Assembly (NCBI RefSeq): GCF_030817415.1
Contig: NZ_JAUSZI010000002.1
Coordinates: forward strand, 868,001-932,000
Direction of reading: 5' to 3'
DNA length: 64,000 bases
Source: Streptomyces umbrinus
GTDB lineage: Bacteria; Actinomycetota; Actinomycetes; Streptomycetales; Streptomycetaceae
Below, in pieces: positions 1 to 64,000 of the stretch. The notes under the pieces were generated by a model that ran no database searches, was not told the origin of the DNA, and was given only the letters and a program-made list of their open reading frames with translations. Both the position numbers and the translations under genes were made by a program. Every line of letters begins with the position of its first letter. The stretch's first letter is position 1.

Positions 1-251
1 AGCCGCAGCGCGTCGGCGAGCGCGTCCAGGACCGGGCGGGAGACGCGGCGCGTGCGGCCCTGTTCCAGCCTGACGACGTAGTCCACGCTCACATGCGCGA
101 GCTGGGCCAGCTCCTCCCGGCGCAGCCCCGGAACGCGGCGCAGGCGTCCGTCGTCCGGCAGACCGAAGCTGTGCGGGTCGAGGGCCGCGCGGCGGGCGCG
201 CAGAAAGCCGCCCAGCTCGTTGCCGTCGGAAGGATTGCCAGGGTCTTCCAT
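1..251 (-). CDS. XRE-family helix-turn-helix regulator, C-terminus cut by window edge
   Basis: The first 83 codons of a DNA-binding regulator are visible, starting at ATG 251. The reading begins MEDPGNPSDGNELGGFLRAR and continues through the helix-turn-helix segment GLRREELAQLAHVSVDYVVR (about residues 45-64) and the trailing LEQGR of the Streptomyces MmyB-like XRE group. Proteins of that group usually carry a C-terminal ligand-binding (MmyB/PAS-like) domain, which would lie left of the window. It is divergent from the hydrolase at 433, a common arrangement in which the XRE protein controls the neighbouring enzyme gene. The family call is firm; the target is inference. Confidence 0.85.
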   Translation of the reverse strand, partial: MEDPGNPSDGNELGGFLRARRAALDPHSFGLPDDGRLRRVPGLRREELAQLAHVSVDYVVRLEQGRTRRVSRPVLDALADALR

Positions 252-281
252 GACTCCAGTGTCCGCAGGATTGCTGCCGCG

Positions 282-306
282 TGCCTGGTACTGGTCTGCA
301 TAGGCA
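282..306. promoter_or_regulatory. Interrupted palindrome in the XRE/hydrolase divergent promoter
   Basis: TGCCT at 282-286 and AGGCA at 302-306 form 5-bp inverted arms inside the 181-bp divergent region. A likely operator of the XRE regulator by position only; the arms are short. Confidence 0.3.
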
Positions 307-432
307 GCACCGTCCCTGGCACCTGCCGCCGGGCGGCATGACGGTGGTGGACGCGGTCGGCGGATTCCGGGCGGCTGCCGGAGCTCGCCACCGATGCGAG
401 CCCGCCCCTCTGCGCGGCTGGAGATCACCATC

Positions 433-1467
433 ATGAGGACGGACATCATGAAGACAGACATCACGAGGACGGACGTCACCTTCCTCAGCGCCGGCCCGAA
501 GCTCGCCGGCCACCTCTACGCCCCTGGAGACAGCCCCGGAGACAACCCCTCTGGCGAAGCCGCCGGAGCCCGCCCTGCCATCGTGGTGGGACATCCCGGC
601 AGCGGTGTGAAGGAGCAGGCCGCCGGGCTGTACGCGCGGCGCCTCGCCGAGCTGGGCTTCGTCACTCTCGCGTACGACGCCGCCTTTCAGGGTGAGAGCG
701 AGGGCACCCCGCGTGGCCTGGAGGACCCGGCCCACCGGGTCGAGGACATCAAGGCCGCGGTGTCGTACCTGGCGACACGCGACGAGGTCGACGCCGACCG
801 GATCGGGGCCCTGGGCATCTGCGCCTCCGGCGGGTACGCGCTGTCGGCCGCCGCCACCGACCATCGCATCAAGGCCGTCGGCACCGTCAGTGGCGTCGAC
901 ATCGCCCGCCAGTTCCGGCTGGGTGCCGACGGCACGCAGGACCCCGCCGTCATCCAGGGCATGCTCGACGCGGCCGCCGCCGCGCGTACCGCCGAGGCTC
1001 TCGGTGAGGGCGTCCAGAGCTTCCAGCTCTTCCCCGACACCGCTGAGCAGGCCCTCGCCCTGGGCGGCCGGCACGCCGCCGACGGCTTCGAGTACTACTG
1101 CACGGACCGCGCCCAGCACTCGCGCTCGGCGAAGTCCCTCACCTGGTCCAGCGTCGACCGCATGGTCTCCTTCGACGCCTTCGGCTTCGTCGACCTGATC
1201 GCGCCGCGCCCGCTGTTGATGATCGTCGGACGTGAGGCGGTGACCTCCTGGATGAGCGTCGAGGCGTTCCAGAAGGCCCGCGGCCCGAAGGAACTCCACT
1301 GGATCGAAGGCGCCCGCCACGTCGACCTGTACGACAAGGACGAGTACGTCACGCCCGCCATCACCGAGTTGGCCGGCTTCTTCCACACCCGGCCGGCCCG
1401 GACGTCCCAGAGCGGCGCCCACTCCGGGGACCGCGCACGGCCGACCGGGCCGGCAGGACCCGTGTGA
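433..1467 (+). CDS. Alpha/beta hydrolase of the dienelactone hydrolase/YcjY type
   Basis: A 344-residue cytosolic alpha/beta hydrolase. The oxyanion-strand motif VVGHPGSG (about 51-58) precedes the nucleophile elbow GICASGG at 128-134; the nucleophile is Cys130 or Ser132, as in dienelactone-hydrolase-like enzymes. The family's acidic residue and His follow near the C-terminus (EGARHVDLYD). ATG 433 is preferred over the upstream in-frame ATG 394 because GGAG lies at 420-423. The stop overlaps an in-frame upstream extension of the next gene, so the two are probably co-transcribed. Substrate unknown; it lies outside the catabolic island proper. Confidence 0.8.
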   Translation: MRTDIMKTDITRTDVTFLSAGPKLAGHLYAPGDSPGDNPSGEAAGARPAIVVGHPGSGVKEQAAGLYARRLAELGFVTLAYDAAFQGESEGTPRGLEDPAHRVEDIKAAVSYLATRDEVDADRIGALGICASGGYALSAAATDHRIKAVGTVSGVDIARQFRLGADGTQDPAVIQGMLDAAAAARTAEALGEGVQSFQLFPDTAEQALALGGRHAADGFEYYCTDRAQHSRSAKSLTWSSVDRMVSFDAFGFVDLIAPRPLLMIVGREAVTSWMSVEAFQKARGPKELHWIEGARHVDLYDKDEYVTPAITELAGFFHTRPARTSQSGAHSGDRARPTGPAGPV

Positions 1468-1559
1468 CCGAATGTGCCCCCTTGCCCGGGCAGTTGGGCT
1501 CCATCACTGTCGTTGGGCACCGCCGTTCGCCTGATGACCGCTCACCGTCGGAGATCCCC

Positions 1560-2579
1560 ATGCTGCGGGTGCACTTCACGGCCGACGACATCGCACGTGT
1601 ACGTGTCGCCGCAGCCCCCGACCCCCTGTGGGAGATCGTCAACAGCTTCCAGGCGCTGATCAGGGAGGAGAACGCTCTGGCGTTCGGCGAGTGGCGGCGC
1701 ATCGTGCGGCCACGACTGGGTCCGGCGGACGGGCTGCTCGCCGCGCTGCTGCCGCCCCGCGGCTACTTCCCGGACTTCCTCACGCCCGACCTGGGCGGCT
1801 CCCTCGGGCTGGAGAGCGCGGTCGACACCGTGCTCGGCACGCCCCGGGCCGACCTGCGCGGCGATCTGGCCAGGCTCGTCGCCTCCCCGGCCCGGCCGAG
1901 ACCGCTGCCTGCCGAGGCCCGTGCTCTCGCCGAGGGCACTCTCGAAGCCGTGCAACGGCTGGGCGCCGCGCTGCACGGGTACCACCGGCGAGCGCTCGCC
2001 GCCTTCTGGCCGCACATCCGGGCGCAGGTGGACGCCGACCGTGCCGTACGCGCCCGGGCGGTGCTGGGAGGCGGAACCGATGGGCTGCTGGCGAGCCTCC
2101 GGCCCGTACTGCGGTGGCAGCCGCCGGTACTTGAGGCCGACTACCCGGTCGACCACGAACTGCGGCTCGATGGACGGGGGTTACTGCTGCAACCGTCCTT
2201 CTTCTGTTCCCGACGACCCGTCACTCTCGCCGTACCAGCCCCCGACCGCACACCGGTCCTCGTCTACCCGATCCAGCACACGCCCGGCTGGGCGCTGATG
2301 CCCGGCGCCACGGGCCGGGACGGGGGACTGGGCGCGCTGCTCGGGCGTACCCGGGCCGCCATCCTGCAGGACGTCGTGACCGGACGTACGACCGGTGAAC
2401 TCGCGGAGCGGATCGGCATTTCCGGGGCGGCGGTGAGCCAGCACACGGGCGTGCTGCGACAGGCCGGACTGCTGCTGAGCGTGCGCCGCAGCAAGCACGT
2501 GCTGCACACGATCACACCCGCGGGGCTCGTCCTCCTTGAGGGCGCACCGCACACACCGCACACGCCGTTCGACCCCTGA
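1560..2579 (+). CDS. ArsR-family winged-helix regulator with long N-terminal domain
   Basis: A 339-residue regulator. The DNA-binding part is C-terminal (about 260-330): LGRTRAAILQDVV, then TGELAERIGISGAAVSQHTG as the recognition helix, then GLLLSVRRSKHVLH as the wing. The preceding 250 residues are the Streptomyces-type extension found in long ArsR proteins (DUF5937-like), probably ligand-sensing. GGAG at about 1551 supports ATG 1560 instead of the in-frame GTG 1464. It follows the hydrolase on the same strand, so it may control it. Confidence 0.75.
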   Translation: MLRVHFTADDIARVRVAAAPDPLWEIVNSFQALIREENALAFGEWRRIVRPRLGPADGLLAALLPPRGYFPDFLTPDLGGSLGLESAVDTVLGTPRADLRGDLARLVASPARPRPLPAEARALAEGTLEAVQRLGAALHGYHRRALAAFWPHIRAQVDADRAVRARAVLGGGTDGLLASLRPVLRWQPPVLEADYPVDHELRLDGRGLLLQPSFFCSRRPVTLAVPAPDRTPVLVYPIQHTPGWALMPGATGRDGGLGALLGRTRAAILQDVVTGRTTGELAERIGISGAAVSQHTGVLRQAGLLLSVRRSKHVLHTITPAGLVLLEGAPHTPHTPFDP

Positions 2580-2771
2580 CAACTGACGACTGACGCCTCA
2601 TGCCTGCCCCTTGGCACCAGGCGCGAGACGCCTGAGAGGCGGCTTCCGTTTAAGCCACGGCTTCAACGTGTGGCGGCCACGCGCCGGCCGACGACAGCCT
2701 GGCACCACGAACGGGGCCACACCGCCACCGGGTGCCTCGTATGTCGCGTCCTGAACAGGGGGATCAACCGA

Positions 2772-3296
2772 ATGCGCAGAATGGATAGCGTGCACGGAGT
2801 GCGTGCCAGGCGCTCCGTCCTCGGCCTCGTCGGTGCCTTGGCTCTGATGCTGGCGGCTGTGTTCACCGCCGGCCCGGCCCAGGCAGCCGTCGCCTCGGAC
2901 GACAGCGCGGTCGGCCGGGTCCTGACCGCGCCACCGGCGCCGCAGGACGCACAGTCGGCGTCGACCCGGTCGGCGGCCGCGAACTCGCCGAGCGTCTCAC
3001 CGTCCGCCAGGTCCATCCACGTGGCACCCGGCGGCACGTTCAGTTGCCCCAGCGGAAACCTCTGCACGGAGGTCTGGGATCCCACGACGGGCAGCTGGGA
3101 GATCTTCTTCCTCTACTCCTGCAACCGGTACTCCGTGTCGTACTGGGACGGCGCCGGCTACTACTACGACTTCCAGACCGGAGGCGTCACCTCGTACTTC
3201 TACGGCCAGAGCGGCAACGTCCTCCACTCCTTCAGGCCCGACTCGGCCCTGCACTCCTACACCTGGACCCCCGTCTGGAGCATCCGCAACTGCTGA
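2772..3296 (+). CDS. Small secreted protein, unknown function
   Basis: A 174-residue exported protein. It opens with a signal peptide: basic MRRMDSVHGVRARR, hydrophobic SVLGLVGALALMLAAVFTAG, cleavage after PAQA. A Ser/Ala/Pro-rich linker is followed by a compact aromatic domain with four Cys (FSCPSGNLC, YSCNRYS, terminal IRNC) and YYYDF. The C-x(5)-C arrangement and length recall secreted protease inhibitors of the I36/crystallin type, but I cannot confirm that. GGGGG just upstream of the ATG fixes the start. It is monocistronic, ending at a strong terminator. Confidence 0.65.
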   Translation: MRRMDSVHGVRARRSVLGLVGALALMLAAVFTAGPAQAAVASDDSAVGRVLTAPPAPQDAQSASTRSAAANSPSVSPSARSIHVAPGGTFSCPSGNLCTEVWDPTTGSWEIFFLYSCNRYSVSYWDGAGYYYDFQTGGVTSYFYGQSGNVLHSFRPDSALHSYTWTPVWSIRNC

Positions 3297-3312
3297 GCGC
3301 GGGTCGCGATGA

Positions 3313-3360
3313 CGTCCGCCCCGGTGCGGCACTCTCCTGAGTGCGGCGCCGGGGCGGACG
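3313..3360. terminator. Convergent intrinsic terminator
   Basis: Perfect 12-bp arms CGTCCGCCCCGG (3313-3324) and CCGGGGCGGACG (3349-3360), separated by 24 bases that pair further. It lies between the converging secreted-protein gene and the LuxC-like gene and can serve both; there is no U-tract, as is normal in Streptomyces. Confidence 0.8.
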
Positions 3361-3389
3361 TATCAGAACCGGAACCCTCCGGCGACGAG

Positions 3390-4790
3390 TTACTCGTCGT
3401 TCACCCAGCGCATGAGCCGTTGCAGCGGATAGAAGCCGTCGTGGGAGAGGCCGGGTGGCATACCGCCCGCCCTCCCGAGCGACACCACGCGCTGGACGCC
3501 GGCGCAGGCGAGGGCGTCGCGCAGTTCCGGCTTGCGGGTATCGGGGTACACGCCGACCGTCTGGGTGGCGACCCCGGCGTGCGTGACGGCGTCGGTGAGC
3601 GCGGCGACCGGGACGACGTTGACGATCTTTCCGTCCGGGTGGAAGTCGACCGGTTCCGGTGAGCGTATGACGAGACCTCGGCCGTCGTACGCGCCCCACA
3701 CCCGGTACTCGGGGGCGAGGGACCGCAGTACGTCGATCTCCTCGCGGAGTTCCCCGGCGACCCGTGGGCCGTCAGCCGAGCTGAACTCCCGGGCGACGCC
3801 GAGGCGTTCGCAGAGCAGCGCGGCGTAGCGGTCGGCGTCCTGTTCGGAGCCCTCGACGAACTGGAAGCGGCTGGCCACGCACGCCTGCTGGTTGAAGAAC
3901 GTGGCGTCCGAGGCGGCCTCCTCCACTGCCTGTCGCAGAGTCTCCTCGGAGGCGAAGGCCTCGCGGCCGATCACCGAGATGGAGGTCTTGGGATCGAAGG
4001 AGACGAGCTCGAAGCCGGGTCCGACGTACTTCAGGGCCCCGCGGATCGTGGCCTCGCCGCCCCAGGCGACCAGCTTGTCGAAGAACTGCGGACGGAACAG
4101 CACGCTCTCCACCGTCTCGTCGCCGCCCCTCCAGTACACCGCGGAGAACGAGCGCGCGACGGGGTGACCGGGTGCCACCGAGGCCATCGTGCGCAGGATC
4201 GCGGTCGCGGTGAACAGGTCGTTCGAGGGCAGCTTGAGGAGGTTGACGCCCTTGGTGAGGGCGCCGCGTACGACGGACATCGCCGCCACGCCGGGCGCGT
4301 TGCCCGCGATGATGTGCACCAGGCGCGGCGGAAAGGCGCGCGTGGCGGCGATCCGGCCCTCGGGCAGCCGCACCTCGCGCCAGCCGTCGAGCACGTCCGC
4401 TCCGCCGAGTTCGTGGTCGATCTGGGCGTGCAGACTGGTCCGCTGGAAGCTGCGCCACAGCACGGCGTAGGCGCGTTCGAGCACCTCGGCGGGGAGCGGG
4501 CTGATCCGGACCATGCGTTCCAGCGCTTCGGCGAGCAGCCCTTCCCGGTCGGCCTTGAGCGCCTCACCGGTCTCCACCAGCAGGTCGACGATCTCCGCGC
4601 TGGGCACGTCGAAGGCGGGTCCGGGTTCGGTGCGGGACCACACCAGGCGGTCCAGATCGAGCGCCGGTGCCGTGAAGGCCGAGGCTCCGCGGCCGTGGCC
4701 GACGGGCGGGGCCTGGTCGACCTCGCCCCGCACGACGTGCACCACCGCCGTCTCCACCGAGGGTTCGCCCTGCAGCGTCGTACCGCTCAT
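3390..4790 (-). CDS. LuxC-like acyl-CoA reductase
   Basis: A 466-residue member of the LuxC branch of the aldehyde dehydrogenase superfamily, which reduces an activated acyl group to the aldehyde with NADPH. Family marks are PPRLVHIIAGNAPG (about 154-167), the nucleotide-binding LLKLPSNDLF (185-194) and the acyl-accepting Cys304 in FFNQQACVASRF. Start ATG 4790 overlaps the stop of the LuxE-like gene (ATGA, 4787-4790), so the two are translationally coupled. In luminous bacteria LuxC and LuxE form a fatty-acid reductase complex; no luciferase (luxAB) is visible here, so the role is metabolic. The substrate acyl group is unknown. Confidence 0.85.
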   Translation of the reverse strand: MSGTTLQGEPSVETAVVHVVRGEVDQAPPVGHGRGASAFTAPALDLDRLVWSRTEPGPAFDVPSAEIVDLLVETGEALKADREGLLAEALERMVRISPLPAEVLERAYAVLWRSFQRTSLHAQIDHELGGADVLDGWREVRLPEGRIAATRAFPPRLVHIIAGNAPGVAAMSVVRGALTKGVNLLKLPSNDLFTATAILRTMASVAPGHPVARSFSAVYWRGGDETVESVLFRPQFFDKLVAWGGEATIRGALKYVGPGFELVSFDPKTSISVIGREAFASEETLRQAVEEAASDATFFNQQACVASRFQFVEGSEQDADRYAALLCERLGVAREFSSADGPRVAGELREEIDVLRSLAPEYRVWGAYDGRGLVIRSPEPVDFHPDGKIVNVVPVAALTDAVTHAGVATQTVGVYPDTRKPELRDALACAGVQRVVSLGRAGGMPPGLSHDGFYPLQRLMRWVNDE

Positions 4791-6130
4791 CCGTGGATCA
4801 TTCCCCTCACATAGGAGTCGAGTGTCGCCGCGCAGGTGATCTTGTCGTCGCCGCCGAGGTCTCCGAAGCGCTGGATGTCCGGCAGGACGGCCGGGCCCGA
4901 TCTGCCGCACTCGCACGGTGAGAAGTCCACGAAGACCCGGTCGCCGCTGATCAGTCCGCCCCAGCGGCCTTCCAGGGAGACGTCCAGGAAGGCGAACCGC
5001 CCTTCCACGACGCCGTGTTCGGGGTTCAGCAGCTTCTCGCCCGCCTGGTCGAGCACCAGCGGGATCACCCACGGCGGCACGTGGTAGTTGCCCTTCTCGC
5101 AGGCGAGGCAGGAGCCCTGAAACTCCGTCATGCCGTAGCTGCGTACCCGCCGTACGCCCTGGTAGAAGGCGGCGAACTGCTGCTGGTAGTCGTCGGGCAG
5201 CGCGCGGCCCTTGTTGCCGCCGCCGCTGAGCACCAGCGTGTCCGGGTGGAGGCCGCCGTCGGGTACGCCTCGGGCGCGCAGGCCCTGGATCAGGGTGAAC
5301 TGCTGGTTGTTCATCCCGGCGATCAGCAACGGTTCGTCGCGGTGGGCGGCGATGTCGTCGACGATCCGGGCCATGGCCGCGCCCAGTTCCTCCTCCCGTG
5401 AGCCGGAAGCGGACTCGAAGGAGCTGATCTCCTGCGGGGTCGCGATGCCCTCCGCCATCCGCCGGCGCAGCAGCGCGCTGCTCATCAGCTCGGACACCCG
5501 CATGGGGTCCTCGGTGAGCAGCCGGGTCTCGCCGGGCAGTGCGAAGACGTCCGCGTGCCAGCGGAAGCCGTCGATGGAGCGCATCGGTCCGCTCGCCGGA
5601 GCGAGCAGGTAGCCGCGGCGGACGGGATTCGGCGGCAGGGGGTCGGGCCAGCAGGTGAGGTGCTCCAGGATGTCGTGCAGGAACCGGAGGTCGGTGCCGT
5701 CGCAGTTGAGGAAGGAGACCTTCCCGGACGTGCCGCTGGTGATGTAGGGGCGGTGGCCGGCGGCGGTGATGCGTTCGGTCCACTCGTCGATGTCACGTAC
5801 GCCGTCGACGTCGACCTCGTCCGGTTCGACCACCGACACGGTCGAGTACCAGCGCAGGAGCCGGTCCCAGCGGCCGGCGGTGATGAGGGAGACGGGGTAC
5901 GACTTGTAGCTGGTGTGCGAGAAGAGGAGGGGCACGAGGTCGTCGAGGCCGGTGACCTCGCGTACGCCGGTCTCCTCCGCCCGGGTGCGCAGCAGCGGGA
6001 TGCGCTCGCGGTGGGCGGCGAAGGCCTCCCGCGCGGCCTCCAGTTGCAGCTCCGCCATGTCTTCGGCGGATTGGTCGAAGGTGTCGCCGGACCGGACCAG
6101 GGATCGGATCTGCTCGCGTGCGCTTGCCAC
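4787..6130 (-). CDS. LuxE-like acyl-protein synthetase / adenylate-forming enzyme
   Basis: A 447-residue protein of the LuxE family, which activates a carboxylate with ATP and hands the acyl group to LuxC. It shows the adenylation-type loop YITSGTSGKVSF (about 129-140), the central YGMTEFQGSCLACEKGNY and a CECG near the C-terminus. It starts at GTG 6130 behind GAGGTAGG and overlaps the LuxC-like gene by 4 bp. Only 10 bp separate it from the ATP-binding gene upstream, so substrate-binding protein, ATPase, LuxE and LuxC look like one operon. That points to reduction, or the reverse, of an imported acid. Confidence 0.8.
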   Translation of the reverse strand: MASAREQIRSLVRSGDTFDQSAEDMAELQLEAAREAFAAHRERIPLLRTRAEETGVREVTGLDDLVPLLFSHTSYKSYPVSLITAGRWDRLLRWYSTVSVVEPDEVDVDGVRDIDEWTERITAAGHRPYITSGTSGKVSFLNCDGTDLRFLHDILEHLTCWPDPLPPNPVRRGYLLAPASGPMRSIDGFRWHADVFALPGETRLLTEDPMRVSELMSSALLRRRMAEGIATPQEISSFESASGSREEELGAAMARIVDDIAAHRDEPLLIAGMNNQQFTLIQGLRARGVPDGGLHPDTLVLSGGGNKGRALPDDYQQQFAAFYQGVRRVRSYGMTEFQGSCLACEKGNYHVPPWVIPLVLDQAGEKLLNPEHGVVEGRFAFLDVSLEGRWGGLISGDRVFVDFSPCECGRSGPAVLPDIQRFGDLGGDDKITCAATLDSYVRGMIHG

Positions 6131-6140
6131 AGCACCTACC

Positions 6141-6854
6141 TCAATCCGTTGTCACAGTTGCCTTGTGCGCGAGGTAGGACGACTCGATCTCGTCCAGGTT
6201 CGCGCGCAGTTCCTTCGGGGTCCCGGTCATGACGATCCGGCCGCGGCGCAGCACGTACACGCGGTCGGCGATGTCCAGCACCTTGCGCACGTGCTGTTCG
6301 ACCAGCAGGGCGCCGAGCCCGCGGTCGGCCGCCTCGCGCACCGCGCGCAGGAGGCGGTCGACCACGAGTGGTGCGAGACCGAGCGAGAGCTCGTCGGCGA
6401 GGAGCAGCTTGGGCGTACGGCACAGAGCCCGCGCGAGCGACAGCATCTGCTGCTCTCCGCCCGACAGCATTCCGGCACCGGTCCTGAGCCGCTTCTCCAG
6501 CTCGGGGAAGAGCGCGAGGGCCTGGTCCGTCGTCACCCGGCCCACGCGCAGGTTGTCGGCGGTGTCGAGACGGGTGAAGACCGCCCGCTCACCGACGTAG
6601 GCCAGCCCCTGGCGGGCGCGGCGGTGCAGTGGTGCGTGGCCGGTGCCGCCCAGCCAGCGCACCTCGCCGCTCATCGGGGCCAGTTCTCCCGACAGCACCC
6701 GCAGGGTCGTGCTCTTGCCCGCGCCGTTGGGCCCGAGCAGAGCGACGACCTCACCGGGGCGGACCTCGATGTCGAGGTCGCGCAGTACGGGCACGGTGCC
6801 GTAGCCGGCGGACAGTGCGCGGGCTTCGATCAAGGGCTGTCCGGTGTCGTGCAC
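6141..6854 (-). CDS. livF: Branched-chain amino acid-type ABC transporter ATPase (LivF)
   Basis: A 237-residue cytoplasmic ABC ATPase. Walker A is GPNGAGKST (about 41-49), the Q-loop region is LAYVGERAVF, the signature is LSGGEQQMLSLARAL, Walker B is KLLLADELSLGLAP and the switch His is in LLVEQHVRKV. The A-D-E-L-S-L-G-L-A-P ending is typical of LivF. It starts at GTG 6854 after GGAG. The partner LivG ATPase is not a separate gene but the C-terminal part of the fusion at 8329, so the two ATPases of this importer are encoded on opposite strands. Confidence 0.85.
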   Translation of the reverse strand: MHDTGQPLIEARALSAGYGTVPVLRDLDIEVRPGEVVALLGPNGAGKSTTLRVLSGELAPMSGEVRWLGGTGHAPLHRRARQGLAYVGERAVFTRLDTADNLRVGRVTTDQALALFPELEKRLRTGAGMLSGGEQQMLSLARALCRTPKLLLADELSLGLAPLVVDRLLRAVREAADRGLGALLVEQHVRKVLDIADRVYVLRRGRIVMTGTPKELRANLDEIESSYLAHKATVTTD

Positions 6855-6899
6855 GGACGTTCTCCTTCCTCGGGCTCCAGGGCTCTCGTATGCCGGAGG

Positions 6900-8138
6900 T
6901 CAGCCGGCCGAGCCGCCTGTCAGCACCTTCCGGACGTCGATGAAGGTCGACCCGGACTTGGCCCACTCGATCTTTCCGTCGCGCATGGTCAGTTCGGTGG
7001 CGGTGGTGTTGTGTATGCGGTTCAGGCCCTTGATCGGCAGGGCCGTCGACTCCGCCCAGGTCAGCGGTGGGGTCAGGCCACCGGTGTCGATGCCCTTCGT
7101 CGTGTTGAGCTCCTCGACCAGGGCCTTGGCCGAGATCGTCGGCAGCTTCTTGGCGGCTTCGGTGAAGACCTTGAACGCCACCCAGGCCGTCGCGTTGGCG
7201 CCGTTCGACGTGTCGAGGCCCTCGCCCTTGGTGGCTTCGACGAAGTCCTTCCAGGCCGGGTCTGAGGTCGGCGGGTAGTAGCCGGTGATCGCGGCGCCGT
7301 TCAGCGGGCTACTGGCGCCGCCGGTGCTCTCGGCGAGTTCCGGGGTGAGGTTGCCGACGACGCTGCCCAGTTCGGTCTTGGCGCCGGACTGCACATACGA
7401 CTTCACGAACAGGTCCGAGTGCGTGCCCAGGATGACGCTCACGCAGTCGGTGCCCTTGGTCGCCGCGGCGACCTGCGGGGCGAGGTCCGTGGCGGTGAGC
7501 GGCACCTTGAGGTCCTTGGGCGGCGCTCCTTCGGCGGCGGTCACGCCGAGCGCGAGGAACTTCGAGACGGTGTCGGCGGCCGCGACGTCGTACCGGACGC
7601 CGGAGATCTTCTTGCAGCCCTCGTCGACCAGTTGCTTGCCGTGTGCGGCGAACACCACGGGGGTGCCGCCGTTGACCGGGAAGGACATCGGGCTGGAGAA
7701 CTCAGCCGCCGAGACGCCCGTCCCGCCGAGGTAGGGGATGCCTGCCTTCTCCAGGATCGGCATGTAGCGGTCTCCGGCGAGGCTGTACGAGCCGACGACC
7801 GCGACCACCTTCTCGGCGACCGCCTTCTGGGCGCAGTTCTCGGCCTCGTCGGCGTCGTTCTTCTCGTTGCAGGTGAGGACCTTCAGCGGGCCCCCCTTGA
7901 TGCCGCCGTTGTCGTTGATCCACTTCTCGTAGGCCTGGGCCGTCTGCCGGACCCCGGGCTGTGCGCTGCCCTGGGTGTTCTCCGGTGCCCAGACCATCAC
8001 CTTGACCGTCGCGCCCTTCAGTGAGGACGTGTCGGACGAGCTGCTGGAGGCCTCTCCCCCACATCCGGCGGCCAGTAGGGCTCCGGTCACGGCGAGACAG
8101 CTCGCTGTGGCACTTCTACGTCGTCGTGAGTCGTTCAT
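6900..8138 (-). CDS. ABC transporter substrate-binding lipoprotein (LivK-like)
   Basis: A 412-residue periplasmic-binding-type lipoprotein (type I fold, Peripla_BP_6). The leader is MNDSRRRRSATASCLAVTG with lipobox LAAGC near residue 23, followed by a Gly/Ser-rich tether. ATG 8138 is chosen because GGAGGG lies directly upstream and the lipobox is then correctly placed; an upstream in-frame start would bury it. It collects the solute for the fused permease/ATPase encoded divergently at 8329. Family members bind amino acids, amides, or aromatic and alicyclic acids; the neighbourhood favours a carboxylic acid. Confidence 0.85.
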   Translation of the reverse strand: MNDSRRRRSATASCLAVTGALLAAGCGGEASSSSSDTSSLKGATVKVMVWAPENTQGSAQPGVRQTAQAYEKWINDNGGIKGGPLKVLTCNEKNDADEAENCAQKAVAEKVVAVVGSYSLAGDRYMPILEKAGIPYLGGTGVSAAEFSSPMSFPVNGGTPVVFAAHGKQLVDEGCKKISGVRYDVAAADTVSKFLALGVTAAEGAPPKDLKVPLTATDLAPQVAAATKGTDCVSVILGTHSDLFVKSYVQSGAKTELGSVVGNLTPELAESTGGASSPLNGAAITGYYPPTSDPAWKDFVEATKGEGLDTSNGANATAWVAFKVFTEAAKKLPTISAKALVEELNTTKGIDTGGLTPPLTWAESTALPIKGLNRIHNTTATELTMRDGKIEWAKSGSTFIDVRKVLTGGSAG

Positions 8139-8232
8139 GGGTCCCTCCGCGGGGCTCGCGCCCGTCAATGGGCGACGTCGAGATGCCGACAGCATGGAGG
8201 GTGGCGTTTGTTTAGTGAAGTACTCTCGGCAC

Positions 8233-8248
8233 AATTATTTAAATAAAT
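8233..8248. promoter_or_regulatory. AT-only palindrome in the divergent transporter promoter
   Basis: TTATTTAAATAA (8235-8246) is a perfect 12-bp palindrome in the 190-bp region between the substrate-binding gene and the permease fusion. In such GC-rich DNA it is probably an operator or promoter core for both directions. It does not fit the 17-bp motif found in the rest of the island, so a different protein may bind it. Confidence 0.45.
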
Positions 8249-8328
8249 ACGCTGTCTGGTCTTGTCGGGCGATCCGGCGTTCGCTACTCATGGAGCTCTG
8301 AGAAGTAAGGCCCTGGGAGGTTCTTCAC

Positions 8329-11106
8329 GTGGACGACATCCTGCGTTTCGCACTGCTCGGCCTGGGGCTCGGTGCGCTCTACGCGCTCACCGCGCACGGC
8401 ATCGTGCTGGTCTACCGGGGCTCCGGCGTCCTGAACTTCGCGCACGGCGCGATCGGGATGGCCGGCGCCTACGTGCAGTGGGAACTGGCCGTCAACCACG
8501 GTGTGCCGTACTGGCCCGCCGTCGCCTGCGGGGTGCTCGGGTCCACGGTGCTGGGGGTGCTCACCCACCTGCTGGTGATCCGGCCGCTGCGCAGGGCGTC
8601 CTCGCTGGCGCGCCTGGTCGGCACCCTGGCGGTGTTCATCGTGCTCACCGCCGTCGCGGTCAAACGCTACGGCGACAGTGTGCAGCTGGTGCCGGCCAAA
8701 CTGCCGTCCGGGCTGGTGGAGATCGCCGGCGCGACGGTCTCCGAGGACCGGATCTGGCTGCTCGGCATCGCCGTCGTCGTCACCGCGGCCCTGCACGCCC
8801 TCTACAAGCGCACCCTGTTCGGCCTGGGCACGACCGCGGTCGCGGAGAACCAGGGCGTGGCCGCCTCGCTCGGCTGGTCCGCGGACCTGATCGCCGCCGC
8901 CAACTGGGGACTCGGCTCAGCCCTCGCGGGGCTGACGGGCATCCTGATCGTGCCAGTCATCGGCCTGTCGGTGACCGGACTGACCACCCTGTTGCTGAGC
9001 GCGCTGGCCGCCGCGCTGGTCGGCAGGTTCTCGTCGTTCCCCGTCACGCTGGCGGGCGGCCTGGTCATCGGGGTCGTACAGTCCGAACTGACCCGCTTCG
9101 GCTCCGACGTCACGGGACTCGCCGCGTCGGTGCCCTTCCTCGTCATCGCCCTGATGCTCGTCGCCCGCGGCCGGGCCCTGCCGCTGCGCGGCACGTTCCT
9201 GGAGCGGCTGCCCGCCCTGGGCAGCGGAAGGGTGCGCCCGGTGCCGCTGGCGCTCGCCGTCGTGACCGGGCTGCTGCTGATCGGGCTGTCCTCGCCGCTG
9301 TGGGCCGACGCGATCACCAACACCCTGGTGCTCTCGCTGATCATCCTGTCGATCATCGTGGTCACCGGGTACGCGGGACAGGTCTCGCTCGCGGCGTACG
9401 CCCTCGCCGGGACCGGCGCCTTCATCGCCGGGCACGCGGCCGCCGACTGGGGCTGGCCCTTCGAACTCGCCCTGCTCGCAGGCGTGTTGGGCACGGTGCC
9501 GATCGGCCTGCTCTTCGCCCTGCCTGCCGTCCGCACCCGCGGGGTCAACCTCGCGATCATCACGCTCGGGCTCGGCACCACGCTGGAGACGATGGTCTTC
9601 CAGAACACGGACCTGTCCACGACACCGGGCAGCGACGGCATCGCGGTGGGCAAGCAGACACTCTTCGGGATCGACATCTCCGGCGTCGACCATCCGCAGC
9701 GGTACGCGGCCGTCGTACTGGTGATGTTCGTGGCCGCCACCCTCGTGGTCGCCAACGTCCGGCGCAGCAGAACCGGCCGCCGGCTCATCGCGGTGCGGGC
9801 GAACGAGCGGGCCGCGGCGGCCCTCGGCATCGACGTCCGCGCGGCCAAGCTCTACGCCTTCGGGCTGTCCGCGGCCATCGCCGCGCTCGCCGGAGTGCTC
9901 ACCGGCTTCCGCTCGACCTCGGTGGTCTTCGCCGACTTCGCGAGCTTCGAGTCCATCACCGCACTCGGACTCGCGGTCATCGGCGGCGTCGGCTTCCTCG
10001 TCGGACCGCTCTTCGCCGCCACCTTCGCCGCGGGCACGGTCGGCGCCCGCTTCGGGGACCTGGTGCTGCCCGGGCTCAGCGAATGGATGCCGCTGATCGG
10101 CGGGATCATCCTGGTACTGACCCTGGTGGGCAACCAGGACGGCATCGGACGGGAGGTCGGCAAGCAGGCGGCTGCAGCCGAACGCCGACTGCTCTCGAAG
10201 CGAGGCCCGAAGCACGCCGGCGTCGCGCAGGGCGCGGCAGAAGGCGACGAGGTGGTCGCTCCGGACGTACACCACGCGGCACCGCCCCAGGCCGCTCACC
10301 GCACCCACGGACTGCCCCTGCACGTGCGGGACCTCACCGTGCGGTACGGCGGGGTCGTCGCCGTGGACGGCCTCTCCTTCGACATCGAGCCGGGCCGGGT
10401 CGTGGGTCTCATCGGTCCCAACGGCGCGGGCAAGACCTCCGCCATCGACGCCGTCACCGGCTTCACCCGGGCGGCGTCCGGAGGTGTCCGCCTCGGCGAC
10501 CGGGACGTGACCCGCCTGCCGGTGCACCGACGGGCCGGAGCCGGTCTGAGCCGGTCCTTCCAGTCACTGGAGCTGTTCGAGGACATGAGCGTCCTGGACA
10601 ACCTGTACGCCGCCTGCGACCGGCCCGGACCGTGGGCGTACCTCAAGGACCTGGTGCGCCCCGGCAGCCGCCCGCTGCCCGCCCATGTACTCGTCGCCAT
10701 AAGGGAGTTCGGGCTGGAGGGCGCCCTGGACCGACCGGTGGGCGACCTGTCGTACGGCGAGCGGCGGCTGCTGGCCATCGCCCGCGCGGTGGCGACCTCG
10801 CCGTCCGTCCTGCTGCTCGACGAACCGGCCGCGGGACTGTCGGACGACGAGTCCCGGGAGCTGGCCCATCTGGTCCGGCGGCTCGCCGAGGACTGGGGCA
10901 TGGGTGTGCTGCTCGTGGAGCACGACGTCGACATGGTCATGAGCGTCTGCGACGAGGTCGTCGTGCTCGACTTCGGCCGCCGGATCTGCGTCGGCACGCC
11001 GGAGGAGGTACGCGGCGACCCGGCGGTCCGGGCGGCCTACCTCGGCAACCTGACACCCGAGGAGGGGACGGCGACCGGGACGGCGGAGGATCCGGTGAAC
11101 GCCTGA
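8329..11106 (+). CDS. Fused LivH-LivM permease plus LivG ATPase in one polypeptide
   Basis: A 925-residue three-part ABC transporter protein. Residues 1 to about 285 are a LivH-type permease (YRGSGVLNFAHGAIGM, ALVGRFSSFPVTLAGGLVIG). Residues about 305-600 are a LivM-type permease (VTGYAGQVSLAAYALAGTGA, RTRGVNLAIITLGLGTTLE). A charged, His/Ala-rich linker leads to a LivG-type ATPase from about 662: Walker A GPNGAGKTS near 694-702, signature LSYGERRLLAIARA near 806, Walker B VLLLDEPAAG, switch LLVEHDVDMVM. GTG 8329 follows GGGAGG with 8-base spacing. The divergent substrate-binding protein and LivF complete the importer. LivM-LivG fusions are known; fusing all three is less usual. Confidence 0.85.
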   Translation: MDDILRFALLGLGLGALYALTAHGIVLVYRGSGVLNFAHGAIGMAGAYVQWELAVNHGVPYWPAVACGVLGSTVLGVLTHLLVIRPLRRASSLARLVGTLAVFIVLTAVAVKRYGDSVQLVPAKLPSGLVEIAGATVSEDRIWLLGIAVVVTAALHALYKRTLFGLGTTAVAENQGVAASLGWSADLIAAANWGLGSALAGLTGILIVPVIGLSVTGLTTLLLSALAAALVGRFSSFPVTLAGGLVIGVVQSELTRFGSDVTGLAASVPFLVIALMLVARGRALPLRGTFLERLPALGSGRVRPVPLALAVVTGLLLIGLSSPLWADAITNTLVLSLIILSIIVVTGYAGQVSLAAYALAGTGAFIAGHAAADWGWPFELALLAGVLGTVPIGLLFALPAVRTRGVNLAIITLGLGTTLETMVFQNTDLSTTPGSDGIAVGKQTLFGIDISGVDHPQRYAAVVLVMFVAATLVVANVRRSRTGRRLIAVRANERAAAALGIDVRAAKLYAFGLSAAIAALAGVLTGFRSTSVVFADFASFESITALGLAVIGGVGFLVGPLFAATFAAGTVGARFGDLVLPGLSEWMPLIGGIILVLTLVGNQDGIGREVGKQAAAAERRLLSKRGPKHAGVAQGAAEGDEVVAPDVHHAAPPQAAHRTHGLPLHVRDLTVRYGGVVAVDGLSFDIEPGRVVGLIGPNGAGKTSAIDAVTGFTRAASGGVRLGDRDVTRLPVHRRAGAGLSRSFQSLELFEDMSVLDNLYAACDRPGPWAYLKDLVRPGSRPLPAHVLVAIREFGLEGALDRPVGDLSYGERRLLAIARAVATSPSVLLLDEPAAGLSDDESRELAHLVRRLAEDWGMGVLLVEHDVDMVMSVCDEVVVLDFGRRICVGTPEEVRGDPAVRAAYLGNLTPEEGTATGTAEDPVNA

Positions 11107-11133
11107 GCGGCCCTGGGGAATTCGGGTGCAGGA

Positions 11134-11155
11134 CCGCGCCCCGTCAGGGGCGCGG
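11134..11155. terminator. Intrinsic terminator after the transporter fusion
   Basis: Perfect 9-bp arms CCGCGCCCC and GGGGCGCGG around a GTCA loop. The following GGGGAACTGCGCGACAAG is a stretch seen downstream of many Streptomyces genes. It lies between convergent genes ending at 11106 and 11216. Confidence 0.75.
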
Positions 11156-11215
11156 GGAACTGCGCGACAAGCCCCCACCGGCCCGCAGACAACGAACCGC
11201 ATATCCAGCGGAGCG

Positions 11216-12010
11216 CTACGCGTCGCGCAGGTCCGCCACATACGGCTGGTGGGCCAGCAGGCCACCGTCCACGCGCAGGGTGTGCCCGGTGATGAAGGCG
11301 GACTCGTCGGAGGCGAGGAAGACGACCGCGGACGCGACGTCCTCCGGCTCACCCAGACGCGGCGTGAGGTGATGACGGAGCATCGCCTCACGGATCGCGC
11401 CGTGCGCCGAGCCGGAACTGGCCGGCGTGACGATGAAGCCCGGCGCGATGGCGTTGCAGCGCACGCCCTGCTTGCCGTACTGGGTGGCGACGTACTGCGT
11501 GAGGTTGATGAGCGCCGCCTTCGAGGCCCCGTACGCGGGATTGCGCAGGTCGCCCGCGAGCCCGGCCCCGGACGAGGTGTTGATGATCGAGCCGCCGCCG
11601 CGCGCGACCATGTGCGGGACCGCGGCCTGAATGGCGACCATGGTCCCGCGGAGGTTGATGCGCATGGTGTCGTCCCAGACAGCGGGGTCGGCCTCCACGA
11701 CGGCGAGGTCCTTGCGGGCGGCCAGGTGGGTGGCCGCCGCGTTGTTGTGCAGGACGTCGAGTCCGCCGTACGTCTGAATCGCCGCGTCCACCATGGCCCG
11801 TACGCTCTCGATGTCGCCGAGGTCGACCGGGACCGCGGTCGCGGAACCTCCGGCGGCGCGGATCTCCTCGGTGACCGCCTTGGCGCCGTCGAGGTTCAGG
11901 TCGGCCACGACCGTGTGCGCGCCCTCGGCCGCCACGCGGCGTGCGGTGGCGGCGCCGATGCCGGACGCGGCTCCGGTGACGATCGCGATCTTGTCGTCCA
12001 GTCGTCCCAT
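11216..12010 (-). CDS. Short-chain dehydrogenase/reductase (SDR)
   Basis: A 264-residue classical SDR. The cofactor loop is TGAASGIG near residue 13, the structural HNNAA replaces the usual NNAG, and the catalytic set is Ser in INTSSGAG with YGASK. The C-terminus has the LASDESAFITGHTLRVDGG segment of 3-oxoacyl reductase-like SDRs. ATG 12010 is chosen over an upstream frame extension because it begins MGRLDDKIAIVTG and follows AAGGCGG. Last gene of the 16731-11216 operon, 16 bp after the thiolase; it probably oxidises a hydroxyacyl-CoA. Confidence 0.85.
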   Translation of the reverse strand: MGRLDDKIAIVTGAASGIGAATARRVAAEGAHTVVADLNLDGAKAVTEEIRAAGGSATAVPVDLGDIESVRAMVDAAIQTYGGLDVLHNNAAATHLAARKDLAVVEADPAVWDDTMRINLRGTMVAIQAAVPHMVARGGGSIINTSSGAGLAGDLRNPAYGASKAALINLTQYVATQYGKQGVRCNAIAPGFIVTPASSGSAHGAIREAMLRHHLTPRLGEPEDVASAVVFLASDESAFITGHTLRVDGGLLAHQPYVADLRDA

Positions 12011-12026
12011 GACCGAACCGCCTTTC

Positions 12027-13235
12027 TCAATCGGTGAGTTGGTTTCCGACCACCGACACGAAGGAGACACATTCGCCCGGTCCGCCGCCCAGGTTGTGCG
12101 TGAGGGCCAGCGAACGCCCTTCTGCCAGCGTCCGGACCGTGCGCTCCGGCGGTGCCTCGCCCCGCAGCTGGAGCCAGGCCTCGAACATCATGCGCAGGCC
12201 CGACGCGCCGATGGGGTGACCGAAGGCCTTGAGTCCCCCGTCCGGGTTGACCGGCAGTGAGCCGTCCAGGTCGAAGGCCCCGCTGGTGACGTCCTTCCAT
12301 GCCTGGCCGCGCTCGGAGAAGCCCAGGTCCTCCATCAGCACCAGTTCGGTGGGCGTGAAGCAGTCGTGGACCTCGGCGAGGGCGATCTCGGCGCGCGGGT
12401 CGGTGACTCCGGCCTGCCGGTAGGCCTCCTGGGCGGACGCGACGACCTCGGGGAACGTGGTGAAGTCGTACTCCGGGTCGAGCAGGCCGTCCGCAGGACC
12501 GGCGACGAAGGACAGCGCCTTCACGAAGATGGGCCTGTCGGTGTACTTGTAGGCGTCCTCGGCCCGTACGACGATCGCCGCGGCCGAGCCGTCGGAGACC
12601 CCCGAGCAGTCGAACACGCCGAGCATCCCCGCGACGATCGGCGCCGACCTGATGCGCTCGAGCGGCACCTCCTTGCGGTACTGGGCGCGGGGGTTGCGGG
12701 CGCCGTTGACATGGTTCTTCCAGGCGATGCGGGTGATGACGTCCTTCAACTCCTCTTCCGACAGGCCGTACTTGGCGGCGTAGGCGGGGGCGAGGAGGGA
12801 GAAGTTCGCGGGGGCTGTGATCTCGCCGCGGCTGTCGTCGCCCGCGCCCGGCATGGTGGTGCCCGAGAGCCCGGACATGCCGGAGTCCTTGAGCTTCTCC
12901 ACGCCGACCGCCATGGCCACGTCGTACGCGCCGGAGGCGACGGCGTAACAGGCGTTGCGCAGCGCCTCGGAGCCGGTGGCGCACATGTTCTCCAGGCGGG
13001 TGACCGGCTTGTACTGCAGGTGGAGCGGCCTGCTGAGGGTCAGCCCCGAGACGCCTGACGCCTGGGTGCCGAGCCAGAACGCGTCGATGTCGTCGAGGGT
13101 GATGCCGGCCGAGGTGACGGCCTCGCCGACGGCGTCGATCAGCAGATCGTCGGCCGAGCGGGTCCAGTGTTCGCCGAAGGTCGTGCAGCCCATGCCGACG
13201 ATCGCGACCCGGTCCCGGATTCCGTGCGAGCTCAT
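12027..13235 (-). CDS. SCP-x-type thiolase with intact catalytic Cys
   Basis: A 402-residue thiolase of the lipid-transfer-protein (SCP-x) branch. The acyl-accepting Cys85 is in LENMCATGSEAL, the His is in GHPIGASG and the second Cys is in GGGPGECVSFV, so all thiolase residues are present and CoA-dependent cleavage of a 3-oxoacyl-CoA is expected. The start overlaps the stop of the upstream HMG-CoA-synthase-like/DUF35 fusion (ATGA, 13232-13235). This branch serves branched or sterol-like acyl chains in other actinobacteria, which suits the island. Confidence 0.85.
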   Translation of the reverse strand: MSSHGIRDRVAIVGMGCTTFGEHWTRSADDLLIDAVGEAVTSAGITLDDIDAFWLGTQASGVSGLTLSRPLHLQYKPVTRLENMCATGSEALRNACYAVASGAYDVAMAVGVEKLKDSGMSGLSGTTMPGAGDDSRGEITAPANFSLLAPAYAAKYGLSEEELKDVITRIAWKNHVNGARNPRAQYRKEVPLERIRSAPIVAGMLGVFDCSGVSDGSAAAIVVRAEDAYKYTDRPIFVKALSFVAGPADGLLDPEYDFTTFPEVVASAQEAYRQAGVTDPRAEIALAEVHDCFTPTELVLMEDLGFSERGQAWKDVTSGAFDLDGSLPVNPDGGLKAFGHPIGASGLRMMFEAWLQLRGEAPPERTVRTLAEGRSLALTHNLGGGPGECVSFVSVVGNQLTD

Positions 13236-14680
13236 CCGTGTGTCTCCTCGGTCCGGTCGGTGTCGCCCGTGCGCACCGGCCGGGCCTTCCAGAAGTAGTT
13301 GTGGACGCCGGACGCGGTGACCGTGCGCCGGAACGTCATCTCCACCCGGGCGCCGATGACGGCGTCGGCCTCGGTGGCGTCGGTGAGCTGGCAGCGGAAC
13401 CGGCCACCGCCGTCGTAGTCGACGACCACGACGAGCATCGGCGGGCTCGGTGTGTGGGCCAGGCGGTCCACGGTGAAGGTGGCGACGGTGCCGCGCACGT
13501 GTTCCATCGGCTCGTCGGTCATGGCGTCGACGCTCCGGCAGGAGACGCACACCCGGTCCGGCGGCAGATGCCGGGTGCCGCACTTCTCACAGCGGGAGGC
13601 GACGAAGCCGTACTTCCAGCCGCCCCGGCGGTGCGCGGGCGGGGCGTAGGGCGGCTCGGGGTCCGGCCGGCGGGGCGGCTCCCGGTCGAGGAGACCTCGC
13701 CAGGAGAGGTACGTGGCGTACGGCACCGGGGCGCTGCCCGCGGCGATCTGGGCGGCGACCGGGCGGGCGCCGCGGTGCGTGGTCAGCGCCTCGGTGGTGC
13801 GCAGCAGGAGGACTCCGGCGCCGTCGCCGAGAACGACCAGCGCGATGGTCTCGCCGGGGCGGGCGCGGTCGAGGACGTCGGCGAGGAGCAGACCGGGCTG
13901 GGCGGTGCCCCCGTTGCCGATCGCCCCGGTGAGGTCCGGGGTCACCGCCTCGGGGCGCACACCTGCCGTACGCCGCACGGTCGCACAGGCGCGCGCGTGC
14001 AGTCCGGAGACCACGAAGTGGTCGATCGCGCCGATGTCCAGGCCCGCCTGGTCGAGCGCGGCGCCGAGCGCCTTCCCCGCCAGGGTCACGTAGATCTCCT
14101 CGGCGAACCGCTCCTCCCAGACGCGGGAGGTGGGCGAGCCGGGCAGCCGCCAGCGTTCGAGGATCTCGTCGCTCACGGTGTCGTGGGCGAGCAGCTCCGC
14201 GATAACGGGCGCCCCGTTGCGGTGGCCCCCGAACGCGAACGCCGCGGCGCCGTCGCCGCCCGCGGTCTCGTCGGCGGAGCCGGGCAGCCCGGTCCGCAGG
14301 TCGGAGAGGACCACGAGGGTCGGGACGGGGGAACGGGCGGCGGTCACCAGGGCGCCGAGGCCGGAGCGTACGGAGCCGGCCATGTCGGCGGCGAGGACGT
14401 GCTCGTCGAGGCCGAGCGCGGCGTGCACGGCGGTCGCGTTCGTCTTGTCGAGGTAGGCGGGCGCGGCGGTGGCGAGGAAGAGCTGCCCGATGCGGGGGCG
14501 CAGCCCGTCGAGGGCCAGGGCTCCGCGGGCCGCCTCGACGGCCATGGAGGTGGTGTCCTCGTCGTAGCCCGCGACCGCCCGGGTTCCCTTGCCCGCCTTG
14601 GTGCCCAGTACGGCGGCGACATCCGTTCGGGCGAGGCGGTGGTACGGCACGTACGCGCCATATGCGATCAGTCCGGCCAT
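13232..14680 (-). CDS. HMG-CoA-synthase-like domain fused to DUF35 (Zn ribbon/OB fold)
   Basis: A 482-residue two-domain protein. Residues 1 to about 330 are a thiolase-fold domain of the HMG-CoA synthase/KAS III type (MAGLIAYGAYVPYHRL, GAIGNGGTAQPGLLLADVLD). The position of the usual nucleophilic Cys reads AADMAGSVRSG, so no Cys is there. Residues about 350-482 are DUF35: Zn ribbon CEKCGTRHLPPDRVCVSC and an OB fold (GTVATFTVDRLAH). DUF35 proteins act as partners of thiolase-fold enzymes, here supplied in cis. TGATG overlap with the thiolase upstream and ATGA overlap with the one downstream tie it to both. Reaction unknown; acyl transfer by normal thiolase chemistry is unlikely. Confidence 0.75.
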   Translation of the reverse strand: MAGLIAYGAYVPYHRLARTDVAAVLGTKAGKGTRAVAGYDEDTTSMAVEAARGALALDGLRPRIGQLFLATAAPAYLDKTNATAVHAALGLDEHVLAADMAGSVRSGLGALVTAARSPVPTLVVLSDLRTGLPGSADETAGGDGAAAFAFGGHRNGAPVIAELLAHDTVSDEILERWRLPGSPTSRVWEERFAEEIYVTLAGKALGAALDQAGLDIGAIDHFVVSGLHARACATVRRTAGVRPEAVTPDLTGAIGNGGTAQPGLLLADVLDRARPGETIALVVLGDGAGVLLLRTTEALTTHRGARPVAAQIAAGSAPVPYATYLSWRGLLDREPPRRPDPEPPYAPPAHRRGGWKYGFVASRCEKCGTRHLPPDRVCVSCRSVDAMTDEPMEHVRGTVATFTVDRLAHTPSPPMLVVVVDYDGGGRFRCQLTDATEADAVIGARVEMTFRRTVTASGVHNYFWKARPVRTGDTDRTEETHG

Positions 14681-15939
14681 CAGCGTCCTCCAGGAGCGTT
14701 GAGCGCGTTGTGTGCGTGGGTCGGCCGTTCGAAGACCGCGGCCAGGCCCTGTCCGCCGCCGAGGCACATGGTCTCCAGGCCGTAGCGGGCCTGGCGGCGG
14801 TCCAGTTCGCGCAGCAGGGTGGCGAGGATGCGGCCGCCGGTGGCTCCGACGGGGTGGCCCAGCGAGATGCCTGAGCCGTTGACGTTGAACCGGTCGAAGT
14901 CGGCCTCGGTCAGGGCCCATTCACGGGTGCAGGCAAGGACCTGGGCGGCGAAGGCCTCGTTCAGTTCGATCAGGTCCATGTCGGCGAGTTTCAGTCCGGC
15001 CCGTTCCAGCGCCCTGGCCGTGGCGGGCACGGGTCCGATGCCCATCGTCTCGGGCGGCACGCCCACGACGGCCCAGGAGACCAGGCGGCCCAGCGGGCGC
15101 AGGCCCAATTCGGCCGCGCGCTCGGGGTGGGTGACGACACAGATCGAGGCGCCGTCGTTCTGCCCGCTGGCGTTCCCCGCGGTGACGGTCGCCTCGGGGT
15201 CCTGCCGGCCGAGTACGGGACGCAGCGACGCCAGCTTCTCCAACGACGAGCCGGGGCGCGGGTGTTCGTCGGTGTCGACGACCGTCTCGCCCTTCCGGGT
15301 GCGTACGGTGACGGGGACGATCTCGTCGGCGAACCGGCCCTCCCGCTGGGCCGCGACGGCGTTCTCGTGCGAGCGCTGGGCGAGTTCGTCCTGCTCCTCG
15401 CGGGGGATGCCGTACGCACGCCGCAGGTTCTCGGCCGTCTCCAACATGCCACCGGGAACAGGGTGGTTGACGCCGCCGGACGTGACACGGCCGCGGGCCA
15501 GCCGGTCGTGCAGGGTGGTGCCCGCGCCGCGTACTCCCCAGCGCACGTCCGTGGTGTAGAACTCGGCCTGGCTCATGGACTCGACGCCACCGGCCAGCAC
15601 CAGGTCGCTCGCGCCGGTCTGCACCTGCATCGCCGCGGTGATGACCGCCTGCAGTCCGGAGCCGCAGCGGCGGTCGATCTGGAGCCCCGGCACCTCCACG
15701 GGCAGGCCGGCGTCCAGGGCGGCCACGCGGCCGATGGCCGGGGCCTCGCCGTTGGGGTAGCACTGGCCCAGCAGGACGTCGTCGACCGCGGCGGGCGGTA
15801 CGCCGGTTCGTTCCAGCACGGCGCGTACGACCGTGGCCGCGAGCTCGGCCGCCGTCACGTCGCGGAAGACGCCTCCGTAACCACCGACCGGGGTACGCAG
15901 GGGTTCGCAGATCACCGCGTCACGCAAGAGGGCGGGCAT
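14680..15939 (-). CDS. Acetyl-CoA acyltransferase (FadA-type thiolase)
   Basis: A 419-residue canonical thiolase. Cys92 in DRRCGSGLQAV is the nucleophile; NEAFAAQ, GHPVGATGGR and CLGGGQG supply the remaining active-site loops. It should cleave 3-oxoacyl-CoA with CoA to acetyl- or propionyl-CoA and a shortened acyl-CoA. It follows the SDR at 16731 by 45 bp and overlaps the next gene by one base. Its length and motifs are standard, so this is the conventional last step of a beta-oxidation round. Confidence 0.9.
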   Translation of the reverse strand: MPALLRDAVICEPLRTPVGGYGGVFRDVTAAELAATVVRAVLERTGVPPAAVDDVLLGQCYPNGEAPAIGRVAALDAGLPVEVPGLQIDRRCGSGLQAVITAAMQVQTGASDLVLAGGVESMSQAEFYTTDVRWGVRGAGTTLHDRLARGRVTSGGVNHPVPGGMLETAENLRRAYGIPREEQDELAQRSHENAVAAQREGRFADEIVPVTVRTRKGETVVDTDEHPRPGSSLEKLASLRPVLGRQDPEATVTAGNASGQNDGASICVVTHPERAAELGLRPLGRLVSWAVVGVPPETMGIGPVPATARALERAGLKLADMDLIELNEAFAAQVLACTREWALTEADFDRFNVNGSGISLGHPVGATGGRILATLLRELDRRQARYGLETMCLGGGQGLAAVFERPTHAHNALNAPGGR

Positions 15940-15984
15940 CCGTCGTGCCTTTCATGAGGGGTACGGGTCTGGCGGGGAGCCGGG

Positions 15985-16731
15985 TCACATGTACCGGCCG
16001 CCGGTCACCTCGACCACGGCTCCGGTGATGTAGCTCGCCATGTCGGAGGCGAGGAAGAGGACGACCTGGGCGACCTCGGCGGGTTCGCCCGCGCGGGCCA
16101 TGGGGATCTCGGCGAGTTTCGCGTCCCAGGCGGCCTGGGGCATCGCCTCGGTCATCGCGGTGCGGATGAGGCCGGGCTGTACGGCGTTGACCCGGATGCC
16201 GGCCCGGGCCAGTTCCTTGGCGGACGCCTTGGTGAGACCGACGAGTCCGGCCTTGGCGGCGCTGTAGTTGGTCTGCCCGAAGTTGCCGACCTTGCCGGCG
16301 ATGGAGGAGATGTTGACGATGCTGCCGCCCTGTCCGTGGGCGCGCATGGCCTCGGCGGCGTACCGGGTGCCGTTCCAGGCTCCGGCGAGGTGGACGTCGA
16401 CGACGGCGCGGAAGTCGGCGAGTGCCATCTTGCGCAGGGTCGCGTCGCGGGTGATCCCGGCGTTGTTGACCATGACGCCGACCGGTCCGAACACGTCGGT
16501 GCCATGGGCGACCAGAGCGGCGACCTCGTCCTCGTCGGTGACGTCGCAGCGCAGCGAGGTGGCGGCCACGCCGTTCTTGGCGAGGAGTTCGGCGGCCTGC
16601 GCCGCGGCGACCTCGTTGATGTCGCCGATGACGACGGACGCGCCCGCACCGCCGAGCACGCCGGCGATCTCGAAGCCGATGCCCTGTGCGCCGCCGGTGA
16701 TCACGGCGTTCCGGCCGTCCAGCAGTCCCAT
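15985..16731 (-). CDS. FabG-like SDR (3-oxoacyl-CoA/ACP reductase family)
   Basis: A 248-residue [11 protein letters not shown] near residue 12 binds NAD(P)[10 protein letters not shown] is the structural loop, and Ser (NISSIAGK), YSAAK and the terminal [19 protein letters not shown] match 3-hydroxyacyl-CoA dehydrogenases of this type. ATG 16731 ([14 protein letters not shown]) is used; upstream sequence in frame is the AT-rich promoter and not coding. First gene of a five-gene operon with three thiolase-fold proteins, divergent from the ACAD at 16835. Confidence 0.85.
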
Positions 16732-16764
16732 GTCAGCCCGCCCTGGCTCGTCGCTATTCCTCTT

Positions 16765-16781
16765 AAATAGATAACCTATTA
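16765..16781 (+). promoter_or_regulatory. Island motif, copy 1 (SDR operon / ACAD)
   Basis: AAATAG-ATAACCT-ATTA, 34 bases before the SDR start at 16731 and 54 bases before the ACAD start at 16835. It is nearly identical to the copy at 47107 and is placed to control both divergent transcripts. Confidence 0.6.
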
Positions 16782-16834
16782 CACTCAAACAATCAATACC
16801 GCGATGAGGCGGCCGAGCGCAGGAGGCACTGCAG

Positions 16835-18052
16835 GTGGACATCACCTATCCCCCGGAGACCGAGGCGTTCCGCACCGAGGTCAAAGCGTTCCTCGCCGAC
16901 GCCCTGCCCGCCGGCTGGAAGGGCATCGGAGCCCTGGACGAGGAGGCCGCATGGACCTTCGCCCGCGACTGGCGCCGGCGGCTCGCCGAGCGCGGCTTTC
17001 TCTCGCTCACCTGGCCCGAGGAGTTCGGCGGCCGCGGCCTGTCCAAGCTCCACCAGGTCGTCCTGATGGAGGAACTGGCCCTGGCGGGCGTGCCGTTCGG
17101 TCTGCCGCAGGACACGTTCGGCGTGAAGATGCTGGCGAACACGCTGCTGCGCTGGGGTACGGAGGAGCAGAAGAGTCACTTCCTGCCGCGCATCCTCAGC
17201 GGCGAGGACACCTGGTGCCAGGGGTACTCGGAACCGGACGCGGGCTCGGACCTCGCCTCTCTCAGGACGCGCGCGGTACGTGACGGTGGGGAGTGGGTGA
17301 TCGACGGGCAGAAGGTGTGGACCTCCGGCGCCCACCACAGCGACTGGATCTTCGTCCTGGCCCGCACCGACCCCGACGCCTCCAAGCACCGCGGCATCTC
17401 CTTCCTCCTCGTGCCCCTCGACCAACCCGGTGTCGAGGTCCGGCCGTTCCGCATGATGAGCGGGCAGCTCCACTTCAACGAGGTCTTCTTCAACGGCGCC
17501 CGCACCCGGGCCGACCTCGTCGTGGGTGGTGTCGACAACGGCTGGACGGTGGCGCAGAGCCTGCTGGGCGTGGAGCGCGGGGAGGAGGCGGCGACCAATC
17601 CGATCCTCTTCCGGGCGGAGGTCGAGCGCCTCGTCGAGCTGGCCCGCCTGTACGGCAAGGACCAGGATCCGGTGATCCGGCAGCGGATCGCCTGGTGCTG
17701 GTCCAAGGTCGAGATCATGCGCTTTCTCGGCTACCGGATACTCACCGGCTGGCTCAAGGGCGCCGAGCCCGGCCCCGAGACGTCGATCGCCAAGCTGTAC
17801 TGGAGCGAGTACCACACCAAGGTCACCGACCTGGCGATGGACATCATGGGCCTGCACGGCCAGGTTCCCGTCGGGCGGCCACCCCTGCGCACCTACCGCA
17901 CCGACGATCCCGGCGCCGCGAACTCGTCTGCGTCCTGGTCGACGACCTACCTGATCGCCCTCTCCGGCACGATCTACGCCGGGACGTCCCAGGTGCAGCG
18001 GAACATCCTCGCGGAGAAGGCACTGGGGCTCCCACGCGAGCCGAGGGCTTGA
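16835..18052 (+). CDS. Acyl-CoA dehydrogenase, long subunit type
   Basis: A 405-residue FAD-dependent acyl-CoA dehydrogenase. EEFGGRGLS ends the helical domain, [17 protein letters not shown] (about 130-146) contacts FAD and substrate, [18 protein letters not shown] is the beta domain, and [19 protein letters not shown] is the C-terminal FAD/dimer segment. GTG 16835 follows AGGAGG by 8 bases. It is alone on its transcript and closest to the long members of the paired ACADs at 31863 and 57057, so it may need a short partner, for example the orphan at 39379 (inference). Confidence 0.9.
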
Positions 18053-18054
18053 TC

Positions 18055-18130
18055 TCGCCCCCGCCGCCCCTACCCTCCCCCACTCTCGGCTTCGCTCGAG
18101 AGTGGGGGAGGGTAGGGGCGGCGGGGGCGA
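18055..18130. terminator. Very long perfect hairpin, bidirectional terminator
   Basis: Two perfect 34-bp arms (18055-18088 and 18097-18130) enclose an 8-base loop between the convergent ACAD and DUF2889 genes. The core CTCTCGGCTTCGCTCGAG is, from memory, a recurrent extragenic palindrome of Streptomyces; the arms here are much longer than termination needs. Confidence 0.85.
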
Positions 18131-18143
18131 AAACACACGTCGG

Positions 18144-18713
18144 CTACGCCCCTCCGAACGCCTCCACCCCCGGAACCGGACGCGGCCCCTGCCCAGGCCG
18201 CCAGCCCGCGTCGAGTTTGCGCAGACCCACACCGTCCGGCGCCCAGATGTGGCAGCTGTTCAGCACGCCCGCCGTCGAGCGCGGGTCGTGGGACGGCTCA
18301 CCGGCGTCACGGCGGCGCGCGTTGGCCGAAATGGCCGCCTGAACGACGGCGGGGCCGAGGGCACGGGCCAGCTCGTAGAGGTGCGAGCAGCCGGACACGC
18401 CTCGGAACCGCTCCTGGATCGCCCGGTTGTATCCGGCGGCGACGCCGAGCCCGACAAGCCCGTCGAAGACCGGGGTGATCAGCGGGCACTCGGTGTGCGG
18501 GAAGGTCTGCATAGCCGCGCTGGCGTGCACCACGACCATGTCCGCGAGACGGATCCGCACTTCGAGCACCATCCGGTGGACGACGTGCGCCGGCAGCTCC
18601 GCCCGGGGCCGCTCGTCGCTCAGCACCGCCTCGACCGAGATCTCGTCACCGTCCTCCTCGTAGGCGGTCACGGTGATCGTGCGGCGGTGCAGGGGCAGTT
18701 CGGCTCGCGTCAT
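18144..18713 (-). CDS. DUF2889 protein
   Basis: A 189-residue soluble protein of the DUF2889 family, function unknown. It shows the family's N-terminal beta-rich part (RTITVTAYEEDGDEISVEA, LSDERP) and the conserved CSHLYELARALGPA segment near residue 120. ATG 18713 overlaps the stop of the crotonase gene (ATGA), so it is made together with that enzyme. The family recurs beside acyl-CoA catabolic genes in actinobacteria and proteobacteria, suggesting an accessory or binding role. Confidence 0.7.
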   Translation of the reverse strand: MTRAELPLHRRTITVTAYEEDGDEISVEAVLSDERPRAELPAHVVHRMVLEVRIRLADMVVVHASAAMQTFPHTECPLITPVFDGLVGLGVAAGYNRAIQERFRGVSGCSHLYELARALGPAVVQAAISANARRRDAGEPSHDPRSTAGVLNSCHIWAPDGVGLRKLDAGWRPGQGPRPVPGVEAFGGA

Positions 18714-19555
18714 GACGAGGGCTCCCCCCGGAGCACCGAAGCCGTCTCCGATGCCGGTGGTGCCCCGAGCGCCGCGAATTCCGGCTGTCGGCGCTCGATG
18801 AAGCTGCGTACGCCCTCGCGGTAGTCCGGGGCCCGCTTCGCCGTGGCGAGCAGCGCGGCCGCGCTGTCGCGGCTCTCGGTGAAGCTCCTCGACTGGTCGT
18901 CGGCGAGTTGCCGCTTGATGAGGGACATCGCGTACGGGCTGGCCGAGGAGGCCAGCCGGGTGGCGTACGCGATCGCTGTCGGGAGCAGTTCCGCCGGCTC
19001 GACGAGGCGGTTGACCAGGCCCATCGCCAGGGCCTCCGTACCGGTGATCCGGCGTGAGGACAACAGCAGATCGCTCGCGTTCCCGTATCCGACGAGCCGG
19101 GGCAGGATCCACGACACGCCGTCCTCCGCCACCAGGCCGCGCGCACTGAAGGCGGCGGCGAACTTGGCGTCCGGTACGGCGAACCGCACGTCACACATCA
19201 ACGCCTGGTTGAACCCGATGCCGGCGCAGGCGCCGTTGACGGCCGCCACGAGGGGTTTCGGGAAGGACATGGGCCGGGTGCGCGGAGGCAGACGGTCGGT
19301 CGGCCACGGGCTCGCGCCGGAGGACGCCCCGTCCAGCACGCTCATGTCCATGCCCGGGCAGAAGCTGCGTCCCGCCCCGGTCAGCACGACGGCCCGAACC
19401 GCCGGATCGGCCTCGGCGCGGTCGAACAGCTCGTTGTAGAGCAGCTCCATCTCCAGCGTCCAGGCGTTGTGCCGTTCGGGCCGGTTCAGGGTGAGGAGCA
19501 TGACCCCGTCGTCGGTCAGCTCGGTGAGGATCACCGGGGTCGGGTTCTCGGTCAT
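18710..19555 (-). CDS. Crotonase-fold enzyme (enoyl-CoA hydratase/isomerase)
   Basis: A 281-residue crotonase. Oxyanion-hole motifs are GAGRSFCPGMDMSVL and NGACAGIGFNQAL. The two Glu of canonical hydratases are missing (GFNQAL; AKFAAAFSARG), while Glu in RGLVAEDGVSW sits where delta3-delta2 isomerases and related hydrolases carry theirs. It is paralogous to the protein at 25470. ATG 19555 is preferred because GGGAG lies 8 bases upstream; a GTG 15 bases earlier lacks one. Chemistry could be isomerisation or C-C hydrolysis rather than simple hydration. Confidence 0.8.
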   Translation of the reverse strand: MTENPTPVILTELTDDGVMLLTLNRPERHNAWTLEMELLYNELFDRAEADPAVRAVVLTGAGRSFCPGMDMSVLDGASSGASPWPTDRLPPRTRPMSFPKPLVAAVNGACAGIGFNQALMCDVRFAVPDAKFAAAFSARGLVAEDGVSWILPRLVGYGNASDLLLSSRRITGTEALAMGLVNRLVEPAELLPTAIAYATRLASSASPYAMSLIKRQLADDQSRSFTESRDSAAALLATAKRAPDYREGVRSFIERRQPEFAALGAPPASETASVLRGEPSS

Positions 19556-19583
19556 CGAGGTCACTCCCACGGGCCCGTTTGAT

Positions 19584-19608
19584 TTATAGCTAGATGAATC
19601 ATCTATAT
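19584..19608. promoter_or_regulatory. Island motif, copies 2 and 3 (overlapping, opposite strands)
   Basis: TTATAG-CTAGATG-AATC (19584-19600, plus) and ATATAG-ATGATTC-ATCT (19592-19608, minus) overlap to give the near-palindrome TAGATGAATCATCTA, 29 bases before the crotonase start at 19555. Confidence 0.55.
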
Positions 19609-19694
19609 ACCCAACGCCGGTCCGGACGCCAGACCAAGTCCCGCACGGACAAGATCACCCGACCCTTGACCTGGTACCCTCGATGCACTAAGAC

Positions 19695-19711
19695 GATTCA
19701 TTTTGCTATAT
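19695..19711 (-). promoter_or_regulatory. Island motif, copy 4 (FadR-like regulator leader)
   Basis: Reads ATATAG-CAAAATG-AATC on the minus strand, ending just before GAGGAG and 12 bases before GTG 19724. The position fits autoregulation of the regulator gene by occlusion of its leader. Confidence 0.5.
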
Positions 19712-19723
19712 GAGGAGCCCACC

Positions 19724-20524
19724 GTGGCTGAGGCAGCCCGCGCAGAAACGCCGATCGTGCCCGCTCCCTCCCGCGGCCCCGTCGGACGCCAGGTGCGCGT
19801 ACCGAAGACGGCCGAACTGGTCGCAGGACACCTGCGCCGCCAGATCGTACGGGGCGAGCTGAAGCCCGACGACGCGCTTCCGCCGGAGTCGGGACTGATG
19901 GAGCAGTTCGGCATCTCACGGCCGACCCTGCGCGAGGCGTTCCGCGTCCTGGAGTCGGAGTCCCTGATCACGGTCCGCCGTGGAGCACACGGCGGCGCCC
20001 GGGTGAGCGCGCCCGACTCGGACGTCGCGGCCCGCTTCGCCGGCCTGATCCTGGAGTACCGCGGCGCCACCCTCGGAGACGTCTACCGGGCGGCTGCCCT
20101 CATCGAGCCGCCGTGCGCGCGCCAGGTCGCCACCAAGCACACGGCGGACGACATCAAGCGGCTGCGCGACGCGGTGGCGGCCGAGAAGGCCGTACTGGAC
20201 AGCCCGCTGGCCCTGGTGGACGCACAGGACGCTTTCCACGCCCTCCTGGTCGAGCTCACCGGCAACCAGACCCTGATCCTCCTCTGCGGCATGCTGCGCA
20301 ACATCATCGACCGGGCCAACGCCTCGTACACCGCGGCCGCCACCGACGCGGAGACCCAGAAGGCGCAGGCCCTCAAGGGCCACCGGGCACACGTCCGGCT
20401 GGTCGGCCTGATCGAGTCCGGCAAGGCGGACGAGGCCGAGAAGCTGTGGCAGCGCCACATCTCCAGCGCCGACGACGTCGTCAACGCACTGGGCCCGAAG
20501 ACGGTTCTGGAGCTCATCGACTGA
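19724..20524 (+). CDS. GntR/FadR-subfamily transcriptional regulator
   Basis: A 266-residue regulator. The N-terminal winged helix-turn-helix runs through LRRQIVRGELKPDD, ESGLMEQFGISRPTLREAFR and LITVRRGAHGGARV (about 35-95). The C-terminal all-helical FCD domain carries metal/ligand His residues (FHALLVELTGNQ, GHRAHVRLVG, WQRHISSADD). FCD regulators bind acyl-CoA or small carboxylates. GTG 19724 follows GAGGAG by 6 bases. The DNA-binding half is nearly the same as in the paralogue at 41615, so both probably read the same AT-rich operator spread over the island. Confidence 0.85.
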   Translation: MAEAARAETPIVPAPSRGPVGRQVRVPKTAELVAGHLRRQIVRGELKPDDALPPESGLMEQFGISRPTLREAFRVLESESLITVRRGAHGGARVSAPDSDVAARFAGLILEYRGATLGDVYRAAALIEPPCARQVATKHTADDIKRLRDAVAAEKAVLDSPLALVDAQDAFHALLVELTGNQTLILLCGMLRNIIDRANASYTAAATDAETQKAQALKGHRAHVRLVGLIESGKADEAEKLWQRHISSADDVVNALGPKTVLELID

Positions 20525-20565
20525 CCGTCCGAACAACCGCCTCCTCATCCTCCCTTGCGCTCTCC

Positions 20566-20582
20566 AAATAGTTAGATAATTA
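20566..20582 (+). promoter_or_regulatory. Island motif, copy 5 (amidohydrolase leader)
   Basis: AAATAG-TTAGATA-ATTA abuts the Shine-Dalgarno GGAGG (20585-20589) of the amidohydrolase gene. It shares 16 consecutive bases with the copy at 34291. Confidence 0.6.
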
Positions 20583-20597
20583 TAGGAGGCGTACTTA

Positions 20598-21806
20598 ATG
20601 GCTTTCAGGGTGGAGGCGACGGCCATGGCCGAACAGCGCAAGCGGATCTTCGACTGCGACCAGCACATGTACGAGGAACGGGACTCCTTCACGCGCTACC
20701 TCCCGAAGGAGTTCCTCGGCCAGGCAGTGGCGCCGGTGACGTTGCCGGACGGCCGTGAGGTCATCCTCGCCGGGGACCGGATCGTGGTCTGTCTGGAGCC
20801 CGAGTTCGGGCAGGTCTACCGGCCCGGCTCGCTCAAGGAGATGCTCAAGGCGATGGCCTCGGGCAACCCCGACGAGACGTACCAGTTCGAGCCGATGCAC
20901 GAGGCGTACCAGAACCGCGAGGCCCGGCTGCGCGTCATGGACGAGCAGGGCCTGGACCAGACGATCATCTACCCGGGCGGCTGGGCTCTGGTCGCCGAGG
21001 AGTACGTACAGGGCGTCGAGCCGCTCTACGCCAACTACCACTCGTTCAACCGCTATATGAACGAGGTGTGGGGCTTCAACCACAACGACCGCATCTACTC
21101 CCCCGCCCTGCTGTCCCTGCGCGACCTGGACAGTGCGGTGAAGGAGCTGGAGTTCGTGCTGGAGCAGGGCGCCCGGTTCATCATGCTGCCGACCGGCCCG
21201 CAGTACGGCCGCTCGCCCGGAGACCCGTACTTCGACCCGTTCTGGAAACTGGTCAACGAGGCCAAGGCCAGCGTCTGTTACCACATCAGCGAGTTCTACT
21301 ACAACTCGAACGTCGCCCCGGCCTGGGGCCACGACGCGAGCCCGATCCACTTCCGGATGTCCGCGTGGCAGTGGATGAACACCTACGGCCAGCGTCCGAT
21401 CGAGGAGACGCTGTCTGCGCTGATCTTCGACAACCTCTTCGGGCGTTTCCCCGACATCAACGTCCTGGTGTCCGAGTTCGGCGCCGAGTGGGTGCCGCAC
21501 TTCGTCCGTCACATGGACAAGAGCCGCGGCATGGGCCGCAACGGCCCCTGGATCGGCGGCCAGTTGGACGAGCGCCCCAGCCAGGTATTCCGCAAGCACA
21601 TCCGGGTGGTGCCCTACCCGGAGGACGACATCCCGAGCCTGGTGAAGCGTCTCGGCTATCACGAGTCCATCGTGATGGGCTCGGACTTCCCGCACGCCGA
21701 GGGCATCGCCAACCCGGCCGACTACCGCAAGCTCCTCGCGGAGCTCGACGAGTCGGTCCAGGACGACATCATGTACAACAACGCGCAGCAGCTGATCAGC
21801 CGTTGA
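20598..21806 (+). CDS. Amidohydrolase-2 family metal-dependent hydrolase or decarboxylase
   Basis: A 402-residue TIM-barrel amidohydrolase (ACMSD/amidohydrolase_2 type). The first-strand metal site appears as FDCDQHMYEE (about 18-27), a barrel His as CYHISEFYYN, and the late Asp as GSDFPHAEG. Family members hydrolyse or decarboxylate cyclic and aromatic acids without a CoA requirement. ATG 20598 lies 8 bases from GGAGG. It follows the FadR-like gene on the same strand with a copy of the island motif in between and ends at a terminator. Substrate unknown; ring opening or decarboxylation of a pathway intermediate fits the setting. Confidence 0.8.
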   Translation: MAFRVEATAMAEQRKRIFDCDQHMYEERDSFTRYLPKEFLGQAVAPVTLPDGREVILAGDRIVVCLEPEFGQVYRPGSLKEMLKAMASGNPDETYQFEPMHEAYQNREARLRVMDEQGLDQTIIYPGGWALVAEEYVQGVEPLYANYHSFNRYMNEVWGFNHNDRIYSPALLSLRDLDSAVKELEFVLEQGARFIMLPTGPQYGRSPGDPYFDPFWKLVNEAKASVCYHISEFYYNSNVAPAWGHDASPIHFRMSAWQWMNTYGQRPIEETLSALIFDNLFGRFPDINVLVSEFGAEWVPHFVRHMDKSRGMGRNGPWIGGQLDERPSQVFRKHIRVVPYPEDDIPSLVKRLGYHESIVMGSDFPHAEGIANPADYRKLLAELDESVQDDIMYNNAQQLISR

Positions 21807-21825
21807 GCAGGGCAGTCTCCGCGAG

Positions 21826-21857
21826 TGAGCCCGGTACCGACTTCGGTACCGGGCTCA
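21826..21857. terminator. Intrinsic terminator after amidohydrolase
   Basis: Perfect 13-bp arms TGAGCCCGGTACC and GGTACCGGGCTCA around a GACTTC loop, between convergent genes. Confidence 0.85.
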
Positions 21858-21915
21858 GTCAGCAGGTCATGGCACGTGCGAATCGGCGCTTGCGACTCGG
21901 CGCTTCGGCCACGGC

Positions 21916-23043
21916 TCAGTCGGCGAGATCGGCCGCGAGGTTCGCCAGGTTGGTGAGCAGGGCCGCGCCGCGCCGCGAGTGGTCGTAGCCCGCGAGCGGG
22001 TAACCGTTGCTCAGACAGGCGAAGGACAGGCCGGACTCCGGGTCCATGAAGCCCAGTTGGTACGCCGCTCCGGCGCTGCCGAAGAGCAACGGTGAGCCCG
22101 TGGACGGCAGTTGGCTGCCCGCGTCCGGACCGGCCACGGTGACGAACAACCCCATGCTCGTACGCCGCCCACTGCCGCCCCCGTAGATCTGTTCACCGTG
22201 CGGGTGCTCGGTGAGGCGGATCCGGGTGCCCTCCGCCACCGCTTCCGGCTTCCACAGGCCCGAGTGTTCCAGCGCCTGGAAGTACAGGGCGACATCGGCG
22301 GCGGTGGCGACCAGTGCGTGACTCGGCTCCCCGGCCGCCAGCACGCGCGGGTCGGACAGGTACCAGGGTCCCCACGGGTCGGGGTCCTGGTCGTCGTCCG
22401 TACGGTCGGTGGCGATCATCGGGGCGACGGTGCCGGGCTGTCGCTCCACGGGGACGCCGAGTTCGATCGAGGACAGGCCCAGCGGGCGGGCGATCCGTTC
22501 GTGCAGGTAGTCGGCGAAGGTCAGGCCCGTACGCCGCTCGACGATCTCGGCGATCAGCCAGGCCGCCGAGGTGAGGTGGAACTGGAAGCGGCTGCCCGGC
22601 GGGTAGTCGAGCCGCCAGCGGCCGAACGCGGCGAGCCGCTGCTCGCGGTCGAGAGTCTTCGGGTACCCGAGCGGTGCGAAGGGGAAGCCGGCAGTGTGCG
22701 TGAGGACCTGCTCTACCGTCACCTCCTCCTTCCCGTTGGGCGCGAACTCCGGGATGATCGCGGCGACTTGCTCGCCCACGTCCAGCAGCCCGTCGCCGAC
22801 CAGCTTCCACACGGCGCCCCCGACGATCGACCGTCCGACGGACTGCAGGATGTACCGGGTGTCCGGACGGGCGTCGCCCCAGGTCTCGAAGGCCACCAGC
22901 CGGCCGCCGCGGGCGACGGCGACCTGCGCGGACGGCAGCGGTCCGTGGTCGACCTCCAGCCGGATCCTGCGCAGCAGTACGTCGAGCCGACGCGGGTCGA
23001 CGCCGACGGTCTCCGGGGCGACGACGGAGTGGTCAAGTGTCAT
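21916..23043 (-). CDS. Class C beta-lactamase-fold protein with altered catalytic residues
   Basis: A 375-residue serine-hydrolase-fold protein of the EstB/class C beta-lactamase group without a signal peptide, so cytosolic. The SxxK box reads SVGR (68-71), replacing the catalytic Lys by Arg, and the Tyr box reads FQFHLTSAAW with His156 in the Tyr place; LTHTAGFPF and GSAGAAYQLGF are otherwise typical. Ser68 remains. Either a variant esterase/thioesterase mechanism operates, or it is a binding protein. It is last in the six-gene operon and overlaps the CoA ligase stop (ATGA, 23040-23043). Confidence 0.75.
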   Translation of the reverse strand: MTLDHSVVAPETVGVDPRRLDVLLRRIRLEVDHGPLPSAQVAVARGGRLVAFETWGDARPDTRYILQSVGRSIVGGAVWKLVGDGLLDVGEQVAAIIPEFAPNGKEEVTVEQVLTHTAGFPFAPLGYPKTLDREQRLAAFGRWRLDYPPGSRFQFHLTSAAWLIAEIVERRTGLTFADYLHERIARPLGLSSIELGVPVERQPGTVAPMIATDRTDDDQDPDPWGPWYLSDPRVLAAGEPSHALVATAADVALYFQALEHSGLWKPEAVAEGTRIRLTEHPHGEQIYGGGSGRRTSMGLFVTVAGPDAGSQLPSTGSPLLFGSAGAAYQLGFMDPESGLSFACLSNGYPLAGYDHSRRGAALLTNLANLAADLAD

Positions 23044-24515
23044 ACGAGTCTCCCTTGTTCCCCGGTGTTCTCCGGCGCTTCCCGCAGGTCGCGGCGTACG
23101 ACCTTGCCGTTGGCGTTGCGCGGCAGCTCGTCCACGAACCACCAGCGGACGGGCACCTTGAACCCGGAGAGGCGGTCGCGGGCGAACGCCCTGAGCGCCG
23201 CCGGTTCCGGTGGGTCGCCCGAGTCGACGGGTACGACGAAGGCGACGACGGTCTGGCCGAGCCGGTCGTCCGGCGCGCCGGCGACCGCCACGTCCGCGAT
23301 GCCGGGGTGCGCGGCCAGAACCGTCTCCACCTCCAGCGGGTGGACGTTCTCGCCACCTCGGATGATCATGTCGGTGCGTCGGCCGGACAGGTAGAGATAG
23401 CCGTCCTCCGACACCCGGCCGAGGTCGCCGCTGTGCAGCCAGCCCTCGGCGTCCACGCGGAAGAGATGGTCGGCGCGGGCGTGGATCTCGCCGACCCCGT
23501 CCGGCCCGGCGTCGCGGACCCGCAGTTCGACGCCGGGGGCAGCCCGTCCGACGGACCGCAGCAGTGCGGTGTGTCCGGCGACCGCCTCGCGATGGTCCTC
23601 GGGGGTGAGCACGCTGATGGGCGAACCCTCGGTCTGCCCGAACATGTTGAGCATCCGGACGCCGGGCATCGCCTCGTACGTGCGCCGCAGTGTGCCGGGG
23701 CGGATGGGCGCGCCGCCGTACTGGAGGACGCGCAGCCCTTCGTGGCGGGCCTGACCGGCCGCCAGCAGCGTTTCCAGCATCGCGGGGACCATGCTGGTGT
23801 GGGTGGTGCCGAGTTCCCGCAGCAGGGCCCAGCCCTCGACGGTGAAGCGCGGCAGACCGGTGATCAGCGCGCCGGCGGCGAGGGCGACGGCGATGTTGCC
23901 GAGGCCCGCGATGTGGTGGAAGGGCGCGCTGCCTCCGTAGAAGCTGTCCGGGTCGAGCGCGCAGAGCCGGCCGTTGACATGCGCGCGGGCTGCCAGCCGC
24001 CGCTGAGTCATGGGGACGGGCTTGGGGATGCCGGTCGTCCCGGAGGTGTGCAGGACTGCGGCGAGAGCGTCGGGCTCGGCAGTCAACGCCCGTCCGCTCG
24101 GGCGCAGTTCGGGGACGACCACGGCCGGGCAGCCGACCAGTCGGGCGACATGCTCACCGAGTTCGGCGAACTCCGGCTGGGCGAGAAGGAGTTGGGAACC
24201 CGAGGCCTTGACCACCGCCGCGATCTCGTACGGGGTCGCACGCACGCCGAGCGGGGCGAGCGGATGGCCCGATCCCGCGCCGCCGACGACCAGCGCGAGA
24301 GCGTCGGCGGAGGTGGCGATCAGCGCGGGTACCGGCTCGCCGGGGGCGAGGCCGAGCGTGTCCAGCAGGTCGGCCGCGCCGCCCGCCCGGTCGAGGAGTT
24401 CGCGTCCTGTCCAGCTCAGGTCGCGGAACCGGACGGCGGGACGCGCGTGGTCGTAGGCACGGCTCACCATCGCGGTCCAGGTGGGTGCCGCTACGGCCTT
24501 CGGCGCGCCGCCCAT
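23040..24515 (-). CDS. Acyl-CoA synthetase (AMP-forming CoA ligase)
   Basis: A 491-residue ANL-superfamily ligase. The phosphate loop is LHTSGTTGIPKPVPM, the A5 motif is NMFGQTEGSP, A7 is WLHSGDLGRVSEDGYLYLSGR, and the catalytic Lys is in LPRNANGKVVRRDL, so it should form acyl-AMP and then acyl-CoA. Start ATG 24515 lies 4 bases after the MaoC stop. Co-transcription with two MaoC genes, a crotonase and a thioesterase suggests it activates an acid that feeds the dehydration steps in the same operon. Confidence 0.85.
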   Translation of the reverse strand: MGGAPKAVAAPTWTAMVSRAYDHARPAVRFRDLSWTGRELLDRAGGAADLLDTLGLAPGEPVPALIATSADALALVVGGAGSGHPLAPLGVRATPYEIAAVVKASGSQLLLAQPEFAELGEHVARLVGCPAVVVPELRPSGRALTAEPDALAAVLHTSGTTGIPKPVPMTQRRLAARAHVNGRLCALDPDSFYGGSAPFHHIAGLGNIAVALAAGALITGLPRFTVEGWALLRELGTTHTSMVPAMLETLLAAGQARHEGLRVLQYGGAPIRPGTLRRTYEAMPGVRMLNMFGQTEGSPISVLTPEDHREAVAGHTALLRSVGRAAPGVELRVRDAGPDGVGEIHARADHLFRVDAEGWLHSGDLGRVSEDGYLYLSGRRTDMIIRGGENVHPLEVETVLAAHPGIADVAVAGAPDDRLGQTVVAFVVPVDSGDPPEPAALRAFARDRLSGFKVPVRWWFVDELPRNANGKVVRRDLREAPENTGEQGRLV

Positions 24516-24519
24516 CGGT

Positions 24520-24942
24520 TCAGGGCTCCAGCCGGGCCGCCGCGATGCCGGTGACCACTTCGGCGCCGTTCTGGTTGACGGTGCGCACGGAGAAGTGGGC
24601 GACCGGTCCGGCCGGTGTGTCCTCAAGGGACTCGACGGTCGCCGTGGCCGTCAGGGTGTCCCCGGGCCAGACCTGGGCCTTGAAGCGCACGCCGAAGGTC
24701 AGCAGTGCCTCGGTGCCCACCCAGTCGGTGAGGACCCGGCCGGTCATGCCCATCGTGAGCATTCCATGGGCGAACACGCCGGGATATCCCGCGACTTCGG
24801 TGGCGAACCTCTCGTCGGTGTGCAGCGGGTTGTAGTCGCCCGACGCGCCCGCGTACTGCACGATCCGGGTGCGCTTCAGGTCCTCGACCAGCACGCTCTC
24901 CCGGGTCTCACCGACCTTGATGCCGTCCGCGCTCAGGCTCAT
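24520..24942 (-). CDS. MaoC-type (R)-enoyl-CoA hydratase subunit
   Basis: A 140-residue hot-dog protein with the hydratase-2 motif: Asp and His in GDYNPLHTDE followed by GYPGVFAHGML. It hydrates trans-2-enoyl-CoA in its family. Its start overlaps the stop of the neighbouring degenerate hot-dog gene (ATGA, 24939-24942). The arrangement copies split MaoC heterodimers of steroid catabolism, in which only one subunit carries the catalytic dyad. Confidence 0.85.
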   Translation of the reverse strand: MSLSADGIKVGETRESVLVEDLKRTRIVQYAGASGDYNPLHTDERFATEVAGYPGVFAHGMLTMGMTGRVLTDWVGTEALLTFGVRFKAQVWPGDTLTATATVESLEDTPAGPVAHFSVRTVNQNGAEVVTGIAAARLEP

Positions 24943-25391
24943 CGTGCGTCCTTCGGGGTTGCCGGGCCCTCGGGCACCACGGCCACGGTCCGGGCGCTCA
25001 CGACGGGTTCGCCGGCGGCGTCCCGGTACTCGGTGACGCGCTCGCTGAACAGCAGGCGGCCGGTGCGGCCCTGCTTCTCCCAGCTGCGTCCGGGAACGGT
25101 GGTCGCGTACAGGGTCTCCCCCGCGCGCACCGGGCGGTGGTACTCGAAGTGCTGCTCGGCGTGCAGCCCGCCGCCGCCTTCGGGCATCACCCCGGGACCG
25201 CTCCCCGACCCGAACCACTCCTCGCCCTGCCTGGGCCGCAGGCGATGGTCGGGGTCGTACTGAGCGCTCGCCATCATGAAGGTGGGCGGCGCGAGTGCGG
25301 TCTCACCCTGGTGAGCCGGGGTCTCGTCGCCGATGGCCCGGGCGAACATCATGATGTGCCCGGCCTCGACGGGGAACGGCTGCCCTGTCAT
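24939..25391 (-). CDS. MaoC N-terminal-like hot-dog protein, partner subunit
   Basis: A 150-residue hot-dog protein of the FAS1-dehydratase/MaoC-N type. The segment FARAIGDETPAHQGE aligns with the active-site helix of MaoC, but the downstream APPTFMMA lacks the His-Gly pair, so it is probably non-catalytic and shapes the substrate pocket. It is coupled by a 4-bp overlap to the catalytic MaoC gene. Preceded by a 78-bp spacer full of short repeats. Confidence 0.8.
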   Translation of the reverse strand: MTGQPFPVEAGHIMMFARAIGDETPAHQGETALAPPTFMMASAQYDPDHRLRPRQGEEWFGSGSGPGVMPEGGGGLHAEQHFEYHRPVRAGETLYATTVPGRSWEKQGRTGRLLFSERVTEYRDAAGEPVVSARTVAVVPEGPATPKDAR

Positions 25392-25405
25392 CGTCCAGTC
25401 TCCTC

Positions 25406-25480
25406 GGTCGGTACGGCGGTCAGTACGGCGGTTAGTACGACGCGCCGCGTGGCGGGTCAGTACGGCGGGTCAGTACGGCA
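25406..25480. repeat. Degenerate 12-bp repeats (GGTCAGTACGGC)
   Basis: Five imperfect units of GGTCAGTACGGC at 25406, 25418, 25430 and twice within 25454-25480, the last running into the crotonase stop codon. They fill the spacer between the MaoC-N and crotonase genes and look like replication-slippage products. Confidence 0.6.
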
Positions 25481-26333
25481 GGAAGGCGTCGCGGGTGGCC
25501 TCGTCCGGGTCGAAGTCGGGAGGCAGTCCCTCGAACTTCGGCTCCCGCTTCTCCACGAAACTGGCGACGCCCTCGCGGAAGTCCGGCGAGCCCGCGAAGA
25601 ACTCCATGGCGGAGTAGGAGCGGGCGAGCGCCCCGGTGAAGTCGCGGTCGAGGTCGCCGTACACCTGGTGGCGTACGACGGCCATGGCGCGCGGGGAGCA
25701 GTTGCGGGCGATGTCGCGGGCGTAGGAGCGGGCGGCATCGAGCAGGTCCTCCGGCTCCACGACGCGGCTGACGAGGCCGAGTTCCTTCGCCTCGTCAGCG
25801 TCGAAGACCCGGCCGGACAGCAGCAGGTCGAGCGCGTTCTCCAGGCCTACGACGCGTGGCAGCACGTACGACATGTTGTACTCGCCGGCCAGGCCGCGGC
25901 GGGTGAAGGCGGTCGTGAAGCGCGCTCCGCGGGCGGCGAAGCGGATGTCGCAGATGAGTGCCTGGACCAGGCCGATGCCCGCGCAGGCGCCGTTGACGGC
26001 GGCGATCAGGGGCTTCGGCATGTTCCGCCTGCTGTACATGGGGACGCGGGCCTGGAGGTTGAGGGACTGGCCCGGCTGTGCGTTCTGTTCCAGCCTCTGG
26101 ACGTCCATGCCGGGGCAGAACGCCCGGCCCGCGCCCGTGATGACCACGACGCGGACGGCGGGGTCCTCGGCGGCTTCGTCGAGGAGCGCGAAGAAGCGGC
26201 GCTCCATGGGGATGCTCCACGCGTTCTTACGCTCGGGCCGGTTGAGGGTGACGGTGGCGACGCCGTCCTCGTCGACCTCGTAGAGCACCAGATCCTGGTC
26301 CTGGTCCCGGTCCTGGGTGGGCTCCTCGGACAT
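25470..26333 (-). CDS. Crotonase-fold enzyme, paralogue of the one at 18710
   Basis: A 287-residue crotonase with GAGRAFCPGMDVQRL and NGACAGIGLVQAL. As in its paralogue, the standard hydratase Glu pair is absent and an isomerase-type Glu occurs in RGLAGEYNMSYVLPR. ATG 26333 is preferred, with GAGGAG 7 bases upstream; GTG 26336 is the alternative. The C-terminus (EGLPPDFDPDEATRDAFLPY) runs into the repeat array. The operon context with MaoC and a ligase suggests isomerisation or hydrolysis of an unsaturated or beta-keto intermediate. Confidence 0.8.
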   Translation of the reverse strand: MSEEPTQDRDQDQDLVLYEVDEDGVATVTLNRPERKNAWSIPMERRFFALLDEAAEDPAVRVVVITGAGRAFCPGMDVQRLEQNAQPGQSLNLQARVPMYSRRNMPKPLIAAVNGACAGIGLVQALICDIRFAARGARFTTAFTRRGLAGEYNMSYVLPRVVGLENALDLLLSGRVFDADEAKELGLVSRVVEPEDLLDAARSYARDIARNCSPRAMAVVRHQVYGDLDRDFTGALARSYSAMEFFAGSPDFREGVASFVEKREPKFEGLPPDFDPDEATRDAFLPY

Positions 26334-26337
26334 CACG

Positions 26338-26832
26338 TCACTCCTCGGTCAACGGTTCGATGGGGTCACCGACGCCCGGCCGCTCCCCCGAGATGGTCAC
26401 CACCACCTGGCCCCGGGCGCAGATGCGTCCGTCGGGCATCCGCACGTCGACATCGGCGAAGTGCAGTCGGCGGCCCCGTCTGACGCACCGCGCGAAGGCG
26501 ACGGCCTCCCGGCCCCGGGCGGGCGCGAGGTACTGGACCGACATCGACACGGTGCTGAGCCGGCTCCCCTTCTGGAAGTCGTGCCCGGCGATCACGGCTC
26601 CGGCGCCCGCCGTGTCGATGAGCGCCGAGATCACTCCGCCGTGGAAGACGCCTTCGTGGGCGGAGAGCGCCTCGGCGTACGGAAGTGCCACCTCGACGCC
26701 GTCGGGGTCCCAACGGAGCATGCGCATACGGCAGTTGCGGTTGAACGCGACCCCACGTTCCCAGCGGGCCCGGAACCACGCACGGCGTTGGCGCTGCTCC
26801 TGGTCGGTGAGGGTCCTCGCCGCGACGGTCAT
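26338..26832 (-). CDS. PaaI-type hot-dog thioesterase
   Basis: A 164-residue hot-dog protein. The active-site segment HEGVFHGGVISALIDTAGAG (about 75-94) matches PaaI/4HBT thioesterases, with Asp in LIDTAG. It probably releases CoA from dead-end acyl-CoAs. Start ATG 26832 follows GGAGG at 9 bases. First gene of the operon that runs to 21916; 4 bases separate its stop from the crotonase start region. Confidence 0.8.
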   Translation of the reverse strand: MTVAARTLTDQEQRQRRAWFRARWERGVAFNRNCRMRMLRWDPDGVEVALPYAEALSAHEGVFHGGVISALIDTAGAGAVIAGHDFQKGSRLSTVSMSVQYLAPARGREAVAFARCVRRGRRLHFADVDVRMPDGRICARGQVVVTISGERPGVGDPIEPLTEE

Positions 26833-26869
26833 CCGCACGCCCTCCGGTCTCGGCCTGCCCGGCCGATCG

Positions 26870-26903
26870 ATATAGTTACATGAATAGAATAGTTGAAGCA
26901 ATC
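26870..26903 (+). promoter_or_regulatory. Island motif, copies 6 and 7 in direct tandem
   Basis: ATATAG-TTACATG-AATA (26870-26886) is followed without gap by GAATAG-TTGAAGC-AATC (26887-26903). The pair starts 38 bases before the thioesterase start at 26832. Confidence 0.55.
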
Positions 26904-26933
26904 GTACGGGACGAACCCGAGCTCCAGATGTAT

Positions 26934-26950
26934 TATTTATATAACTCATT
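26934..26950 (-). promoter_or_regulatory. Island motif, copy 8 (CoA-transferase side)
   Basis: Reads AATGAG-TTATATA-AATA on the minus strand, 59 bases before ATG 27009. The adjoining AACTCATTAG recurs at 63019. Confidence 0.45.
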
Positions 26951-27008
26951 AGCTCGCTCGTCACGGGGTGCTCCGGCACGGAGTACTCCCCCAGAGGGAG
27001 GCCCCTCG

Positions 27009-28220
27009 ATGCCGTCGACCGCCCTGGCCGGAGTACGCGTCCTCGACCTTTCCCGCATCCTCGCGGCCCCGCTGGCCACCCAGATGCTGGCCGACCTCGG
27101 CGCGGAGGTGATCAAGGTCGAGCGCCCCGGGACGGGCGACGACTCACGGACGTACGGGCCACCCTTCGCGGCCGGCCCCGAGGGCGACCGCAGGGACACG
27201 GCCGCCTTCTACCTCTCCTGCAACCGCAACAAGCAGTCGGTCACCGTCAACCACGCCACCGACGAGGGCCAGGCGCTGATCCGCGCCCTCGCCGCCCGCT
27301 CGGACGTCCTCGTCGAGAACTTCCGCGCGGGGACACTGGCGAAGTACGGCCTCGACCACGAGAGCCTGCGCGAGCTCAACCCGCGCCTGGTGTACCTGTC
27401 GGTCACCGGCTTCGGCCAGACCGGACCGTACGCAGCCCGCCCGGGCTACGACGGCATCTTCCAGGCCATGTCCGGGATGATGAGCGTCTCCGGACACCCC
27501 GACGAGCCGATGAAGGTCGGGGTCAGCATGGTCGACATCCTCACCGGGCTGTACGCCTCCACGGCCGTCCTGGCGGCGCTGCGACACCGGGACGCCACCG
27601 GCGAGGGCCAGTTCATCGACCTCTCCCTGCTGGACTGCGGGCTCGCCTCACTGTCGCACTTCGCGATGAACTACCTCGTGTCCGGGGAGGTTCCGCAGCG
27701 GCGCGGCAACGGTGGCTACGGCGGGGTCCCTTCACAGGCCTTCCTGTGCAAGGACAAGCCGGTGTTCCTCGTCGCGGGCAACGACAAGCAGTTCGCCGCG
27801 TTCTGTGCTGCGGCCGGGCGCAGCGACCTCCTTCAGGATCCGCGGTTCGGTACCACCTCCGCGCGGATCGCCCATCGTTCGGAGATCCTGCCTGTGCTCG
27901 AAGAGATCATGCTGACCCGCACGCGGGACGAGTGGCTCGTTGTTCTGGACGAACACGACGTCCCTGCCGGGCCGTTCAACGAGATGCCCGAGGTTTTCGC
28001 CGACCCCCAGATCAAGCATCGGGGGATGCTGGTTGACGTCGAGGACCCCGTGTCCGGGCGCCTCCCGCTCCTCGCCAACCCGATCCGCTTCACGGCGACC
28101 CCCGTCGAGGACTACGCCCCGCCGCCCGGCCTCGGCGAGCACACCGCCGAAGTCCTGGGCCGGCTGGCGGGGGTGACGGAGGGTCAGTTGGCGGGGTTGC
28201 GGGCGCGGGGGGTCGTGTGA
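27009..28220 (+). CDS. CaiB/BaiF family type III CoA-transferase
   Basis: A 403-residue class III CoA-transferase or acyl-CoA racemase. Family signs are VLDLSRILAAPLATQMLADL, GAEVIKVERPG and NRNKQSV; the catalytic Asp176 lies in VSMVDILTGLYA. It would move CoA between acids and thus activate the substrate without ATP, or epimerise an alpha-methyl acyl-CoA. ATG 27009 follows GAGGGAG; in-frame codons upstream belong to the AT-rich promoter. Divergent from the thioesterase operon under three motif copies. Confidence 0.85.
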   Translation: MPSTALAGVRVLDLSRILAAPLATQMLADLGAEVIKVERPGTGDDSRTYGPPFAAGPEGDRRDTAAFYLSCNRNKQSVTVNHATDEGQALIRALAARSDVLVENFRAGTLAKYGLDHESLRELNPRLVYLSVTGFGQTGPYAARPGYDGIFQAMSGMMSVSGHPDEPMKVGVSMVDILTGLYASTAVLAALRHRDATGEGQFIDLSLLDCGLASLSHFAMNYLVSGEVPQRRGNGGYGGVPSQAFLCKDKPVFLVAGNDKQFAAFCAAAGRSDLLQDPRFGTTSARIAHRSEILPVLEEIMLTRTRDEWLVVLDEHDVPAGPFNEMPEVFADPQIKHRGMLVDVEDPVSGRLPLLANPIRFTATPVEDYAPPPGLGEHTAEVLGRLAGVTEGQLAGLRARGVV

Positions 28221-28499
28221 GGCGGCGGAGCATTCGGCGGGGCCTTTGTTCCGGTTGAAAGACGGTGAGCTCGCGCTGGGCTGGACCGTGGTCGGGTGTC
28301 GGCCAGGACGCGTCGACGGCCACCTGTCGGTGGACGGACATGTGCTCAGCACGAGAGGTCTGCGCTCCGTATGGGTGCGCGGGCCCGGCGAACCGGCCGT
28401 GCACGCGGCACACCCCTCGCCGTGGCTGACCGCCGAGACCCGTCAGGGCCCTGTTCGGATTGGTCTCTGCAGATCCATTGGCGACGGAGTCGTTCCCGC
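28221..28499. other. Spacer with no recognised gene
   Basis: 279 bp between the convergent CoA-transferase and TetR genes. An open plus-strand frame from 28246 crosses it into the TetR gene but I recognise nothing in it, and there is no clear ribosome site. No strong hairpin was found. Confidence 0.5.
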
Positions 28500-29108
28500 C
28501 TATCGCGGCCCCGACGGTTCGGCCGGCCGGTTCGGCGGAGCCTTGGCATTCTTGGCGGCGGCTGCCGCGACGGTTGCCAGGTCTTCGCCCGAGAAACCGG
28601 CGCGGCTCAGCACTGCCAGAGATTTGTTCGTTGCCAGCGTGCACAACGCCAGCTCTGCCGCCTCCTGATCATCGGCCCCCGCCGCCAGCAACGCCCGCTC
28701 CAGCATCGCCCGCAAACCGTCGATCATGGCGCGGACCATCGCCCGGCCCTCCGCGTCGAGGGCCGGGAGCTGCGTTGCCGACACCGTGAGCAGGCAGCCA
28801 TCCGGGACCGTCGGGTCGGCGATGCGGTTCAGGGTGACCTGCAGGTAGGCGGCCACAACGGCGCTCGGGCTCGGGTGGGGGCCGGACAGTGCCTGGTCGT
28901 ACAGCGGGTGGTAGGTCTGCGCGTACCGTTGGAGGCTTTTCCGGAAGAGGGTGCTCTTGTCGCCGAAGGTGCCGTAGAGCGAGCTCCGGCCCAGGCCCGT
29001 GCTCTCGGTCAGGCGGTCGATCGAGGCCTCCGAATAGCCCCAGCGCCAGAAGACGTACATCGCGCGTCGTAGCGCCTCGTCCACGTCGAATTGCTTGCGG
29101 CCCGCCAT
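28500..29108 (-). CDS. TetR-family repressor
   Basis: A 202-residue regulator with the N-terminal helix-turn-helix YSEASIDRLTESTGLGRSSL followed by YGTFGDKSTLFRKSL (about 25-60). The effector domain (60-200) is of the TetR_C type found in AcrR-like drug or lipid sensors. It is divergent from the alpha/beta hydrolase gene, whose promoter contains two copies of a CGATCG-centred element, probably its operators. It is not near the island motif, so this pair appears to be a separate unit. Confidence 0.85.
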   Translation of the reverse strand: MAGRKQFDVDEALRRAMYVFWRWGYSEASIDRLTESTGLGRSSLYGTFGDKSTLFRKSLQRYAQTYHPLYDQALSGPHPSPSAVVAAYLQVTLNRIADPTVPDGCLLTVSATQLPALDAEGRAMVRAMIDGLRAMLERALLAAGADDQEAAELALCTLATNKSLAVLSRAGFSGEDLATVAAAAAKNAKAPPNRPAEPSGPR

Positions 29109-29128
29109 GGTTCGTCAGCCTACACATC

Positions 29129-29158
29129 TTGCACCGATCGTTTCAAGATGCGTATGGT
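29129..29158 (+). promoter_or_regulatory. Promoter of the alpha/beta hydrolase, with duplicated operator-like segment
   Basis: TTGCAC at 29129-29134 and TATGGT at 29153-29158 are spaced by 18 bp and form a good -35/-10 pair. The segment TTGCACCGATCGTT (29129) repeats as TTGCACTGATCGTT (29174), 45 bp apart; each is a candidate TetR operator. Confidence 0.55.
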
Positions 29159-29165
29159 CGTCGGT

Positions 29166-30110
29166 ATGACAAGTTGCACTGATCGTTCCATGATGAGTAC
29201 GGCCGACGGCACGACAGGCTTGAGTTCGCTGCGGCTGCCCGACGGGTTCACCGACGTCTTCACCAGCCGGCTCGTGGAGGCGAACGCGCTGCGGCTGCAC
29301 GTGGTCACCGGTGGGGACGGCCCGGCGCTGCTGCTGATCGGCGGGTGGCCCCAGACCTGGTACGCCTGGCGGGAGGTGATGCCCGCGCTCGCCCGCCGGC
29401 ACACCGTCGTCGCCGTCGACTCGCGCGGGGCCGGGCTCTCGGACAAGCCCGACGACGGGTACGACGCCGGCACGCTGTCCGCCGATCTGGTCGCGTTGAT
29501 GGCCGCGCTCGGGCACGACCGGTTCGACGTGGTCGGCCACGACATCGGTACGTGGACCGGATATGCCCTCGCCGCCGATCACCCCGAGCGGGTGGGCCGG
29601 CTCGCCATCCTCGAAGCAGTGATCCCCGGTCTCACGCCGTCCCCGCCGTTCTTCGGCCCGGCCGCGGTCAATCTGAAGCTCTGGCAGTTCGGCTTCAACC
29701 GGCTCACCGACCTCAACGAGGAGCTGGTCCGGGGGCGGGAGCGGCTCTTCTTCGGCTACCAGTTCGCCAAGAAGGCAGCCACCCCGGACGCGATCCCCGC
29801 GTACGCCGTCGACGTCTACGTCGACGCGATCACCGCGGATCCTCGCGCGCTGCGGGCGAGCTTCGCGTACTACCGGGCGCTGGACGAGACGATCGCGCAG
29901 AACGAGCAGCGCAAGAAGACCCGGCTGACGCTGCCGGTGCTCGCCCTCGGCGGCGCGCTGTGGAGCGGCGCGAATACCGCCCAGACGATGCGGCTGGCGG
30001 CCGACGACGTCACGGGGGTCGTCCTCGACGACTGCGGCCATTACCCGGCCGAGGAGCAGCCGGCGCGGTTCGTCGAGGTCCTGGAGGACTTCCTCGTGGC
30101 CAACCGGTAG
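29166..30110 (+). CDS. Alpha/beta hydrolase, epoxide-hydrolase/haloalkane-dehalogenase-like
   Basis: A 314-residue hydrolase. HG-type oxyanion segment is LLLIGGWPQTWYAWR; the nucleophile is Asp in VVGHDIGTWTGYALA, as in epoxide hydrolases and dehalogenases; the late His is in LDDCGHYPAEEQP. ATG 29166 sits at the predicted transcription start, so translation may be leaderless; ATG 29190 or 29193 in the second repeat are alternatives without ribosome sites. Controlled presumably by the divergent TetR protein. Likely substrates are epoxides or esters. Confidence 0.8.
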   Translation: MTSCTDRSMMSTADGTTGLSSLRLPDGFTDVFTSRLVEANALRLHVVTGGDGPALLLIGGWPQTWYAWREVMPALARRHTVVAVDSRGAGLSDKPDDGYDAGTLSADLVALMAALGHDRFDVVGHDIGTWTGYALAADHPERVGRLAILEAVIPGLTPSPPFFGPAAVNLKLWQFGFNRLTDLNEELVRGRERLFFGYQFAKKAATPDAIPAYAVDVYVDAITADPRALRASFAYYRALDETIAQNEQRKKTRLTLPVLALGGALWSGANTAQTMRLAADDVTGVVLDDCGHYPAEEQPARFVEVLEDFLVANR

Positions 30111-30131
30111 CAGGCACGCCACACAGCTGAA

Positions 30132-30313
30132 CTTCGCGAACGACAGGCGGAGCTTCACAAACTCCGCTACGTCGTCGAGCGGGCCTTCGCCCTCCTCCAC
30201 CAGTTCAAACGCCTCGCCACCCGATGGGAACGCCGCCTCGAACTCCACGACGCCTTCGTCCCCCGGCAGGCAGCCTCATCTGCCGGCGACGCCTCAAGAA
30301 GGCCCACCCATGA
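30132..30313 (+). pseudogene. 3' fragment of an IS5-family transposase
   Basis: Translation gives LRYVVERAFALLHQFKRL and ATRWERRLELHDAF, matching the C-terminal DDE region of IS5-family transposases. After a frameshift near 30260 the other frame ends in LICRRRLKKAHP and TGA at 30311, the usual end of these proteins. The 5' two-thirds are absent and there is no start codon. It begins right after the hydrolase stop, so it marks an old insertion and deletion. Confidence 0.75.
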
Positions 30314-30331
30314 TCCTCTTACGAGCTCTTA
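30314..30331. repeat. Putative right terminus of the IS remnant
   Basis: TCCTCTTACGAGCTCTTA directly after the transposase stop resembles the terminal inverted repeat of Streptomyces IS5-type elements. No matching left end is visible. Confidence 0.4.
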
Positions 30332-30529
30332 TCCGCCGTGTTCTTCGGTGAGAACAGCGAACCGGCTCATCGCTGCCATGGAAGCCAACAGCCGCCACTG
30401 ACAACGCTCTTGTTCCCGGGCCCCCGGCACGTAGCGGTCCAGGTGGCCGGTAGTGACGAGTAAGTCCCAGCTTTCGGGCCGTCCCTGGGCGGTCCGGGGC
30501 CGCTCGACGGCGTTGCCCGGCATCCACAC
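30329..30529 (-). pseudogene. Possible C-terminal gene fragment beside the IS remnant
   Basis: A 66-codon frame reading MWMPGNAVERPRTAQGRPES and ending LLASMAAMSRFAVLTEEHGG, whose TAA stop lies in the IS end. Third-position GC is moderately high and the frame stays open upstream to the SDR stop. It may be the remains of a gene broken by the insertion, or chance. Contains one TTA codon. No family recognised. Confidence 0.3.
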
Positions 30530-30550
30530 CGACCAACCGCGGACACCAGG

Positions 30551-31315
30551 TCACCCGATCAGCGTCCGGCCCCCCTCCAGCATCAGCGTCGCCCCCGTCA
30601 GATACGCCATGTCGTCGCTGACCAGCGCGGCCACCGCTCGGCCGATGTCCGCCTCCGGGGCCCCGAGCCGGCCCAACGGAATCTCGTGGGCGAGCTCTGC
30701 CGCCTTCTGCGGGTGCGCGGCCAGGTACTCCTCCGCCGCCGGACTGAGCGCGGCGGGGCAGACGACGTTCACGCGGATCCCGTACGCACCCCACTCCCTC
30801 GCGGCAACCCGGGTCAGCCCGCGGATCGCCTCCTTGGCCATCGCGTAAGCCGCGAAGGTAACCTCGCCCTGCACAGCTGCCGAGGAGCCGAGATTCACGA
30901 CGCTCCCGCGGCTGTCCCTGAGGTGGGGCAGGGCCGCCTGCATCGCATGGAACACGGCCAACGGCCCGCTGCGATAGGTGAGTTCGACATCCTCGTACGA
31001 CGTCTTCTCCAGCCGTCGCTGGACCGAGGACTGGGCGTTGTTGACGAGCACGTCGAGCCCGCCGAACTCCCGCACGGTCTCGGCCACCATGCGGTCGACG
31101 TCGGCACGGTCGCCCACGTCCCCGACGCTGATGTACGCGCTCCCACCGCGCTCGGCGATCTCCCCGGCGGTGTCCTTGAGCTTGCTCTCGGTACGGCCGG
31201 TGATCACCACGGCCGCCCCCTCGGCGGCCAGCGCGAGCGCGATGCCGCGGCCGACCCCCTGTCCTCCACCGGTGACGAGAGCCGTCTTCCCGGCCAGCCG
31301 TGTGCCTCGCTGCAT
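30551..31315 (-). CDS. Short-chain dehydrogenase/reductase
   Basis: A 254-residue SDR with TGGGQGVGRG near residue 15, LVNNAQ in place of NNAG, and the catalytic Tyr-Lys as YAMAK. C-terminus LVSDDMAYLTGATLMLEGGR. Start ATG 31315 shares one base with the SnoaL-like gene stop (TGATG). Last gene of the operon 34231-30551; it probably oxidises a hydroxyl produced after the ACAD step. Confidence 0.8.
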   Translation of the reverse strand: MQRGTRLAGKTALVTGGGQGVGRGIALALAAEGAAVVITGRTESKLKDTAGEIAERGGSAYISVGDVGDRADVDRMVAETVREFGGLDVLVNNAQSSVQRRLEKTSYEDVELTYRSGPLAVFHAMQAALPHLRDSRGSVVNLGSSAAVQGEVTFAAYAMAKEAIRGLTRVAAREWGAYGIRVNVVCPAALSPAAEEYLAAHPQKAAELAHEIPLGRLGAPEADIGRAVAALVSDDMAYLTGATLMLEGGRTLIG

Positions 31316-31866
31316 CACATGTCCTTCCAGAAGGGCGCCCATGAGGGAAAGGCGTCCGGCAGCGCCGGTTCTCCGGACCCCTCCCAGCCGTTGAAGCCCA
31401 CGGCCTGAGGGCGCTCGGTCACGTCGGCCGCGTACCAGTGCTGCTCGCGGCGGCGGGAGAAGTACCACTCGCCGTCCACGCGCGCGTAGTCGTCCCGGTA
31501 GCAGATCGCCATCACGATCCACCGGTCCCCCACCTCGTGCTCGGCACGGCAGTAGACGGCACCGGTCGCCGTGTCGCGGTCGGTGAACTCGACGCGGTGT
31601 CCGCAGATCTGGTGCACCGACCGGCGGAAGCCCCGGACGAGGGGCTCGATGTACGCCCGCAGCGCTTCCCGGCCCCGGCCGTGCCGGCCCATCTCCACGT
31701 CCGGCCGGAAGCAGCCGGCCCAGGCGTCGAGGTCGCGGGCATCCACGGCGAGCGCGTAGCGGACGGGCAGTTGCTGGATGGCGAGATGGGACTCGATGCG
31801 GTCGATGCGGTCCTCCAAGGACCGTCCCGTGGCATGCGACAACTGCCGACCCACTGCGTCGCTCAT
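31315..31866 (-). CDS. SnoaL-like (NTF2-fold) protein
   Basis: A 183-residue NTF2-fold protein of the SnoaL_4 type. The helix IQQLPVRYALAVDARDLDAW and the strand GRGREALRAYIEPLVRGF are diagnostic, with a cavity-lining His cluster (VHQICGHRV). Members act as isomerases, dehydratases or cyclases, or as ketosteroid-isomerase-like binding proteins. Overlaps the ACAD stop (ATGA) and the SDR start, so it is firmly within the operon. Confidence 0.8.
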   Translation of the reverse strand: MSDAVGRQLSHATGRSLEDRIDRIESHLAIQQLPVRYALAVDARDLDAWAGCFRPDVEMGRHGRGREALRAYIEPLVRGFRRSVHQICGHRVEFTDRDTATGAVYCRAEHEVGDRWIVMAICYRDDYARVDGEWYFSRRREQHWYAADVTERPQAVGFNGWEGSGEPALPDAFPSWAPFWKDM

Positions 31867-33092
31867 GGCCGGGGCTCCTTCGGCAGGCCGAGGACCTGTT
31901 CCCCGATGATGTTCCGCTGGATCTCGCTCGACCCGCCGTAGATCGTCTCCGCGAGTGACAGGAGGAAGGAGCGCTGCCGGGTGTCCAGGGCGTAGTCCTC
32001 GTCGACGATCTGCCCGGCGGGTCCGGCCAACTCCATGGCCAGATGGCCGAGTTGCTGGTGCCGGGTCGAGGCGTACAGCTTGGCCGTGGTGGCCTGCGGT
32101 CCCGGCGCGCGGCCCGCGGTCAGTTCGGCGATGGTCCGCAGGTTGGTGGTGCGCATGATGCGTACGGAGATCCAGGCGTCCACGATCCGGCGGCGCAGCA
32201 TCGGATCGTCGAGCGCGCCGCGCTCGCGGGCCAGGCCGATCAGGGCCTCGGCCTCCCGCTCGAAGGCGAGCTGCTGGGGCAGCAGGGTGGTGCCGCGTTC
32301 GATGCCGAGGGTGGCCATCGCCGTGCGCCAGCCCTGGCCGACCTCGCCCACGACCATGTCGGCGTCGGTGCGTGCGTCGGAGAGGAAGACCTCGGCGAAC
32401 TCGTCCTGGCCCGCGAGATTGCGGATGGACCGGATCTCCACGCCCGGCTGGTCGGCCGGGACGAGCAGCATCGTCAGCCCCTTGTGCCGCCGGGAGTCGG
32501 GGTCGGTGCGCGTGAGGACGTAGAGCCAGTCGGCGTGGATGCCGAAGGAGGTCCACACCTTCTGCCCGTTGACCACCCACTCGCCCCCGCTCTCGACGCC
32601 GATCGGGCGGGAGGTGCCCTCGAAGGAGGTGCCCCCGTCGTCGCGCTCGGCCCGCGTGCGCACGGAGGCCAGATCGGAGCCGGCGCCCGGCTCGCTGAAG
32701 CCCTGGCCCCAGAGTTCCTCGACGGAGAGGATCGGCGGCAGGAAGCGCTTCTTCTGCGCCTCGCTGCCCATCGCGAGGAGCATCGGCCCGAGGAGGTCGA
32801 GGGCGTTGCCGGTGGCCCGGTAGGGGGCGTTCGCGCGGGCGTACTCGTACTCGAAGACGATCTCCTCGAGGAGCCCGAGCCCCCGTCCGCCGTACTCCCG
32901 CGGCCAGCCGACCCCCAGCCAGTTCCCGGCCGCCAGCTCGCGGTCCCAGGCGAGGCGGACCTCCCAGGCCGCCCCGTCGGTGGGACCACCCACGCCCCGG
33001 TGCTCGGCGAACTCCCCCATGAGGTGTTCGGCCAGCCAGTCCCGCAGCTCGTCGCGGAAGTCGCGTACCGCGGGCCCGAAGTCCAGCTCCAT
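31863..33092 (-). CDS. Acyl-CoA dehydrogenase, long subunit of a pair
   Basis: A 409-residue ACAD with PREYGGRGLG, FSEPGAGSDLASVRTRA, WVVNGQKVWTSFGIHADW and the terminal YGGSSEIQRNIIGEQVLGLP. ATG 33092 follows AAAGGAG. It is 20 bp downstream of the shorter ACAD at 34231. Paired unlike ACAD genes in actinobacterial steroid catabolism encode alpha2beta2 enzymes in which the long subunit keeps the C-terminal FAD contacts; that arrangement is inferred here. Confidence 0.9.
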   Translation of the reverse strand: MELDFGPAVRDFRDELRDWLAEHLMGEFAEHRGVGGPTDGAAWEVRLAWDRELAAGNWLGVGWPREYGGRGLGLLEEIVFEYEYARANAPYRATGNALDLLGPMLLAMGSEAQKKRFLPPILSVEELWGQGFSEPGAGSDLASVRTRAERDDGGTSFEGTSRPIGVESGGEWVVNGQKVWTSFGIHADWLYVLTRTDPDSRRHKGLTMLLVPADQPGVEIRSIRNLAGQDEFAEVFLSDARTDADMVVGEVGQGWRTAMATLGIERGTTLLPQQLAFEREAEALIGLARERGALDDPMLRRRIVDAWISVRIMRTTNLRTIAELTAGRAPGPQATTAKLYASTRHQQLGHLAMELAGPAGQIVDEDYALDTRQRSFLLSLAETIYGGSSEIQRNIIGEQVLGLPKEPRP

Positions 33093-33112
33093 GCCAGCTC
33101 CTTTGCCGGTGA

Positions 33113-34231
33113 TCAGATGCCGAGCCGGGCGGCGAGCAGCTCCCGGTGGTACGACGGTGTGCCGAGCAGCACCTCGGAGCTCTTGGCCCGCTTGAGGTAC
33201 AGGTGCGCGAGGTGCTCCCAGGTGAAGCCGATGCCGCCGTGGACCTGGATGTTGTCGCCGGCCACCTTCGTGAAGGCCTCCGAGCAGAACGCCTGGGCAA
33301 GGGCCGCCGAGATCGCGGTCTCCGTCTCGTCGCCCGCGTCCAGCGCCCACAGTCCGCCGTACGCGGCCGAGCGGGCGGACTCGATCTCCACGAGCATGTC
33401 GGCGCACTTGTGCTTGATCCCCTGGAACGAGCCGATGGGCCGTCCGTACTGCTCGCGGATCCTGGCGTACTCCACGGCGGCGTCCAGCGCGGCGGCCGCT
33501 CCCCCGACCTGTTCGGCGGCGAGCAGTACGGAGGCTGTGGCGAGGGTGCGTTCGAGGGCCGGCCAGGCCGCGCCCTCGGGGCCCAGCAGGCGGGCGGGAG
33601 TGTTCGTGAACTCCACCCGTGCCTGCTTACGTGTCTGGTCGAGCGTCGGGAGGGGCGTGCGGGCGAGACCCGGTGCTTCGGCCTCGACGGCGAAGAGGCT
33701 GATGCCGGAGGGGGTGCGGGCGGCGACCAGGAGCAGGTCGGCGAGGTGCCCGTCGAGGACGTACGTCTTCACGCCGGTCAGCCGCCAGCCGCCCGCCTTG
33801 TCATGGGCGGTGAGCCGGATGCCCGCCTCGTCCCACCGGCCGTTCTCCTCGGTGAGCGCGAGCGTGGCGACGGTCTCGCCGGACGCCATGCCCGGGAGAA
33901 GGTCGCCGCGGGCCCTCTCGTCGTCGCAGCGCAGCAGTGTCTCGGCGGCCAGGGCGACGGTGGCGAAGTACGGCGCGCACAGCAGCGCGCGGCCCGTCTC
34001 CTCGAAGACGACGCCGAGGTCGACGTAGCCGAAGCCCGAGCCGCCGTACTTCTCCGGCACGGCGAGTCCCTGCAGGCCGATCTCCGTGGCCATCCGCCGC
34101 CAGACGACCGGGTCGTACCCGGTCGGGTCCGCGGCCAGGCGGCGCACGTCGGCCTCCGTGGCGTGCTTGGTGAGGAACGACCGTACAACCTTGCGCAGTT
34201 CGTCCTGTTCCTCGCTGAAGGTGAGATCCAT
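33113..34231 (-). CDS. Acyl-CoA dehydrogenase, short subunit of a pair
   Basis: A 372-residue ACAD beginning MDLTFSEEQDELRKVVRSFL. The FAD/substrate loop is reduced to LALTEENGRWDEAG, without the SEPxAGSD found in the partner. The C-terminus is IQVHGGIGFTWEHLAHLYL with LLGTPSYHRELLAARLGI, lacking the GTSxIQ segment. It is closely related to the short ACADs at 39379 and 55945. Probably functions with the protein at 31863; first gene of the operon under motif copy 9. Confidence 0.9.
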   Translation of the reverse strand: MDLTFSEEQDELRKVVRSFLTKHATEADVRRLAADPTGYDPVVWRRMATEIGLQGLAVPEKYGGSGFGYVDLGVVFEETGRALLCAPYFATVALAAETLLRCDDERARGDLLPGMASGETVATLALTEENGRWDEAGIRLTAHDKAGGWRLTGVKTYVLDGHLADLLLVAARTPSGISLFAVEAEAPGLARTPLPTLDQTRKQARVEFTNTPARLLGPEGAAWPALERTLATASVLLAAEQVGGAAAALDAAVEYARIREQYGRPIGSFQGIKHKCADMLVEIESARSAAYGGLWALDAGDETETAISAALAQAFCSEAFTKVAGDNIQVHGGIGFTWEHLAHLYLKRAKSSEVLLGTPSYHRELLAARLGI

Positions 34232-34290
34232 GCCGCGCTTCCCGTCCTCGGTGCGAAGCGGTTGACGACCGCTTGCTAGCCCACCCCTCG

Positions 34291-34307
34291 ATACAGTTAG
34301 ATAATTA
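34291..34307 (+). promoter_or_regulatory. Island motif, copy 9 (ACAD pair / crotonase)
   Basis: ATACAG-TTAGATA-ATTA, 60 bases before 34231 and 34 bases before 34341, in a divergent promoter. It shares 16 bases with copy 5. Confidence 0.6.
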
Positions 34308-34340
34308 TAGTATCCGCACTGAATACACCAGGAGCGCGAC

Positions 34341-35162
<822 letters not shown>

Positions 35163-35259
35163 CCTACGGGCGTCCACCGACCGACGCCCAGAGACAGCCG
35201 CTGACACCAACGGACGCCCGCAGACGCCTGCGAACGCCACGAATGCCTGAGGAGCCGCC

Positions 35260-35760
35260 ATGACATCGGAGCACACCGCCACCGAGATCCCGCCGCTGGT
35301 CAAGGGGATGACGTACGAGGAGATGCCGAAGGGCCAGGTTTTCCGGACCGCCCGCCGCACCGTCACCGAGACGGACCTGGTCAACTTCATCACCTGGGGC
35401 GGCTTCAACGAGCCGCTCTTCTGGGACGCCTCGCACGCAGCGGACGGCGGCTACACGGGCCGGCTGGTCCCGGGGGCGCTGACGTACTGCATCGCCGAGG
35501 GACTCGTACTCCAGACGAACGTGCTGCACGGGACGGGCCTGGCCTTCCTGCACATGGAACTGACCGTGCAGGGGCCGGTGTACGTCGGCGACACGCTGTA
35601 CGCCGTCGTGGAGACCACGGACTCCCGCCCCTCCAGCAAGCCCGGCCGGGGTGTGGTGACCAGCCGGATCACCGTACGCAACCAGCGGGACGAGGACGTG
35701 CTCGTCTACACCCCGGTGCGACTGATCCGGGGCAGGGACTACGGGGCTCCGACGCTCTGA
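35260..35760 (+). CDS. MaoC-like hot-dog dehydratase
   Basis: A 166-residue hot-dog protein. The active helix reads FITWGGFNEPLFWD, where the usual Asp-x4-His is not conserved, followed by GRLVPGALTYCIAEGL. It is therefore either a variant hydratase or a binding protein. Co-directional with the crotonase at 34341; the 97-bp spacer contains degenerate GACGCC repeats and GAGGAG just before the ATG. Its last 22 bp overlap the end of the convergent GH1-like gene. Confidence 0.75.
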   Translation: MTSEHTATEIPPLVKGMTYEEMPKGQVFRTARRTVTETDLVNFITWGGFNEPLFWDASHAADGGYTGRLVPGALTYCIAEGLVLQTNVLHGTGLAFLHMELTVQGPVYVGDTLYAVVETTDSRPSSKPGRGVVTSRITVRNQRDEDVLVYTPVRLIRGRDYGAPTL

Positions 35761-37148
35761 GCGCGGGGCCCGGTCGGCACCAGCGTCAGGCCGGCCGCTG
35801 CACTGGACGGGACCGGGCCCGCGAACGCCCCTCCACGCACCCAGTCCGAGGGCATCGGCGGACGCGGCGGGGGCTCGTGGTCCGGGACCGCCATCGCGTA
35901 GAGGCGGGTGTAGCGGAACTTCGCCTCCAGGTTGTCGAGCACCGACCAGTACTCATAGCCGCAGACGGGCACACCTCGTGCGATCACCCGGCCCAGCCAG
36001 GAGAGCCTGGCGCGCAGCAGTGCCCTGCGCCGGGTGTCGTCGCTGTGCCCCGTCTCGTCGACCAGGTCCAGATCGCCCATGCCGTTGTCGATGACGGACA
36101 GTGGGGGCAGGAGCTCTCCGTACAGGTCGTGGAGGTCCGCGACGGCGTCGGCGAGCGCCTCGGGGATGAGGGGCCAGCCGTACGCCGTCGTCTCCACATC
36201 GTCGAACGGGGTGATCGCGAACCCGAGGCCGACGAGCAGTCGGTTCACCTCGTTGAGGGTGCCCAGGCATTTGTCGGCCGGCAGTACGTGGGGCAGGTTC
36301 TCCGGTGCGGTGACGCGGAAGGGCGTGTGCCAGGAGAGGCCCAGCATGTCCTGGGCGGTGGCGATGATCTCCAGGTCCCCGGGGTGTACGCAGCCGGTGG
36401 CCTCGACCGGGGAGACGTCGTCCTCGGTCACCATGTGCTCGCCGAGCAGCATGGGGTCCAGGAAGAGGCGGTTGGTCCAGCTCTCCAGGCGTTCCAGGGC
36501 GAGGCGGTCGAAGGGGTCGTCGGTGGCCGGGTAGCCGCCGACGAGGGTGACCGTGGTGCCGATGCGGCCGCTCGCGCCGGCGGCCCTGAGTGCCTGGGTC
36601 GCGAGTCCGCCTGCGAGCAGAATGTGGTGGACCGTGGAGAGGCCCGCGCGGCCGATGCCCCGGCCCGGTGTGTACATCCCGGCCACGTGGTCCGCGAGGG
36701 TGGGCCCGGCGAGGTCGGTGGAGGTGATCCAGCGCGTCACGCGGTCGCCGAAGCGGCGGCCCAGCTCGGCGGCGTAGGCGGCGAAGTGTTCCGCGGTGTC
36801 GCGGGCAAGCCAGCCGCCGGAAGCCTCCAGCCAGGGCGGCAATGAGCGGTCGAGCAGTGTCAGGCCGGGCTTCAGACCGAGTTCGAGCAGCGAGTCGAGG
36901 GCGCGGTCGCAGCGGTCCAGGGCCTGCCGGTCCCAGGCGCCGGGGCCGTCGGGCTGCAGCCGTGGCCAGCCGGCCACCATCCGGTGCGCGTCGGGAGCGA
37001 CGCCGACCAGCTGCCGGACGTCGTCGGTCCACTGCCTGAAGTGCCCGCCGCGCTCGGGCGGGGGCGGCGGCGGGGCCGCGATGGTGTCCGCGGTGGCGAC
37101 TCCCCAGTCGACACCACGGAAGGATTCGTACAGGAAACCATCGCTCAT
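35739..37148 (-). CDS. Glycoside hydrolase family 1-like protein with both catalytic Glu replaced
   Basis: A 469-residue protein with clear GH1 landmarks: WGVATA (15-20), HRMVAGWPRLQPDG (55-68), GGWLARDTAEHFAAYAAELG (111-130), GWPLIPEALAD and GYEYWSVLDNLEA (397-409). The acid/base segment TxNEP reads ITSTDL (Asp145) and the nucleophile segment ITENG reads SVIDNG (Asp354), so both Glu are Asp. Retaining glycosidase activity should be very weak or absent; a sugar-ester-binding or non-hydrolytic role is possible. ATG 37148 is chosen with GGACGG 5 bases upstream; GTG 37154 is the alternative. It has its own promoter and a different palindrome from the island motif. Confidence 0.8.
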   Translation of the reverse strand: MSDGFLYESFRGVDWGVATADTIAAPPPPPPERGGHFRQWTDDVRQLVGVAPDAHRMVAGWPRLQPDGPGAWDRQALDRCDRALDSLLELGLKPGLTLLDRSLPPWLEASGGWLARDTAEHFAAYAAELGRRFGDRVTRWITSTDLAGPTLADHVAGMYTPGRGIGRAGLSTVHHILLAGGLATQALRAAGASGRIGTTVTLVGGYPATDDPFDRLALERLESWTNRLFLDPMLLGEHMVTEDDVSPVEATGCVHPGDLEIIATAQDMLGLSWHTPFRVTAPENLPHVLPADKCLGTLNEVNRLLVGLGFAITPFDDVETTAYGWPLIPEALADAVADLHDLYGELLPPLSVIDNGMGDLDLVDETGHSDDTRRRALLRARLSWLGRVIARGVPVCGYEYWSVLDNLEAKFRYTRLYAMAVPDHEPPPRPPMPSDWVRGGAFAGPVPSSAAAGLTLVPTGPRAQSVGAP

Positions 37149-37178
37149 GGTCACCGTCCAGGGCGTAATGGTTTAACG

Positions 37179-37192
37179 CATTCAACTGAATG
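37179..37192. promoter_or_regulatory. Palindrome upstream of the GH1-like gene
   Basis: CATTCA-AC-TGAATG, perfect 6-bp arms 30 bases before ATG 37148, beside the AT-rich GTTTAACG. Likely an operator of an unlinked regulator. Confidence 0.4.
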
Positions 37193-37385
37193 AACGCCGT
37201 GCGGACGCTAACACTTCAGGGAAACTACGACAATGTTTCGGACAGATCTCATCAATTCGTAAGGCGCCGAGAGACAACCACTCGACCCTTGCCGAGCTTG
37301 TCGAGGCCGGTGTTGATGGCCGCGTGGCAGTCCCGGACCGTGGGACAGAGTGGCGTTTCGGCCATGATCCGGTCGGAGGTCGGGG

Positions 37386-38252
37386 CTACTCGCCGAAGGG
37401 CCGGAACTCCTCGTCCTGCCACCAGGGGTGCACGGCCGGCATGTCCTTGCTGACCCGGCCGGGGAACTCGGGCGGCCGCTTGGCGAGGAACGACTCGACA
37501 CCCTCCACCGGGTCCGGGCCGCCGCCGATCTGGCTCATGATCCGCGAGTCCAGGCGGTGCGCGGCCATCGGGTGGGACTCGCCGAGCATCCGCCACATCA
37601 TCTGGCGCGACAGGGCGACCGAGATCGCCGAGGTGTTCTCGGCGATCTCACGGGCGAGTTCGTACGCCGCGGGCAGCAGCCCCTCCGGCGGGTGGACGGA
37701 GCGGACCAGCCCGGCGGAGAGGGCCTCGTCGGGGCCGAAGACGCGGCCCGTCGCCACCCATTCCATGGCCCGCTGCATCCCCACGGCCCGCGGCAGGAAC
37801 CAGCTCGCGGCGGACTCCGGCACGATGCCGCGGCGCGCGAAGACGAAGCCGAACTTGGCCGAGGTCGACGCCAGCCGGATGTCCATGGGCAGGGTCATGC
37901 TGGCCCCGACGCCCGCCGCCGGGCCGTTGATCGCCGCGATCACGGGCTTGTTGCTGGAGTAGATCCGCAGCGCGACCCGGCCGCCGGTGTCCCGGTGCCA
38001 GGCGCCCGCCTTTCGATGGTCGAAGGACGAGCCGCCGGAGCTGACGTCGGCGCCCGCACAGAAGCCGCGGCCCGCTCCGGTCACCACCACCACGCGTACC
38101 TCGTCGTCGGCGTCGGCCGCGTCCAGGACGTCCAGCAGGTCGCGCATCATCTGCGGATTGAAGGCGTTCAGCTTCGCCGGCCGGTTGAGGGTGACCGTGA
38201 GAATCCGGTCCGCCACCTCGGCCCGCACGGTCTCGTACTCCTGCTCCGGCAT
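37386..38252 (-). CDS. Crotonase-fold enzyme, isomerase-like active site
   Basis: A 288-residue crotonase with GAGRGFCAGADVSSG and NGPAAGVGASMTLPMD. The canonical first Glu is absent; Glu in RRGIVPESAASWFLPR fits the delta3-delta2-enoyl-CoA isomerase position. Extended C-terminus with MPAVHPWWQDEEFRPFGE. It stands alone on the minus strand, separated from its neighbours by a 237-bp and a 326-bp spacer; the latter holds a MITE-like element directly upstream. Confidence 0.85.
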   Translation of the reverse strand: MPEQEYETVRAEVADRILTVTLNRPAKLNAFNPQMMRDLLDVLDAADADDEVRVVVVTGAGRGFCAGADVSSGGSSFDHRKAGAWHRDTGGRVALRIYSSNKPVIAAINGPAAGVGASMTLPMDIRLASTSAKFGFVFARRGIVPESAASWFLPRAVGMQRAMEWVATGRVFGPDEALSAGLVRSVHPPEGLLPAAYELAREIAENTSAISVALSRQMMWRMLGESHPMAAHRLDSRIMSQIGGGPDPVEGVESFLAKRPPEFPGRVSKDMPAVHPWWQDEEFRPFGE

Positions 38253-38279
38253 GCCCGTCCTCCGTCAGCCTCGTCGCCT

Positions 38280-38479
38280 AGGGCCTGTCTGACAATTCCC
38301 GTCGTCGCCCGGAGGGCGGCCTCGGCGTCAGGTGCGTGCTCTCGGCGTGCCGGGCGTAGAGCCTCGTACTGGACGTACTTGGCTCTGCGCCCGGTGCGGC
38401 GAGAGTGCGTGCATGGCGTCGTGAGGCTGGGGGCACCTCCCGGCCGGAGGCTGGGGGAGGGAATTGTCAGACAGGCCCT
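38280..38479. mobile_element. MITE-like element, 200 bp, 21-bp perfect terminal inverted repeats
   Basis: The ends at 38280-38300 and 38459-38479 are perfect 21-bp inverted repeats starting AGGGCCTGTCTGACAATT. Inside, CTCTCGGCG... at 38338 and its partner ending at 38404 form a second foldback. The right part (38429-38459) carries a palindrome of the type GGGGGCACCTCCC...CTGGGGGAG common in Streptomyces. There is no coding capacity and no clear target duplication. The same termini are, from memory, frequent in Streptomyces genomes. Confidence 0.75.
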
Positions 38480-38522
38480 GGCGGCCGGCCTCGTCACCCT
38501 GCGACCGGTTCCCAGTTAGCTT

Positions 38523-38539
38523 AATTAGTTATAGCATTA
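38523..38539 (+). promoter_or_regulatory. Island motif, copy 10 (crotonase-ACAD-LLM operon)
   Basis: AATTAG-TTATAGC-ATTA, 39 bases before ATG 38579 and outside the MITE-like element. Confidence 0.55.
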
Positions 38540-38578
38540 CACTCTACTGACTCATTGATGGATTGCGGCGGTGCGGAC

Positions 38579-39373
38579 ATGACTGATCCGGCGGATCTGG
38601 TGGTGACCTCCCACGGGGCGGTCCGGCTGATCGAGCTGAACCGGCCGGACCAGCTCAACTCGATGAGCGAGGAGCTGCACTCCGGTCTCGCGTCGGTGTG
38701 GGACACACTCGCCGACGACCCGGAAGCACGAGTGGTCGTACTCACCGGTCGCGGGCGGGCGTTCAGCGCCGGGGGCAACTTCGACATCATGACCCGGGTC
38801 CAGCGCGACCGGGCCTTCCGGGAGCGGAACGTCGAAGAGGCCAGGCGGATCATCACCGGCCTGGTCCGCTGCCCTCTGCCGGTGATCGCGGCGGTCAACG
38901 GGCCCGCCGTGGGCCTCGGCTGCAGCCTGGCCCTGCTGAGCGACCTCGTACTGATCGCCGACGACGCCTACATCAGCGACCCGCACGTCCAGGTCGGGCT
39001 GGTCGCGGGCGACGGCGGGGCACTCGTCCTGCCCCTGCTGGTCGGTCTGACCCGGGCGAAGGAACTGCTGTTCCTCGGCGACCGGGTGGGGGCCGACGAG
39101 GCCGTCCGGCTGGGCATCGCCAACCGTGTCGTACCGAAGGACAAGGTGCTGGACGAGGCCATGGACCTGGCGAGGCGGGTTGCCGCCCTGCCCGCGCGGG
39201 CTCTGCGCGAGACCAAGCGGGCGGTGAACCTCCACCTGGAGCAGGCCATGAACTCCGTGCTGGAACCTGCCCTGCTCGCCGAGCGGGACACCATGCACGA
39301 CCCGGACCACATCGCCGTCGTCGAGAAGATCATCGCGTCGCGCGGCGGTCGCCGGACCGTCGAGAAGGGCTGA
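38579..39373 (+). CDS. Crotonase-fold enzyme, paralogue of the one at 34341
   Basis: A 264-residue crotonase with GRGRAFSAGGNFDIM and NGPAVGLGCSLALLSD. Both hydratase Glu are absent; VGLVAGDGGALVLP carries the AGD pattern of its paralogue. ATG 38579 (MTDPADLVVTSHG) is preferred; ATG 38558 and TTG 38555 lie upstream in frame without a ribosome site. Five bases separate it from the ACAD gene, so crotonase, ACAD and LLM oxidoreductase form one operon. Confidence 0.8.
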   Translation: MTDPADLVVTSHGAVRLIELNRPDQLNSMSEELHSGLASVWDTLADDPEARVVVLTGRGRAFSAGGNFDIMTRVQRDRAFRERNVEEARRIITGLVRCPLPVIAAVNGPAVGLGCSLALLSDLVLIADDAYISDPHVQVGLVAGDGGALVLPLLVGLTRAKELLFLGDRVGADEAVRLGIANRVVPKDKVLDEAMDLARRVAALPARALRETKRAVNLHLEQAMNSVLEPALLAERDTMHDPDHIAVVEKIIASRGGRRTVEKG

Positions 39374-39378
39374 GGGGC

Positions 39379-40563
39379 ATGGACTTCGCGTTCAGCGAGG
39401 AGCAGGAGGAACTGCGACGCACAGTGCGGGCGTTCCTCGCGGACACCTCCCCCGAGACCGAGACGCGGCGTCTGATGGAGACCCCGGAGGGCTTCGACCG
39501 GGCACTGTGGCGCCGGATGGGAACGGAGCTCGGACTCCAGGGGCTTGCCGTCCCCGAGGAGTACGGCGGTGCGGGGTGCGGGCCGGTCGAAGTCGGCGTG
39601 GTGATGGAGGAGTTGGGGCGGGCGCTGCTGTGCGCGCCGTTCCTGGCCTCGGCCGTGCTCGCGACCACGACTCTGCTGCGCTGCGACGACGAGGACGCCC
39701 GCAAGCGACTGCTTCCTGGCCTGGCCTCGGGCGAGCTGGTCGGGACGCTGGCCCTGACCGAGGGCTCTCCCCCAGGCCCTGGCGGCCCGGGAGGTGCCCC
39801 CACCCGCTGGGACGCCGAGGGGATCCGGCTCACCGCCCGCGAGGCGGCGGGGAGTTGGCTCCTGAACGGGCACAAGATGTTCGTGCTCGACGGCGCCGCC
39901 GCCGATGTCGTCCTCACCGTGGCCCGTACCGGCGAAGGCATCGGCGTGTTCTGGGTGGACGGCGTCGCGGCCGGGCTGACCCGTGAGCCCCTGCCCACGA
40001 TGGACCCCACCCGCAGACAGGCACGTCTCGACTACCACGACGTACCGGCGACGCGGCTCCGTACGAGCAGGGGCGACGGCTGGGACCTGGTGTCGGAGGT
40101 GCTCGACCGGGCCGCGGTGACACTCGCCGCCGAGCAGGTCGGAGTGGCGTCCCGCGCGCTCGGCATGGCGGTGGAGTACGCCAAGGTGCGGCACCAGTTC
40201 GGGCGGCCCATCGGCTCCTTCCAGGCCATCAAGCACCTCTTGGCGGACGTCCTGCTGGAGGTGGAGTCGGCCCGCGCCGCCGCGCACTACGCGCTGCTCG
40301 CGGCCGAGAACGAGGACCCGGAACTGCCCGCCGTGGCAAGCCTGGCCAAGGCGTTCTGCTCCGACGCCTGTCTGCGGGCGACGGAGCAGAACATCCAGGT
40401 CCACGGGGGCATCGGCTTCACGTGGGAACACCCGGCCCACCTGTATCTGAAGCGGGCCAAGACATCACAACTGCTGTTCGGCGATCCGGCGTACCACCGG
40501 GAACTGCTCGTGCAGCGCATCGGCATGGACAGCAGCCCGAACGCGGTCGGAGGAGCGGAATGA
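39379..40563 (+). CDS. Acyl-CoA dehydrogenase, short subunit type, with inserted Pro/Gly loop
   Basis: A 394-residue ACAD close to those at 33113 and 55945 (MDFAFSEEQEELRRTVRAFL; QNIQVHGGIGFTWEH; LLFGDPAYHRELLVQRIGM). After LALTEG it has an extra GSPPGPGGPGGAPT loop where the relatives have about three residues. The DNA of this loop (39767-39801) is a copy of a REP-like palindrome. Start ATG 39379 follows GAGGGG. No long-type ACAD adjoins it; the one at 16835 is the nearest candidate partner. The stop overlaps the LLM gene start (ATGA). Confidence 0.85.
   Translation: MDFAFSEEQEELRRTVRAFLADTSPETETRRLMETPEGFDRALWRRMGTELGLQGLAVPEEYGGAGCGPVEVGVVMEELGRALLCAPFLASAVLATTTLLRCDDEDARKRLLPGLASGELVGTLALTEGSPPGPGGPGGAPTRWDAEGIRLTAREAAGSWLLNGHKMFVLDGAAADVVLTVARTGEGIGVFWVDGVAAGLTREPLPTMDPTRRQARLDYHDVPATRLRTSRGDGWDLVSEVLDRAAVTLAAEQVGVASRALGMAVEYAKVRHQFGRPIGSFQAIKHLLADVLLEVESARAAAHYALLAAENEDPELPAVASLAKAFCSDACLRATEQNIQVHGGIGFTWEHPAHLYLKRAKTSQLLFGDPAYHRELLVQRIGMDSSPNAVGGAE
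39767..39801. repeat. REP-like palindrome inserted in frame in the ACAD gene
   Basis: On the minus strand it reads GGGGGCACCTCCC...CTGGGGGAG (35 bp), the same type as 38429-38459 inside the MITE-like element. The net gain versus the paralogues is 11 codons, so the frame is preserved. Confidence 0.65.
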
Positions 40564-41582
40564 AGGTCGACGGGAAGCTCAATGTGTGGCGCACCGCCGA
40601 GGTGGTCGAGGAGGCCCGGCACCATGAGAAGGCCGGCTATGACGGACTGTGGGGCTCGGAGTCCAAGCACGACCCCTTCCTGCCGCTGCTGCTGGCGGCC
40701 GAGCACACCGACCGGCTCGAGGTGGGTACGGCCATCGCGGTGGCCTTCGCCCGCTCGCCCATGCAACTCGCTTACACCGCCCACGACTTGCAGACCTATT
40801 CCGGCGGGCGCTTCGTGCTGGGCCTCGGCAGCCAGATCAAGCCGCACATCGAGCGGCGTTTCGCCATGCCGTGGAGCCGGCCCGCGGCTCGTATGCGGGA
40901 GTACGTGAGCGCGCTGCGCGCCATCTGGGCCGCCTGGAACGAGGGCGAGAAGCTCGATTTCCGCGGCGACTTCTACACGCACACGCTGATGTCCCCGTTC
41001 TTCTCTCCCCCGCCCGCTCCCGGTGGTGCGCCCCAGGTCTTCGTGGCCGCCGTCGGGGAGGCGATGACCCGGGTGGCGGGCGAGGTGGCGGACGGCCTCC
41101 TCGCGCACGGCTTCACCACCGAGCGGTATCTGCGGGAGGTCACTCTGCCGACCGTCGAGACCGGGCTGGCGAAGTCGGGCCGTACGCGCGGCGACTTCTC
41201 CGTCTCCCATCTGCTGCTGACCGCGACCGGCCGGACCGAGGAGGAGCTGGCCCGCGCGGTGGACGGCACCCGGCGCCAGATCGCGTTCTACGGCAGCACC
41301 CCCGCCTACCGCGGTGTCCTGGAGCTGCACGGCTGGGGCGAACTCGGCGACGAGCTCAACGCGTTGTCGAAGTCGGACCGCGCCGACAAGTGGGAGGCGA
41401 TGGGCGGGCTCGTCGACGACGACGTACTGCACACCTTCGCGGTGGTGGCGGAGCCGCAGCGCGTGGCGGGCGAGATCCGCCGCCGGTACGGGTCGCTGGT
41501 GGACCGGGTGTCCTTCTACACCGCGTACGAGATCGACGCCGAGGTGTGGGAGCCGATCGTGCAGGAACTGCACGGCAGCTGA
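40560..41582 (+). CDS. LLM-class F420-dependent oxidoreductase
   Basis: A 340-residue luciferase-like TIM-barrel flavin/F420 enzyme resembling the TIGR03617 (MSMEG_2256) group. Typical stretches are GYDGLWGSESKHDPFLPLLL, LEVGTAIAVAFARSPMQLAY and SGGRFVLGLGSQIKPHIERR. F420 use is inferred from the group and host. It overlaps the ACAD stop by 4 bp and therefore probably carries out a redox step on the same acyl-CoA, such as alcohol oxidation or enoyl reduction. It ends 32 bp from the convergent FadR-like gene. Confidence 0.85.
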   Translation: MKVDGKLNVWRTAEVVEEARHHEKAGYDGLWGSESKHDPFLPLLLAAEHTDRLEVGTAIAVAFARSPMQLAYTAHDLQTYSGGRFVLGLGSQIKPHIERRFAMPWSRPAARMREYVSALRAIWAAWNEGEKLDFRGDFYTHTLMSPFFSPPPAPGGAPQVFVAAVGEAMTRVAGEVADGLLAHGFTTERYLREVTLPTVETGLAKSGRTRGDFSVSHLLLTATGRTEEELARAVDGTRRQIAFYGSTPAYRGVLELHGWGELGDELNALSKSDRADKWEAMGGLVDDDVLHTFAVVAEPQRVAGEIRRRYGSLVDRVSFYTAYEIDAEVWEPIVQELHGS

Positions 41583-41614
41583 CGGCCGCACTGTCAGTCG
41601 TCAGCCGCCGTCGC

Positions 41615-42385
41615 TCAGCCGAGCAGGTCCAGGACCGTCGTCATGGACCTGCTCTGCAGCAGGTAGTCCTCGGCCTCCTGAAGGTGGACGCGCCACAGCT
41701 CCTCGGCGGCCTCGGCCCGGCGGGCGGCCACCAGCTCGACGAGCGCGCCATGGGCGCGAAAGCCGCGGCGATTGGCCCGTACGTTCTCGGGGCTGCCGGC
41801 GTCGAGGTCGACGTGGGACCAGTTCGCCTGGTCGATGATGTGCCGGACCATGCCGTTGAGGACGCTCAGCGTCTCGTTGCCCGCGAGTTCGACGACAAGC
41901 GCGTGGAACTCCATGTGGGCGCGGATGAAGGCGGACGGATCGTCCATCAGCGCCTCGGCCTCGGTGACGGCGGCCCGCAGTCGCTCCAGGTCCTCGTCCG
42001 TGCGCCGCTCGGCGAGCAGCCCGGCGCACGGCGCCTCGATGACCGTACGGGCGTCGTAGACGTCCTTGAGGGTCGTGCCCCGGTATTCGAGGACCACCCC
42101 GGCGTAGCGGGCGGCGACGGTGCCCTCCGGGATCTGCACGCGCGCCCCGCCCCTGGCTCCCCTGCGCACGCTGATCAGCGACTCCGACTCCAGTACCCGG
42201 AAAGCCTCGCGCAGTGTCGGCCTGGAGACGGCGAACTCCTCCATCAGCGCCGTCTCGGCCGGCAGCGCCTCCCCCTCGGTCAGCTCCCCGCGCACGATCT
42301 TCCGGCGCAGTTGTGCCGCCACCAGCTCGGCCATCTTGGGAACCCGTACCGGCGTGTTCGTCACCGCGCCCACCTCCACGCTCAT
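41615..42385 (-). CDS. GntR/FadR-subfamily regulator, paralogue of the one at 19724
   Basis: A 256-residue regulator with winged helix-turn-helix LRRKIVRGELTEGEALPAET, MEEFAVSRPTLREAFRVLES, LISVRRGARGGARV, and an FCD domain (FHALVVELAGNETL, FRAHGALVELV, WRVHLQEAEDYL). The recognition helix SRPTLREAFRVLESESLI is identical to that of the other FadR-like protein. It is the last gene of the operon 48321-41615, coupled by ATGA to the DUF35 gene, so it is made with the enzymes it may control. Confidence 0.85.
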   Translation of the reverse strand: MSVEVGAVTNTPVRVPKMAELVAAQLRRKIVRGELTEGEALPAETALMEEFAVSRPTLREAFRVLESESLISVRRGARGGARVQIPEGTVAARYAGVVLEYRGTTLKDVYDARTVIEAPCAGLLAERRTDEDLERLRAAVTEAEALMDDPSAFIRAHMEFHALVVELAGNETLSVLNGMVRHIIDQANWSHVDLDAGSPENVRANRRGFRAHGALVELVAARRAEAAEELWRVHLQEAEDYLLQSRSMTTVLDLLG

Positions 42386-42801
42386 TCGGTTGTCAGTCGC
42401 TCGTGTCTCGTGTCCGGCACGAAGTACGGGAGTGCGATCTCGTCCGTGTAGGGCCGGAAGTCCACGCGTACGCGCATGCCGATGACGACGTTGTCCGGAT
42501 CGCCGGCGTCGACGTGCGAGAGCAGGGTGGCGCCGTCGTCGAGGTCGATCACGGCGAGCGCGAAGGGTGTGTCGAAGCCGGGGCCGGGCGCCCGGTGGAC
42601 GACGGTCACCGAGTAGACGGTCCCGCGGCCCGTACTGGGCACGTACCGCCAGTCCCGGGACATGCAGCCGGGGCAGGCGGGTTCGGGCACGAAGAAGCGC
42701 AGGCCGCAGCTCGTGCAACAGGGTACGACCAGGTCTCCGCGCCCGGCCGCGTCCCAGAAGGGCCGGGACAGCGGGGTGGGGACGGGTACGGGCCGGCTCA
42801 T
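42382..42801 (-). CDS. DUF35 protein (Zn ribbon and OB fold)
   Basis: A 139-residue partner protein. Zn ribbon CTSCGLRFFVPEPACPGC (about 29-46) precedes the OB fold (GRGTVYSVTVVHRAPG, ALAVIDLDDGATLLSHVDAG). DUF35 domains bind thiolase-fold enzymes and, in the ChsH2/Ltp2 system of steroid degraders, make an active retro-aldolase. It overlaps by 4 bp the Cys-less thiolase-fold gene upstream, exactly the partner expected for that complex. Confidence 0.85.
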   Translation of the reverse strand: MSRPVPVPTPLSRPFWDAAGRGDLVVPCCTSCGLRFFVPEPACPGCMSRDWRYVPSTGRGTVYSVTVVHRAPGPGFDTPFALAVIDLDDGATLLSHVDAGDPDNVVIGMRVRVDFRPYTDEIALPYFVPDTRHERLTTE

Positions 42802-43949
42802 CGGGTCCTCCCCAGCACGCTCATCTCGTAGTGCTGCGCCCCGGATCCGGCGTTGCCGACGACCGCCAGCTCCGCGCCCTCGACCTGGTGCACCGCGCTG
42901 CCGCGCAACTGTCGTACGGCTTCGACGACCTTGAGTGTCATCTGCTGTGTCCCGTTCCAGGCGTATGCCAGGCAGCCGCCGTCCGGATTGACGGGATGCT
43001 TGCCGCCGACGGCGATGGCGCCACTGGCTGCCAGCGGTCCGCCCTCCCCTTCCCCGCACAGGCCGAGGATCTCCAACTGCCTGATGATCTCGAAGGAGTT
43101 GGGGTCGTAGAGGGAGAACACGTCCACGTCGTGCGGGCCGATGCCGGCCATCGTGTAGGCGCGGGCGGCGGCGTCGCGGCCGAGCTGCCCGACTTCCCGG
43201 TGCAGCGCCGGATTGGCGTACGCGGCCTGGTGGTACTCCATGCCTCCGCCGAGCACGGCGACGGGTGGGTGGGCCAGGTCGCGGGCCCGTTCGGCGGTGG
43301 TCACCACGAGTGCGGCGCCGCCTTCGCCGACGATGCAGCAGTCCAGCAGGTGGAAGGGTGTGGCGACCATGCGGGAGGCGAGCACGTCGTCGGCGGTGTA
43401 CGGGCCGCGGCCGTACATCATCGCCTCGGGGTTGGTCGTGCCGTTGTTGCGGACCGTCGCCGCGACCTCGGCCAACTGGCGGGCCGTGGTCCCGTATTCG
43501 TGCATGTGCCGTGCCGCGACCAGCGCGAACTGTGCGACCACGTAGCTGCCCCACACGTCGGCGAACTCCAGCGGTACACCGGCCCCGACGGGACCTGCCC
43601 CGCGTGCGACCAGTTTGCAGCCGCCGACCACGACGGTGTCCGCGAGTCCGGCCCGTACGGCCGCCGCCGCTTTCAGCAGGCCCCGGGAGCCCGCGTTGTC
43701 GAGCATCGAGTCGCTGGTCCAGCGCAGGTCCCGGCCGAGCATGCGGGCCCATGAGCTGCCCTCGCCGGGTACGCCGCCGGGGCCGGGCCAGTCGACCTGG
43801 GCGCCGTCGACGTCCGCCGGGGTCAGCCCGGCGTCGGCGATCGCGCCGGACACGGCTTCGAGGGCGAGGTCCATGGCGTCACGGTCGGGGAGGGTCAGCG
43901 CCTGTTCGGTGGCGTGGACGCCGACCACTACGGGCTGGCGGTCGTTCAC
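42798..43949 (-). CDS. Thiolase-superfamily protein lacking the nucleophilic Cys (Ltp2-like)
   Basis: A 383-residue SCP-x-branch thiolase-fold protein starting at GTG 43949. Where thiolases have Cys it reads MLDNAGSRG (Asn near 85), and the GHP motif is replaced by GGCLAYAWNG after KHPVNPDGG. Ltp2, a retro-aldolase of actinobacterial sterol side-chain degradation, also lacks the Cys and needs a DUF35 partner; here the DUF35 gene follows with a 4-bp overlap. C-C cleavage without CoA is therefore the leading inference. Non-catalytic acyl binding is the alternative. Confidence 0.8.
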   Translation of the reverse strand: MNDRQPVVVGVHATEQALTLPDRDAMDLALEAVSGAIADAGLTPADVDGAQVDWPGPGGVPGEGSSWARMLGRDLRWTSDSMLDNAGSRGLLKAAAAVRAGLADTVVVGGCKLVARGAGPVGAGVPLEFADVWGSYVVAQFALVAARHMHEYGTTARQLAEVAATVRNNGTTNPEAMMYGRGPYTADDVLASRMVATPFHLLDCCIVGEGGAALVVTTAERARDLAHPPVAVLGGGMEYHQAAYANPALHREVGQLGRDAAARAYTMAGIGPHDVDVFSLYDPNSFEIIRQLEILGLCGEGEGGPLAASGAIAVGGKHPVNPDGGCLAYAWNGTQQMTLKVVEAVRQLRGSAVHQVEGAELAVVGNAGSGAQHYEMSVLGRTR

Positions 43950-43953
43950 GGGG

Positions 43954-45543
43954 TCACCGTCCCGCGCCCAGCGTGTCGCCGCCGGGATAGCCGCCACCGC
44001 CGAACCGCTCGTCGAGTGCCTCGTAGTCCTTGGCGAAGTCCTTGGTGCGGGGCAGTGCCTCGACGAACTCCACCGTCTTCGGCTTCTTGTACGAGGCGAT
44101 GCGCGACCGGCAGTGCTCGACGATGTCCGCCGACGTGACCGAGTCGGCGCCTTCCTGGAGCACCACGACGGCCTTGACGTCCTGGGCCCAGCGTTCGTTG
44201 GGCACGCCGATCACGGCGGCCTCCTTCACCGCGGGATGGGACTCGACGCAGTTCTCCACCTCGGCGGGGAAGATGTTCTCGGCCGCCGACTTGAGCATGC
44301 GGGTCGTCGTCCCGAGGAAGCTGATCGTGCCGTCGGGCTCACGCCGTCCGAGGTCGGTGGTGTGCCACCAGCCGAAGCGGAAGCGCTCCTCGTTGACCTC
44401 CGGGCGGTTCCAGTAGCCGAGGTGCACGAGGTCGCCGCGGACGCAGATCTCGCCGGCCTCGCCGATCGCGCACTCCTTGCCGGCGCTGTCCAGGATGCGT
44501 ACGGCGCTGAAGGGTCCCGGTCGTCCCGCGTTGCCGGTGCCCGAGCCGCCATGGGCGCCGGTCACGGCGAACCCGGTCACCTCCGTCTGCCCATAGCCGC
44601 GGCCTTCGCCACCGCCGTTGCGGGTGAAGCGGCTCTGGTCGGTCGGCACGGTGCCCTGCCACAGGGGTGCGGCGACGCTGGCCCGCAGACGGGACAGATC
44701 GTGGCCTGCCTCGCGGTTCAGGGCGACGAGCTGCGCGATGGTCGGGGGCATCAGATACGCGTGGGTGCACTGCTCCGCCGCCAGCAACGGGAGCAGTTCC
44801 TCGGCGATCACGCGGCGGACGATGACGTTCTTGCCGCCGTGGACGAAGGCCGGGACGCCCCAGAACTGGTAGTTGCCGATGTGGAACATCGGTCCGGCGC
44901 CGAGGAAGGCGGCCTCCCGGCCGATGTCGCCCATCCAGGCGCTGCTCGTGCCCATGGCGAGCAGGTTGCGGTGCGAGAGCATCGAGCCGGACTGCCGGCC
45001 GGTGATCGCGGCGGTGTAGATGACCAGGAGCGCGGAGTCCGGGTCGACGTCGGTGGACGGGTCCTCGGGTGATCCGGAGGCCAGGAAGGACTCGTAGGAA
45101 TCGGGGCCCGCAGCGCTCTCGACGTCATGCCGCAGCCACAACGCCCGGTGGCCGCTGCCCAGTTCGGCTCGCGCCTTGCCGACCGTGTCGCCGATCTCCT
45201 CGTCCTGCCAGACGACGACCTTGGGGTCGAAGTCCTCGACCGCGAACGCCATTTCGGGAGCTGCCCACCGCCAGTACCCGGGACAGACCATGGCGCCGGT
45301 CTTCGCCGCGGCGCCGAGCAGCTCCCAGATCCGGAAGGAGTTCTGTCCCAGCCACAGGATGCGGTCGCCCGGCCCGACCCCGGCATCCGTGAGGGCGTTG
45401 GCGAGCCGGTTGGTGCGCTCGTCCAACTCGGGCCAGGTCAGCCGGACTTCGCCGTCCACGAGGGCGACGCCGTCGGGGAAGGACCTTCGGTGCTCGCGGA
45501 TGATGTCGCCGAGCGTCAGGCGGCGGGCGGAATGCATGCTCAT
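43954..45543 (-). CDS. Acyl-CoA synthetase with variant adenylation motifs
   Basis: A 529-residue ANL ligase. The phosphate loop reads YTAAITGRQSGSMLSH instead of YTSGTTGxPKG, A5 is GYGQTEVTG and A7 is WWHTTDLGRREPDG. The C-terminal catalytic-Lys motif PRTxxGK is replaced by LPRTKDFAKDYEALDERFGG. Such sequence forms a subfamily in actinobacterial lipid and steroid clusters, so it may still ligate CoA, but the half-reactions should be tested. It lies 4 bases before the thiolase-fold gene and 27 after the aldehyde dehydrogenase. Confidence 0.8.
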   Translation of the reverse strand: MSMHSARRLTLGDIIREHRRSFPDGVALVDGEVRLTWPELDERTNRLANALTDAGVGPGDRILWLGQNSFRIWELLGAAAKTGAMVCPGYWRWAAPEMAFAVEDFDPKVVVWQDEEIGDTVGKARAELGSGHRALWLRHDVESAAGPDSYESFLASGSPEDPSTDVDPDSALLVIYTAAITGRQSGSMLSHRNLLAMGTSSAWMGDIGREAAFLGAGPMFHIGNYQFWGVPAFVHGGKNVIVRRVIAEELLPLLAAEQCTHAYLMPPTIAQLVALNREAGHDLSRLRASVAAPLWQGTVPTDQSRFTRNGGGEGRGYGQTEVTGFAVTGAHGGSGTGNAGRPGPFSAVRILDSAGKECAIGEAGEICVRGDLVHLGYWNRPEVNEERFRFGWWHTTDLGRREPDGTISFLGTTTRMLKSAAENIFPAEVENCVESHPAVKEAAVIGVPNERWAQDVKAVVVLQEGADSVTSADIVEHCRSRIASYKKPKTVEFVEALPRTKDFAKDYEALDERFGGGGYPGGDTLGAGR

Positions 45544-45570
45544 GGCTCCAAAGGCTTCGGAAGGGGAGGG

Positions 45571-47061
45571 TCAGACGCGGCCGATGCCGACACCCTTGAC
45601 GTTGATGAACTCCTCCAGGCCGGCCTTGCCGCCTTCCCGCCCGAACCCACTGAGGCCGACGCCTCCGAAAGGCGTGGCGGGCGAAGTGATGGGATTCGGC
45701 CCGGGGTTGACATAGACGGTGCCGGCCTTCAGACGCGGCACCAGGCGGTTGACGCGCGCGATGTCACGGGTCTGGATGTAGGCGGACAGGCCGTACTCGC
45801 TGTCGTTGGCCAGGGCGACGGCCTCGTCCTCGGTGTCGAACGGGGTGATGGCCAGGACCGGGCCGAAGATCTCCTGCCGGGCGAGGTCGCTGCGGTTGTC
45901 GACGTCCGCGAAGACCGTCGGGGACACGAAGTAGCCGTCGGAGTCGATACGTTCACCGCCGAACACGAGCCGGCCCGCACCTTCCTCGACGGCCTTGTCG
46001 ATCACGCCCTGGACGCGGTCGCGGGCGGCCTCGCTGATGAGGGGGCCTATGTACGTCGTCGGGTCGAGCGGGTCACCGACGGGCAGGTGAGCCACGACCC
46101 CGGTGACACGCGCGACGACCTCGTCGTAGACCGGCCGCTCGACCAGCAGCCGGGTGGGCAGCGCGCAGCCCTGCCCGGAGTTGCTCATGGCGAAGGCCGC
46201 GCAGTACGGCACGACGGTGTCCAGGTCGGTGTCGGCGAAGAGCAGGTTGGCGGACTTGCCGCCCAGCTCGAACACGACGGGCTTGAGGCTCAGCGCCGCG
46301 TCGGCCATGATGCGGCGCGCGGTGGCGGGTCCGCCGGTGAAGGAGATCTTGTCGACCCCGGGGTGCGTCACCAGGGCGGCGCCCGCGTCACCGAGCCCGG
46401 TGACGACGTTGATCACACCGTCGGGGATGCCGGCCTCGCGGGCCAGGTCGGCGAAGAGCAGCGCCGAGAACGGCGTCGACTCGGCCGGTTTGATGACCAC
46501 GGTGTTCCCGGCGGCGAGCGACGGCGGGACCTTCATCGCCAAGGAGAGCGCGGGCGAGTTCCAGGTGATGATGTGACCGATGACGCCGTACGGCTCGGCG
46601 ATGGTGTACTCGACGTTCTCGTGCGGGCTGTAGGCCGCGCCGACCATGCCCTCGATCTTGTCGGCCCAGCCGGCGTAGTACTCGGTCCACTCGGCGACGT
46701 GCGGTCCGACGCTCGAAGCCCAACCGCCGATGCAGACGCCGTTCTCCAGCGGGCAGATCGCGGCGAAGTCGGCGATGTGGTCGCGGAGCAGCTGGGCGAA
46801 GCGGGTGAGCAGTCGGCGGCGCTCGGTGGGGCGCATGGTGCCCCACACCTCGAAGGCCTGGCGTGCGGCGGCCACGGCCCGGTCCACCTCGGCGGCACCC
46901 GCAAGGGGGATGTGCGCCTGGACCAGGCCGGTCGCCGGATTCCTGTGCTCGTAGAGGCCGCCACTGGTGTCGGTGATGTCCTTGCCGCCGATGACCAGCC
47001 GCGGCTGCGGCAGATCGTGCTCGGCTCTGTCCTGGTGCAGCTTCACATCGACCGTGACCAC
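45571..47061 (-). CDS. NAD(P)-dependent aldehyde dehydrogenase
   Basis: A 496-residue ALDH. Oxyanion Asn in ITWNSPALS (Asn168), Glu265 in FELGGKSANL and catalytic Cys299 in NSGQGCALPTR are all present, as is the cofactor segment FTGGPATAR. It oxidises an aldehyde to an acid. Start GTG 47061 follows AAGGAGG. Positioned ahead of the CoA ligase and the putative aldolase, it could oxidise the aldehyde released by aldol cleavage, which the ligase then activates. Confidence 0.9.
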   Translation of the reverse strand: MVTVDVKLHQDRAEHDLPQPRLVIGGKDITDTSGGLYEHRNPATGLVQAHIPLAGAAEVDRAVAAARQAFEVWGTMRPTERRRLLTRFAQLLRDHIADFAAICPLENGVCIGGWASSVGPHVAEWTEYYAGWADKIEGMVGAAYSPHENVEYTIAEPYGVIGHIITWNSPALSLAMKVPPSLAAGNTVVIKPAESTPFSALLFADLAREAGIPDGVINVVTGLGDAGAALVTHPGVDKISFTGGPATARRIMADAALSLKPVVFELGGKSANLLFADTDLDTVVPYCAAFAMSNSGQGCALPTRLLVERPVYDEVVARVTGVVAHLPVGDPLDPTTYIGPLISEAARDRVQGVIDKAVEEGAGRLVFGGERIDSDGYFVSPTVFADVDNRSDLARQEIFGPVLAITPFDTEDEAVALANDSEYGLSAYIQTRDIARVNRLVPRLKAGTVYVNPGPNPITSPATPFGGVGLSGFGREGGKAGLEEFINVKGVGIGRV

Positions 47062-47106
47062 GGATGCCTCCTTGAAACCGTCCGGCGCCGTCCGCGCATC
47101 CAGGTT

Positions 47107-47123
47107 AAATAGCTAACCTATTT
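47107..47123 (+). promoter_or_regulatory. Island motif, copy 11 (before aldehyde dehydrogenase)
   Basis: AAATAG-CTAACCT-ATTT, with AAATAG/CTATTT as perfect inverted arms, 45 bases before GTG 47061. It suggests a second promoter within the 48321-41615 gene series. Confidence 0.6.
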
Positions 47124-47178
47124 AGCCAAGGTAGTCAATGACTGAAGCAATGACTGGAGCACGTCCCGCCCCACGGGT

Positions 47179-48321
47179 TCACAGTCCGAGCGAGCGCCCG
47201 ATGATCTCCTGCATGATCTCCGAGGTCCCGCCGAACACTCGCTGGACCCGGCTGTCCCGCCAGATGCGGGCGATCTCGTACTCGTTGACGTAGCCGTAGC
47301 CGCCGAAGAGCTGCATACAGCGGTCGATGACCTCCCAGCCGGTCTCCGAGGTCCAGTACTTGGCCGCGGCCGCCTCTTCGGGGGTCAGCTCACCCTGGAA
47401 GAGGGCCATGATGCAGCCGTCCACATAGACCCGGGCGACGCCCAGCTTGGCCTTGATGTCGGCGAGGGCGAAGCGGTTCGCCTGGAACTGCCCGATGGGC
47501 TGTCCGAACGCCGTACGGGTCTTGGCGTACTCCAGCGCCAGCCCGTAGGCCCGCTCCGCCGCGGCGAGCGAGGAGACGGCGATGGCCAGCCGCTCGGTCG
47601 GGAGGTTGCCCATCATGTGGTAGAAACCGCGACCCTCCTGCCCTATGAGGTTCTCGACGGGGACGCGGACGTCATGGAAGAACAGCTCGGCGGTGTCCTG
47701 GGCCTTCATCCCGACCTTGTCGAGCTTGCGCCCGCGCTCGAAGCCCTCGGTGTCGCGCTCGACGACGATCAGGCTGATGCCCTTGTGCCCGGCGTCCGGG
47801 TCGGTCTTGCAGGCGACGATGACCAGGTCGGCCAGGATGCCGTTGGTGATGAAGGTCTTGGACCCGTCGATGACCCATTCGTCGCCGTCCCTGCGGGCGG
47901 TGGTGCGGATGCCCTTGAGGTCGGACCCGGCGGCCGGCTCGGACAGCGCGAGCGCGCAGATGGTCTCGCCACTGACCACCCCGGGCAGCCAACGGGCCTT
48001 CTGTTCCGGGGTCGTCAGGTGCATCAGGTAGGGCGGAATGACGTCGTTCTGCAGCCCCAGCCCGATGCCGACCGAGCTGGTGGCCGCCATCTCCTCCGCC
48101 ATGATGGCGTTGTAGCGGAAGTCCCAGATCCCCTGCCCGCCGTACTCCTCCGGGAACTGCCAGCCGATGAGCCCGGCCTTGCCCGCGGCCGCCCACGCGG
48201 CCCGGCCCACCTGGCCGTCCCGCTCCCACCGCTCGGCGTTCGGGGCGCATTCACGCAGGTAGAAGGTGCGGGCGGTATCCCGGAACAGCTCGTGTTCCGC
48301 GGTGAAGATCGTACGGCGCAT
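47179..48321 (-). CDS. Acyl-CoA dehydrogenase, canonical type
   Basis: A 380-residue ACAD of the homotetrameric kind: EEYGGQGIWDF, LSEPAAGSDLKGIRTTA, WVIDGSKTFITNG and FGGTSEIMQEIIGRSLGL. It resembles long/branched-chain dehydrogenases with GTSEIM ends. ATG 48321 is chosen with GGAG 8 bases upstream; an in-frame GTG at 48333 lies ahead of it. Head of the operon that continues through the aldehyde dehydrogenase, divergent from the SDR at 48407. Confidence 0.9.
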   Translation of the reverse strand: MRRTIFTAEHELFRDTARTFYLRECAPNAERWERDGQVGRAAWAAAGKAGLIGWQFPEEYGGQGIWDFRYNAIMAEEMAATSSVGIGLGLQNDVIPPYLMHLTTPEQKARWLPGVVSGETICALALSEPAAGSDLKGIRTTARRDGDEWVIDGSKTFITNGILADLVIVACKTDPDAGHKGISLIVVERDTEGFERGRKLDKVGMKAQDTAELFFHDVRVPVENLIGQEGRGFYHMMGNLPTERLAIAVSSLAAAERAYGLALEYAKTRTAFGQPIGQFQANRFALADIKAKLGVARVYVDGCIMALFQGELTPEEAAAAKYWTSETGWEVIDRCMQLFGGYGYVNEYEIARIWRDSRVQRVFGGTSEIMQEIIGRSLGL

Positions 48322-48357
48322 GCTCGACTCCACTCAGGCATCTCGCTTATTTAGCTG

Positions 48358-48374
48358 AAGTAGTTATACGATAG
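48358..48374 (+). promoter_or_regulatory. Island motif, copy 12 (ACAD / SDR divergent promoter)
   Basis: AAGTAG-TTATACG-ATAG, 36 bases before 48321 and 32 bases before 48407, in an 85-bp divergent region. Confidence 0.5.
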
Positions 48375-48406
48375 CGCTGTATCGGTGGCTGGGCGAGGGA
48401 GGGCGC

Positions 48407-49162
48407 GTGAGCGTACGGGACAAGGTGGCACTCGTCACCGGAGCGGGCCGCGGCATCGGCGAGGCGATCGCCGACCGACTCGCCGCCCAGGGAGCCTCGG
48501 TCGCCGTCTGCGACCTGGACCAGGAGGCCGCTGTGAAGGTCGCGGCCCAACTCGCCGAACGGCATTCCGTCCGCGCGACGGGCGTCGGCGTGGACATCTC
48601 CGACAGCGTGGCCGTGCGCAAGGCCGTCGAACGGGTCACCGGCGAACTCGGCCCGGTGGACATCCTGGTCAACAACGCGGCCGTCGACGTCATCGGCCGC
48701 TTCGTCGACAGCGCCGAGGAGACCTGGGACCGGATCATCGCGGTCAATCTGCGGGGCACCCTCACCATGACCAGGGCCGTGCTCGACTCGATGACCGAGC
48801 GCGGCGGCGGCCGGGTCGTCCTCATCGCCTCGGACGCCGGCCGGGTCGGCTCGTCGGGCGAGGTGGTGTACTCCGCGACGAAGGGCGGGGTCATCGCCTT
48901 CGGCAAGGCGCTGGCCCGCGAGGTCGCCCGGCACGGCATCACCGTGAACAGCGTCTGTCCGGGGCCGACCGACACCGCGCTGCTCGGCCAGGTCGCCGAG
49001 TACAGCCAGAAGATGTACGACGCGACCGTGCGGGCGATCCCGCTGCGCCGCGTCGCCCGGCCCGCCGAGATCGCCGGAGTGGTGGCCTTCCTCGCGTCCG
49101 ACGACGCCGCCTACATGACCGGGCAGACGCTCTCGGTCAGCGGCGGCCTCACGATGGTCTGA
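48407..49162 (+). CDS. SDR, 3-hydroxyacyl-CoA (BadH-like) dehydrogenase
   Basis: A 251-residue SDR starting at GTG 48407. TGAGRGIG, LVNNAAVDV, Ser (VLIASDAGRV), YSATK and DDAAYMTGQTLSVSGG are present. The overall pattern is close to the 2-hydroxycyclohexanecarboxyl-CoA dehydrogenase/FabG group. One base separates its stop from the next start, so with the hydratase at 49164 it forms an oxidation/hydration module at the head of the plus-strand operon. Confidence 0.85.
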   Translation: MSVRDKVALVTGAGRGIGEAIADRLAAQGASVAVCDLDQEAAVKVAAQLAERHSVRATGVGVDISDSVAVRKAVERVTGELGPVDILVNNAAVDVIGRFVDSAEETWDRIIAVNLRGTLTMTRAVLDSMTERGGGRVVLIASDAGRVGSSGEVVYSATKGGVIAFGKALAREVARHGITVNSVCPGPTDTALLGQVAEYSQKMYDATVRAIPLRRVARPAEIAGVVAFLASDDAAYMTGQTLSVSGGLTMV

Positions 49163-49163
49163 G

Positions 49164-49943
49164 GTGAGCACCGTGCTGAACGTCGAACTCCGCGACAGAC
49201 TCGCCGTGTTGACCCTGGACCGGCCCGGACAGCTCAATGCCGTCGGCTCCGAGACCGTCGACCGGCTCGCACAGACACTGAACGACCTACGCGACAACGA
49301 CGACGTACGCGCCCTGGTCCTGACGGGAGCGGGCCGCGCCTTCTCGGCCGGGGCCGACATCAGCGAGATCGAGTCGTTCACGGCACCCGGGCAGTTCCGC
49401 GCCTTCGTGGAGCGCCTGACCGGGGTGTACGCGCTTCTGGAGGAGTTTCCCAAGCCCTCGGTCGCGGCCGTCCACGGGTTCGCCTTCGGCGGCGGTCTCG
49501 AGCTGGCGCTCGCCTGCGACCTGCGGGTCGTGGAGCGGGGTGCGCGGCTCGGTCTGCCCGAGATGAAGCTCGGCGTTCTGCCGGGCGCGGGCGGCACCCA
49601 GCGGCTGCCGCGACTGCTGCCTCCCGCGATCGCCAAGCAGATGATCCTCACCGGCGAGCCGATCGACGCGGAACGGGCCTGGCAGCTCGGTCTGGTCAAC
49701 GAACTGGCCGAGCGCGGCGGAGCACTCGCCGCCGCCGAAGCGCTGGCCGCCACGCTGACGGCCGGGGCACCGCTGGCGCTCGCGGCGGGCAAACGGCTGA
49801 TCGACCACGGGCTCGGCATGGACCTGGAGACGGCGATCGCGTACGAGCGCGAGACCGTCTCCGTGCTGTTCTCCACCGAGGACCGGGCCGAGGGGCTCAA
49901 GGCTTTCCGCGAGCGCCGCCCCGGAGACTTCCGCGGCAGGTAG
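49164..49943 (+). CDS. Enoyl-CoA hydratase with both catalytic Glu
   Basis: A 259-residue crotonase and the only one in the window with the full hydratase pair: Glu in FGGGLELALACD and Glu in LPEMKLGVLPGAGG. Oxyanion motif GAGRAFSAGADISEI. It should hydrate trans-2-enoyl-CoA to the (S)-3-hydroxyacyl-CoA, the substrate for the SDR just upstream. GTG 49164 lies one base after the SDR stop. Confidence 0.9.
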   Translation: MSTVLNVELRDRLAVLTLDRPGQLNAVGSETVDRLAQTLNDLRDNDDVRALVLTGAGRAFSAGADISEIESFTAPGQFRAFVERLTGVYALLEEFPKPSVAAVHGFAFGGGLELALACDLRVVERGARLGLPEMKLGVLPGAGGTQRLPRLLPPAIAKQMILTGEPIDAERAWQLGLVNELAERGGALAAAEALAATLTAGAPLALAAGKRLIDHGLGMDLETAIAYERETVSVLFSTEDRAEGLKAFRERRPGDFRGR

Positions 49944-50018
49944 CGAGCGTCCCGGAGTTCACCCGACAGATCCCTGACTGATCCCGACTGATCCGAACCG
50001 GTGTGGAGGTGGTGGACC

Positions 50019-51173
50019 GTGCGGCCACTGGAGGGCATTACCGTCGTCGAGCTGGGCATGTGGGTGGCGGCACCTGCCGCTGCCACCATGCTCGCCGACT
50101 GGGGCGCCGACGTGGTGAAGGTGGAGGCTCCGACCGGTGACCCCAACCGGTACACCCTCCGGCACGTCGGTCAGGACATCGACAGCGCGCCCCCGTTCGA
50201 GACCGACAACCGCGGCAAACGCGGGATCGTCCTCGACCTGCGGTCGGACGAGGGCAAGGACGCGTTGGAGCGGCTCCTTGAGCGCGCCGACGTCTTCGTC
50301 ACCAATCTCCGCCCCGGCGCGCTGGAACGCCTGGGCCTGGCACCGGACGAACTGCGCGCCCGCCATCCCCGCCTGGTCATCGGCACGTTGACGGGCTACG
50401 GCTGGGCAGGCGCCGAGCGCGACCGGGCCGGGTACGACGTCTCCGCCTTCTGGGCCCGGCCCGGCATCGCCGCCATGCTCAACCCGGCCGGGGAGCCGCC
50501 GCCCGGCATCCGGCCCGGCCTCGGCGACCGTACGGCCGCGTCCAACCTGGTGGCAGGTGTTCTCGCCGCGTTGCTGCGGCGAGGGCGTACGGGTGAGGGC
50601 GGTGTGGTCGACGTGTCGCTGCTCCGCTCCGGCACGTACGCAAACGGAAACGACCTGGCCCTGCAGAACTTCTTCGGCAAGCGCGGGCGTACCCGCCACC
50701 GCACCGAGCACGAGTCCCCGCTCTACAACTCCTACCAGGCCGCCGACGACCGCTGGTTCTGGCTGGTCGGTCTGGAGGGCAACCGGCACTGGCCCGGTGT
50801 CGTCAAGGCACTGGGCCGCGAGGACCTGGCGACGGACGAGCGGTTCGCGACGGGCAAGGCCCGGCGTGGCCACGTACGCGAACTGATCGCCGTGTTCGAC
50901 GAGGAGTTCGCGCTCCGCCCGCTGGAGGAGTGGGCGGAGCGGTTCGACGCCGAGGGTGTGTGGTGGGCGCCCGTGCAGACCCTGGCGGAGGTGTCGGCCG
51001 ATCCGCAGGCGGAGGCGGTCGGGGCGTTCGTCGAACAGCCGGGCATGGGTGACGCCCCGATGCTGCGGACGGTGGCGACACCCGTCGCCTTCTGGGGTGT
51101 CGACGACAAGCCACGCGGGGGCGCGCCGACGCTCGGCGAGCACACCGACGAAGTACTCCGCGAACTCAACTGA
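50019..51173 (+). CDS. CaiB/BaiF family type III CoA-transferase
   Basis: A 384-residue protein starting at GTG 50019 behind GGAGGTGG. VVELGMWVAAPAAATMLADW, ADVVKVEAPTGD and the catalytic Asp170 in GLGDRTAASNLVAG identify the family. It shares the fold but not close sequence with the CoA-transferase at 27009, so the two may handle different acids. Fits entry of a free acid, or CoA recycling, in the plus-strand operon. Confidence 0.85.
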   Translation: MRPLEGITVVELGMWVAAPAAATMLADWGADVVKVEAPTGDPNRYTLRHVGQDIDSAPPFETDNRGKRGIVLDLRSDEGKDALERLLERADVFVTNLRPGALERLGLAPDELRARHPRLVIGTLTGYGWAGAERDRAGYDVSAFWARPGIAAMLNPAGEPPPGIRPGLGDRTAASNLVAGVLAALLRRGRTGEGGVVDVSLLRSGTYANGNDLALQNFFGKRGRTRHRTEHESPLYNSYQAADDRWFWLVGLEGNRHWPGVVKALGREDLATDERFATGKARRGHVRELIAVFDEEFALRPLEEWAERFDAEGVWWAPVQTLAEVSADPQAEAVGAFVEQPGMGDAPMLRTVATPVAFWGVDDKPRGGAPTLGEHTDEVLRELN

Positions 51174-51201
51174 CCCGACAGATCTGCTCAGGAGGTACGG
51201 C

Positions 51202-52113
51202 GTGGGCATCCTCGACGACAAGGTCGCCATCGTCACCGGCGGTGGGAGAGGGCTGGGCCGGGCGCACTGCCTGGCGCTCGCCGAGGCCGGCGCGACCGTG
51301 GTGGTGAACGATCTCGGCTCGGGCGTGCACGGCGAACGGACGGGCGACTCCCCCGCCGACGACGTCGTCGCCGAGGTCACCAAGCTCGGCGGCCGGGCGG
51401 TCGCCAACCACTCCTCGGTGACGGACTGGGCGGCGACCGAGACCATGGTCGCGGACACCGTCGCGGAGTTCGGCCGCCTCGACATCGTCGTGAACAACGC
51501 GGGGATCGTGCGCGACCGCATGCTGTTCTCGATGAGCGAGGCCGAGTTCGACTCGGTGATCGCAGTGCACCTCAAGGGCACCTTCGCGCTGACGCGGCAC
51601 GCCTGCGCGTACTGGCGCGAGGCGTCGAAACGGGGTGAGCGTGTCGCCGGCCGCGTGATCAACACGACGTCCGGGACCGGCCTGTTCGGAAATCAGGGTC
51701 AGTCCAACTACGGCGCGGCGAAGGCCGGGATAGCCGGGCTCACCGTTCTCACCGCCCTGGAAATGCGCCGGTACGGCGTCACCGCGAACGCCGTGTCACC
51801 GATCGCGGCCACGCGGATGACGGACGGGCTGGACGTCGGTGCGTCCCTCCAGGCCGTCGACGGCTTCGATCCGCGCGATCCCGCCAACGCCTCCGGTGTC
51901 GTCGTCTACCTGGCCTCCGACACCTCGGCCTGGCTGACCGGCCAGGTCCTGCGCATCGAGGGCAACCGGCTGAACCGACTACAGGGCTGGACCGTCGCAG
52001 GCGTCCATCCCAGCCGGTCGGGCGAGGCACTCACGTACGACGAACTCGTCGACGCCGTACCGCAGTTGTACGGGGTCGCCCCCGCCGGCCGGGCCACCGG
52101 AGTGGGCCAGTGA
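51202..52113 (+). CDS. HSD17B4/ChsB1-like SDR
   Basis: A 303-residue SDR of the multifunctional-enzyme-2 type: TGGGRGLGRAH, VVVNDLGSGVHG, VNNAGIVRDRMLFSMSE, INTTSGTGLFGNQGQSNYGA with YGAAK. The NDLG and NQGQSNYG stretches separate it from FabG-like SDRs. Relatives oxidise 3-hydroxyacyl-CoAs of sterol side chains and branched acids. GTG 51202 follows GGAGG. Its paralogue is at 59927. Confidence 0.9.
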   Translation: MGILDDKVAIVTGGGRGLGRAHCLALAEAGATVVVNDLGSGVHGERTGDSPADDVVAEVTKLGGRAVANHSSVTDWAATETMVADTVAEFGRLDIVVNNAGIVRDRMLFSMSEAEFDSVIAVHLKGTFALTRHACAYWREASKRGERVAGRVINTTSGTGLFGNQGQSNYGAAKAGIAGLTVLTALEMRRYGVTANAVSPIAATRMTDGLDVGASLQAVDGFDPRDPANASGVVVYLASDTSAWLTGQVLRIEGNRLNRLQGWTVAGVHPSRSGEALTYDELVDAVPQLYGVAPAGRATGVGQ

Positions 52114-52646
52114 AGGCCCGAGGCAGCAGGGGCGGCCACGACGTCGCCGCTCTCGTGCTGCGCGCGACGCTGGGCCCGATGCTCTTCGCGCACGGCTGGA
52201 ACAAGGTCGCAGGGCCGGGCGGACTCAAGGGCACGACGGGCTGGTTCGAGGCGCTCGGCCTGAAGCCGCCCGAGGTGCACGCCCGGATGGCTGCCGGGAC
52301 CGAGATGGCGGCGGGCGTGGGCATCACCCTGGGCGCGGCCAACCCTCTCCCGGCGGCGGCAGCGGTGGGTCTGATGGCCGTGGCGGCCCGGACCGACCAC
52401 CGGGGCAAGGGTTTCTTCGTCTTCAAGGGCGGCTGGGAGTACGTCGGTGTCGTGGGCGGCACGGCCGTCGCGCTGGCGGCGCTGGGCAACGGCAGGTACT
52501 CGCTCGACGGGCTGCTGCGACGTCAACGCGCGGGTACGGGGCCCGCGTTGCTGGCGGCGGGAATCGGCACGGCGAGCGCGGCGGCGCTGCTGGCCGTGTG
52601 CTACCGGCCGGAGCGGAAGCCGGACGAGACACAAACAGATCACTGA
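52110..52646 (+). CDS. DoxX-family membrane protein
   Basis: A 178-residue integral membrane protein with four likely helices (VLRATLGPMLFAHGWNKV, AAGVGITLGAANPLPAAAAV, YVGVVGGTAVALAALG, GTGPALLAAGIGTASAAALL). DoxX proteins are small, function poorly defined, some linked to quinone-coupled redox. It overlaps the SDR stop by GTGA, so it belongs to the operon. It could couple reducing equivalents to the membrane or assist transport; neither is shown. Confidence 0.75.
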   Translation: MKARGSRGGHDVAALVLRATLGPMLFAHGWNKVAGPGGLKGTTGWFEALGLKPPEVHARMAAGTEMAAGVGITLGAANPLPAAAAVGLMAVAARTDHRGKGFFVFKGGWEYVGVVGGTAVALAALGNGRYSLDGLLRRQRAGTGPALLAAGIGTASAAALLAVCYRPERKPDETQTDH

Positions 52647-52683
52647 GTACAACCAGGGCTATCAGGACTATCAGGGAGTCGAC

Positions 52684-53841
52684 ATGGACGCGGCTGACTT
52701 CAGCGCGGTGCTGTCCGAGGTCCGGCGCTTCGTCCGGGAACGCGTCGTGCCGCTTGAGGCGGAGATCGACGAGAAGGACGAGATGCCCGCGGACATCCGC
52801 GAGGCGGCCAAGAAGATGGGCCTGTTCGGCTTCGCGCTGCCCGAGGAGTACGGCGGGCTGGGTCTGTCGATGTACGAGGAGGCCCAGCTCATGTTCGAGC
52901 TCGGCTACACGACTCCGTCACTGCGGTCGATGTTCGGGACGAACAACGGCATCGCGGGTCATGTCCTCATGGTCGGCGGCACGGAGAAGCAGAAGGCCGA
53001 GTGGCTGCCGAGGATCGCCTCCGGTGACGTACTGGCGTCGTTCGCGCTCACCGAGCCCGAGGCCGGGTCCGACCCGTCGACGCTGACCACACGCGCCCAT
53101 CTGGAAGGCGACGAGTGGGTGATCAACGGTGCCAAGCGGTACATCACCAACGCCCCGCTCGCCGACGTCTTCATGGTCTTCGCCCGCACCGACCCCGACG
53201 CGCCACGCACCCGTGGGATCTCCACGTTCCTGGTCCCGGCCGGCACGCCGGGCCTCACCGTGGCTCCGAAGGACCACAAGATGGGCCAGTTCGGCGCCTG
53301 GACCGCCGACGTGTTCTTCGACGACGTACGGGTACCGGCCTCCGCGCTCGTCGGTGGCGAGGACGGCCTGAACCGGGGCTTCGGCACGGCGATGGGCTGC
53401 ATCGCGCACGGCAGGGTGCACATCTCGGCGCTCTGCGTGGGCATGGCCGAGCGGCTGGTCCACGAGTCGGTCGAGTACGCCGGCACCCGCCGCCAGTCCG
53501 GCAGGCTGATCGGCTCCTTCCAACTGGTCCAGGGCCTGGTCGCCGACTCGATGACCGACTACTACGCCGGGCGCGCCACGGTCCTGGAGGCCGCCCGCGC
53601 CTTCGACGCCGGTACGGACACCAAGATCGGACCGTCCTGCACGAAGTACTTCGCCAGCGAGATGGTGTGGCGGGTCGCGGACCGGGCGGTGCAGATACAC
53701 GGCGGCGCGGGCTATATGCGCGGAGTCGCCGTCGAGCGCTTCTACCGCGACGCGCGTCTCTTCCGTATCTACGAGGGCACGAGTCAGGTCCAGCAGGTGA
53801 TCATCGCGAAGGCTCTGCTGGGAAAGGCGACACAAGGTTGA
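52684..53841 (+). CDS. Acyl-CoA dehydrogenase with canonical Glu
   Basis: A 385-residue ACAD: PEEYGGLGLSM, LTEPEAGSDPSTLTTRA, WVINGAKRYITNAPLAD, IHGGAGYMRG and the active-site Glu in IYEGTSQVQQVIIAKALLG, as in medium- and short-chain dehydrogenases. It should work as a homotetramer on its own. ATG 52684 follows GGGAG. Last gene of the 48407-53841 operon; 114 bp before the kinase gene. Confidence 0.9.
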   Translation: MDAADFSAVLSEVRRFVRERVVPLEAEIDEKDEMPADIREAAKKMGLFGFALPEEYGGLGLSMYEEAQLMFELGYTTPSLRSMFGTNNGIAGHVLMVGGTEKQKAEWLPRIASGDVLASFALTEPEAGSDPSTLTTRAHLEGDEWVINGAKRYITNAPLADVFMVFARTDPDAPRTRGISTFLVPAGTPGLTVAPKDHKMGQFGAWTADVFFDDVRVPASALVGGEDGLNRGFGTAMGCIAHGRVHISALCVGMAERLVHESVEYAGTRRQSGRLIGSFQLVQGLVADSMTDYYAGRATVLEAARAFDAGTDTKIGPSCTKYFASEMVWRVADRAVQIHGGAGYMRGVAVERFYRDARLFRIYEGTSQVQQVIIAKALLGKATQG

Positions 53842-53955
53842 ATCGAACACCAACTCACCATTTTCGCAAGGATGTTGGGATAGTCTCCCGCTGACCGACG
53901 TCAGTCGCGCACGCCGCGCTCGTCGCACATGTCACGCGAGAGACCGGGATCCCCC

Positions 53956-55932
53956 ATGACTGACCTCCAGCTCAACCGGTCCGTCGCGCTCGCCTACGCG
54001 GCGGTCGGCATGGACCCGCCGGCCCCGGTCCCGCTCAGGAAGAACGATCCCGCACGGGTCGGCCCCTATGTGCTGATGTCACGGCTGGGCAGCGGCGGAA
54101 TGGGCCGGGTCTATCTGGGCCGCGACACCGTCGGCGGGACGGGAATGGCCGCCGTCAAGGTGATCAGGCCCGAATACGCGGAGGATCCCCGGTTCCGCAA
54201 GCGCTTCGAGCGCGAGGTCGGCGCACTGGACCGCGTCCAGGGGGCACACATCGTACGGCTGCTGGGCAGTGGCTTCGACGAGGACCTGGTGTGGGTCGCC
54301 ACCGAGTACGTCCCAGGGCCGACGCTCGACGAAGTCGTCACCGCGCGCGGGCCGGTCGACGCGACGGTGGCCTGGCGGCTGATGGCCGACATGGGGCGTG
54401 CGGTCGAAGCCATCTGGCGTGCGGGGATCGTCCACCGTGACCTCAAGCCGTCCAATGTGATCCTGGCGGCCGATGGCGCTCGCGTCATCGACTTCGGTGT
54501 CGTCCGGGCCACCGACGACACCTCGATCACCGCGACGGGCCAGAACGTGGGCACCCCCGCCTTCATGTCCCCGGAACAGGTCCGGGGCAACGAGGTGACG
54601 GCCGCCTCCGACGTCTTCGCGCTGGCCTCCGCCCTCGCCTACGCCGTCACCGGGCGGGCGCCGTTCGGCGAGGGGACGGGTGTCGACGTCCTGCACCGGG
54701 TGGCCTTCGAAGCGCCGCGGGAGGAAGTCCTCACCAAGGTGGCGGCCGTCGACGCGGACCTGGCCGAGTTCATCCGTGCCTGTCTGGACAAGGATCCTCT
54801 GAGCCGCCCATTACCGGAGGCGGTCTTCAGGACCGCCATCGGGCACCAACTGCCGGCTCCTGACGGGCAGCCGCTCCGGTCCGCCCCGAAGTGGGCACCC
54901 CTGGGCGACGGACGGCCCGCCGCCCTCGCCGCGGCGCCGCCCGTGGACCCGTCCACCGGCTCCGTCGCGTCCGTCGCCCCTGCCGCGCCGATGCCCGGGA
55001 GGCGCAGAAGGCCGACGCCCGGAAGGCGCAGAAAACTGATGGCGGGCGCCGCTGCCATGGCGGGCGTCCTGGTCGCCGGGGGCATCACCGTCGCCCTTCT
55101 GCGGCAGGGCGACACCGCACCCTCGGCCGGCACCGGGCCGCAGGCGTCGTCGGCCGTGACGGAGAAGGGGGCCTCGGTGCCCACCAGTTCGCAGAAGGCG
55201 CCGAAGGCCACTCCGTCGAAGACGGGCCTCGACCAGGCCGCGGAGAAGTCCCCCGGTGACGAGGGCTCACGGGATCCCGCGACGCTGGACATCCGAACCT
55301 CCCGCTGTCCCGCCGAGATCGCGTCGGGATCCCAGGGCGTCTGCGTCGAGGCACTGCAGATGCTTCTCGTGGGGCACGGCCTGCGCGTCACGATCGACGG
55401 ACGGTTCGGGGAGGCGACCCTCACCGCGGTCAGGGCCCTCCAGAGCGAGGCCGGTATCACCGTCGACGGAAAGGTCGGCGAGGCGACCAAGAAGCTGCTG
55501 TACGGCAAGCCGCCCGGGCCGGTCAAGGCCGGCGCGGTCACCGTGACCCAGAGCGTCGACGGCGCGTCGGTCGCCCGGTGCCTCGACATCCGCGAGCCGG
55601 ACGCACAGGTGTGGGGATGCCAGGGCACGGCCACCCAGAAGTGGGCGCTGTACCGGGTGTCCGGTCAGAGTTCCGAGTACGTCGTTGTCAACCAGGGCAG
55701 CCACCTCTGCCTGGACGCCGGCACGGTGGGCCGGAACGGCCAGCAGATCCGGGCCAGGAACTGCGACGGACAGAGCGCCCAGAGATGGCGGCTCGGTGGC
55801 GGCGGAACACTGGTCAGCGTCCCGGACGGCCTCTGCCTGGACGCGGAGGCCAACACCTCCGGCCAGGACGGTCAAAGGGTGCAGGGCTGGGGTTGCGCGG
55901 GCAGCATCAACCAGGTGTGGAACTGGTCCTGA
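53956..55932 (+). CDS. Receptor-type Ser/Thr kinase with peptidoglycan-binding and ricin-B ectodomain
   Basis: A 658-residue bitopic kinase. Hanks kinase domain (about 38-300): glycine loop LGSGGMGRVYLG (44-55), Lys68 in AAVKVI, HRDLKPSN (160-167), DFG (179-181) and GTPAFMSPEQ. A Pro/Arg-rich juxtamembrane stretch precedes one membrane helix (361-382). Outside are a Ser/Thr linker, a peptidoglycan-binding-1 domain (450-517; VTIDGRFGEAT, ITVDGKVGEAT) and a ricin-B lectin (528-658) with repeated CLD...QxW blocks. It should sense cell-wall glycans or sugars and phosphorylate cytosolic targets. ATG 53956 is preferred over 53929 because of GGGAT upstream. It is the only signalling kinase in the window. 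Confidence 0.85.
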   Translation: MTDLQLNRSVALAYAAVGMDPPAPVPLRKNDPARVGPYVLMSRLGSGGMGRVYLGRDTVGGTGMAAVKVIRPEYAEDPRFRKRFEREVGALDRVQGAHIVRLLGSGFDEDLVWVATEYVPGPTLDEVVTARGPVDATVAWRLMADMGRAVEAIWRAGIVHRDLKPSNVILAADGARVIDFGVVRATDDTSITATGQNVGTPAFMSPEQVRGNEVTAASDVFALASALAYAVTGRAPFGEGTGVDVLHRVAFEAPREEVLTKVAAVDADLAEFIRACLDKDPLSRPLPEAVFRTAIGHQLPAPDGQPLRSAPKWAPLGDGRPAALAAAPPVDPSTGSVASVAPAAPMPGRRRRPTPGRRRKLMAGAAAMAGVLVAGGITVALLRQGDTAPSAGTGPQASSAVTEKGASVPTSSQKAPKATPSKTGLDQAAEKSPGDEGSRDPATLDIRTSRCPAEIASGSQGVCVEALQMLLVGHGLRVTIDGRFGEATLTAVRALQSEAGITVDGKVGEATKKLLYGKPPGPVKAGAVTVTQSVDGASVARCLDIREPDAQVWGCQGTATQKWALYRVSGQSSEYVVVNQGSHLCLDAGTVGRNGQQIRARNCDGQSAQRWRLGGGGTLVSVPDGLCLDAEANTSGQDGQRVQGWGCAGSINQVWNWS

Positions 55933-55944
55933 CGCAGCGCCGGT

Positions 55945-57060
55945 TCAGATGCCGAGCCGGTCGAGCAGCCGCTCGTGGTACACCGCCGGGCCGCCGAAGA
56001 GCAGCTGTGAGGACTTGGCCCGCCGGAAGTACAGGTGGGCCGGGTGCTCCCAGGTGAAGCCGATGCCGCCGTGGACCTGGATGTTCTCCATGGCCGCGAA
56101 CATGTAGGCCCGTGAGCAGCAGGCGTGGGCGACGGCGGCGGCGACCGGGAAGTCGGGGGTTCCCTCGGCGGCCGACCGTGCCGCCTCGCGGGACGCGGCC
56201 TCGGCCAGCTCCACCTGCACGAGCATGTCCGCACACTTGTGCTTGACGGCCTGGAAGGAACCGATCGGCCGGCCGAACTGATGCCGCGTACGGGCGTAGT
56301 CGGCGCTCATTTCCAGACACCGGCGGGCCCCGCCCGCCTGCTCGGCGGCCAGCCCGACCGTGGCGATGTCCAGGACCCTGGCCATGACGCGCCCGCCCGC
56401 CCCGTCCGCGCCGACGAGGGCGGCCGGCACGGTGTCGAACGTCAGCCTGGCCATCGCCCGGGTGGCGTCCAGGGTCTCCATCGCCTCGGCTGCCACACCG
56501 GCGGAAGTCCGCTCCACCGCGAAGAGCGACGGACCGGCGACGGTACGAGCGACCACGAGGACCAGGTCGGCCGTCGTACCGTCGATCACGAAGGACTTGC
56601 GGCCGTTCAGCCGCCAGCCTCCGTCCCCGTCAGGTACCGCGCGGGCGGAGATCAGGGCGGGGTCCCAGGAGCCACCGTCCTCGGCGACAGCGAGGGCCGC
56701 GGTGGTCCGCCCGGCCGCGATGCCGGGGAGATGACGCGCACAGGCGCCCTTGTCGCCGGAGGCGAGCAAGGCCTGGGCCGCGAGCACGACCGTCGAGAAG
56801 AAGGGTGAGCAGAGCAGGGCGCGGCCCATCTCCTCCAGGACGACGCCGAGTTCGACCGGGCCGAAGCCGTCGCCGCCGTACTCCTCGGGGATCACCAGGC
56901 TCGGCAGCCGCAACTGGTCGGCCGCTTGGGCCCACACGTCGAGGTCGAAGCGCGGCTCACTCTCCATGAGCTTGCGGACCGCCTCCTCAGGAGACCTGGC
57001 TTCCAGGAACTGCCTTACGGAGGACCGGAGTTCCCTCAACTCGCTATCGTCGGCGCTCAC
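55945..57060 (-). CDS. Acyl-CoA dehydrogenase, short subunit of a pair
   Basis: A 371-residue short-type ACAD, GTG start at 57060. It resembles those at 33113 and 39379: PEEYGGDGFGPVELGVVLEE, reduced loop VAEDGGSWDP, IQVHGGIGFTWEHPAHLYF, LLFGGPAVYHERLLDRLGI. It overlaps the stop of the long ACAD (GTGA, 57057-57060), here in the order long then short, the reverse of the 33-34 kb pair. Probable alpha2beta2 partner of that protein. Confidence 0.9.
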   Translation of the reverse strand: MSADDSELRELRSSVRQFLEARSPEEAVRKLMESEPRFDLDVWAQAADQLRLPSLVIPEEYGGDGFGPVELGVVLEEMGRALLCSPFFSTVVLAAQALLASGDKGACARHLPGIAAGRTTAALAVAEDGGSWDPALISARAVPDGDGGWRLNGRKSFVIDGTTADLVLVVARTVAGPSLFAVERTSAGVAAEAMETLDATRAMARLTFDTVPAALVGADGAGGRVMARVLDIATVGLAAEQAGGARRCLEMSADYARTRHQFGRPIGSFQAVKHKCADMLVQVELAEAASREAARSAAEGTPDFPVAAAVAHACCSRAYMFAAMENIQVHGGIGFTWEHPAHLYFRRAKSSQLLFGGPAVYHERLLDRLGI

Positions 57061-58277
57061 GCGCGTGCCTCCTTCGGCAGACCGAGGACCCGTTCCGCGA
57101 GGATGTTCTTCATGATCTCCTCGGTGCCGCCGAGGATGCGCAACGCCGGGGTGGCCAGGAGGAGTTCGGACCAGGCGTACGTGCCCCACTTGCCGGTGTC
57201 GGCGACGAGCCGGGGTCCGAGGCAGTCCGCGACGAAGTGGGCGGCCCTGGTGAGATTCTGACCGTACATCAGCTTGGCGACGGACCTCTCCGGGCCAGGC
57301 GTGACGCCCGCCCGCAGCGTGCGCAGGGCGCGCGTGTTGAGGTGCTCGGTGGCCATGGCGTCCACGAGGAGTTCTGCGAGACGGGCGCGCAGGGCGCGGT
57401 CGTCCCAGGTCCAGGTGGCGCGCATCAGTGCCGAGAGCCGGTCCGGGGACAGGGCCGCGGCCACCGGTCCCGCACCCTCGCTGCCGACCGTCGCGCGCTC
57501 GTTCATCAGGGTGGTCAGGGCGACGGTCCAGCCGCCGTCGATCTCGCCGAGGCGGTGGTCCTCGGGGACGCGCACGTCGGTGAGGAAGACCTCGTTGAAG
57601 TCCGCGCCCCCGGTCATCTGCCTGAGCGGCCGGACCTCGACACCGGGGGCGTCCATGGGGACCAGGAAAGCCGTGATGCCGCGGTGCTTGGGCGCGTCCG
57701 GATTCGTACGGGTCAGTGCGAGGCCGATCTGGCTGTGCTGGGCGACCGACGTCCACACCTTCTGGCCGTTGAGCACCCAGTCCTCGCCGTCACGGACGGC
57801 CTTCGTCGCCACGCTCGCCAGGTCCGATCCCGCGCCGGGCTCACTGAACAGCTGGCAGGCGATGGCGTCCCCGCGGTACATCGCGGGCAACCAGCGGTCC
57901 TTGATGCGGGGTTGGGCGTGGGCGAGGATCGTCGGGCCGATCATGCCCAGGCCGATCACGCTCAGCGTGCCGGTGTCGGCGACGTCGTACTCGGACTCGA
58001 TGGCGTCGTAGAGCAGGTCATGGACGGGGGTGAGGCCACGGCCGCCGTACTCGGGCGGGCCGGTGATCCAGCCGAAGCCGTTCTCGTGGCGGATCCGCTG
58101 CCAGTCCCTCGCCCGTTGCACGTGCTCCCGCTCCTCCTCCGGCGGGAGGCTGCTGAAGTACGCCATCGAGTCGTCGCCCTCGCCCCAGGTGAAGGCGGTG
58201 CGGTCGGGGGCCTTCGCCACGTGCGCGTCGAGGAAGCGGCGCACCTCGGCGGTGAAGTCCTGCATGTCATGTTCCAT
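57057..58277 (-). CDS. Acyl-CoA dehydrogenase, long subunit of a pair
   Basis: A 406-residue long-type ACAD: PPEYGGRGLTPVHDLLYDAI, FSEPGAGSDLASVATKA, WVLNGQKVWTSVAQHSQIG and LGGTEEIMKNILAERVLGLP. The N-terminus (MEHDMQDFTAEVRRFLDAHV) includes an alternative ATG at 58265. A 32-bp spacer with a duplicated GCTGCTTTCAGGT separates it from the thiolase. Coupled to the short ACAD, it delivers electrons to ETF, whose genes sit at the other end of the operon. Confidence 0.9.
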   Translation of the reverse strand: MEHDMQDFTAEVRRFLDAHVAKAPDRTAFTWGEGDDSMAYFSSLPPEEEREHVQRARDWQRIRHENGFGWITGPPEYGGRGLTPVHDLLYDAIESEYDVADTGTLSVIGLGMIGPTILAHAQPRIKDRWLPAMYRGDAIACQLFSEPGAGSDLASVATKAVRDGEDWVLNGQKVWTSVAQHSQIGLALTRTNPDAPKHRGITAFLVPMDAPGVEVRPLRQMTGGADFNEVFLTDVRVPEDHRLGEIDGGWTVALTTLMNERATVGSEGAGPVAAALSPDRLSALMRATWTWDDRALRARLAELLVDAMATEHLNTRALRTLRAGVTPGPERSVAKLMYGQNLTRAAHFVADCLGPRLVADTGKWGTYAWSELLLATPALRILGGTEEIMKNILAERVLGLPKEARA

Positions 58278-58309
58278 CGGGGGTCCCCTGCTGCTTTCAG
58301 GTGCTGCTT

Positions 58310-59458
58310 TCAGGTCGAGAGGATCGTGACCGCCGACACGCCCGGTGCGCCGTACAGGTGGGTGTAGCCGACGCGCGGTGTGCCGGGGATCTGCCGGGTG
58401 CCCGCCGTGCCGCGCAGTTGGAGCACGATCTCGTGGATCTGGCGCAGGCCGGAGGCCCCGATGGGCTCACCGTTGCCGAGCAGCCCGCCGTCCGTGTTGA
58501 CCGGAAGCCGGCCACCGATCTCGGTGGCGCCCTCGGCGATGAGGCGTTCCTGTTCGCCGTCCTTGCAGAGGCCGTTCTCCGCCATGTGGATGATCTCGGA
58601 CCCGGCGTCGGTGTCCTGGAGCTGAGCCACGTCGACGTCCTCGGGTCCGATGCCTGCCCGTTCGTACGCCTCGCGTGAGGCGTCGACCGTCGGGCTTTCC
58701 ACCGGCTCTCCCACGGGGAACGACGGGCTCTGCACCTCGAAGGCACCGAGCCTGCGGCTGCGCAGGGAGGTGGACCGGATCCGTACGGGCGTGGAGGTGT
58801 ACTTGTGGGCCTGGTCGGCGCGGCACAGCACGAGGGCCGCTGCGCCCTCGTCCGGGCCGCAGTACATGTACTGGCGGAGTGGGTGGTTGAGGACCGGGGA
58901 GGCGAGAACCTCCTCAGGTGTGAGGGGAGTTCGGCGCCAGGCCTTCTCGTTTCCGGCCGCGTTGCGGAAGTTCTTCGACGCCACGCGCGCGAGCGTCTCG
59001 TGGGAGATGCCGTGGTCGTGCATATAGCGGTTGATCTTCATGCCGAAGAAGTGGGTGGTGAGGAAGAGCCCGGTCTGTCCGTACCAGGGGGGGATGCCGG
59101 CGACGGAGGGGTCCGCGGCGAACGCGCCGCGCGGGTGTTTGTCCAGGCCGATGGCGATGGTCAGGTCGTGCTCGCCGGTCTCGATGGCCCGGGCTGCGAG
59201 GGCCACCGCCGTACCGGCCGTGGCACAGCCGTTGAACACGCCCCGCAGCGGAACGCCCGTGAGGCCCAGTTTGCCGACGATCGCGTCCGGGTTCGCGACC
59301 TCGAAGCTGCCGACGTAACCGCCCTGGATCTGCGGCCAGGTCACGCCCGCGTCGGCGAGCGCGAGCCGTACGGCGTCCGCACCCATGTCCATGGCGGGCT
59401 TGCCGGGAAACCGGCCGAAGGGGTGGAGCCCCACCCCGATGATGACGGCCTCGGTCAT
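58310..59458 (-). CDS. SCP-x-type thiolase/acetyl-CoA acetyltransferase-like protein
   Basis: A 382-residue thiolase-fold protein with the nucleophilic Cys78 in GVFNGCATAGTAVAL. The usual GHP motif reads GNGEPIGASGLRQ, so the His that normally activates CoA is replaced by Glu. This GEP variant occurs in a subset of lipid-transfer-protein thiolases. It overlaps the DUF35 gene by 4 bp, forming the second thiolase/DUF35 pair in the window, this one with Cys retained. Confidence 0.85.
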   Translation of the reverse strand: MTEAVIIGVGLHPFGRFPGKPAMDMGADAVRLALADAGVTWPQIQGGYVGSFEVANPDAIVGKLGLTGVPLRGVFNGCATAGTAVALAARAIETGEHDLTIAIGLDKHPRGAFAADPSVAGIPPWYGQTGLFLTTHFFGMKINRYMHDHGISHETLARVASKNFRNAAGNEKAWRRTPLTPEEVLASPVLNHPLRQYMYCGPDEGAAALVLCRADQAHKYTSTPVRIRSTSLRSRRLGAFEVQSPSFPVGEPVESPTVDASREAYERAGIGPEDVDVAQLQDTDAGSEIIHMAENGLCKDGEQERLIAEGATEIGGRLPVNTDGGLLGNGEPIGASGLRQIHEIVLQLRGTAGTRQIPGTPRVGYTHLYGAPGVSAVTILST

Positions 59459-59925
59459 GACGCCTCCTCCTCGACCGGCTCTGCTTGGGCGGACTCCTCG
59501 ACCGGGGCGAACGCGAACGTCATGACCTCCGTGCCGTCGTCCCGCACGGCATAGGGCACGAGCGTCAGCCGCATGTCCTGCCCGATCCGCAGCTTCTCCG
59601 GGTCGGGCTCGGTGAGACGGGCCTCGACCAGCAGCTCGCCGGCGAGTTCGACGTAACCGACCGCGTACGGCTCGAAGGTCTCGGGGCCGTCGTACGGCGG
59701 GGACGGCGGGCGGAAGTTCTGGGTCGTGTACGTCCACAGCGTCCCGCGGTCCGCGAGCAGCCGTATCTTCGACTCGTCGCTCGCGCACCGGACGCAGTCC
59801 GAGGCCGCCGGGAAACTCACCAGACCGCACGCCGTGCACTCGGAGCCGATGAGCCGGAGGGGTTCGGATGCGGAGGGCGGCCAGGTGAACAGGCCTTCGG
59901 TGACCGGCCGTTGCGTCGTCGTCAT
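59455..59925 (-). CDS. DUF35 protein (Zn ribbon and OB fold)
   Basis: A 156-residue protein with Zn ribbon CTACGLVSFPAASDCVRC and an OB fold (DRGTLWTYTTQNFRPP, YAVGYVELAGELLVEARL). It has an acidic, Ala/Glu-rich tail. Start ATG 59925 is one base after the SDR stop and its stop overlaps the thiolase start, so it is made in step with that enzyme and presumably binds it. Confidence 0.85.
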   Translation of the reverse strand: MTTTQRPVTEGLFTWPPSASEPLRLIGSECTACGLVSFPAASDCVRCASDESKIRLLADRGTLWTYTTQNFRPPSPPYDGPETFEPYAVGYVELAGELLVEARLTEPDPEKLRIGQDMRLTLVPYAVRDDGTEVMTFAFAPVEESAQAEPVEEEAS

Positions 59926-59926
59926 C

Positions 59927-60838
59927 TCACGCCCCGTTCCGGTTGCCGAGGGCGTCGGCGTTCGGAGCCGCCTTGGCCACCAGGTTCGGTACGACGGAGG
60001 ACAGCTCCTCCGGAGTCCATCGAGTCTCGGCACTCGCACCGGGGCCGTTGACCCAGCCCTCCAGTACGGTGATCCGGTTGCCGACGACGCCGAACACCCG
60101 GCCGGTGACCTCGCGCGACGCCGCCGAGCCCAGCCACACCACGAGTGGGGAGATGGCCTCCGGGGTCAGGTCCTCGCTCTCGGCGGCCCGCTTCATCATC
60201 TCGATGTCCTCGGTCAGCCGGGTGAGCGCGGTGGGCGCGATGGCGTTCACCGTCACGCCGTAGCGGGCGAGTTCGGCCGCGGCGATGACGGTGAGGCTCG
60301 CGATGCCGGCCTTGGCCGAGCCGTAGTTCGACTGACCCGGGTTGCCGAAGATGCCGGACGGAGAGGTGGTGTTGATGACCCTGGCGTCGTTGTCGTGACC
60401 GGACTTGGCACGCCCCCGCCAGTACGCGGCCGCGTGGTGCAGGGTGGCGAAGCTGCCCTTGAGATGGACGGCGAGCACACTGTCCCAGTCCCGCTCCGTC
60501 ATCGACACGATCATCCGGTCGCGGAGGATGCCGGCGTTGTTGACCAGCACGTCGAGGCCGCCGTAGGTGTCCACGGCCTGCTGGACGAGCCGGCCGGCGC
60601 CCTCCCAGGTGGAGATGTCGTCCGTGTTCGCCACCGCCTCGCCGCCGGCCGCGACGATTTCGTCGACCACGGTCTGCGCGGGCCCGGCCGAGGAGCCCCC
60701 TCCGTCGCGTGAACCGCCCAGGTCGTTGACCACGACCTTCGCGCCGTGCGCGGCGAACGCCAGGGCGTGTGCCCTGCCGATCCCGTTGCCGGCCCCGGTG
60801 ACGACCACGACACGGCCGTAGACCACTCCTTCAGACAT
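59927..60838 (-). CDS. HSD17B4/ChsB1-like SDR, paralogue of the one at 51202
   Basis: A 303-residue SDR: TGAGNGIGRAH, VVVNDLGGSRDGGG, VNNAGILRDRMIVSMTERDW, NTTSPSGIFGNPGQSNYGS with YGSAK. It matches its paralogue in length and in the C-terminal VNGPGASAETRWTPEEL region. Expected to oxidise a 3-hydroxyacyl-CoA ahead of the thiolase two genes downstream. Start ATG 60838 lies two bases after the preceding stop. Confidence 0.9.
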   Translation of the reverse strand: MSEGVVYGRVVVVTGAGNGIGRAHALAFAAHGAKVVVNDLGGSRDGGGSSAGPAQTVVDEIVAAGGEAVANTDDISTWEGAGRLVQQAVDTYGGLDVLVNNAGILRDRMIVSMTERDWDSVLAVHLKGSFATLHHAAAYWRGRAKSGHDNDARVINTTSPSGIFGNPGQSNYGSAKAGIASLTVIAAAELARYGVTVNAIAPTALTRLTEDIEMMKRAAESEDLTPEAISPLVVWLGSAASREVTGRVFGVVGNRITVLEGWVNGPGASAETRWTPEELSSVVPNLVAKAAPNADALGNRNGA

Positions 60839-60840
60839 CC

Positions 60841-61575
60841 TCAACTCCTTGCTGAATACGACGCGTTGACATCGCCGAGCAGTACGCGCGGATCCTCGCT
60901 GCCGCAGGCGCACCTGCCCGTGGCGACGCGGCCCGCAATGCCGAGAGGTGTCTCGGGGAGCGGCGAGGCACGCCCCTCCCCCGCCGCGACGTACAGCTGT
61001 CCGTCCTCGCGCTCGCCGACCCGCCATTCGGCGCCGTTCACGTGTGCGCCGCACCGCTCGGGGCATTCCAGGGCGAGAGCCGGTCCCACGGCGGAGATCA
61101 GGCAGGCGGACACGCCCACCCCGCGGAGTATCGGCACGGCCGCGGGCCGGGCCAGTACGAGGGACGTCGAGCGGAACATCTCACCGAGATCGGCTGCTCC
61201 GGCGAGACCTTCCAGGGTCTCCGCCGACAGGCCGATCACCGCGTGCGGGTCCAGTTCGCGGTGGAAGACCGAGGTCCGGCGATGGTCCCAGCCCATCGCC
61301 TCCGCGATGCCGTAGGTCACCTTGAGCGACCGCAGTGCGCCGATCACCGCGTGACCCCAGAAGCCCTCGAAGCCGGAGGTGGTCAGCAGCGCCCGCTGCC
61401 CGGCGGTCAGTCCGTGCTCCCGCAGCCGTGCCGTGACCCATGCGGTGTCCCGGGCGAGTTCCGCCCAGGTCAGCTCCATGTCCCGCATGCCGTCGGCGGC
61501 GGGGAAGCGTACGAGGTAGGCCAGTTCGGGCCGGTCGAGTGTCCTGGCGCGGGCCAGGGTGTCGGCGCGCGCCAT
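60841..61575 (-). CDS. Uncharacterised protein resembling an AMP-ligase N-terminal part
   Basis: A 244-residue protein of unknown function. LTWAELARDTAWVTARLREH and GQRALLTTSGFEGFWGHAVI recall the N-terminal subdomain of adenylate-forming ligases, but no ATP-binding loop or C-terminal Lys domain is present. Two Cys clusters (CPERCGAHV; GRCACGS) may bind metal. The start shares one base with the stop of the PaaK-like gene (TGATG), so the two proteins may work as a split enzyme. Confidence 0.55.
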   Translation of the reverse strand: MARADTLARARTLDRPELAYLVRFPAADGMRDMELTWAELARDTAWVTARLREHGLTAGQRALLTTSGFEGFWGHAVIGALRSLKVTYGIAEAMGWDHRRTSVFHRELDPHAVIGLSAETLEGLAGAADLGEMFRSTSLVLARPAAVPILRGVGVSACLISAVGPALALECPERCGAHVNGAEWRVGEREDGQLYVAAGEGRASPLPETPLGIAGRVATGRCACGSEDPRVLLGDVNASYSARS

Positions 61576-62900
61576 CAGCTCTTCACCACCCGGGGGAATT
61601 TGGCGACACTGGTCATGGTCTTCAACAGGTCCTCCTCGGTGCGCATGTCGAGCACCGGCTTGACTCCGGTCAGCTCACGCACGGCCTCGCCGAGCCGCCC
61701 TGCCAGGGCGTCGACATCCGCGGTGAGCCCCGGGTCGTAGCCGACGCGCAACCGCAGTTCGTCGACCTCGCGTCGGTCCCGGACGATCTGGAAAACCCCT
61801 GACGCCGTCTCCGGCTGATCCTCCACGGCCCGCCAGATGTCCCGCAGGACCACGGAACGCCCCTGGACCAGCGTCTCGTCACCGCGCCGCCCGGCCACCC
61901 ACATCCGGGCGTGGGTCCGCCCGCAGCCGCAGCGGTCCCCCGAGAGGCGGACGAGGTCCTCGCTGCGGTAGCGGATCAACGGTGCGGCCCGGTTGTCCAG
62001 GTCGGTGGCGACCAGTTCGCCGAGGTCCGTCTCCGGGACGTCACGCCATCCGCCCTGTTCGTCGACCTCGACGCACTCCGCGAAGACGGTGTCCTCCCAG
62101 AGGTGGAAGCCGTCGTGCTCCCGGCACTCCCAGGCGGTGCCGGTGTCGGCCGCGCTGGTGTACTCGTAGACGTCGATACCCCAGTCGTCGCGGATCCGCT
62201 CGCGCATCTTCCGGCTGAGGGGCTGTCCGGCGCACGAGGCACCCTTCAGGGAGGAGAACGCCTCCTTGAGATCCGTCTTCTCGGCGAGGTGCTCCAGCTC
62301 CACCATCTGCGGATACATCATCTGCAGGTAGGCCGGCCGGTAGGTGCGCAGGGCGTCGACGACCTCGTTCATCTTCCCGAGCCAGGTGTCCACCTCGATC
62401 ACCACGGCGCCGAGCGCCTGGTAGCCGGGGTCCATGAGGTTGCGGAAGGTGCCGGGCGGGCTGAGCACCCGGTCCCCGGGCCTGAGGCCGAGCTCCCAGA
62501 GGTCACGCACCTGTGCGGTCACCAGGGGCGGTGCGTCCTCCCAGATCTCGGCGAAGAACTCCGGGTCGCCGGTGGTGCCTGAGCTGGAGGAGACGGAGGT
62601 CAGCCCTTCGACCGGAACGCAGAGCAGACCGCCGAAGGGATCGCCGGTGCGCGCCCGGTGGGCGCGCACCATGTCCTTGGTGATGAACGGGATGCGCGCC
62701 CGGAAGTCGTCCAGGCAGCGGATGTCACGTGGGTGCACCCCGTGCTCGTCCCAGAGCTCTCGGTAGAAGGCGGAGTTGCCGTAGGCGTACTCGACGAGTT
62801 CCAGCACCCGTTCTTCCTGCCGGGCCCGCAGCTGGTCGCGGGGCATGGTCTCCACCTGTGGCTCGAAGTACCTGTCCCCGGTGTCCCTGTCACCGCCCAT
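61575..62900 (-). CDS. PaaK-like phenylacetate-CoA ligase family protein
   Basis: A 441-residue adenylate-forming enzyme of the PaaK group. The N-terminal YGNSAFYRELWDEHGVHP, phosphate loop SSSSGTTGDPEFF, CAGQPLSRKMRERI, YEYTSAADTGT and the DCGRT-like RCGCGRTHARMW follow family order. The loop lacks the usual Lys after GTTG. It would activate an aromatic or alicyclic acid. ATG 62900 follows GAGGAGG. First gene of a seven-gene minus-strand operon, divergent from etfBA. Confidence 0.75.
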   Translation of the reverse strand: MGGDRDTGDRYFEPQVETMPRDQLRARQEERVLELVEYAYGNSAFYRELWDEHGVHPRDIRCLDDFRARIPFITKDMVRAHRARTGDPFGGLLCVPVEGLTSVSSSSGTTGDPEFFAEIWEDAPPLVTAQVRDLWELGLRPGDRVLSPPGTFRNLMDPGYQALGAVVIEVDTWLGKMNEVVDALRTYRPAYLQMMYPQMVELEHLAEKTDLKEAFSSLKGASCAGQPLSRKMRERIRDDWGIDVYEYTSAADTGTAWECREHDGFHLWEDTVFAECVEVDEQGGWRDVPETDLGELVATDLDNRAAPLIRYRSEDLVRLSGDRCGCGRTHARMWVAGRRGDETLVQGRSVVLRDIWRAVEDQPETASGVFQIVRDRREVDELRLRVGYDPGLTADVDALAGRLGEAVRELTGVKPVLDMRTEEDLLKTMTSVAKFPRVVKS

Positions 62901-63001
62901 GGCGCCTCCTCGCGGCTCGGCTGCCCAGATCTTCCAGCTATCAGCACAATCAGTCAACCAATTCGACGGATTTTCGGGAGACTCTCGCGCTCCAGCGATC
63001 C

Positions 63002-63018
63002 ATATAGTTAACTATTAG
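63002..63018 (+). promoter_or_regulatory. Island motif, copy 13 (PaaK-like operon / etfBA)
   Basis: ATATAG-TTAACTA-TTAG, containing the perfect palindrome ATAGTTAACTAT (63004-63015), 38 bases before GTG 63057. AACTCATTAG at 63019 repeats the sequence at 26943. Confidence 0.55.
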
Positions 63019-63056
63019 AACTCATTAGACCTTCGGGAGAGCACGGAGAGAGCACT

Positions 63057-63836
63057 GTGAAGATCGTTGTCTGCGTGAAGCACGTGCCCGACGCCACGGC
63101 GGACCGCACCTTCACCGAGGAAGGGAGGACCGACCGCGAGTCGGTCGACTCCCTGCTGTCCGAACTCGACGAGTACGCCGTCGAGCAGGCCCTGCGGATC
63201 GCCGAGTCGGACGTCGACGCCGAGATCAGCTACCTCACCGTCGGCCCCGACGACGCGAAGGACGCCCTGCGCAAGGCGCTCGCCATGGGCGGCGACTCGG
63301 CGACCCATGTGAGTGACGAGGACATCGAGGGCAGCGACGCGTTCGGGACCTCACTCGTGCTGGCCAGGGCGATCGAACGGCTCGGCTTCGACCTCGTCCT
63401 GTGCGGGATGGCCTCGACGGACGGCACCATGGGCGTCGTACCGGCGCTGCTGGCCGAACGGCTCGGAGTCCCCGCCGTCACCCACGTCGAGGAGCTGACG
63501 GTCGAGGACGGCACGGTCACCGGCCGCCGCGAGGGCGACTCCGCGACCGTCCGGGTCCAGGGCGCACTTCCCGCCGTCGTGTCGGTGACCGACCGCTCCG
63601 GCGACGCCCGCTACCCCTCCTTCAAGGGGATCATGGCCGCGAAGAAGAAGCCCCTGGAGACCCTCGACCTCGCCGATCTCGGCATCGACGCCGGGCAGGT
63701 GGGCCGGGCCGGTGCGCGGTCGGCCGTGGACAGCGCCACCAGGCGCCCGCCGCGCTCCAAGGGCGAGATCGTCGCCGACGACGGTTCGGGCGGCGTCGGG
63801 CTGGCCGCGTTCCTCACCGCCAAGAAGTTCGCCTGA
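63057..63836 (+). CDS. etfB: Electron transfer flavoprotein beta subunit
   Basis: A 259-residue ETF beta subunit starting at GTG 63057 (MKIVVCVKHVPDATADRTFT). The AMP-binding adenine-nucleotide fold and the recognition-loop ETF signature (LPAVVSVTDRSGDARYPSFKG, IMAAKKKPLETLDL) are intact. With EtfA it accepts electrons from the ACADs in the window and passes them to ETF-quinone oxidoreductase. A copy of the island motif lies in its promoter, so a dedicated ETF appears to be co-regulated with the pathway. Confidence 0.95.
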   Translation: MKIVVCVKHVPDATADRTFTEEGRTDRESVDSLLSELDEYAVEQALRIAESDVDAEISYLTVGPDDAKDALRKALAMGGDSATHVSDEDIEGSDAFGTSLVLARAIERLGFDLVLCGMASTDGTMGVVPALLAERLGVPAVTHVEELTVEDGTVTGRREGDSATVRVQGALPAVVSVTDRSGDARYPSFKGIMAAKKKPLETLDLADLGIDAGQVGRAGARSAVDSATRRPPRSKGEIVADDGSGGVGLAAFLTAKKFA

Positions 63837-63911
63837 CCGCCGACAGCACCGCACCAGCAGCGGTCCCACCGCCCCGCCCCGGAACCGTTCCAACAGGAGG
63901 AGTACAGCACC

Positions 63912-64000
63912 GTGGCCGAGATCCTCGTACTCGTCGATCACACCGACGGCGTCGTACGCAAGCCGACCCTCGAACTACTCACCCTGGCACGCCGGTTGGG
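63912..64000 (+). CDS. etfA: Electron transfer flavoprotein alpha subunit, N-terminus only
   Basis: The first 29 codons (MAEILVLVDHTDGVVRKPTL, then ELLTLARRL) of an ETF alpha subunit start at GTG 63912 after CAGGAGG, 75 bp downstream of etfB. The rest, including the FAD domain, lies beyond the window. Confidence 0.9.
   Translation, partial: MAEILVLVDHTDGVVRKPTLELLTLARRL

Follow-up and report, generated by a model that had tools for sequence, protein, structure and literature searches.

PtmR1 of the Streptomyces platensis platensimycin/platencin (ptm) cluster is encoded by a GntR-type repressor gene, deletion of which gave about 100-fold more product according to two reviews (PMC4538407; PMC6596283). 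A figure of about 500% is tabulated for ptmR1 loss in an excerpt of a third review (PMC7105598), and between sources the rise in output ranges from 5- to 100-fold. The excerpted text of a further paper describes PtmR1 as a pathway-specific negative regulator and, for strain MA7327, records an increase of platensimycin from 15 to 157-323 mg/L and of platencin from 2.5 to 51-255 mg/L (PMC10847714). No published description of the PtmR1 operator was found in the literature, and a literature search over partial texts found no diterpenoid or GntR catabolic regulon in Streptomyces. Sites of the FadR subfamily, to which GntR/FCD proteins belong, are characterized in the available sections of one survey as A/T-rich palindromes with GT-N2-AC and a weaker extra half-site; the latter lies 7-12 nt from the centre in 13 of 36 FadR groups and is thus not obligatory (Suvorova et al. 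2015, PMC4494728).

We analysed a window of 64,000 nucleotides of Streptomyces umbrinus DNA, in which 13 AT-rich sites had been predicted to join the operons of a catabolic island into one putative regulon. This reading is supported by the confinement of the sites, by their conservation across species and by their presence around orthologous regulators. Judged from sequence, the sites are very probably the operators of the island's own GntR/FCD regulators, which would act as repressors, the 19724 one of PtmR1 type, over diterpenoid-related catabolism. Computation shows the existence of the sites and their palindromic form, spacing, conservation and restriction to the island, as well as their co-occurrence with the regulators and the same operators in a genome that carries a platensimycin-type cluster (the ptm-cluster genome).

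Form and confinement of the sites

All 13 predicted sequences are present at their positions and lie between genes; the 16 bases shared by 20566 and 34291 and the near-identity of 16765 and 47107 are likewise correct. The literal 17-mer, AWATAGTTANATNAWTA, fits eight of the 13 with at most three mismatches (two exactly), but those at 19592, 26887, 47107, 48358 and 63002 exceed three. It covers most of what proved to be an 18-bp consensus palindrome, TAATTAGTTAACTAATTA, with halves TAATTAGT-TA-ACTAATTA and the core TAGT-TA-ACTA. This palindrome was returned by an unsymmetrised motif search of 217 gaps in six genomes from five genera (reverse-complement correlation 0.81 at one centre), and the second base of its box is A (0.84), in contrast to the K of TKGT/ACMA, the commonest FadR consensus. 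At many sites a weaker half-site lies 9 bp outside the palindrome. Of the 196 flanks of 98 sites from the six motif-search genomes, 74 have a second CT spaced 9 bp outward from that of the palindrome, where 11.0 would be expected (p 3e-41). Elsewhere between offsets 19 and 40, counts rose above background at the following 9-bp step (22/196) and, slightly, at offset 35 (18/196), and nowhere else.

Eleven of the 13 sites were kept, ten with scores of at least 19 on an 18-bp palindromic matrix and the weaker one at 48358 (13.1), which is identical in the congeners G178, G122, G107 and G089. Those at 19592(-) and 26887 did not stand as separate sites, scoring 11.4 and 10.1 at 9 and 17 bases from a stronger neighbour. 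Five further intergenic sites, at 8232, 37166 and 62947 in the window and at 64917 and 71386 beyond it, bring the total to about 16 (Table 1). The 11 kept sites lie 11-60 bases from the nearest start codon. The genes 47061-41615(-) are likely to form one operon, judged by their short gaps. No tRNA genes were found in the window.

Table 1. Predicted operators and selected genes of the island, by position in the window
Feature	Position	Strand	Context	Matrix score	Remark
Operator	8232..8249		Between substrate-binding-protein gene 6900-8000(-) and fused LIV-type ABC transporter gene 8329-11106(+)	31.0	
Operator	16764..16781		Divergent SDR / acyl-CoA dehydrogenase genes	26.0	
Operator	19583..19600		Enoyl-CoA hydratase gene 18710-19555(-) / GntR gene gap	19.7	9-bp-phased partner 19592
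Operator	19695..19712		Directly 5' of GntR gene's RBS	19.2	
GntR/FCD regulator, PtmR1 type	19724..20524	+			GTG start with AGGAG (by eye)
Operator	20565..20582		Before amidohydrolase-fold gene 20598-21806(+)	28.3	
Operator	26869..26886		Divergent thioesterase-like / CoA-transferase III genes	22.9	
Second operator of the same gap	26934..26951		Thioesterase-like / CoA-transferase III gap	29.0	
Operator	34290..34307		Divergent acyl-CoA dehydrogenase / enoyl-CoA hydratase genes	26.1	
Operator	37166..37183		11 bases before glycosyl-hydrolase-1 gene 35739-37154(-)	18.0	
Operator	38522..38539		Before 38600-41582(+) operon: hydratase, acyl-CoA dehydrogenase, luciferase-like monooxygenase	25.3	
Second GntR/FCD regulator	41615..42385	-			PF00392 + PF07729
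OB-fold/ChsH2-type, thiolase-like and PtmA2-like acyl-CoA synthetase genes	42382..45537	-			Reciprocal best hits in ptm-cluster genome, 68-77%
Operator	47106..47123		Before 47061-41615(-) genes, ending with second regulator	24.0	
Acyl-CoA dehydrogenase	47179..48321	-			77% identical to ptm-cluster genome gene
Weak operator	48357..48374		Divergent acyl-CoA dehydrogenase / SDR genes	13.1	9-bp-phased partner 48348 (13.7)
Possible operator	52632..52649		Overlaps 3' end of 52110-52646(+); ~35 bases before acyl-CoA dehydrogenase gene 52684-53841(+)	15.2	Not counted intergenic
Operator	62947..62964		etf gap, 61575-62900(-) side	17.8	
Operator	63001..63018		Before etfBA (63057-63836(+) and next gene)	22.1	PF01012

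The pattern search covered the whole 12.4-Mb genome, and the matrix scan (cut-offs 14 and 11) covered about 815 kb, made up of 304 kb of island and surroundings, 460 kb elsewhere and 51 kb near lone matches. Within the island (8.2-71.4 kb), 14 of 15 AT-rich patches had a matrix site, compared with 0/16 in the surrounding 240 kb and 2/31 in the 460 kb elsewhere; over the DNA scanned, the regulon reading thus passes the check on site density, as unrelated AT-rich stretches do not carry sites equally often. Promoter-type gaps scored at least 14 in 12 of 24 cases in the island and in 0/132 outside it, where two reached at least 11. With 11 of the 24 island gaps below 11, the original prediction that the motif marks the whole island was too strong. 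Matches to the 17-mer with at most two mismatches numbered seven genome-wide, all within 63 kb (backwards control, one), and 11 of the 23 genome-wide matches to the palindromic pattern fell inside the same 63 kb. Because this total of 23 shows no excess over the backwards-read control (24), the signal lies in clustering and not in genome-wide number. Several solitary matches on contig C2 were not counted as part of the regulon: 4056177 lies inside a long predicted gene, 4877061, 36816 and 40792 adjoin genes that look unrelated (by eye from the proteins), and 10817678 lies between acyl-CoA ligase-like and SnoaL-like genes (by eye). We note that the last is about 3 kb from another GntR gene, whose product is 30% identical.

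Regulators, conservation and the platensimycin cluster

The proteins encoded at 19724 and 41615 both have the PF00392 winged helix and PF07729 that place them among GntR/FCD regulators of the FadR subfamily (the first was searched from a shorter start at 19793), and they are about 54-55% identical to each other. They are the only two regulators of this type in their genome, the next best being 26-34% identical, and all 29 regulators compared have SRPTLREA unchanged in the recognition helix. Going by the form and company of the sites, these two would be the best candidate binders, as had been proposed, and the 19724 gene is likely to be autoregulated through the 19695 operator.

Sites recur around orthologous GntR pairs in all nine other regulator-bearing genomes whose regions were compared. 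At three gaps, in alignments of 24-29 sequences, they are near-invariant: mean identity is 0.998 for the 16764 site (24 sequences), 0.957 and 0.972 for the 19583 and 19695 sites (29 sequences) and 0.974 for the 20565 site (25 sequences). The 8232 site has counterparts in G178, G122, G107 and G089, and those at 26869, 34290, 38522 and 62947 have counterparts in four congeners. Five Streptomyces genomes with the regulator (this one included) hold 11-23 pattern matches against 0-5 in 20 without it, and five other genomes of the family with it hold 8-16; the regulator-bearing genomes are larger on average, and their control counts are higher too (16-24 versus 1-17 in Streptomyces). Among distant homologues, G223 and G289 each show a small number of 9-bp-phased sites, scoring up to 20.0 and 21.2, and G570 has two at 17-18, and around those of G272, G580 and G516 no site scored at least 14; these more distant cases are not used for the regulon reading. 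Of 295 sampled Streptomyces, 15 have a PtmA2-type gene at an E value of 1e-180 or lower, own and ptm-cluster genomes included, and in the plasmid collection the closest relatives of the CoA ligase are at most 56% identical.

Reciprocal best hits, with names taken from the PDB, identify island proteins orthologous to PtmA2 (68% identity) and to PtmU3 (56%). The ptm-cluster genome has one close homologue of the 19724 regulator, which is 58% identical, is its reciprocal best hit and is encoded inside the cluster (the next is at 30-34%); we infer it to be PtmR1. In a tree of 29 of the 31 regulators, with G018_648k and G570 left out, it groups with the 19724 clade (support 98/94) on a long branch. 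A matrix refitted on 83 sites from five other genomes found six operators scoring at least 14 inside the cluster and none in the rest of the 100 kb, and eight inside and two outside at a cut-off of 11; this matrix is not fully independent, because its sites were first picked with one that included the ptm-cluster genome. The palindromic pattern places just two of its six genome-wide matches in the cluster (control, 20), and the operator case in that genome therefore rests on the matrix. These data suggest that the island and the platensimycin cluster fall under one shared control system, and the island is most likely a PtmR1-type repressor regulon over catabolic genes of diterpenoid-acid type. 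For PtmR1, the repressor deleted in strains that overproduce platensimycin and platencin, they yield a predicted DNA site. They would also link the enzymes with which the antibiotic pathway processes diterpenoids to a large catabolic island of patchy distribution.

Control of the island and comparison with known systems

The original prediction had allowed that part of the signal could be a promoter -10 element. Such an overlap is seen at the 20565 operator, the right half of which coincides with a -10-like AATTAT 17 bases past TTGCGC, but not at 19695, where a separate, conserved promoter-like pair, TTGACC-N17-TAAGAC, lies just upstream (by eye); a scan of 16000-35000 for the sigma-70 consensus was not decisive. 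It is extremely unlikely that the motif is nothing more than an ordinary promoter -10 element standing out in AT-poor DNA, as it is symmetric and 9-bp phased, the promoter-type gaps outside the island are empty at the higher cut-off, and shuffled island patches average 0.64, and at most 4, of 15 with a site. Another possibility is that the operators are read by a different regulator, such as the TetR-type protein encoded in the island at 28500-29108, or one encoded elsewhere. TetR-type proteins also bind AT-rich palindromes. We regard this as very improbable, since nine of the island's ten divergent gaps have a site and the exception (29109-29189, best score 1.0) is the one at this gene, GT-N2-AC with an extra half-site suits the GntR/FadR kind, and the sites accompany GntR homologues in nine genomes and the lone GntR in the ptm cluster.

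The GntR proteins could also bind these sites and activate, or one could repress while the other activates: Escherichia coli FadR does both, according to the available part of the source (PMC6608401), and the distance from site to start varies from 11 to 79 bases over the 16 sites. This is unlikely, as PtmR1 is reported as a negative regulator in the excerpts cited above and several sites (19695, 20565, 37166) are only 11-15 bases from the start.

For repression by the island's own GntR/FCD proteins we infer a scheme of binding protein, repression, ligand and substrate as follows. A dimer would read the palindrome, and the half-site 9 bp further out could recruit an extra subunit or dimer; bound beside or over the -10/start region, the protein would hold the operons shut. 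On binding an acid of the pathway, or the corresponding CoA ester, in its FCD domain (the acyl-CoA being a guess), it would come off the DNA, and uptake, CoA activation, oxidation of rings and side chains and the electron-transfer flavoprotein would be induced jointly. With a PtmR1-type regulator at 19724, the island appears as a catabolic counterpart to the diterpenoid-CoA steps of platensimycin biosynthesis, which makes a carboxylic acid of diterpenoid type its most likely substrate. There is perhaps an even chance that the two paralogous repressors share one 9-bp-phased code over 63 kb, where they may sense different intermediates, and that the platensimycin pathway took the island's enzymes, repressor and operators together, in which case the antibiotic cluster would still be run by the switch of a breakdown pathway. 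This co-option can now be tested directly, as can the likely ligand, whether a diterpenoid acid or the CoA ester of one.

Like the FadR-subfamily sites in the available sections of Suvorova et al. (2015, PMC4494728), the island sites have the form NyGT-Nx-ACNy, are A/T-rich and carry a weaker extra half-site, but they differ in having A for the K/M of TKGT/ACMA, long AATTA arms and exact 9-bp phasing. NanR and PdhR, the best solved relatives of the island regulators, share their GntR/FCD domain make-up, and NanR, in the accessible text, employs repeated half-sites as the island sites do (PMC8012715). Its repeats of GGTATA are direct, whereas the island core is an inverted repeat. The KstR/KstR2 regulons of steroid catabolism resemble the island in using one operator for many CoA-pathway operons and in their heteromeric dehydrogenases and ChsH2-type proteins, but their regulators are TetR proteins with other motifs. 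PtmR1 belongs to the GntR family and, taken as the GntR of the ptm-cluster genome, groups with the clade of the 19724 regulator and has the same predicted operators; its system differs in comprising one regulator and six sites in a biosynthetic cluster, whereas the island is catabolic and has two paralogues and about 16 sites.

Clustering of predicted operators in the island

The original prediction had proposed a 17-bp AT-rich motif as the mark of the promoters of the whole catabolic island, and all 13 of its sequences were found where it had placed them. The 17-mer as written comes within three mismatches at eight of the 13 sites and needs more at the other five; with up to two mismatches, it occurs at seven places in the whole 12.4-Mb genome, all in C2:876233-939402 (the window covers C2:868001-932000). 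A motif search with a symmetric model over 28 island gaps returned the palindrome tAATtAGtTAaCTaATTa. In the 304 kb scanned, patches with an AT content of at least 75% in 24 bases were confined to 8.2-71.4 kb in window coordinates. The symmetric matrix scored at least 14 in 14 of 15 AT patches of the island, in 0 of 16 in the surrounding 240 kb and in 2 of 31 in a 460-kb sample of other parts of the genome; when the island patches were shuffled, 0.64 of them on average had a site. Equal density in unrelated AT-rich DNA, which had been named as the outcome that would speak against the proposal, was thus not seen in the DNA scanned. Sixteen separate island places score at least 14, one of which (52632) overlaps a gene end. 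Among promoter-type gaps, 12 of the 24 island ones hold such a site versus 0 of 132 outside, and nine of the ten divergent island gaps score at least 11. Genome-wide, the count of a simple pattern (23) was not above that of the same pattern written backwards (24), and the evidence therefore lies in the clustering: 11 of the 23 matches fall in the island, 0.5% of the genome. A lone pair of sites 12 bp apart (Table), with a further GntR gene (C2:10820465) some 3 kb away, is perhaps a related small regulon.

Architecture of the predicted operator

A free 22-column search of 217 gaps from six genomes of five genera recovered the same palindrome without imposed symmetry (at one centre it correlated at 0.81 with its own reverse complement), with a fixed CT after it. 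At 98 intergenic sites of the six genomes, picked on the 18 palindrome columns alone, 74 of 196 flanks had a CT placed 9 bp outward from the inner CT, versus 11.0 expected, and 22 of 196 had one at the next 9-bp step; over the remaining offsets from 19 to 40 CT was near background, the sole other excess being 18 of 196 at offset 35. Because this spacing is phased at 9 bp, the predicted operator is built of 9-bp half-sites, two of which form an inverted repeat, with another in tandem on one or both sides. This arrangement accounts for the overlapping pair 19584/19592 of the original prediction and for its site 26887, a weak neighbour of 26870. In a distant family (L134, G223:C71), one site close to the homologue resembles a simple direct repeat of 9 bp (AGTTATATA AGTTATACA), which may reflect a different way in which the same proteins read DNA.

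Candidate regulators and their distribution

Two GntR/FCD regulators of one type are encoded in the genome, both in the island and 54% identical to each other; their next best homologues there are 26-34% identical. The stretch SRPTLREA is identical in 29 of 29 regulators compared, and two histidines of the FCD domain are conserved, one in 28 and the other in 29 of them. The predicted site before the 19724 gene implies that this regulator would be autoregulated, and that at 47106 implies that the second would be produced together with its operon. We infer that, without inducer, regulator dimers would occupy the palindromes, aided by phased neighbours, and cover the promoter or start region, and that they would be released once the FCD domain takes up a terpenoid acid or CoA ester.

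A search for homologues of the 19724 regulator gave 29 close ones (84-98% identity) at Streptomyces loci, with S. phaeochromogenes holding the nearest; a 30th locus was a weak metagenome match (23%). Counting S. umbrinus, 10 of the 200 genomes in a sample of the family have such a regulator (E 1e-40 or better), as do 7 of 396 in a sample of the phylum (1e-45). In nine of the ten family genomes, two or three homologues share a contig and a stretch of about 60 kb, and the tenth (G018) has two close together and one far off. The regulator regions of the nine other family genomes each hold 15-21 places scoring at least 12, nearly all intergenic. Simple-pattern matches numbered 11-23 in five Streptomyces with the regulator, 8-16 in five other family genomes with it and 0-5 in 20 Streptomyces without it, drawn from the 190 genomes that gave no match. 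The regulator-bearing genomes are also larger on average and have more backwards-pattern matches. In alignments of three gaps with the window (28, 24 and 23 of the 29 loci, those with both anchors), mean identity was 0.957-0.998 within sites versus 0.788-0.877 elsewhere. By eye, the gap before the 19724 gene holds a conserved TTGACC-N17-TAAGAC directly upstream of the operator.

Island genes and comparison with known systems

Domain scans of the island found acyl-CoA dehydrogenases, hydratases, CoA ligases, CoA-transferases, etf, an ABC transporter, thiolase-like proteins with OB-fold partners and monooxygenase-like proteins. The position of operator 8232 between its two genes suggests that uptake is part of the regulon, and the glycosyl hydrolase might free terpenoid glycosides. 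The TetR/hydrolase gap is the sole divergent island gap in which the matrix finds no operator, so this pair is probably a separate unit. A Ser/Thr kinase gene also lies mid-island; the matrix finds no operator in its promoter gap (best score 2.5).

Features of the island and its surroundings (window coordinates unless prefixed)
Feature	Position	Context or match
Putative operator 8232	in gap 8001-8328	between periplasmic-binding-protein gene and LIV-type fused transporter gene (925-aa permease-permease-ATPase fusion)
19724 regulator	19724-20524 (+)	GntR/FCD
TetR-type gene and divergent alpha/beta hydrolase	28500-29189	
Glycosyl hydrolase 1 gene	35739-37154	own predicted operator; 57% identical counterpart in G857
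41615 regulator	41615-42385 (-)	GntR/FCD
CoA ligase	43954-45537	PtmA2 (5upq), 838 bits over nearly whole length
Ser/Thr kinase	53956-55932	peptidoglycan-binding and ricin-B-type lectin domains
Gene past window end	L007:959-2038	PtmU3 (6omp), 475 bits
Lone site pair	C2:10817678 (L147:6677)	between acyl-CoA-ligase-like and SnoaL-like genes

A PtmA2-type ligase (E 1e-180) is present in 15 of 295 Streptomyces genomes, S. umbrinus included. That of G857, one of the 15, is just 68% identical to the island ligase and aligns with PtmA2 over 521 residues (1190.7 bits), which makes it most likely that G857 harbours the platensimycin-type cluster. Within 100 kb, 19 of the 20 G857 genes with a match in the island region are reciprocal best hits: 14 at 55-77% identity (the regulator included), one at 46% and four at 28-41%. 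With a matrix refitted without S. umbrinus and without G857, its training sites having been picked with the earlier matrix, six sites scoring at least 14 fall inside the cluster, against none in the remainder of the 100 kb; at 11 or more the counts are eight and two. The simple pattern places two of its six genome-wide matches in the cluster, one being the sole exact match. Two of the six matrix sites lie in the gap before the sole close regulator homologue of G857 (58% identity; the next 30-34%), which groups with the 19724 clade (98/94) on a long branch, and another, whose palindrome is perfect, separates two divergent operons.

Passages of two reviews describe ptmR1 as a GntR-type repressor gene and put the overproduction that follows its deletion at about 100-fold (PMC4538407, PMC6596283); the effect is tabulated as about 500% in part of PMC7105598, and PtmR1 is named a negative regulator in parts of PMC10847714 and PMC6006322, the former listing increases of roughly 10- to 100-fold for strain MA7327. 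The portions of these five sources examined contained no description of the PtmR1 operator. Suvorova et al. (2015, PMC4494728) describe the sites of the FadR subfamily as palindromes rich in A/T in which two or three bases separate GT from AC, a considerable number of them also having a weaker extra half-site. The island sites share the palindromic form, the GT/AC spacing and the extra half-site, but have TAGT where the box reported there is TKGT.
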